In this document: piece by piece, positions 1 to 20,433 of the stretch
Layout: every line of letters begins with the position of its first letter
Numbering within the stretch: the stretch's first letter is position 1
Source: a virus
Length of the DNA stretch: 20,433 nucleotides
IMG/VR virus record: IMGVR_UViG_3300021197_000248
Location: 1 to 20,433 of that record
Reading direction: 5' to 3' (one strand)
Program-made: the position numbers and the translations under genes
The notes under the pieces: model-generated
The model's database searches: none
Seen by the model: only the letters and a program-made list of their open reading frames with translations
Told to the model about the DNA's origin: nothing

Positions 1-273
1 ATAACATATGACAAGATCTCTCTGATCGATCTGGATAGCGACATTGAATTGCGCGCACATGAAATCAAAACTGCTTTTGCAGAATTGCACAAGATGCGTG
101 ACGTATTACGCAAGCGATTAGCGCACGTCGAAAATATTCTAGCGCCCAGCACCATTGCAGAATATCTTGAAGGTGATGAACAAGATGACCGCATATTCAC
201 AGATCTAGTGGACAGTATGCCTAGTATGAAACTCGACGATGATAACAATGTTATCGACGATCTCGACACCTAA
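1..273 (+). CDS. C-terminal part of an unknown phage protein (5' end outside window)
   Basis: The frame is open from base 1 to the TAA at 271-273, so the gene begins upstream of the window; the TTG at 49 is not needed as a start. The visible 90 residues are mostly charged and helix-like in the middle (KTAFAELHKMRDVLRKRLAHVE), suggesting a coiled segment, and end in a strongly acidic tail (KLDDDNNVIDDLDT). No family is recognised. A strong terminator follows seven bases after the stop, so this is the last gene of an upstream plus-strand transcript and is not part of the early operon that starts at about 1020. Function unknown. Confidence 0.7.
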   Translation: MTYDKISLIDLDSDIELRAHEIKTAFAELHKMRDVLRKRLAHVENILAPSTIAEYLEGDEQDDRIFTDLVDSMPSMKLDDDNNVIDDLDT

Positions 274-279
274 TACAAC

Positions 280-310
280 GCCCTGACCAGAAATGGTCGG
301 GGCTTTTTTT
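280..310 (+). terminator. Rho-independent terminator
   Basis: A 9-bp stem GCCCTGACC / GGTCGGGGC (one T-G wobble) with a 6-base loop (AGAAAT) is followed directly by seven T. It lies just after the stop at 273 and closes the transcript entering from the left. Confidence 0.93.
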
Positions 311-387
311 GTGCCTAAAATTCCGCAATCCGATCGAAACCAGTTATGTTATTAGCGGTGAGCGACACAGGCGCACGCAGACAGAGA

Positions 388-405
388 GTTAGCTGCGTGG
401 CTAAC
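388..405. repeat. Palindrome GTTAGC-TGCGTG-GCTAAC (exact)
   Basis: Noncoding copy of the dispersed palindrome, at the head of the 117-base repeat unit. Arms match the consensus 12 of 12. Confidence 0.9.
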
Positions 406-504
406 TATTCCATCTATACCAGTTATGTTGTTAGATGTGAGAGGCGCACAGCGAGAAGTAGTCATGTGTTGTTATACAACCATCGTAGTTGTAAACTTGT
501 GCGG

Positions 505-522
505 GTTAGTAGCACGGCTAAC
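505..522. repeat. Palindrome GTTAGT-AGCACG-GCTAAC (one mismatch)
   Basis: Noncoding copy at the head of the second 117-base unit. Left arm ends in T instead of C. Confidence 0.75.
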
Positions 523-582
523 TATTCCATCTATACCAGTTATGTTGTTAGCGGTGAGCGATTTGCATAAGTCATTGAAAAC

Positions 583-947
583 AAAGTAATGTTCCCAATG
601 TTCCAAAATGATTTTGCATAATGGAACAATTAACCCATTGATTTTAAAGTAATGTTCCTAATGTTCCAAATGTTCCGTTAAATATATATACAGTACGATA
701 TGAGCCTCTACCCCCCTCATACAGGCAATTCCATACAACATCATTATACCCCTCTAGTACCCTAAAACCGCGGAACATTGGAACATTACTTTAAAAACAA
801 AGACTTACCACGGAACATTACCTGTTTTGCTACGGAACATTGGGAACATTACTTTAATATCAATAAGTTAGCCCATTGACTAACCCCAACCCCATATAAC
901 ACACTACTAACATCTACATACGGTTACTCATACAATAACGGAACATT
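583..947. other. Symmetric GGAACATT/AATGTTCC repeat array; candidate replication origin or operator region
   Basis: AATGTTCC occurs at 588, 597, 651, 660 and 669 (9-base steps within clusters). Its complement GGAACATT occurs at 772, 780, 812, 834, 843 and 940. A variant GGAACAAT is at 623. The left copies all point one way and the right copies the other. A 22-base segment at 583-604 is a perfect inverted copy of 834-855, and 637-658 matches the complement of 843-864 at 21 of 22 positions. Several copies are flanked by TTAAAGT or its complement. The centre (677-771) holds ATATATATAC and pyrimidine-rich stretches. Iterons around an unwinding region are typical of replication origins; paired operators for a repressor would look similar. 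No gene is seen here. The initiator protein is not identified. Confidence 0.7.
867..884. repeat. Palindrome GTTAGC-CCATTG-ACTAAC (one mismatch)
   Basis: Noncoding copy inside the right half of the GGAACATT array. Right arm starts with A instead of G. Confidence 0.75.
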
Positions 948-971
948 ACTGATTAAAATACATTTGCTCAC

Positions 972-989
972 GTCAAGATAAGTATTGAC
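972..989. promoter_or_regulatory. Short dyad over the -35 box (possible operator)
   Basis: GTCAA (972-976) and TTGAC (985-989) form a 5-bp inverted repeat with an 8-base spacer; the right arm is the promoter -35 box. It could be a repressor site, but the arms are short and chance is possible. Confidence 0.3.
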
Positions 990-1013
990 ATGTTTACTTA
1001 TATATGCTATAAA
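985..1013 (+). promoter_or_regulatory. Sigma70-type promoter of the early operon
   Basis: TTGACA at 985-990, a 17-base spacer, then TATAAA at 1008-1013, with TG one base upstream of the -10 (TGCTATAAA, extended -10). Transcription would start near 1020, about 27 bases before the first ATG (1047). It is the only near-consensus host-type promoter I found ahead of the long plus-strand gene run, so it is the probable early promoter. Confidence 0.85.
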
Positions 1014-1046
1014 GGGGTACGTTACAAATTTGAACGAGGATCAGTC

Positions 1047-1397
1047 ATGTCTTACAAAACCGAAACCGTTAGCCACCAAGCTAACACCACCAAAACCGTT
1101 AGCCGCCAAGCTAACACCTCAGAGCGCGCAACGCATTCAACTCGCTATTACATCAGCGACCTTGATTGCAAGGTTAGCCGCTCGCTAACTCCTGCAAAGC
1201 CATTGTCTCAAGAGGCGCAGGACGCAATCGCACAATATATGTGGCAGATGCAGCACTACAATGACGGGGTTCGCGTTATGACCCCAAACGGGCGTGCGCT
1301 CGTTGCTCATATGCCTGCAAGCTACGACCCGCCTAGTTCATTCCAATCTGTTCCCAAGCGCGACATCCACGCTCGCAAGCGTTGGGGGGACGAATAA
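1047..1397 (+). CDS. First early protein, unknown, N-terminus built on the palindrome
   Basis: The start ATG at 1047 has GAGGA at 1036-1040 with a 6-base gap; the longer frame back to 990 lies inside the promoter and is rejected. The product is 116 residues. The first 50 residues are low complexity and contain VSHQAN, VSRQAN and VSRSLT, which are the translations of three GTTAGC palindromes at 1068, 1098 and 1173; the first two sit in a 30-base direct repeat. The rest (LSQEAQDAIAQYMWQMQHYN, then a basic end KRDIHARKRWGDE) looks like a small folded domain of no recognised family. As the first gene after the early promoter it may be a host-takeover or regulatory protein, but nothing in the sequence proves this. 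Confidence 0.75.
   Translation: MSYKTETVSHQANTTKTVSRQANTSERATHSTRYYISDLDCKVSRSLTPAKPLSQEAQDAIAQYMWQMQHYNDGVRVMTPNGRALVAHMPASYDPPSSFQSVPKRDIHARKRWGDE
1068..1085. repeat. Palindrome GTTAGC-CACCAA-GCTAAC (exact)
   Basis: Inside the first early gene, read as VSHQAN. Forms a 30-base direct repeat with the next copy. Confidence 0.9.
1098..1115. repeat. Palindrome GTTAGC-CGCCAA-GCTAAC (exact)
   Basis: Inside the first early gene, read as VSRQAN; one base different from the copy 30 bases upstream. Confidence 0.9.
1173..1189. repeat. Palindrome GTTAGC-CGCTC-GCTAAC (5-base spacer)
   Basis: Inside the first early gene, read as VSRSLT. Both arms are exact but the spacer is one base shorter than usual. 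Confidence 0.85.
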
Positions 1398-1399
1398 CT

Positions 1400-1615
1400 A
1401 TGGCAGTTATGTTGACCTGTCGATCATGTGGCGAGAACACGCTGCACTCAGCACGTCACGCTATCGGGTACGACGACTGTATGGACTGCGGCGACAATCG
1501 CGCCCGTGAAGAACGCGCAGGATGGTGCATCGCACCTATCGCGCACAAGCAAGGGGCGACCCTTGTAACAAACCGCAATGACCTCAAAGGTCTTAACAAA
1601 TACACTGGAGAATGA
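1400..1615 (+). CDS. Small zinc-ribbon-like protein
   Basis: The ATG at 1400 lies two bases after the previous stop, with a G-rich ribosome site (GGGGGGA, 1384-1390); 71 residues. Two CxxC knuckles are visible, C7-RS-C10 and C27-MD-C30, with the 16-residue separation expected of a zinc ribbon. After these comes a polar stretch ending NKYTGE with no recognised domain. Zinc ribbons of this size in phages bind nucleic acid or proteins; the target is unknown. The stop overlaps the next gene in a TGATG junction, so the two are co-translated. Confidence 0.75.
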   Translation: MAVMLTCRSCGENTLHSARHAIGYDDCMDCGDNRAREERAGWCIAPIAHKQGATLVTNRNDLKGLNKYTGE

Positions 1616-1617
1616 TG

Positions 1618-1758
1618 ATGTGGTACGAAGTAACACATCGTGTAAATTATTACACCGTGGAAACGCATCTTATGTGGGCAAGGACAAAACACGATATCTT
1701 GCCCCTTCTGGAGCATCTAAAAATCACCGCATGTACCATGCACAAATACAGCAACTAA
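1618..1758 (+). CDS. 46-residue unknown protein
   Basis: The ATG at 1618 (or 1615, overlapping the previous TGA) follows GGAG at 1607-1610; spacing 7 favours 1618. The product starts MWYEVTHRVNYYTVETHLMW and runs through KHDILPLLEHLKI to TAA at 1756-1758. It is mixed in composition, without cysteine pairs or a membrane segment. The same GGAG-7-ATG arrangement is used by its neighbours, which supports translation. No family is recognised. Confidence 0.55.
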   Translation: MWYEVTHRVNYYTVETHLMWARTKHDILPLLEHLKITACTMHKYSN

Positions 1759-1767
1759 CTTAAACCA

Positions 1768-1785
1768 TTTAGGGAACTCCCTAAA
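1768..1785 (+). other. Hairpin just upstream of the 1803 gene
   Basis: TTTAGGG-AACT-CCCTAAA, a perfect 7-bp stem with a 4-base loop, lies between the stop at 1758 and the ribosome site at 1792-1795. No T tract follows, so it is not a standard terminator. It may influence translation or stabilise a processed mRNA end. It is 18 bases long, like the GTTAGC palindromes. Confidence 0.6.
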
Positions 1786-1802
1786 CAAACTGGAGAATGA
1801 TT

Positions 1803-2774
1803 ATGAATATGATGAGTAACACAGAGAGCGTTAGCCACACGGCTAACCACATTAACACGGACGACGTAGCGTCTATTTCATCCGCTGCGCTCCTAGTTCA
1901 GATGTCCATATCGAATTGGGCGGGGCGTAAGCTAGATCGCAAAGCGTCTGCCGAAGTATCGGACGCCAACGCCGCCGAGCGCGGTATGGCTAACGTGAAC
2001 AAAAAGCTGTTGGGTAACAATGAATACCTCAAAGCTATACAGACGCACGTATCTGCGGCGCGTGATATGCACACACGCATGACGATGCCTTGGGGTAAGA
2101 CAGGTTGGCAGCTATGCCCGACCGAACAGTATTTCAAGTACACCGAGACAATGACGCGGATGCAGAATGAGTTCTATTCGCTAGTTCAGCAGTTCTTGGA
2201 TAACTACGAGCAGGCTGTCGAAGATGCTCATGTTTTCTTGGGCGAGCTTACGAACCCTGACGACTACCCGAGCCTAGAGAAGTTGTCACGCAAGTTCGCA
2301 TTCAATCTCGATGAAATGCCGCTCCCAACGTCTGGCGACTTTCGCTTGGATATCGGCAACGAAGGACTTAGCCAACTGGCTAACAAGTACGAGAAGTTCT
2401 ACACCACACAGTTCGAGACAGCTATGAACGACATATGGAAGCGTACATATGATGCGCTGTCCAAGATGTCAGAACGTCTCGACTACGAAACCGAAATCGA
2501 AGAATATGTAGATGATGCAGGACGTACCAAGCGCCGTAAACTTGGAGCCAAGACGTTCCGCGATACGCTCGTATCCAACGTGACCGAGATGGTTGACCTG
2601 CTCAAGGTTAGCAATGTGACTAACTCACCGCAAATGACTGCAATGGCAGATCGACTTGAAGAAGCCATGTTGGATGTGACACCCGCCGCATTACGTGACG
2701 ACGAGTTGTTGCGTAAGCAAACAAAAGCCGAAGTAGACGCAGCAATCGCTGCGCTACCAACATTAGACATATAA
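1803..2774 (+). CDS. Phage protein of the MoxR/VWA-associated type (possibly DUF3150)
   Basis: GGAG at 1792-1795 with 7 bases to the ATG at 1803 selects this start over the ATG at 1797; 323 residues. The N-terminal peptide NTESVSHTAN is encoded by a palindrome block that recurs in the gene at 5526. After it come features I associate with a phage family found beside MoxR ATPases: SISNWAGRKLDRKASAEV (about 35-52), a TMPWGKTGWQLCPTEQYFKY region (about 94-113), and LPTSGDFRLDI (about 174-184), followed by a long helical, charged C-terminal half. I recall the family as DUF3150 but cannot confirm the number. The next genes are a MoxR ATPase and, three genes on, a VWA protein, so it probably works with them. 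Two more palindromes lie within it (2367, 2607). Confidence 0.75.
   Translation: MNMMSNTESVSHTANHINTDDVASISSAALLVQMSISNWAGRKLDRKASAEVSDANAAERGMANVNKKLLGNNEYLKAIQTHVSAARDMHTRMTMPWGKTGWQLCPTEQYFKYTETMTRMQNEFYSLVQQFLDNYEQAVEDAHVFLGELTNPDDYPSLEKLSRKFAFNLDEMPLPTSGDFRLDIGNEGLSQLANKYEKFYTTQFETAMNDIWKRTYDALSKMSERLDYETEIEEYVDDAGRTKRRKLGAKTFRDTLVSNVTEMVDLLKVSNVTNSPQMTAMADRLEEAMLDVTPAALRDDELLRKQTKAEVDAAIAALPTLDI
1830..1847. repeat. Palindrome GTTAGC-CACACG-GCTAAC (exact)
   Basis: Near the start of the 1803 gene, read as VSHTAN. The 27 bases 1821-1847 are identical to 5541-5567. Confidence 0.92.
2367..2384. repeat. Palindrome CTTAGC-CAACTG-GCTAAC (one mismatch)
   Basis: Inside the 1803 gene, read as LSQLAN. 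Confidence 0.65.
2607..2624. repeat. Palindrome GTTAGC-AATGTG-ACTAAC (one mismatch)
   Basis: Inside the 1803 gene, read as VSNVTN. Confidence 0.65.
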
Positions 2775-2792
2775 GCAGATTGGAGAACAGCT

Positions 2793-3902
2793 ATGTCGAC
2801 TAACACTATGTATGCACTGAGTATCGATGAAATCGTTAACGCTATTGCGGTTCAAGTTCCGTTACCGCCCGAGGACAAGACGACTATTATTGTCGAAGGC
2901 GAGATGGGTAGCGGCAAGTCGTCGATACTCAAAGAGTTGGACGCGAAGTTGTCCGACCACAAAGCCATCTACTTTGATTGTACAACCAAGGCAGATGCAG
3001 GTGACTTGATGTTGCCGAAGTTCAAGGATTTGGACGGCAACGACTACGTTACCTTTGCGACTAACGAAGAGTTGGGTATGCACCTCAAGGATACACCGCT
3101 CATCATTATGATCGACGAGGCAGGTAAGAACCGCGCTATCCAGAACCCGCTCAATCGTTTGTTCCAAGAGCGAATGATCGGTATGCACTCGCTCCATCCC
3201 GAAAGCGTTGTCTTTGCTACAACCAACCTTGGGTTCGAGAATGTGGGCGACATGTTCATGCCGCACACTTGCAACCGCGTATCGTTTGTTCGGATGCGTA
3301 AACCGAATGCGTTGGAATGGATTGAACACATGATCAACATTAACGGCGATGCTGTCACGTTGGCGTTTGTGAAAGACAACCCACAGGTTCTCGCCTCATC
3401 TGACGATGTTAAAGACCCCGAAGATAACGTGTACATCAATCACCCGAAAGCTGTGGGGCGTAGATCATTCTGTACACCGAGATCTCTGCACAAGGCATCT
3501 AACTACATGAAGATGCGGGACAAGCTGACAGACAAGACCCTGACAGCTTTGCTTATCGGTACGATTGGCGCACGGGGCGCGATGGATATGATGGCTCACC
3601 TCAAGTTAGCCGATCAGCTACCTACCTTGGAGAGTATCAAGACTGATCCCAAAAACGCCAAGGTTCCGACAACTGCTGCAGCTATTTGTATGGTTGTGTT
3701 TCGGACGTTGGCAGCTATCGAACAGGATTGGCTCAACGCTTGGATGACATACATGGAGCGGCTTGATGTCGAGGCGCAGGGTATGTTTGCCAATGGGGTT
3801 CGCTCTCCGAAGTACAGCAAGCAGTCGATGGTTATGCAGAACCGCAGGTTCACACAGTGGGCGGCGGATAACTCGTACATGTTCTCATCGGATCAAACAT
3901 AA
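2793..3902 (+). CDS. MoxR-like AAA+ ATPase
   Basis: GGAG at 2782-2785 with 7 bases to the ATG; 369 residues. The Walker A motif is GEMGSGKS (36-43), Walker B is IIMIDE (104-109), the sensor-1 asparagine is N145 in VVFATTN, and R162 in CNRVSFV is a candidate arginine finger. The order and spacing fit the MoxR branch of AAA+ ATPases, which work as hexamers with a VWA-domain partner to remodel or activate target proteins (established for RavA-ViaA and CbbQ-CbbO type pairs). The VWA partner is encoded at 4193. The C-terminal third is helical (the lid region) and ends with a phage-specific tail. The target in this phage is unknown. The stop shares a TAATG with the next small gene. Confidence 0.9.
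   Translation: MSTNTMYALSIDEIVNAIAVQVPLPPEDKTTIIVEGEMGSGKSSILKELDAKLSDHKAIYFDCTTKADAGDLMLPKFKDLDGNDYVTFATNEELGMHLKDTPLIIMIDEAGKNRAIQNPLNRLFQERMIGMHSLHPESVVFATTNLGFENVGDMFMPHTCNRVSFVRMRKPNALEWIEHMININGDAVTLAFVKDNPQVLASSDDVKDPEDNVYINHPKAVGRRSFCTPRSLHKASNYMKMRDKLTDKTLTALLIGTIGARGAMDMMAHLKLADQLPTLESIKTDPKNAKVPTTAAAICMVVFRTLAAIEQDWLNAWMTYMERLDVEAQGMFANGVRSPKYSKQSMVMQNRRFTQWAADNSYMFSSDQT
3605..3622. repeat. Palindrome GTTAGC-CGATCA-GCTACC (one mismatch)
   Basis: Inside the ATPase gene, read as LADQL; the second reading frame of the motif. Confidence 0.5.
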
Positions 3903-4063
3903 TGGGACGGGTTCGTTTGCTTGATAAACAAAACCGTTTCGTCTCACCGAAAATGCGGAGGATGCGGCACACAAGTATGCCGCGTAAATCCGAAACGGGC
4001 GATCTAAAACCAATCAATCGTGCGGCTCGCCGCGCGATTAATAGCGATAAGCAGAGGAAGTAA
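3902..4063 (+). CDS. 53-residue very basic protein
   Basis: The ATG at 3902 overlaps the ATPase stop (TAATG) and the frame runs to TAA at 4061-4063. There is no clear ribosome site, so translation would rely on coupling to the ATPase gene. Of 53 residues, 17 are Lys or Arg (MGRVRLLDKQNR, PKMRRMRHTSMPRK, INRAARRAINSDKQRK). Such a charge suggests binding to nucleic acid or to an acidic partner; the VWA protein two genes on has a long acidic linker. No family is recognised. It fills a gap that would otherwise be unexplained in a tightly packed operon. Confidence 0.5.
   Translation: MGRVRLLDKQNRFVSPKMRRMRHTSMPRKSETGDLKPINRAARRAINSDKQRK
4016..4039 (+). other. Strong hairpin inside the basic small gene
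   Basis: AATCGTGCGGC / GCCGCGCGATT pairs over 11 bp (one T-G wobble) around TC, so the real loop is probably CTCG. No T tract follows. It could be an mRNA processing or stability signal between the ATPase and VWA genes, or a by-product of Arg/Ala-rich codons. Confidence 0.45.
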
Positions 4064-4065
4064 AA

Positions 4066-4212
4066 ATGACAATGACAAATGAAGAATTATTCAAATGGTT
4101 GGAAACATGCCCAACAAAAGAGTGGGCAGCAGTGGAAGAAAACAAGGGCGAGGTGACTGTGTACTTTCCCATAACAGAACAGGAGAATGAAAATGTTACA
4201 GTTAGGAACTAA
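4066..4212 (+). CDS. 48-residue unknown acidic protein
   Basis: The ATG at 4066 follows AGAGGAAG (4053-4060), a good ribosome site; the frame ends at TAA 4210-4212, overlapping the start of the VWA gene (4193). The product (MTMTNEELFKWLETCPTKEW, then an ENKGEVTVYFPITEQ stretch) looks like a small alpha-beta domain, net acidic. Short proteins with an ELF-type N-terminal helix and a following strand are common in phage early operons, but I recognise no named family. Translation through the VWA start would couple the two genes. Confidence 0.6.
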   Translation: MTMTNEELFKWLETCPTKEWAAVEENKGEVTVYFPITEQENENVTVRN

Positions 4213-5431
4213 GCTAACCGAAGAACAGCGCATCGAAAAAGCCGTTGTTCAGATCATGCACAAAGTGCCTGAGATAGGTAGCCTGCTCATGTTGGGCAAA
4301 CGTGTGGTATGTGAGAAAACCAGAACCGCATGTACCAACGGACGTGACGAGTGGTATGGACGTGCGTTTATGCGCGACCTGAATGATAAGCAACTACGCT
4401 TTCTTGTCCTGCACGAAGTGTATCACAAGATGTATCGTCATTTGATTACGTGGCGGCATCTTTGGAAGAAGTGTCCCAACACAGCTAATCGTGCGATGGA
4501 CTACGAGATTAACATCAAGATACTCGACGAGTTCGGGGACTTTGTGGAATGGATCGAAGGCGGTTGCCTCAACGAGAAATACCGCGGTTGGGGTACGGCT
4601 AAAATCTTCAACGACATTTACGAGGAACGTAAAGGCGGTGGAAACAAGAGTGATGGTGATGGCGAAGGCGGTGCTGGTAACGGAGAAGGTGACGGCACTG
4701 GTGACGATAGCTCTGAGGGTGAACCATTCGATGATCACGATTGGGAGAGCGCCGAAGAAATGTCCGAAGATGACAAGCGCGAACTGGAACGTGAGATTGA
4801 CGAGGCTATTCGCCAAGGCAGTATTGTTGCAGGTAAAGCGGGTAGCGGCGGTGTCCGTGACATGGAAGAATTGTTGCAGCCCAAAGTAAACTGGACTGAA
4901 CCATTTCGTGAATTCTTTCTGGCTACCTGCGCAGGCAATGACAACTCGACGTGGCGCAAACCAAAGCGTAGGTTCATAGCACAAGATGTCTATATGCCAT
5001 CGACATTCAGCGAAACTATTGGTGAGGTGTTGATCGGCGTAGACACATCAGGTTCTACGTTTGCGCCGGGCGTGCTACCTGCGTTTATGACTGAGGTTAA
5101 ATCCCTCTGTGATATGCTAACCCCAGAGCGGGTACGCATTCTGTATTGGGACACAGCTATCTGTCGTGCTGAAGTGTACGAGCAGTACGAGTTGGACAGT
5201 CTTATAAATACAACGCGCCCCGAAGGCGGCGGCGGTACGGATGTTAGCTGTGTGGCTAACTACATCGAAGAGCATAAGCTTGACCCGCAGGCTGTCGTTT
5301 TGTTGACCGATGGATATCTGTTTGGAGGGTGGGGACACTGGCATCACCCTACCCTGTGGTGCATCTTGGACAACGCAAACGCCCAACCAAACAACGGCGT
5401 TACAATCCACATCAATTCGGAGGATATGTGA
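4193..5431 (+). CDS. VWA-domain protein with HExxH metallopeptidase-like N-terminus
   Basis: GGAG at 4182-4185 is 7 bases from the ATG at 4193, preferred to the ATG at 4187; 412 residues. The N-terminal part carries HEVYH (74-78) within LRFLVLHEVYHKMYRH and then NRAMDYEIN, as in the putative metallopeptidase domain of the DUF2201 type. Residues about 145-200 form a Gly/Asp/Glu-rich linker. The C-terminal part is a VWA domain with a complete MIDAS: D284-T-S-G-S288, T349 in GGGGTD, and D373 in LLTDG. This is the usual partner of a MoxR ATPase, encoded at 2793. Together they probably form a remodelling complex acting on a host or phage protein; peptidase activity is inferred only from the motif. 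Palindromes lie at 4201 and 5243. Confidence 0.88.
   Translation: MLQLGTKLTEEQRIEKAVVQIMHKVPEIGSLLMLGKRVVCEKTRTACTNGRDEWYGRAFMRDLNDKQLRFLVLHEVYHKMYRHLITWRHLWKKCPNTANRAMDYEINIKILDEFGDFVEWIEGGCLNEKYRGWGTAKIFNDIYEERKGGGNKSDGDGEGGAGNGEGDGTGDDSSEGEPFDDHDWESAEEMSEDDKRELEREIDEAIRQGSIVAGKAGSGGVRDMEELLQPKVNWTEPFREFFLATCAGNDNSTWRKPKRRFIAQDVYMPSTFSETIGEVLIGVDTSGSTFAPGVLPAFMTEVKSLCDMLTPERVRILYWDTAICRAEVYEQYELDSLINTTRPEGGGGTDVSCVANYIEEHKLDPQAVVLLTDGYLFGGWGHWHHPTLWCILDNANAQPNNGVTIHINSEDM
4201..4218. repeat. Palindrome GTTAGG-AACTAA-GCTAAC (one mismatch)
   Basis: Covers codons 3-9 of the VWA gene (LGTKLT frame) and the stop of the 4066 gene, so a hairpin here could affect translation of the VWA start. Confidence 0.65.
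5243..5260. repeat. Palindrome GTTAGC-TGTGTG-GCTAAC (exact)
   Basis: Inside the VWA gene, read as VSCVAN, directly after the MIDAS GGTD motif. Confidence 0.9.
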
Positions 5432-5526
5432 TGAACAGGCCAGATAGAGAAGATAAAACGATCTTCTGGTTAGTCGTATTTTTATCTGCGCTATCCGTAG
5501 TGTTAGTGCGAACAGGAGTATTATGA
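5431..5526 (+). CDS. 31-residue single-pass membrane protein
   Basis: The ATG at 5431 overlaps the VWA stop (TGATG) and has TCGGAGG (5417-5423) seven bases upstream, a strong ribosome site. The product is MNRPDREDKTI followed by the hydrophobic stretch FWLVVFLSALSVVLV and RTGVL. The charge pattern suggests one membrane-spanning helix. No family is recognised. Position directly after the MoxR/VWA genes raises the possibility that it tethers or modulates that complex at the membrane; this is inference. Confidence 0.6.
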   Translation: MNRPDREDKTIFWLVVFLSALSVVLVRTGVL

Positions 5527-5912
5527 TGAGTATGAAAGATACAGAGAGCGTTAGCCACACGGCTAACGACCATATGTTAGAATTACTGGAAAACCTTACC
5601 GTGCTGGAAGAGCGTAAGACCGAACTACTTACAAAACTAAAACAAGCTACGATCATGCAATGGATATGGCCTGACGCTTTTGATGATGGGCAGAAGTGTC
5701 GGCTCAAGTACCGCACGAAGTCCGCAAACCGTGCGACCACGTCTGCATGGTTTTACGAATACAGCAAGGGGCTCCTTGACGGGCACAAAATAACTATCGC
5801 GTATTTAGAACGCGATGATGGCGAGAAGTATATGCTCACGCGGGATCAGCTTAAACGCTTGGGTAAAACTGAAGATCAAATTCACAAACAGTATGGAGTT
5901 CAAGATGGATAA
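5526..5912 (+). CDS. Unknown protein sharing the TESVSHTAN N-terminal block
   Basis: AGGAG at 5514-5518 with 7 bases to the ATG at 5526 decides the start (ATGs at 5523 and 5532 also exist); 128 residues. After MSMKDTESVSHTAN comes a helical segment LLENLTVLEERKTELLTKLKQA (about 18-41, likely coiled coil), then a folded region WIWPDAFDDGQKC...KYRTKSANR and a basic end. The N-terminal block is the palindrome element also present in the 1803 gene, although the rest of the two proteins is unrelated. No family is recognised. It overlaps the next gene by eight bases. Confidence 0.75.
   Translation: MSMKDTESVSHTANDHMLELLENLTVLEERKTELLTKLKQATIMQWIWPDAFDDGQKCRLKYRTKSANRATTSAWFYEYSKGLLDGHKITIAYLERDDGEKYMLTRDQLKRLGKTEDQIHKQYGVQDG
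5550..5567. repeat. Palindrome GTTAGC-CACACG-GCTAAC (exact)
   Basis: Near the start of the 5526 gene, read as VSHTAN; identical over 27 bases with 1821-1847. Confidence 0.92.
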
Positions 5913-6168
5913 CAAAAAGATAAACATTGTCACGTTTCACGCACAGCAGATCAATGAGGATGGGCTTATGTGTGGGCTTTCATTCACCGACGAGTTCATG
6001 GCTCTGGACGACGATATGAAGTCCATGTTGGTCATGGCGGTGCATGAAACGCTTAATGACTTTGTGCAGCATGGTATGACTGACGACGATGACGATGATG
6101 ATCCAATTAAAGACGCAGATGATTTTCTGGAGAGTTGCGTCAAAGCACAGGGAGGGAGACTACATTGA
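5905..6168 (+). CDS. Unknown 87-residue protein with Asp-rich stretch
   Basis: GGAG at 5895-5898 with 6 bases to the ATG at 5905 sets the start; an ATG at 5893 would lack a site. The product begins MDNKKINIVTFHAQQINEDG, continues with a helix around VMAVHETLNDFVQHG, then seven consecutive Asp (about 60-66) and KDADDFLESC. The acidic run could bind metal or a basic partner or mimic nucleic acid, but this is speculative. It overlaps both neighbours by a few bases. No family recognised. Confidence 0.7.
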   Translation: MDNKKINIVTFHAQQINEDGLMCGLSFTDEFMALDDDMKSMLVMAVHETLNDFVQHGMTDDDDDDDPIKDADDFLESCVKAQGGRLH

Positions 6169-6371
6169 ACAAGGTAAACATTTTCACGGATAATCCATTC
6201 ACCGCCTGCCCCGAATGCAAAGGTACAGGCGAGCAAACAATGGAACGCGCCGTACCTATGGGATTTACAAATCCGTATGGATACTTGGAGGAGTATCAAG
6301 CAGCATGTGAAAACTGCAACGGGCTTGGAGAAATCGAAAGAGACGAGGAGTGCGAGGGGGAGGACGAGTGA
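6165..6371 (+). CDS. DnaJ-type zinc finger protein (TTG start)
   Basis: The TTG at 6165 has GGAGGGAG (6151-6158) six bases upstream and overlaps the previous stop; there is no ATG in a suitable place. The product has 68 residues. Two CxxCxGxG modules are visible: C15-PE-C18-KGTG and C48-EN-C51-NGLG, the pattern of the DnaJ cysteine-rich domain, binding one zinc ion through the four cysteines. The tail is acidic (IERDEECEGEDE). Free-standing fingers like this are common in phages; their partners are mostly unknown. It has no J domain, so it is not a full DnaJ. Confidence 0.8.
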   Translation: MNKVNIFTDNPFTACPECKGTGEQTMERAVPMGFTNPYGYLEEYQAACENCNGLGEIERDEECEGEDE

Positions 6372-6610
6372 TTGAATTTTTCACCGCTCTTGTACTGCAC
6401 TACGAGTTGCAGGGACATGAGATCGAAACAGTTGTGTGGTTTGAAACCGAAGCACAATGCCAAGAGGTGATGCAATACGATATTGCAGCGCCGTTGTACG
6501 ACGAGTTGTATGACTTGTACGGCAACAACATAATGATGTTTTGTGAGGTATCACAAAATGTTTCTAAAAAAATCAGGCCAAAGACAAGGCCAACACAGGA
6601 GAACAACTAA
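6368..6610 (+). CDS. Unknown 80-residue protein (GTG start)
   Basis: The GTG at 6368 overlaps the preceding stop and follows GGGGAGG (6357-6363). The product begins MIEFFTALVLHYELQGHEIE and continues VVWFETEAQCQEVMQYD...YDELYDLYGNNIMMFCEVSQ before a basic tail. It looks like a compact alpha-beta fold with two cysteines (C31, C59). Short proteins with a W-F-x-T-E-A-Q-C segment followed by C-x-x-S seem familiar from phage genomes, without known function. It joins the next gene by TAATG. Confidence 0.7.
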   Translation: MIEFFTALVLHYELQGHEIETVVWFETEAQCQEVMQYDIAAPLYDELYDLYGNNIMMFCEVSQNVSKKIRPKTRPTQENN

Positions 6611-7626
6611 TGGCACTTACATACACAGCTTTCGCTAACTTTGAACAAGTACAAGCGCACTATGATAACATCAAACCCTTGGTATCCAAATGCCACACCC
6701 GAGAACAAGACGTGCGACCCATAGGGGATCGTAGCCGTAAAGAAGAGCGCATAATAAAAATCAGCGAACAATGCTATGCGCTTGTGAACGGATATGAGCA
6801 TGGAGATCCTGTGTTCCCGCCTTGGGGGCAACAAGCTCCCCCCATAACCAAAGACGAAATAGAATTTTATGCTGCTATTGTGTGGCGTAAACACCGTGAC
6901 GGAACCACCACTGTCAAAATACGTAATGGCTCTGGGCCGTGGAACCACGTCAGCAGATATGCATTTCTTAACCGACACACACCGAGAGGTATGGGTTTCA
7001 TAGTGGGTAATGGTAAACAATACATTAGAGTACATGGGGATGACCCGATATACCTAGCTAAAGGTAGGACTGTACCTGACACAAAGCGCGGGTTTAAAGG
7101 ATGCCAAAAACATAAAGATAAAACAGCGTTAGCCTTCAGACTAACTGATAACGATGCATCCCCGTGGCAGCACCTTGAAGGGACTGGTGTACCTCTGCCG
7201 AAACCGCCGCGTGTCAATAAAGCGTTGAAAGCCGAATACAAAGAACCGCTCAGAGAGTTCTTTGAGTGGGGTATGACAGTAGCAAATATGCTACCGCTAA
7301 ATGATAGGGAGTATACCCACCGTCTGGAGAAAGAAATCTCAGATCACTTCATCGATAAAATGGCACTAGGTACGTACCCCCCGAGATACTACCTTACTTT
7401 TGAAGATAAGCGTGGTATTGTAGAAAACCCCGAACACCCGCTACGGCTGCACCTGTTCGTACACTTTTGTGAAACTACGTCAGATGGTTGGTGGAACAGG
7501 GAAAGCTTTAAAGTGCAAAAAGTAGAGACAAAGGAGGATCTATCGTCCATCAAAGCCAAGTTCAATAATTGGGCGAACAAGGAGCTAGGTTTCAAAACAA
7601 ATACCAATAAAACTCAATACCGTTAA
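6610..7626 (+). CDS. Unknown 338-residue phage protein
   Basis: The ATG at 6610 overlaps the previous TAA and has AGGAG eight to nine bases upstream. The N-terminal 170 residues are rich in aromatic and basic residues, with repeated beta-like patterns (EFYAAIVWRKHRDGTTTVKIRNGSG, GMGFIVGNGKQYIRVHG). The C-terminal half (from about 200) is more helical and ends in a basic, Asn-rich tail. No enzymatic motif, signal peptide or membrane segment is visible. I do not recognise the family. Its size and its place beside another unknown of about 290 residues suggest a paired function. One palindrome (7128) lies in the middle. Confidence 0.8.
   Translation: MALTYTAFANFEQVQAHYDNIKPLVSKCHTREQDVRPIGDRSRKEERIIKISEQCYALVNGYEHGDPVFPPWGQQAPPITKDEIEFYAAIVWRKHRDGTTTVKIRNGSGPWNHVSRYAFLNRHTPRGMGFIVGNGKQYIRVHGDDPIYLAKGRTVPDTKRGFKGCQKHKDKTALAFRLTDNDASPWQHLEGTGVPLPKPPRVNKALKAEYKEPLREFFEWGMTVANMLPLNDREYTHRLEKEISDHFIDKMALGTYPPRYYLTFEDKRGIVENPEHPLRLHLFVHFCETTSDGWWNRESFKVQKVETKEDLSSIKAKFNNWANKELGFKTNTNKTQYR
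7128..7145. repeat. Palindrome GTTAGC-CTTCAG-ACTAAC (one mismatch)
   Basis: Inside the 6610 gene, read as LAFRLT (second frame). Confidence 0.65.
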
Positions 7627-7649
7627 TAACATAAACATGGAGAACGACT

Positions 7650-8522
7650 ATGGTATACACCCCACGTAAAACAACAGACGTTGCCAACGAGGCAATTCAT
7701 AATAACATGGTAACACCCGAGGCGAGCCAGTTTGCCGAGTTAGTGGCTAAGAAGCTAAATGCAAAGTGGTCACGCAAACGCAATACTTCGGCTTGGATAT
7801 ACCGAGAGAACGAGGTCTATGCATTGGGCTTTGTGGGCTACGGCAGCTTCACCGAGAAATCATCTCCGGAAAACCGTTACATTGTACACAGCCATAACAT
7901 CACAAACAACAGGTACAACGACTACAACGCGCAACACCACATGGCTTTTGCAAAGAACCTAAATAAAGGTTTTGCAAACGCCATGAGATATCTACGCGCT
8001 GTACCTTTTCATATGGGTGTGGAGAAAGAACGTAAAAGGCTGCGGGACAAGATGAACGAAATCAACACCGACAGGTCTAGGCAGGTTAGCGATCTTAGTA
8101 GGGAGATAACTAGAGGGCTAGACCATGAGTTTAATTCGTCTGCCTTGGAGCGAGAACTAAGAAACCTTGTAAATACAAACTATACATGGTTGGATGCACA
8201 GTTCGGTGAGCAGATAAATAAGTTCCTTGCCTACAAAGATGAAGATAACACTGCGGGCGTCCCTCTCTTTGATGCTGTATACATCAACATCTCGCCACGC
8301 GGTAAACAAACAGTCAGTGTCCACCCCGATCTAGACACAAGGCCGTGGTCGTGGCACGCAGATATTGACACTTGCTACCACTGCGAATTCGATGCGCTCG
8401 ACGACGAACTACAGCGCAAGATATTTACACTGCAGATGGTCGAGCAAGGAGCCTTTGTTCCTAACGTGGGGATGCACGCCATACAAGGGAGACTATTTTA
8501 TGTCACCAGAACAAATGGTTGA
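7650..8522 (+). CDS. Unknown 290-residue phage protein, C-terminal domain shared with next gene
   Basis: ATGGAGAACGACT precedes the ATG at 7650, giving GGAG with about 7 bases; 290 residues. The N-terminal half contains a conserved-looking stretch (YIVHSHNITNNRYND, QHHMAFAKNLNKGFANAMRYLR), then a long charged helix (EKERKRLRDKMNEINTDRSR). The last 85 residues resemble the whole of the next protein: DAVYINISPRGK aligns with ETVYRIYIQPSS, and DDELQRKIFTLQMVEQGAF...GMHAIQGRLFYVTR with PDWIQRRLAVLMLMEEEQY...GVGFRKDRHVFYVSH. A duplication of this domain is inferred. No catalytic motif is evident. Confidence 0.8.
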   Translation: MVYTPRKTTDVANEAIHNNMVTPEASQFAELVAKKLNAKWSRKRNTSAWIYRENEVYALGFVGYGSFTEKSSPENRYIVHSHNITNNRYNDYNAQHHMAFAKNLNKGFANAMRYLRAVPFHMGVEKERKRLRDKMNEINTDRSRQVSDLSREITRGLDHEFNSSALERELRNLVNTNYTWLDAQFGEQINKFLAYKDEDNTAGVPLFDAVYINISPRGKQTVSVHPDLDTRPWSWHADIDTCYHCEFDALDDELQRKIFTLQMVEQGAFVPNVGMHAIQGRLFYVTRTNG

Positions 8523-8895
8523 TACCCCCCTTGACGAAACGGTATATCGCATTTACATACAACCTTCATCGTTTGCTATAGATGTGACATGTTTAGGCAC
8601 AGAGTGTGCTGAACGCGCATATTATGGGAAGTATGTAAATGATTTACCGGACTGGATACAAAGGAGGTTAGCGGTGCTTATGCTGATGGAAGAAGAGCAG
8701 TATGGGCATGTGATAGAAGGCGTGGGGTTCCGCAAAGACCGTCATGTTTTCTACGTTAGCCATGAAGCTAACCCTAACGCTACTCATAGGTTAGAGATGT
8801 TGGCGTTTGCTCATGGGATGGTAGTTCGTAATTTAGAGAGGCTGTTTAAAGCCTCCGACCTAGAAATAGCGGAGGATACCTTTTATGGGGAATGA
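8500..8895 (+). CDS. Unknown protein, paralogue of the C-terminal domain upstream
   Basis: The ATG at 8500 follows AAGGGAG (8486-8492) with a 7-base gap and overlaps the previous gene by 23 bases; 131 residues. The pattern VYRIYIQP, then WIQRRLAVLMLMEEEQ, then FRKDRHVFYVSHE matches the C-terminal domain of the 7650 product by eye. A helical C-terminus (HRLEMLAFAHGMVVRNLERLF) is extra. The palindrome at 8755 encodes VSHEAN right after the conserved FYVSH position. Function unknown. Confidence 0.78.
   Translation: MSPEQMVDTPLDETVYRIYIQPSSFAIDVTCLGTECAERAYYGKYVNDLPDWIQRRLAVLMLMEEEQYGHVIEGVGFRKDRHVFYVSHEANPNATHRLEMLAFAHGMVVRNLERLFKASDLEIAEDTFYGE
8755..8772. repeat. Palindrome GTTAGC-CATGAA-GCTAAC (exact)
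   Basis: Inside the 8500 gene, read as VSHEAN. Confidence 0.9.
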
Positions 8896-9073
8896 AGCAC
8901 TAACAATGTTTCAGCAGGCGCAACTAAAATGGCTGAAGCAACAGGTTGATAACCTTATCGACGAACAGTTAAGCAGCAGCCCGCGCCCTCGTATACAGCA
9001 AGAAATCTTCGCAGCTCGTGAGGAACTAGATACTTACGTGAAGAACCTTCGTGCTACGGGGGTACAGATATGA
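8885..9073 (+). CDS. Unknown 62-residue helical protein
   Basis: The ATG at 8885 follows GGAGG (8871-8875) with nine bases and overlaps the previous gene; it meets the nuclease gene in an ATGA junction. The product is almost entirely helical by composition (FQQAQLKWLKQQVDNLIDEQ, then IQQEIFAAREELDTYVKNL), so a two-helix coiled coil is likely. It may be a partner of the VRR-NUC protein with which it is coupled, but there is no direct evidence. Confidence 0.65.
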   Translation: MGNEALTMFQQAQLKWLKQQVDNLIDEQLSSSPRPRIQQEIFAAREELDTYVKNLRATGVQI

Positions 9074-9363
9074 CGCCCGAAGCAAAGGTGAAGAAAAAGG
9101 TTGTACGCATTCTGAAAGATGCGGGTGCGTATTACTTCTACCCTGTGACGGGTGGGTATGGGCGCAGTGGTGTGCCTGATGTAGTGGCATGTCTGGAGGG
9201 TTACTTCCTTGGCATCGAATGTAAGGCGGGGAAGAACAAACCTACCCCGCTGCAACAGAAAAACTTGGATGATATAGACACAGCAGGAGGTGTAGCACTG
9301 GTTATAAATGAAACTAACCTTGGTCTGTTAGAGGCCACAATCAAAAAACTTAATGGAGAATAG
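9070..9363 (+). CDS. VRR-NUC domain nuclease
   Basis: The ATG at 9070 overlaps the previous stop (ATGA); 97 residues, the usual size of a stand-alone phage VRR-NUC. The PD-(D/E)XK core is clear: G34-V-P-D37, then E50-C-K52 in FLGIECKAG, then PTPLQ62 and a GG turn in DTAGGVALV. D37, E50 and K52 would coordinate metal and cut DNA. Family knowledge links these minimal nucleases to branched DNA, as Holliday junction or flap nucleases in replication and recombination. Neighbouring genes for PolA, SNF2 helicase and a second nuclease fit this role. Confidence 0.9.
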   Translation: MTPEAKVKKKVVRILKDAGAYYFYPVTGGYGRSGVPDVVACLEGYFLGIECKAGKNKPTPLQQKNLDDIDTAGGVALVINETNLGLLEATIKKLNGE

Positions 9364-9372
9364 ATACTCGGT

Positions 9373-9924
9373 ATGAATATCACACAAGAACAAGTAAAGA
9401 AGCTCTTAAGCAACGTAAAAGAACTTGCTATGGTCATGGAGCGTATACCGCACAATGCAGGGGGCGCAGGGTTTGCTGTGTCTACCGATGGTGAAAGTTG
9501 TTTTGTAGGTAAAAACTACATCTTACAAAACAATCTGAAAGAGGGGGATTTCTTTACTGCGCGGGTCGCACCGAACGCAGGGTATCACATAGAGAATACT
9601 CCTCACAAAGTTATTGGGAATGTTTCTTTGTTTGGCGGAGAAACTCCGTTTGCTGAAGATTCTCCGAAAGTGCAGCAAGCCACGCTAGAAGACCGTATTA
9701 TGGCTCTCATGCGTGTAGAAGAACATGCTTACCCACACAAAGTTGGAGAGTTAGCCAGCAAGCTAACTGCTGACGCACAGGCAGTGCAACTAGCATTACA
9801 GCGTATGCACAACGCAGGTGAGATATGGGAAGCTAAGATAGAACGTAAGGGTACGCAGACAAAAGCGTCTTACGTTTTATGGGCGCTCGACGACGAGTGG
9901 TTTGCATTTGTCGATTATGAGTGA
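9373..9924 (+). CDS. Two-domain protein: OB-like N-terminus and winged-helix-like C-terminus
   Basis: The first ATG (9373) is used; its ribosome site is weak (CTCGG). The product has 183 residues. Residues 28-70 (GGAGFAVSTDGESCFVGKNY, KEGDFFTARVAPNAGYH) have the alternating beta pattern of a small barrel such as a cold-shock or OB fold. Residues about 105-170 (LEDRIMALMRVEEHAYPHKV, GELASKLTADAQAVQLALQR, MHNAGEIWEAKIERKGTQTK) look like a winged helix. A nucleic-acid-binding regulator or accessory protein is inferred. The palindrome at 9760 encodes part of the HTH (LASKLT). It might be a candidate reader of the palindromes, with no direct evidence. Confidence 0.7.
   Translation: MNITQEQVKKLLSNVKELAMVMERIPHNAGGAGFAVSTDGESCFVGKNYILQNNLKEGDFFTARVAPNAGYHIENTPHKVIGNVSLFGGETPFAEDSPKVQQATLEDRIMALMRVEEHAYPHKVGELASKLTADAQAVQLALQRMHNAGEIWEAKIERKGTQTKASYVLWALDDEWFAFVDYE
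9760..9777. repeat. Palindrome GTTAGC-CAGCAA-GCTAAC (exact)
   Basis: Inside the 9373 gene, read as LASKLT (second frame). Confidence 0.9.
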
Positions 9925-10039
9925 AAAAACTTGGGGGCGCTACCTATATGGCGGCACCCTCGAACAGTTCATCCTCGCCGTGCATGGCGTTGATGTGATT
10001 TGGAAACCCAGTGAGAGTGGCGAAGAGCCACCGTTTTAG
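9917..10039 (+). CDS. 40-residue unknown protein
   Basis: The ATG at 9917 overlaps the end of the 9373 gene by eight bases, and the frame runs to TAG at 10037-10039. The product starts MSEKTWGRYLYGGTLEQFIL and ends HGVDVIWKPSESGEEPPF. There is no good ribosome site, so it would depend on coupling. The stop overlaps the ribosome site of the next gene (TTTTAGGAG), which supports a real gene. It resembles small phage proteins with an alpha-beta core; no family is assigned. Confidence 0.5.
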   Translation: MSEKTWGRYLYGGTLEQFILAVHGVDVIWKPSESGEEPPF

Positions 10040-10049
10040 GAGAACAATT

Positions 10050-10598
10050 ATGGGTAAGACTGCAAAAGCTGAAAAAATTTGGGCGTATAAATTAAAGCAC
10101 CCTGATGCCTCTGCGAAACAAATAGCAGTGGCGACGAAAACTTCTTACGGATACGTGTGGAGGCTTATGCGTAAGATTGGCACACCACAAGAAGTGTTAG
10201 ATGCTAAACCCGAACAGTTAGCCGTACAGCTAACTCCAAAGAAGTCCCCCGTGGATGAACCCGAAGCTATGAGCCGTGCCGAAATATTGTCAGAAGCAGC
10301 GCGCCTGACGACAGGTTCCCGTGAGCAGGTGCATGGCGCTATGAAAAATAATCTATCCTGCATCGCGGGTTTGTGGAATGTGTATCTGGCGGGTAAGAAC
10401 GTACTAGATGGTTCGGACGTAGCGCTAATGATGGCGCTCGTTAAAATCGCCCGAGCCAAAAATAATCCATGCCATGCGGATAATTGGGTAGACGGCGCAG
10501 GTTATATGGCTTGCGGTGGAGAAATTGGCACGGAGACAGCAAGTCACGCAGACATAAACGAGGAAGGTAAACCTTTCGCGGAAGGTATGGGGTTTTAA
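10050..10598 (+). CDS. HTH plus DUF6378-like protein
   Basis: AGGAG at 10038-10042 with a 7-base gap selects the ATG at 10050; 182 residues. Residues about 8-44 (KIWAYKLKHPDASAKQIAVA, TKTSYGYVWRLMRKIG) have the shape of a helix-turn-helix. Residues about 76-160 (RAEILSEAARLTTGSREQVH, then IAGLWNVYLA, DVALMMALVKIARAK, NWVDGAGYMACGGEI) match the pattern I know as DUF6378, an all-helical phage domain of unproven function that may relate to MazG-type nucleotide pyrophosphohydrolases. Combining DNA binding with this domain is noteworthy. The palindrome at 10217 lies in the linker. Confidence 0.75.
   Translation: MGKTAKAEKIWAYKLKHPDASAKQIAVATKTSYGYVWRLMRKIGTPQEVLDAKPEQLAVQLTPKKSPVDEPEAMSRAEILSEAARLTTGSREQVHGAMKNNLSCIAGLWNVYLAGKNVLDGSDVALMMALVKIARAKNNPCHADNWVDGAGYMACGGEIGTETASHADINEEGKPFAEGMGF
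10217..10234. repeat. Palindrome GTTAGC-CGTACA-GCTAAC (exact)
   Basis: In the linker of the 10050 gene, read as LAVQLT (second frame). Confidence 0.9.
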
Positions 10599-10801
10599 TG
10601 CCTTACGTGCGTAAGCCGAAACTATCGGCAAAAGCAAAAATGGGGACGGGCGTTTATGACGCCCGTTACGCCAATAAAAAAGTTACGTTAACCAAAGCCC
10701 CGTGGGAGGACGACGATGGATGTAGTGACCTTGGATTTCGAGACGTACTACGACAAGGAGTACAGCCTGTCGAAGATGACGACAGAGGAGTACATTCGTG
10801 A
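10598..10801 (+). CDS. Unknown 67-residue protein overlapping the polymerase start
   Basis: The ATG at 10598 overlaps the previous stop (TAATG). The first 40 residues (MPYVRKPKLSAKAKMGTGVY, then ANKKVTLTKAPWEDDD) are basic then acidic and look like a real small protein. The remainder overlaps the polymerase gene by 86 bases in another frame, which is long for this genome. Either the overlap is real, or the gene is a decaying remnant. Without it, 117 bases before the polymerase would be empty. No family is recognised. Confidence 0.5.
   Translation: MPYVRKPKLSAKAKMGTGVYDARYANKKVTLTKAPWEDDDGCSDLGFRDVLRQGVQPVEDDDRGVHS
10646..10666 (+). other. Perfect hairpin upstream of the polymerase gene
   Basis: ACGGGCGT-TTATG-ACGCCCGT, an 8-bp perfect stem with a 5-base loop, lies 50 bases before the polymerase start. 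No T tract follows, so termination is unlikely. An mRNA processing or translation-control role is possible. Confidence 0.55.
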
Positions 10802-12563
10802 TGATAGATTTGAAATCATCGGGTTGGCGGTAAAGAAAAACGGTGGAACTACACGTTGGCTGCAAGGGGAACAATTAACTACACGTTTCTTGTCACAGGT
10901 AGACTTGTCGTCGTGCGCTATTCTTTGCCACAATACAGCATTTGACGGGGCTATATTAAGTTGGCGGTTCGGTGTGCAGCCGAAGCTGTGGCTTGATACT
11001 ATGTGCATGGCTCGCGCACTGCATGGCACGGAGAAGAGTGTCAGCTTGAAAGCCGTAGCGGATCGTTATGGCGTGGGCGTTAAGGGTGATGAAGTCACCA
11101 GAGCGTTAGCCAAGCGGCTAACTGATTTTACCGAAGAAGAAATAGCGAAGTACGCGGAGTATTCTCGCAACGATGTTGATCTGACATACGAGCTTTTTAA
11201 GCTAATGTTCAGCGGATTGCTTGGAAACCAGTTCCCACGGAAGGAATTACAGTTAATAGATCGCACACTACGGATGTTTATTGAACCTACGCTTGACCTA
11301 GATGTGTTTCTTTTAGAGCAGCACCTAGAAGAAATACGCGAGCGCAAGGACAAGCTGCTACGTGACGCGAACATAACAGACAAGAAAGATCTAATGTCGA
11401 ACAACAAGTTCGCTGATCTGCTTAGAAGCCTTGGCGTGGAACCGCCAATGAAGGTAAGTCCTACGACAGGCAAAGATACGTTCGCTTTTGCTAAATCTGA
11501 CGAAGCATTCAAGGCACTGCAAGAACATGAAAACGATAAAGTGCAGTCGCTAGTAGCCGCACGTTTGGGCACTAAAAGTACCTTAGAAGAAACACGCACC
11601 GAGAGGTTTATATCCATCGGTAAACGTGGGCTTCTCCCAGTACCCATTAGATATTATGCCGCCCACACAGGTAGGTGGGGTGGGCAAGATAAAATAAACC
11701 TGCAAAACCTACCGAGCCGAGGGCCGAATGCAAAGAAACTCAAGAGTAGTATTATCGCGCCCGAGGGCTACACACTGATAGATGCTGATAGTTCGCAGAT
11801 CGAAGCGCGTGTTCTGGCGTGGCTTGCAGAGCAAAACGATTTGGTTAGACAGTTCGCTAACGGCGAAGATGTGTATAAATATATGGCGTCTAGTATATAC
11901 AACGCCACAGTAGAAGAGATTACCAAAGACCAAAGGTTCGTAGGCAAGACTACAATTCTTGGTGCAGGGTATGGGATGGGCGCACCTAAGTTCCAAGCAC
12001 AACTAAAGAATTTTGGTGTAGAAGTAAGCGAAAAAGAAGCGCGGCATATTATAGATGTGTATCGAAGTTCCTTTTTTAAGATAAAAGAATTGTGGCAGGG
12101 CGCAAAATTTATGTTGGATAATATGGGTTCCTCAACACAGTACAAAATACCTCTAGGCCGTGCAGGGGTTCTGGAAGTACTCACAAAAGAAAAAGCCATT
12201 CGCCTCCCGTCAGGTCTTTGTATACACTACGAGGACTTGCAGTCTGGTTACACTGAAAATGGGTATGAGTTTACTTACAAAGTTAGGCGAGGCCGAAACA
12301 GAATTTACGGGGGGAAAGTAATAGAGAATGTATGCCAAGCCTTGGCCCGTTGCATCATTGGCGAACAGTTGCTAAACATAGCTGATAGGTATAAAGTTGT
12401 GTTAACTGTACACGACTCTATTGTTTGCTGCGTGAGGGACGAAGAAGTTTCTGAAGCTCAAACGTTCATAGAGGCATGTATGCGTAAAGCACCAGATTGG
12501 GCCGAGGGCCTGCCTGTAGATTGCGAGAGCGGCACAGGTAAATCATATGGAGAATGTGAGTGA
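10716..12563 (+). CDS. Family A DNA polymerase with 3'-5' exonuclease
   Basis: GGAGG (10704-10708) precedes the ATG at 10716; 615 residues. The N-terminal exonuclease shows Exo I D7-F-E9, Exo II N73-x3-D77 (CHNTAFDG) and Exo III Y149-x3-D153. The polymerase has motif A D358-S-S-Q-I-E363-A-R (in IDADSSQIEARV), motif B R407-x3-K411-x7-Y419-G, and motif C H566-D567-S568. All catalytic residues are present and the enzyme lacks a 5' nuclease domain, as is usual for phage PolA. It is expected to replicate the phage genome with the primase-helicase and ssDNA-binding candidate encoded downstream. Two palindromes (11105, 11844) lie inside. It joins the next gene through a GTGA overlap. Confidence 0.97.
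   Translation: MDVVTLDFETYYDKEYSLSKMTTEEYIRDDRFEIIGLAVKKNGGTTRWLQGEQLTTRFLSQVDLSSCAILCHNTAFDGAILSWRFGVQPKLWLDTMCMARALHGTEKSVSLKAVADRYGVGVKGDEVTRALAKRLTDFTEEEIAKYAEYSRNDVDLTYELFKLMFSGLLGNQFPRKELQLIDRTLRMFIEPTLDLDVFLLEQHLEEIRERKDKLLRDANITDKKDLMSNNKFADLLRSLGVEPPMKVSPTTGKDTFAFAKSDEAFKALQEHENDKVQSLVAARLGTKSTLEETRTERFISIGKRGLLPVPIRYYAAHTGRWGGQDKINLQNLPSRGPNAKKLKSSIIAPEGYTLIDADSSQIEARVLAWLAEQNDLVRQFANGEDVYKYMASSIYNATVEEITKDQRFVGKTTILGAGYGMGAPKFQAQLKNFGVEVSEKEARHIIDVYRSSFFKIKELWQGAKFMLDNMGSSTQYKIPLGRAGVLEVLTKEKAIRLPSGLCIHYEDLQSGYTENGYEFTYKVRRGRNRIYGGKVIENVCQALARCIIGEQLLNIADRYKVVLTVHDSIVCCVRDEEVSEAQTFIEACMRKAPDWAEGLPVDCESGTGKSYGECE
11105..11122. repeat. Palindrome GTTAGC-CAAGCG-GCTAAC (exact)
   Basis: Inside the polymerase exonuclease domain, read as LAKRLT (second frame). 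Confidence 0.9.
11844..11861. repeat. Palindrome GTTAGA-CAGTTC-GCTAAC (one mismatch)
   Basis: Inside the polymerase domain just after motif A, read as VRQFAN. Confidence 0.65.
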
Positions 12564-13234
12564 ACAAAGCGGCACCGTGGTCATTTAGTCGGATCAAAGC
12601 GTTTGAGCAATGTCCTAAACAATTTTACCATGAGAAGGTGCTTAAGCAGTACCCATTCGTCCAGACGGACGCCATCATTTATGGCAATGAGTTTCACAAA
12701 GCCTGCGAAAATTACATCGGTAAAAACGAGCCGCTACCTAACAAGTTTCTGTATGTTAAAGAGGTGTTAGACAACCTTAACAGCAGGCGCGGTATAAAGC
12801 TGTGCGAGAAGAAGTTAGGCGTAACGGCTAACTTAGAGCCGTGCGACTTCTACAGCAAGGATGTGTGGTTCAGAGGTATCGCAGACCTACTAATAATTGA
12901 TGTGGTAGGTAACATGGCTTGGGTGGTGGACTACAAAACAGGCAAGTCCGCGAAGTATGCTGACAAGGGGCAGTTAGAATTGATGGCGCTGTCCGTATTT
13001 GCACATTACCCTGACATAGAGAAAGTTAACGCAGGGCTAGTGTTCGTCGTTGCGAATAAACTTGTAAAAGAAACGTATGAAATTGTAGATCGGGCTAATC
13101 TTTGGGAGAAATGGACTTCAAACTATGCTACAATGGAGAAGGCGTTTGAAGCAGATGTGTGGAACCCACGCCCCTCTGGTTTATGCAGACGCCATTGCCC
13201 TGTAACCGAATGTCCCCACAACGGGAGTAACTAA
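12560..13234 (+). CDS. RecB/Cas4-like PD-(D/E)XK nuclease with four-cysteine cluster
   Basis: The GTG at 12560 overlaps the polymerase stop and has GGAG seven bases upstream; 224 residues. Family features: SFSRIKAFEQC18PKQFYHE at the N-terminus, H46 in GNEFHKACE, D109 in RGIADLLIID, D124-Y-K126 in WVVDYKTGK, and Q138 in KGQLELMA. Three cysteines at the end (C209, C213, C218) plus C18 match the arrangement that holds a 4Fe-4S cluster in Cas4 and AddB nucleases. It is expected to be a DNA exonuclease for recombination or end processing. No CRISPR or cas genes are nearby, so a phage recombination role is more likely than adaptation. One palindrome variant lies at 12814. Confidence 0.9.
   Translation: MNKAAPWSFSRIKAFEQCPKQFYHEKVLKQYPFVQTDAIIYGNEFHKACENYIGKNEPLPNKFLYVKEVLDNLNSRRGIKLCEKKLGVTANLEPCDFYSKDVWFRGIADLLIIDVVGNMAWVVDYKTGKSAKYADKGQLELMALSVFAHYPDIEKVNAGLVFVVANKLVKETYEIVDRANLWEKWTSNYATMEKAFEADVWNPRPSGLCRRHCPVTECPHNGSN
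12814..12832. repeat. Palindrome GTTAGG-CGTAACG-GCTAAC (one mismatch, 7-base spacer)
   Basis: Inside the nuclease gene, read as LGVTAN. Confidence 0.5.
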
Positions 13235-13521
13235 TGCCATACAAAAATAAACCCCGCCCGTACAAGAAAGAGTATCAACAGCAGAAAAAGCGCGGCGAGC
13301 ATGAGGATCGCATGGAGCGCCAACGCGCACGGCGAAAAATAGATAAGAACGGCAAAGACGCCAACAAGAACGGAAAAGCCGACAAACGCGAAGGTAAGGA
13401 TGTCGCACACAAGAAACCGTTGTCACGCGGTGGTACAAACAAAGACGGCTATAAAGTACAAAGCCGCAGAAAAAACAGAGCCGCAGGTGGCGCTCTAAGT
13501 CGCGGTAAGCGCAAGAAGTAA
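13234..13521 (+). CDS. Very basic HNH-like small protein
   Basis: The ATG at 13234 overlaps the previous stop (TAATG); 95 residues. The N-terminal 55 residues are dominated by Lys, Arg and Gln, with repeated DKNGKDANKNGKADK. The rest, KDVAHKKPLSRGGTNKDGYK with a later N81 (RRKNRAA), follows the spacing of an HNH core (H59, P62, GG, N81) but without zinc-binding cysteines. Phage proteins of this type are sometimes annotated as HNH endonucleases. Whether it cuts DNA or only binds it cannot be told; a second typical HNH histidine is not obvious. Confidence 0.65.
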   Translation: MPYKNKPRPYKKEYQQQKKRGEHEDRMERQRARRKIDKNGKDANKNGKADKREGKDVAHKKPLSRGGTNKDGYKVQSRRKNRAAGGALSRGKRKK

Positions 13522-13533
13522 TTGGAGAATAAC

Positions 13534-15069
13534 ATGCAGATTGTACAGGATAAAGCCATCCTGCTCACGCTGCCTAACCCGAAGCAGATCACAACAGTGA
13601 TTGCAAAGAGTAAGGAGTTGTCGATGAACGAAGTAGTCGTTAATTGGGGTATAGACGAAGCCCACAAACTGAAAGCACTAAATATAAAAGTGCCTTCCCC
13701 CATTGAAAAACGATATGATTGGGTGGGTAAGTATAGCCCATACCAACACCAAAAAGATACAGCAGCGTTCCTGACTATGAACAAACGAGCCTTTTGCTTT
13801 AACGAGCAGGGCACGGGTAAAACCGCTAGTGCGATATGGGCTGCTGATTTTCTTATGAAGCAAGGTATCATACGCAGAGTTCTCGTCATATGCCCTTTAT
13901 CTATTATGGACAGCGCATGGCGTGAAGATTTGTTTAGCTTTGCTATGCACCGCACCGTCGATGTGGCGTATGGGGCGAAAGAGAAGCGCAAAAAGATAAT
14001 TAACGGCGGTAGTGACTTTGTTATAATAAACTATGACGGGGTCGATATTGTATCGGATGCCATAGCTAAAGGCGGCTTTGATCTTATTATTGTAGACGAA
14101 GCAACGCACTACAAAAATGCGCAGACAAAGCGTTGGAAAACATTAAAGAAGCTGTTGAAAGATGATACGTGGCTTTGGATGATGACAGGTACTCCCGCCG
14201 CGCAATCACCGCTAGACGCATACGGACTGGCTAAACTGGTAAACCCTCTAAGTGTGCCTAGTTTCTTTAGTTCGTTCCGTGACCAGATTATGATGAAGAT
14301 CACACAGTTTAAATGGGTTCCAAAAGAGAACGCCAAAAGCACCGTGTTTAGGGCGCTACAACCTGCAATACGTTTCACCAAAGAAGAGTGCTTGGATCTG
14401 CCAGATATGGTGTATACCAAGCGCAAGGTCGAAATGACTAAACAGCAGAAAACCTATTATGACCTGCTCCGAAAACGCATGGTTATGGAAGTCGCAGGAG
14501 AAAGTGTTACAGCAGTGAACGCTGCGGTAAACTTAAACAAGCTGCTTCAGATATCGGCAGGAGCAATATACACCGACGAAGGTGACACTGTTCAGTTCGA
14601 TATATCTAATAGATATAAAGTCTTGAAAGAAGTTATCGACGAATGCTCTCAGAAAGTGTTGATCTTTATACCTTTCAAACACACCATAGATTTGTTAGCC
14701 GAGAAGCTAACCCGGGATAATGTCACGTCCGCTATCATACGAGGAGATGTAGCAGCGCGTAAGCGAACCGAGATATTTGCGCAGTTCCAGAACGAAAAAG
14801 ATCCCAAGGTGCTATTGATACAGCCACAAGCCGCAGCGCATGGGGTGACGCTTACAGCAGCGAACACTGTTGTGTGGTGGGGGCCGACACCATCATTAGA
14901 AACCTACGCACAAGCAAATGCTAGGGTGCATAGATCGGGACAAAAACACAAATGTACGGTGATACAGCTAGCAGGGTCGTTTGCGGAACGGCGTGTATAC
15001 AACTTGCTGGATGATAAGATAAACACCCATACGGAAATTATCGATTTATACAAAGAATTGCTTGACTAG
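13534..15069 (+). CDS. SNF2-type superfamily 2 helicase
   Basis: GGAG at 13524-13527 and the ATG at 13534 (6-base gap) are preferred to the TTG at 13522; 511 residues. Motif I is G93-T-G-K96-T in FNEQGTGKTASA, motif II is D188-E-A-T191, motif III is MTGTP (217-221), and motif VI is A463-R-V-H-R467-S-G-Q470. A Q-like YSPYQHQ precedes motif I. The layout is that of phage SNF2/DEAD-like helicases, which translocate on double-stranded DNA and aid recombination-dependent replication or remove proteins. A palindrome (14694) occupies the LLAEKLT segment that is common in such helicases, so codon choice rather than insertion created it. Confidence 0.93.
   Translation: MQIVQDKAILLTLPNPKQITTVIAKSKELSMNEVVVNWGIDEAHKLKALNIKVPSPIEKRYDWVGKYSPYQHQKDTAAFLTMNKRAFCFNEQGTGKTASAIWAADFLMKQGIIRRVLVICPLSIMDSAWREDLFSFAMHRTVDVAYGAKEKRKKIINGGSDFVIINYDGVDIVSDAIAKGGFDLIIVDEATHYKNAQTKRWKTLKKLLKDDTWLWMMTGTPAAQSPLDAYGLAKLVNPLSVPSFFSSFRDQIMMKITQFKWVPKENAKSTVFRALQPAIRFTKEECLDLPDMVYTKRKVEMTKQQKTYYDLLRKRMVMEVAGESVTAVNAAVNLNKLLQISAGAIYTDEGDTVQFDISNRYKVLKEVIDECSQKVLIFIPFKHTIDLLAEKLTRDNVTSAIIRGDVAARKRTEIFAQFQNEKDPKVLLIQPQAAAHGVTLTAANTVVWWGPTPSLETYAQANARVHRSGQKHKCTVIQLAGSFAERRVYNLLDDKINTHTEIIDLYKELLD
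14694..14711. repeat. Palindrome GTTAGC-CGAGAA-GCTAAC (exact)
   Basis: Inside the helicase gene, read as LAEKLT (second frame). Confidence 0.9.
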
Positions 15070-15090
15070 CTTACGTTTACTACTTATATG
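15062..15090 (+). promoter_or_regulatory. Possible weak promoter before the 15119 gene
   Basis: TTGACT (15062-15067), 17 bases, then TATATG (15085-15090). It overlaps the helicase stop and lies in one of the few gaps (49 bases) of the operon. The -10 is a 4 of 6 match, so this is tentative. Confidence 0.3.
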
Positions 15091-15118
15091 CCACGTATAA
15101 CTAAGTTTGGAGAGTTTT

Positions 15119-15508
15119 ATGCAAGTTCCTGTAGAAAAGCTAACGAAAGCGTACATTAAGATACGCGATAAGCGGGTAGAGATGTCGGCTAAATTCAAAG
15201 ATGAAGATGCGAAACTCGTTGATAAGATGAATACCATCAAACGAGCGTTGTTGGATCATTGCGAAGAGCATAATGTTGAGAGTGTTAGAACATCCGAAGG
15301 GTTGTTTTACCGAACCGTTAAGCAGCGGTATTGGACAAATGATTGGGAACAGATGCACCAGTTCATCATGGAGCATGAGGTTCCCGAATTGTTGGAGAAG
15401 CGGCTTAACCAAACCCACATGCGGCAGTTTTTAGAAGAGAACCCTGACGTGTTACCTAAAGGGCTAAATGTGGATAGCGAGTATATAATTTCAGTGAGGA
15501 AAAAATGA
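15119..15508 (+). CDS. Conserved phage protein of unknown role in the replication block
   Basis: GGAG at 15109-15112 and a 6-base gap select the ATG at 15119; 129 residues. The N-terminal half is a long helix (KLTKAYIKIRDKRVEMSAKF, then DEDAKLVDKMNTIKRALLDH). The C-terminal half contains VRTSEGLFYRTVKQRYWTND and FLEENPDVLPKGLNVDSEYI, with VRKK at the end. The helix followed by a strand-rich region recalls phage Gp157-like recombination or helper proteins, but I cannot assign it. Close coupling (ATGA) with the HTH gene and the ssDNA-binding candidate suggests work on replicating DNA. Confidence 0.75.
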   Translation: MQVPVEKLTKAYIKIRDKRVEMSAKFKDEDAKLVDKMNTIKRALLDHCEEHNVESVRTSEGLFYRTVKQRYWTNDWEQMHQFIMEHEVPELLEKRLNQTHMRQFLEENPDVLPKGLNVDSEYIISVRKK

Positions 15509-15738
15509 CGGATACTGTGTATTCTGACGTTAATAAGACCGCCGAGTATTTCGGTGTGTCTCCTTTCACCATAAGAAAATGGGTGAAGGAAGGTCACATA
15601 CAGCGTGACCATTACATTCGGGGTGGTACAACATACCGATACAATATCCCTGCCATCGAAAAACAGTTGACAGGGGAAGATAAACCTAAACAAATGGAAC
15701 TTCCATTAAAAACAAAGCAAGGAGAACACGATGTCTGA
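15505..15738 (+). CDS. MerR/excisionase-like HTH protein
   Basis: The ATG at 15505 overlaps the previous stop (ATGA); 77 residues. VNKTAEYFGVSPFTIRKWVK (9-28) followed by EGHIQ and a GGTTYRYNIPAIEKQL wing is the pattern of excisionase-type winged helix-turn-helix DNA-binding domains. A basic, Gln/Lys-rich tail follows. No integrase is visible in the window, so a role as transcription regulator or DNA architectural factor is as likely as excision. It is a candidate reader of the dispersed palindromes or the GGAACATT array. It overlaps the next gene by eight bases. Confidence 0.8.
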   Translation: MTDTVYSDVNKTAEYFGVSPFTIRKWVKEGHIQRDHYIRGGTTYRYNIPAIEKQLTGEDKPKQMELPLKTKQGEHDV

Positions 15739-16597
15739 TATGGCGTTGTTTGAGGGGAACTCCCTCGTAGCTAGTGATTTGTTCAAGTCTTTGCAGGATG
15801 TCGATGATAATCTTGCAGGGGGTAGCGGTGGGGGGTCTCGCCGCATAAGCATCCGTGGGGGCCGTTTCCGTGAGATGGTCGGTGGTGAGCAGGTCAATGT
15901 GAAGAGTGACGGGTTCATCAACGTAGTAATAGTAAATGCTGCGAAGATTTCTCGTACATACTATGCGGGACAATACGATCCCGAAAATCCATCTGCTCCC
16001 GCTTGTTGGTCACCAGATACGCAAGCCCCTGATCCAAGTGTTCCATCGGAAACGCGCCAAGCAGCAAAGTGCATGGACTGCCCACAGAACATAAAAGGGT
16101 CGGGCCAAGGGGAAAGCCGTGCCTGTAGATTTTCGCAACGTATCGCTGTTGCGTTAGAAGGTCAGATGGACACCGTGTACCAATTCCAACTCCCTGCTAC
16201 TTCTATATTCGGGGACGCGAAAGACGGTAAGATGGGTATGCAGGCTTACGCCAAATATCTACGCGCACACAAGACACCTTCTATAGCCGTGGTGACGCAG
16301 GTGTACTTTGATGAAAGTAGCGCAACACCGAAACTGTATTTTAAAGCGGTGCGTCCGTTAACAGAAGAAGAACTGCAAGAAGCAGTGAAGCTGAAGGATA
16401 CAGACGAAGCTATCCGTGCTATAACTACGACTGTAGCACAAACGGATAAAGTGCAAAAAGAAGAACCACCATTGGCAGAGGATGAAGTCGATATCGATGA
16501 TGTCCCTGCACCGAAACCCAAGAAAGTCAGCAAGAAAGCGGCGGCTGCTCCCGCGGATGCTACAGACTTAGGGTCGATCTTAGACGAATGGGAATAA
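15731..16597 (+). CDS. Probable single-stranded DNA-binding protein
   Basis: GGAG at 15721-15724 with a 6-base gap to the ATG; 288 residues. The centre is beta-rich (FINVVIVNAAKISRTYYAGQ, then YQFQLPATSIFGDAK, then IAVVTQVYFDES), fitting an OB-like fold. Cysteines C92, C114, C117 and C132 make a candidate zinc site. The last 70 residues are low complexity, Lys/Ala/Pro-rich, and end in the acidic aromatic tail ILDEWE, the hallmark of replication ssDNA-binding proteins that recruit partners by their C-terminus. The position between an HTH gene and the primase-helicase supports this. Direct family identity is not proven from sequence alone. Confidence 0.7.
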   Translation: MSDMALFEGNSLVASDLFKSLQDVDDNLAGGSGGGSRRISIRGGRFREMVGGEQVNVKSDGFINVVIVNAAKISRTYYAGQYDPENPSAPACWSPDTQAPDPSVPSETRQAAKCMDCPQNIKGSGQGESRACRFSQRIAVALEGQMDTVYQFQLPATSIFGDAKDGKMGMQAYAKYLRAHKTPSIAVVTQVYFDESSATPKLYFKAVRPLTEEELQEAVKLKDTDEAIRAITTTVAQTDKVQKEEPPLAEDEVDIDDVPAPKPKKVSKKAAAAPADATDLGSILDEWE

Positions 16598-16620
16598 TCC
16601 TGTATATCGTTTAAGATTGT

Positions 16621-16654
16621 ATCGTGGCGGGGACTGATATCCCCCCGCCACGAT
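16621..16654 (+). terminator. Long hairpin between ssDNA-binding candidate and primase-helicase (attenuator-like)
   Basis: ATCGTGGCGGGG (16621-16632) pairs perfectly over 12 bp with CCCCGCCACGAT (16643-16654) around a 10-base loop. Only a short TTT follows, then AAAA, so termination would be partial at best. It sits 8 bases before the ribosome site of the primase-helicase. Partial termination, 3'-end protection of the upstream mRNA, or lowered expression of the large enzyme are reasonable. Confidence 0.6.
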
Positions 16655-16674
16655 TTAAAATGGAGAGCAGCACA

Positions 16675-19497
16675 ATGAAAACAATAGAATTTTTACGCTC
16701 CGTACTAGGCGATGGTGGGCATTACTGCGTATTTGCAGCAAAGGCGTCTACCAATAAACGTGTACAAAAATTTTATGACAGCATAGAATCCGTTGCCAAA
16801 GCCGCAGACCATTTTGACGCAGATGGCTTTGATGTGTATTTCGGTTTAGGTACGCTGCAAGAAGCAGGGAACCGCAAGAAAGAAAACGTAGCCACACTAA
16901 AAGCTTTGTTTTTAGATTTAGACTGTGGGCCGAGTAAAGAATACCCTGATCAGCAGAGCGCGATACAAGCCCTTAGAGATTTTGTAGGGGACGTGAATTT
17001 ACCTAAGCCCATGTTGGTAAACTCAGGGCGAGGTGTACATGTGTACTGGCCCTTGGATAAACCTGCGCCGTTAGCCGAGTGGCTAACCGTTGCGGAGCGG
17101 CTTAAAAAAGTATGTGCAGAGCGTGGGCTACTGGCAGACCCTGCGGTAACATCGGACGCAGCACGGATACTGCGGATACCAAACACCCATAACTATAAAG
17201 ATGATCCCCCACTTCCAGTAGAGCGGATAGGAGTGACTGAACCAAAGCCCATAGAGCTTTCGGAGTTCATGCAGTCGTTGGGTGCCGAACTAAAGCCCGT
17301 TAACACGCAGATAGAACTAGGGCCAGACGCCCTGCAAGAAGCGCTGATATCCAACAAAGAGAGTGTATTTAAAACTATCGTTACCAAGACTTTAAACGGT
17401 AGAGGCTGCGCACAGCTTAAAAACGTGTGGGAGAACCAGACCACAATAAGCGAACCATTGTGGAGGGCGGGGCTATCTATTGCCAAGTTTTGCACAGATG
17501 CGGCTGTCGCTGCTGTGAAGATATCAGAAAAACATCAAGGGTACGACCATGACGATATGCAGCGTAAGCTATCCGAAATTAAAGGGCCGTACACTTGCAA
17601 AAAGTTCGATGAATTAAACCCTAACATATGCGATGATTGCCCGTTAAAGGGCCAGATAAAATCTCCCATAACGATAGGGCAGAAGATAAAAGAAGCAAGC
17701 GGCCCCGTAGAAGTCAAAGCCAAAAGCATGTTGGGTGGCCCTGTAGAGAAAACTTTTAGTATCCCTGTCTACCCACGCCCATATTTTAGAGGCGAGAACG
17801 GCGGAGTGTATCTACGCACCGTGAACAGAGACGGAGATCCCGAAGAGATTGTGGTTTACCAGAACGATTTATACGTCACGCGAAGGCTACGAGATGCAGA
17901 ACTTGGTGAGATAATCGCATTTTGCTTACATCTCCCAAGGGACGGGGTACGAGAGTTCACTGTACCTTTAACATCCGTAACTTCCCGCGATGAGTTTCGT
18001 AAAAACATGTCCATGCACGGCGTAGCTGTATTTGGCATAAAGCCATTGGAGGCGTTGATGGCATACACACAGAGGTGGATTGAAGAGTTGCAAGCAAAGA
18101 GTACAGCGGATGAAGCACATCGGCAGTTTGGTTGGGTTGACGACGATCTTATGGAGGAGTTTGTTCTAGGGGATAAACTCATAATGGGCGATGATATCCG
18201 ATACAATCCTCCCTCTGTAAAAACAGGCGGTATGTTAGAAGCGTTTGTAGAGAAGGGCACAGAAGATGCGATCAAGAGTAACCTTGAATTCTACAACCGC
18301 CCTAATTGGGAATTGCATCAGTTTATTATAGGTATGAGTTACGGTTCCATCCTCATGCCGTTCACGGGCATAAACAGTCTTGGGGTGCATCTTGTAAGCC
18401 AGACAGGTTTCGGCAAGACGACAACTTCTCAGGCGGCGTTGTCCATATGGGGCAACTCTGAACTGTTAATTTTACAGAAGGCTGACACGCAAAACTCCCG
18501 CATGAACCGTGGAGAATTATATCATAATCTGCTGCTCGTCTCTGATGAGATGACAAACCTTACCACGTTACAGATGTCGGAGTACGCCTATGCGTTATCG
18601 GGCGGCAGACAGAAAAATCGGCTAGCACAGAGCGGTAATACTGAACGTGCGCGTGGTAAACCGTGGAGACTGCTAGCCTTGAGTTCCGCTAACACCAGTG
18701 CATGGGACATACTTTCAAGAGAGAAGGCTGAACCGACAGCAGAGATGCAACGGCTGTTAGAATTGAAAGTTCCGCAGAAGCTGACCGATCCTAGAGTAAA
18801 GCGGCAGGCTGATGAACTGCTCAAGTCTATAGAGCGCAACTACGGTTGGCTAGCTGTAGAGTATGTGCAATGGGTTATAAACAACAGGGCCAACGCGGAG
18901 CAGCTTGTGTTAGACGCACAGAAACGTATAGACGCAGCGGCGGGGTTGGCTTCAGAAAACCGATTTTGGTCTGCGGGGTGCGCTACAATTATTGCAGGGC
19001 TAATCATAGCCAAGCAGTTAGGGCACGTAAATTACGATGTGAAAAGCATATTCAATTGGGTTGTGGGGGAACTACGAGAGCGCAAAGCTTTTGTGGATGA
19101 TATAGGTTCGTCGGTTCAAGAGACGTTGAGCAACTACATAGCGGAACACTACAACAATATCCTTATGATCGATAGCAACGAAGATTTGCGCGGTGTGGGG
19201 GAAAACGACAACGGGCTTGATACGCTTGTACGCCCCGAAGCTGTACCGAGGGGGCAACTTGTGGCGCGGTACGAACCCGATACGAACAAATTATTCTTGC
19301 TACCTAAACCACTAAAAGAGTGGAGCGCCGACCATCAACTGAATTACACGGCGTTTACAAACGAACTAAAAGATAAGCTAGGGGCCAGACGCGCTAAGAT
19401 ACGTATCACCAAAGGCACGAAGATGGCGATGCCTGCAGTGTGGGTTCTTGAGTTAACATTTAAACTGGATATAGTAGATGAAGGTAGCAAAGATTGA
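16675..19497 (+). CDS. Primase-helicase (AEP-like primase with DUF927-like ATPase)
   Basis: GGAG at 16662-16665 and nine bases lead to the ATG at 16675; an upstream GTG at 16624 falls in the hairpin and is rejected. The product has 940 residues. Residues about 1-190 form an archaeo-eukaryotic primase-like domain: D81-L-D83 in LFLDLDCG, H122 in NSGRGVHVYW, and SDAARILRIPNTHN. A middle region has C308, C319 and C322 in GPYTC...NICDDCP, a zinc-type element. The C-terminal ATPase has Walker A SQTGFGK581TT and Walker B LLLVSD624E, as in DUF927-type phage helicases. It should unwind the fork and make primers for the family A polymerase. One palindrome (17070) encodes LAEWLT. It overlaps the next gene by 20 bases. 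Confidence 0.9.
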   Translation: MKTIEFLRSVLGDGGHYCVFAAKASTNKRVQKFYDSIESVAKAADHFDADGFDVYFGLGTLQEAGNRKKENVATLKALFLDLDCGPSKEYPDQQSAIQALRDFVGDVNLPKPMLVNSGRGVHVYWPLDKPAPLAEWLTVAERLKKVCAERGLLADPAVTSDAARILRIPNTHNYKDDPPLPVERIGVTEPKPIELSEFMQSLGAELKPVNTQIELGPDALQEALISNKESVFKTIVTKTLNGRGCAQLKNVWENQTTISEPLWRAGLSIAKFCTDAAVAAVKISEKHQGYDHDDMQRKLSEIKGPYTCKKFDELNPNICDDCPLKGQIKSPITIGQKIKEASGPVEVKAKSMLGGPVEKTFSIPVYPRPYFRGENGGVYLRTVNRDGDPEEIVVYQNDLYVTRRLRDAELGEIIAFCLHLPRDGVREFTVPLTSVTSRDEFRKNMSMHGVAVFGIKPLEALMAYTQRWIEELQAKSTADEAHRQFGWVDDDLMEEFVLGDKLIMGDDIRYNPPSVKTGGMLEAFVEKGTEDAIKSNLEFYNRPNWELHQFIIGMSYGSILMPFTGINSLGVHLVSQTGFGKTTTSQAALSIWGNSELLILQKADTQNSRMNRGELYHNLLLVSDEMTNLTTLQMSEYAYALSGGRQKNRLAQSGNTERARGKPWRLLALSSANTSAWDILSREKAEPTAEMQRLLELKVPQKLTDPRVKRQADELLKSIERNYGWLAVEYVQWVINNRANAEQLVLDAQKRIDAAAGLASENRFWSAGCATIIAGLIIAKQLGHVNYDVKSIFNWVVGELRERKAFVDDIGSSVQETLSNYIAEHYNNILMIDSNEDLRGVGENDNGLDTLVRPEAVPRGQLVARYEPDTNKLFLLPKPLKEWSADHQLNYTAFTNELKDKLGARRAKIRITKGTKMAMPAVWVLELTFKLDIVDEGSKD
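17070..17087. repeat. Palindrome GTTAGC-CGAGTG-GCTAAC (exact)
   Basis: Inside the primase domain, read as LAEWLT (second frame). It is the last copy seen in the window. Confidence 0.9.
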
Positions 19498-19699
19498 TGA
19501 TCTAAATCCTGACGGGCTAAAGATAACCGTGGATTGGGAGAGCATGGATGTAGGGATGTCGTTTTTCCTCCCTTGCATAGATATAGATAAGGCAAAGAAG
19601 CAGCTAAAAGATGTGGCAAAAATGAAAAACTTTGAATTAGAGTTACGCACTGCCATAGAAAATAAAAAATTAGGTTTACGAGTGTGGAGAACTATGTGA
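19478..19699 (+). CDS. Unknown 73-residue protein, last gene of the plus-strand operon
   Basis: The ATG at 19478 overlaps the primase-helicase by 20 bases; no strong ribosome site is visible, so coupling is likely. The product (MKVAKIDDLNPDGLKITVDW, then MSFFLPCIDIDKAKKQLKDV, ending ENKKLGLRVWRTM) has the pattern of a small alpha-beta protein. Phages often carry such short proteins at the ends of replication operons, with unknown function. The strong terminator follows 45 bases later. Confidence 0.7.
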   Translation: MKVAKIDDLNPDGLKITVDWESMDVGMSFFLPCIDIDKAKKQLKDVAKMKNFELELRTAIENKKLGLRVWRTM

Positions 19700-19708
19700 T
19701 ATACTTCG

Positions 19709-19728
19709 CCTGACAACTCACTATAGGT
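19709..19728 (+). promoter_or_regulatory. T7-promoter-like sequence
   Basis: ACAACTCACTATAGG (19713-19727) matches the T7 class promoter from -13 to +2 at 14 of 15 positions; the AT-rich -17 to -14 part is not conserved. The start would be G19726, only 18 bases before the terminator stem and pointing into the convergent gene. No single-subunit RNA polymerase is in the window. It may be coincidence; also GACAAC/GTTGTT forms a weak dyad here. Confidence 0.3.
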
Positions 19729-19743
19729 TGTTCTCCATGTACT

Positions 19744-19772
19744 GGCCTCCACTATATGTGGGGGCCTTTTTT
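19744..19772 (+). terminator. Rho-independent terminator of the replication operon
   Basis: GGCCTCCAC-TATAT-GTGGGGGCC (9-bp stem, one T-G wobble) is followed by six T. It ends the plus-strand operon exactly where the convergent minus-strand gene stops (19771). No T tract is present for the opposite direction. Confidence 0.93.
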
Positions 19773-20433
19773 ACATGAACAGAGATGAGTTTTTATCAAA
19801 CTCTTGAGCGTGCTGCATATATAACGCTCGTAGTCTAGGGTTGAACGACACCCCGTGATATTGAGACCGCTTCCCAGCCGCGCGTGTTTTTTCAGACCTT
19901 TGTAGAGTCTCATAAGTTATGGGGTACTCTGGATGATCTGCATTATATTCCCGTATTAGATCAAATACTTTACTGTTATCGTCACCGCTAAAGTAATTGC
20001 GGAAGTACCGATCTAACAGCTTTTTCCTGCGGTCTACGGTTGCGCGTGACGCACCTTTTAGCACTGAGTTCTTTTCGAGCTGATAAGAATATCCTGCGGG
20101 TGCAAAGCCGAAAAACTGTAGCCCCAAATGCATCGGGTGCAGATCTTCTATTACTTTGTCTCCGCCTACAGTTCTAACCCCTTCATTAGCATAGCGCAAA
20201 GATTTCATACCGTTTTTAACCGCGGCAGGCATCATGGCTTCGGTGCCTCTGTAAAATTCACCTTCACCAAATAGTTTAGCCCCCCGCTCTATCTGCGCTA
20301 CGATACCAACAAGAGGGCCTCCACCATACTCTAGTGCTTGATACAGAAGTGGGTTGTCACTACGTATAAACGTGTCCCTAAATAGCAGTTCCCCAAGCCC
20401 GACACGCCCTGCGAAATTGACACCAGTTACGTA
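19771..20433 (-). CDS. C-terminal part of a PLxRFG-type large virion protein (5' end outside window)
   Basis: The minus-strand frame is open from base 20433 to the TAA at 19773-19771, giving 220 residues; the Met pair at 20235 is internal, as the frame continues upstream without stop. The segment GVNFAGRVGLGELLFRDTF (about 4-22), then MPAAVKNGMKSLRYANEGVR and TVGGDKVIEDLHP, then FFGFAPAGYSYQLEKNSVLK and DRRKKLLDRYFRNYF, and finally ETLQRSEKTRAAG with a C-terminal HGVSFNPRLRALY, fit my memory of the end of PLxRFG-domain proteins. These are several-thousand-residue polyvalent proteins of podovirus-like phages, probably injected with the DNA. No palindrome of the GTTAGC family is seen here. Confidence 0.65.
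   Translation of the reverse strand, partial: YVTGVNFAGRVGLGELLFRDTFIRSDNPLLYQALEYGGGPLVGIVAQIERGAKLFGEGEFYRGTEAMMPAAVKNGMKSLRYANEGVRTVGGDKVIEDLHPMHLGLQFFGFAPAGYSYQLEKNSVLKGASRATVDRRKKLLDRYFRNYFSGDDNSKVFDLIREYNADHPEYPITYETLQRSEKTRAAGKRSQYHGVSFNPRLRALYMQHAQEFDKNSSLFM

Follow-up and report, generated by a model that had tools for sequence, protein, structure and literature searches.

In cluster A mycobacteriophages (L5, Bxb1, TipsytheTRex), the repressor has many sites dispersed through the genome, termed stoperators, which lie mostly away from promoters and whose consensus is lineage-specific and varies with the repressor (PMC6550527; PMC9283540). In the Bacillus phage SPbeta, a master regulator, MrpR, binds repeated SPBRE elements across the phage genome and has a tyrosine-recombinase fold rather than a classical repressor fold (PMC10516654).

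Here we describe a palindrome, GTTAGC-N6-GCTAAC, that recurs along a 20,433-nucleotide stretch of viral DNA (the window; IMG/VR record IMGVR_UViG_3300021197_000248), together with other palindromes in related uncultured phages. As with stoperators, the sites are numerous (20 in the window, 17 of them coding, and 21 in the related record G002), their consensus differs by lineage and varies with a candidate regulator, and they would be bound by a repressor. Stoperators are asymmetric and mostly in one orientation, with a monomeric, two-domain repressor, whereas the palindromes are inverted repeats with equal arms and the candidate regulator showed no similarity to known repressors. Cluster A phages are temperate and carry an integrase or ParAB; by contrast, integrase, resolvase, ParA and ParB (PF00589, PF00239, PF13614, PF02195) were found in 0/11 long records of the phages described here, which may be incomplete, so that a lysogeny repressor would act without its usual partners. 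SPBRE elements occupy promoters and intergenic regions, whereas 17/20 window sites lie inside genes. Predicted models of the regulator (183 and 191 aa) are mostly helical, and Foldseek comparison with PDB and viral libraries matched them to no structure at E ≤ 0.001. The phiC31 repressor recognises conserved inverted repeats (CIR), dispersed palindromic operators of the early region that are mostly intergenic and share one specificity; the palindromes described here are mostly coding and have many specificities. In the open-access literature, no mention of these palindromes was found.

A palindrome with fixed spacing recurs through the window

GTTAGC-N6-GCTAAC occurs 20 times in the 20.4-kb window at no more than one mismatch, 12 copies being exact and 8 having one mismatch, whereas 100 dinucleotide shuffles of the window held a mean of 0.07 such copies and at most 1. 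Across spacers of 0 to 15 nt, N6 yielded the 12 exact copies and all other spacers combined yielded 1. We call this palindrome A-type; the class labels A, B, B2, C, D, E, F, H, I, J and K were coined in this analysis.

Three copies, given like the others without strand, are intergenic, at 388..405 (exact), 505..522 and 867..884 (one mismatch each). The remaining 17 fall within the coding sequence of 12 genes, and several lie within about 50 nt 3' of a start codon. The orf at 1047-1397 has two exact copies, at 1068..1085 (21 nt past its start codon) and 1098..1115. The DUF3150 gene has an exact copy at 1830..1847, 27 nt past its start codon and kept in the relatives L083, L013 and L021, and one-mismatch copies at 2367..2384 and 2607..2624, the latter exact in L083, L006 and L013. 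A one-mismatch copy lies in the AAA ATPase gene (3605..3622) and another 8 nt past the start codon of the DUF2201/VWA gene (4201..4218), which also has an exact copy at 5243..5260. Further copies lie in the orf at 5523-5912 (5550..5567, exact, 27 nt past the start codon), the orf at 6610-7626 (7128..7145, one mismatch; exact in L083, L006 and L013), the orf ending at 8895 (8755..8772, exact), the orf at 9373-9924 (9750..9767, exact) and the DUF6378 gene (10217..10234, exact). The DNA polymerase I (Pol I) gene has an exact copy at 11105..11122, the same in all five compared relatives, and a one-mismatch copy at 11844..11861 that is exact in all five; the SNF2 helicase gene (14694..14711) and the primase/DUF927 gene (17070..17087) have one exact copy each. 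A candidate sigma70 promoter, TTGACA-N17-TATAAA, was read by eye at 986..1014 (plus strand), 5' of the first gene with sites near its start; it is probably genuine, and is absent from the list of our promoter scan, which requires T as the last base.

As an earlier note on this DNA had proposed, the coding copies use two reading frames: nine are read in a VSxxAN-like frame (1068, 1098, 1830, 2367, 2607, 5243, 5550, 8755 and 11844) and eight in an LAxxLT-like frame (3605, 4201, 7128, 9750, 10217, 11105, 14694 and 17070). None of the 17 uses the third frame; because that frame contains TAG, its absence is forced and by itself is no evidence. The sites that the note listed are real, and ten of its eleven start positions are correct, the site given as 9760 starting at 9750; its list lacked the exact intergenic copy at 388 and the one-mismatch copies at 505, 867, 2367, 2607, 3605, 4201, 7128 and 11844. 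Some of these eight one-mismatch copies may have been meant by its mention of "variants".

A candidate regulator and its proposed operators

Related uncultured phages bear other palindromes, of about ten classes, with each lineage carrying its own. In long phage records the sites are concentrated in the early/replication module: all 21 A-type sites of G002 (61.4 kb) lie within 39967-58048, and the palindromes of G005, G006 and G007, each with its own, are likewise gathered there. The isolated Rhizobium phage RHph_TM3_14A (MN988472; Pol I identity 37%) also has its own dispersed palindrome, GTTACC-N6-GGTAAC, with 12 exact copies at 20130-45675, and copies at no more than two mismatches flank its first early genes, EVB41_028 included, on both sides. 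It differs in having one-mismatch sites in the late module too, and in that EVB41_028, its first early gene, found matches among the phage proteins searched only in the four Rhizobium phages of its group. Two further isolates that are related, KPP25 and Rollin, had no 6-bp dyad that recurred in the parts of their sequence inspected, and a DNA scan of viral contigs for two close palindromes found none. A terminase scan of genome contigs gave one close match among six, on a small contig binned to an uncultured member of the Rhodobacterales, which is too little for naming a host.

The candidate regulator gene is the first early gene, after TerS, and encodes a protein of 170-217 aa of no known family. 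A palindrome lies directly upstream of it in most classes; in L171 and L087, none was present in the 200 bases before the gene as drawn. Regulator genes were located at 40114-40689 in G002 (A-type), 31727-32278 in G007 (B-type) and 45082-45690 in G006 (B2-type). The window phage's own regulator gene is outside the window, probably immediately to its left. In L199, an A-type regulator gene (3383-3955), with A palindromes at 3241 and 3340, is followed directly 3' by a homologue (4021-4227, 86% identity) of the 93-aa gene whose 3' part begins the window (1..273, plus strand); a hairpin with a T tract, resembling an intrinsic terminator, lies 3' of that gene in the window (280..303, plus strand).

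We think it likely that these phages encode an autoregulated regulator, that it silences the early operon and that the palindromes, in the manner of stoperators, serve as its operators dispersed along the DNA. The candidate regulator, whose gene comes first in an early module divergent from the terminase genes, would bind, probably as a dimer, to GTTAGCY-N4-RGCTAAC at its own promoter and also at about 20 sites along the early/replication module of about 18 kb; once bound, it would limit or stop early transcription by promoter occlusion and an elongation roadblock. Because such a site would act at the DNA level, it may sit within genes in either open frame. Support for this reading comes from the enrichment of the palindromes, the constant length of their spacer, the conservation of their arms at synonymous positions, their clustering in the early module of long records, class covariation and symmetric switching after regulator exchange. 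What we infer is that the protein binds the sites directly and as a dimer, that it represses and does not activate, that it acts as a roadblock, and that phages might be immune to one another.

Counting against this reading are the exceptions given above for RHph_TM3_14A, KPP25, Rollin, L171 and L087, the failure to find integrase, resolvase, ParA or ParB in the long records, and the nature of the protein itself, in which no DNA-binding domain is recognised. Profile searches of PDB chains, Pfam and PHROGs showed no relevant similarity, and VIA-align of the models gave partial helical overlaps only, the best with Z 5.7 across 42 residues. A match to phrog_6506 (Arc-like repressor, E = 0.0006) came from one regulator out of 33; since the matching member was not found among the proteins scanned by name, this match carries no weight as evidence. 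Other proteins were rejected as the regulator for not tracking the palindrome: the HTH_17 protein (window 15505-15738), whose DNA-reading region is identical in the C-type phage L074 and the D-type phage L078; the DUF6378 protein, HTH-like near its N terminus, whose helix does not follow the palindrome (by eye, the window's helix is the same as that of a D-type phage and unlike those of other A-type phages); and a SANT-like protein, whose recognition helix is the same in the GTAGTT phage G006 and the GTAGTG phage L044. The winged-helix-like protein encoded at 9373-9924, a candidate not rejected on its own account, was not found in several palindrome classes.

The same dispersed sites and regulator could instead organise or mark the DNA, in a replication nucleoprotein, in protection or in partition, and not repress the early operon. 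A location in genes rather than promoters for 17/20 sites, within the replication module, and a protein with no recognised repressor fold would both suit such a role. However, most classes have sites in the region of the promoter of the regulator itself, sites follow several start codons by no more than about 50 nt, and ParA and ParB were not found in the 11 records; we regard this alternative as unlikely.

Selection on the arms favours DNA over peptide and RNA

Comparison with L083 gave synonymous identity at 59/63 in arm codons versus 2461/4061 elsewhere (p = 3e-9; L083, L006, L013 and L003, being closely related, were treated as a single comparison), and comparison with L022 gave 17/18 in arms versus 899/1984 elsewhere. 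The comparison with L021, in which several sites are missing, is weaker (27/39 versus 1124/2464). The N6 spacer varies among these relatives while the arms stay conserved, and arms that are synonymously conserved around a drifting spacer indicate that the nucleic acid is under selection. This bears out the earlier note's view that DNA or RNA, and not the peptide, is selected, by a test it had proposed that is not circular. Codon use, which it had also put forward, is skewed in the arms, with TTA and CTA making up 16/19 Leu codons inside palindromes versus 149/463 outside, and AGC 9/9 Ser codons inside versus 64/285 outside; this comparison is circular as evidence, because the motif itself fixes the codons.

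A further claim, namely that the peptides of the helicase and primase are native and that codon choice alone produced the palindrome there, is not supported, the peptides being different in phages with other palindromes. There, the counterparts of primase PLAEWLT are SAEQWAV, SAKDWVD, CRDDWWP and TIDKWLP, with only W common to all; those of Pol I ALAKRLT are AKGKRRA or ALGKRRE; and those of helicase LLAEKLT are closer (MLAQKLR, MLIDKLT). Peptides that differ where the palindrome differs show that the palindrome altered amino acids too, where tolerated.

Between DNA and RNA, the arm mutation pattern argues against stem pairing and narrows the choice to DNA. Almost all sites lie within early genes or leaders and the arms of every site can pair over 5-7 bp or more, as might be expected of hairpins in early mRNA that serve processing, stability or an RNA-binding regulator. 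Yet the stem is invariant and the loop variable, which is not the pattern of most hairpin-binding sites; only 4/15 arm transitions retain a G-U pair, with no G-U preference; and the inner pair 7/12 is most often C-A, which is non-pairing (16/44). Moreover, the class H palindrome (GTATGGAATTCCATAC) has no loop, and the first site in B-type phages lies 5' of what appears to be the -10 box in the regulator's promoter. RNA hairpins are thus very doubtful.

Palindrome class covaries with the candidate regulator

The covariation expected of operators and their regulator was scored in 32 non-redundant loci, drawn from 36 regulators by dropping L123, L155 and L190 (no palindrome call) and one redundant member; five first ORFs that fell outside the cluster formed by the family (L154, L157, L160, L168, L180), together with loci whose regulators were duplicates, had been left out beforehand. 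With pairs that are not independent and a regulator-identity threshold of 35% that we chose, the palindrome was common to both members in 24/24 pairs at or above the threshold and in 0/19 below it where TerL identity was at least 90%, and in 72/72 and 4/381, respectively, where TerL identity was below 90%. C-like palindromes (TTTAGGG core) accompany two regulator groups that are less than 35% identical, and we take these as the four exceptional pairs; classes F, H, I, J and K have one regulator each and therefore add "different" pairs only. When contigs were recovered by regulator alone, the palindrome was the one predicted in 10/10 new contigs of D-type and in 1/2 of B2-type, the other, L212, being mixed; this forward scan covered 15/20 regulator-found loci, with L199, L208, L209, L213 and L214 left out as already in the set.

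Natural exchanges are also apparent. The core replication proteins of G006 are mostly 93-99% identical to those of GTAGTG phages, yet it has another regulator and GTAGTT sites: at orthologous sites 52262 and 54467 both arms have switched within DNA of 92-94% identity, and site 50762 remains GTAGTG. L121 has the same new regulator, with GTAGTT sites close by and sites that are GTAGTG or hybrid farther away. Because the regulator and its proximal sites are adjacent, they may travel by linkage, which only distal sites escape.

That the classes roughly track phage lineage, which might track hosts, would also be compatible with sites for a host regulator and classes that follow hosts. We judge this highly improbable, because class tracks the first phage gene and not the backbone in the pairs with TerL identity of at least 90% (24/24 versus 0/19) and symmetric site switching accompanies regulator exchange. 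A mobile repeat or selfish cassette moving between phages is hardly credible, for although some copies lie in larger gene-start repeats (1800-1850 and 5520-5570, 82%) and a C-type cassette is present in the window, flanks differ at most sites, positions are conserved inside replication genes and arms switch in place through point changes. The C-type palindrome in question, TTTAGGGAACTCCCTAAA, is the only one of its class in the window (1768..1785, without strand) and lies within a block, 1754-1809, with 91-93% identity to blocks in the C-type phages L067, L106 and L095; judged from sequence, it is a putative foreign or relic operator from another phage lineage.

Discussion

The joint change of palindrome class and one small phage protein points to a putative switch, made up of dispersed DNA sites, whose recognition code evolves fast. 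More tentatively, the regulators may form an undescribed DNA-binding family that underlies a genome-scale operator code in seemingly non-integrating phages. Each phage type would then carry its own palindrome about 20 times, allowing self/non-self recognition and mutual exclusion of co-infecting virulent phages, and regulator exchange would be followed by point-by-point rewriting of the sites, possibly in progress in L121, L212 and G006.

With about ten classes of protein-DNA recognition, this single protein family would provide a natural series, and near-identical phage pairs that differ in regulator and sites offer a test of how a regulator with about 20 sites changes specificity, a question already posed for multi-site regulators by the mycobacteriophage stoperators. 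The regulator, with its predicted DNA binding and no recognised DNA-binding fold, also offers a protein for structure solution. These findings suggest that control by dispersed operators extends beyond clearly temperate phages.

A palindrome selected as nucleic acid

The window's own palindrome, GTTAGC-N6-GCTAAC (A-type), occurs there in 12 exact and 8 one-mismatch copies, 20 in all, whereas 100 dinucleotide shuffles of the window give a mean of 0.07 copies and a maximum of 1. In a scan of spacers from 0 to 15, the 12 exact copies at N6 compare with 1 summed over all other spacers. Seventeen of the 20 copies lie within 12 genes; as the earlier note had described, they use two frames (VSxxAN, 9; LAxxLT, 8) and never the third, which holds a TAG. 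One site, placed by that note at 9760, starts at 9750. With start codons of our choosing, the copies at 1068, 1098, 1830, 4201 and 5550 follow a start by 21, 51, 27, 8 and 27 nt, respectively.

Frame usage had led to the claim that nucleic acid, not protein, is selected, and synonymous sites bear this out. Against L083, a related phage locus, arm-overlapping codons with a kept amino acid are identical in 59 of 63 cases, versus 2461 of 4061 other codons (p = 3e-9; L083, L006, L013 and L003 are mutually close and count as one comparison). The corresponding figures are 17/18 versus 899/1984 against L022, and 27/39 versus 1124/2464 against L021, where several sites are lost. The N6 spacer varies between relatives, and the window's one-mismatch copies at 2607, 7128 and 11844 are perfect in relatives. 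The accompanying idea that the helicase and primase peptides are native to the fold was not supported: site peptides are not simply native, those of Pol I and primase differing from phages with other palindromes at the majority of the seven residues and that of the helicase to a lesser extent.

Whether the selected element is DNA or RNA had been left undivided; we narrow it to DNA, since transitions, inner positions and a loopless class do not bear out an RNA stem. The 29 distinct one-mismatch A sites include 15 transitions, 4 of which leave the coding strand with a G-U pair. At inner positions 7/12 of 44 distinct exact A sites, C-A (16) exceeds C-G (11) and T-G (9), and T-A occurs once, a pattern that fits two DNA half-sites GTTAGCY, at least one of them GTTAGCC. 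The class H palindrome (GTATGGAATTCCATAC) is a repeat without a loop.

Palindrome classes of related phages

A de novo search for 6-bp dyads in 80 loci with related Pol I recovered the GTTAGC-N6 dyad in the closest, GTAGTG-N3-CACTAC (B) in the next-closest, and TTTAGGGA-N2-TCCCTAAA and TTCGGGCA-N2-TGCCCGAA in others; the L037 dyad is GTAGTT-N3-AACTAC (B2), and some loci, mostly short, yielded none. In long phage records the palindromes lie in the early/replication module: 21/21 with at most one mismatch in G002 (39967-58048 of 61378), 11/11 exact GTAGTG in G007 (31603-45359), 9/9 exact GTAGTT in G006 (44962-54583) and 7/7 exact in G005 (28957-39585). G007 also has a single exact GTAGTT at 8723, in its late part. 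The stretch read of isolate RHph_TM3_14A carries 12 exact copies of GTTACC-N6-GGTAAC at 20130-45675 and additional one-mismatch copies, some in the late part too; no recurrent 6-bp dyad was found in the parts read of KPP25 and Rollin. L171 (record G016) may have undergone another regulator exchange: beside seven GTATGGG-N4-CCCATAC sites it has two of a different class, GTTAGTG-N3-CACTAAC.

A candidate regulator covaries with the palindrome

In G002, G005, G006, G007 and G009 the early module opens with a gene for a protein of ~180-200 aa, our candidate regulator, divergent from the terminase genes TerS and TerL. A terminase scan added 80 loci; those of sufficient reach have such a gene in the same place, mostly with a palindrome in the 200 bases upstream (L171 and L087 showed none in that stretch). 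The regulator promoter of B-type phages, its boxes judged by eye, has the first palindrome upstream of the apparent -10 box, a position that also counts against an RNA stem.

Clusters of the first genes at 40% identity correspond one-to-one with palindrome class wherever class is callable. We compared pairs drawn from 32 non-redundant loci; the pairs are not independent, and classes with one regulator contribute to the "different" column only. When TerL is at least 90% identical, the palindrome is shared in 24/24 pairs with regulators at least 35% identical and in 0/19 below that; when TerL is below 90%, the counts are 72/72 and 4/381, the four exceptions being, according to the list of classes, C-like palindromes that have a TTTAGGG core in common. 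As a forward test, regulator-only queries returned, for D-type, ten new contigs (L215-L224), 10/10 with an exact D palindrome upstream of the regulator; for B2-type, two, L210 with GTAGTT and L212 (56% identity) with a mixture of B, B2 and hybrid sites; and for A-type, no new contig besides L199 and one already in the set.

Structure models are mostly helical (mean pLDDT 89 for a B-type and 84 for an A-type member). Pfam and PDB-sequence searches gave no match and structural searches none of significance; an Arc-like repressor PHROG was matched by 1/33 regulators (E = 0.0006), unconfirmed. We therefore infer direct DNA binding from the covariation only.

Between TerS and the regulator, at most 200 bases upstream of the latter, most classes have a G-rich tract (e.g. 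GGGGGGTCGGGGGTAGGTGGGGG; L199, L083/L082, L150, L092, L130, L090, L139, L106, L187, L167), which might act in packaging, belong to a late promoter or form a G-quadruplex.

Regulator exchange and mosaicism

Core replication proteins of G006 are mostly 93-99% identical to those of L044, L038 and L041, but its first gene is unlike theirs and its sites are GTAGTT. At 52262 G006 has GTAGTTTATAACTAC where L041, L044, L038 and L035 have GTAGTGGCTCACTAC, within flanks 92-94% identical, and at 54467 GTAGTTACTAACTAC versus GTAGTGACACACTAC; GTAGTG is retained at 50762 and 286. L121, with a B2 regulator, has GTAGTT sites 844-2653 bases from TerL, GTAGTG at 3183, 6184 and 9583, and hybrids such as GTAGTTAATCACTAC. 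As judged from sequence, these site changes are regulator exchange caught in the DNA.

The window opens with the end of a 93-aa gene (1-273), followed by a terminator-like hairpin (280-303). L199 carries this gene (86% identity) immediately after an A-type regulator gene (3383-3955) that has exact A palindromes at 3241 and 3340; from this gene order, the regulator gene of the window phage is probably located just beyond the window's left end. A lone C-type palindrome (1768-1785) sits in a block (1754-1809) that also holds a ribosome-binding site, is 91-93% identical to C-type phages and recurs there in two or three copies, a sign of exchange between lineages. A small zinc-finger-like protein (6135-6371) is 89% identical to C-type L067 and 66-69% to close A-type phages, and reads as mosaic exchange. 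The DUF6378 gene before Pol I (10011-10598), with a variable N-terminal HTH-like part, encodes a protein 44-47% identical to A-type relatives (neighbouring genes ~76-90%). An AT-rich intergenic region (568-885), in which GGAACATT-like units recur in direct and inverted orientation, is possibly a replication origin.

A proposed silencer of the early operon

The most economical reading is that the regulator would be an autoregulated silencer of the early operon acting through dispersed operators, with promoter sites blocking transcription initiation and sites within genes blocking elongation. The phiC31 CIR elements are a parallel to these dispersed palindromes. The proposed system would work like mycobacteriophage stoperators (PMC6550527; PMC9283540) and like MrpR/SPBRE (PMC10516654); we do not class it with either because its site is palindromic, most sites are intragenic and its protein shows no similarity. 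Searches of 11 long records, possibly incomplete, turned up neither an integrase or resolvase nor ParA or ParB, and HTH_3 gave sub-threshold matches only, in 3. Silencing may serve to drive early-to-late switching, to keep out related phages or to maintain dormancy without integration.
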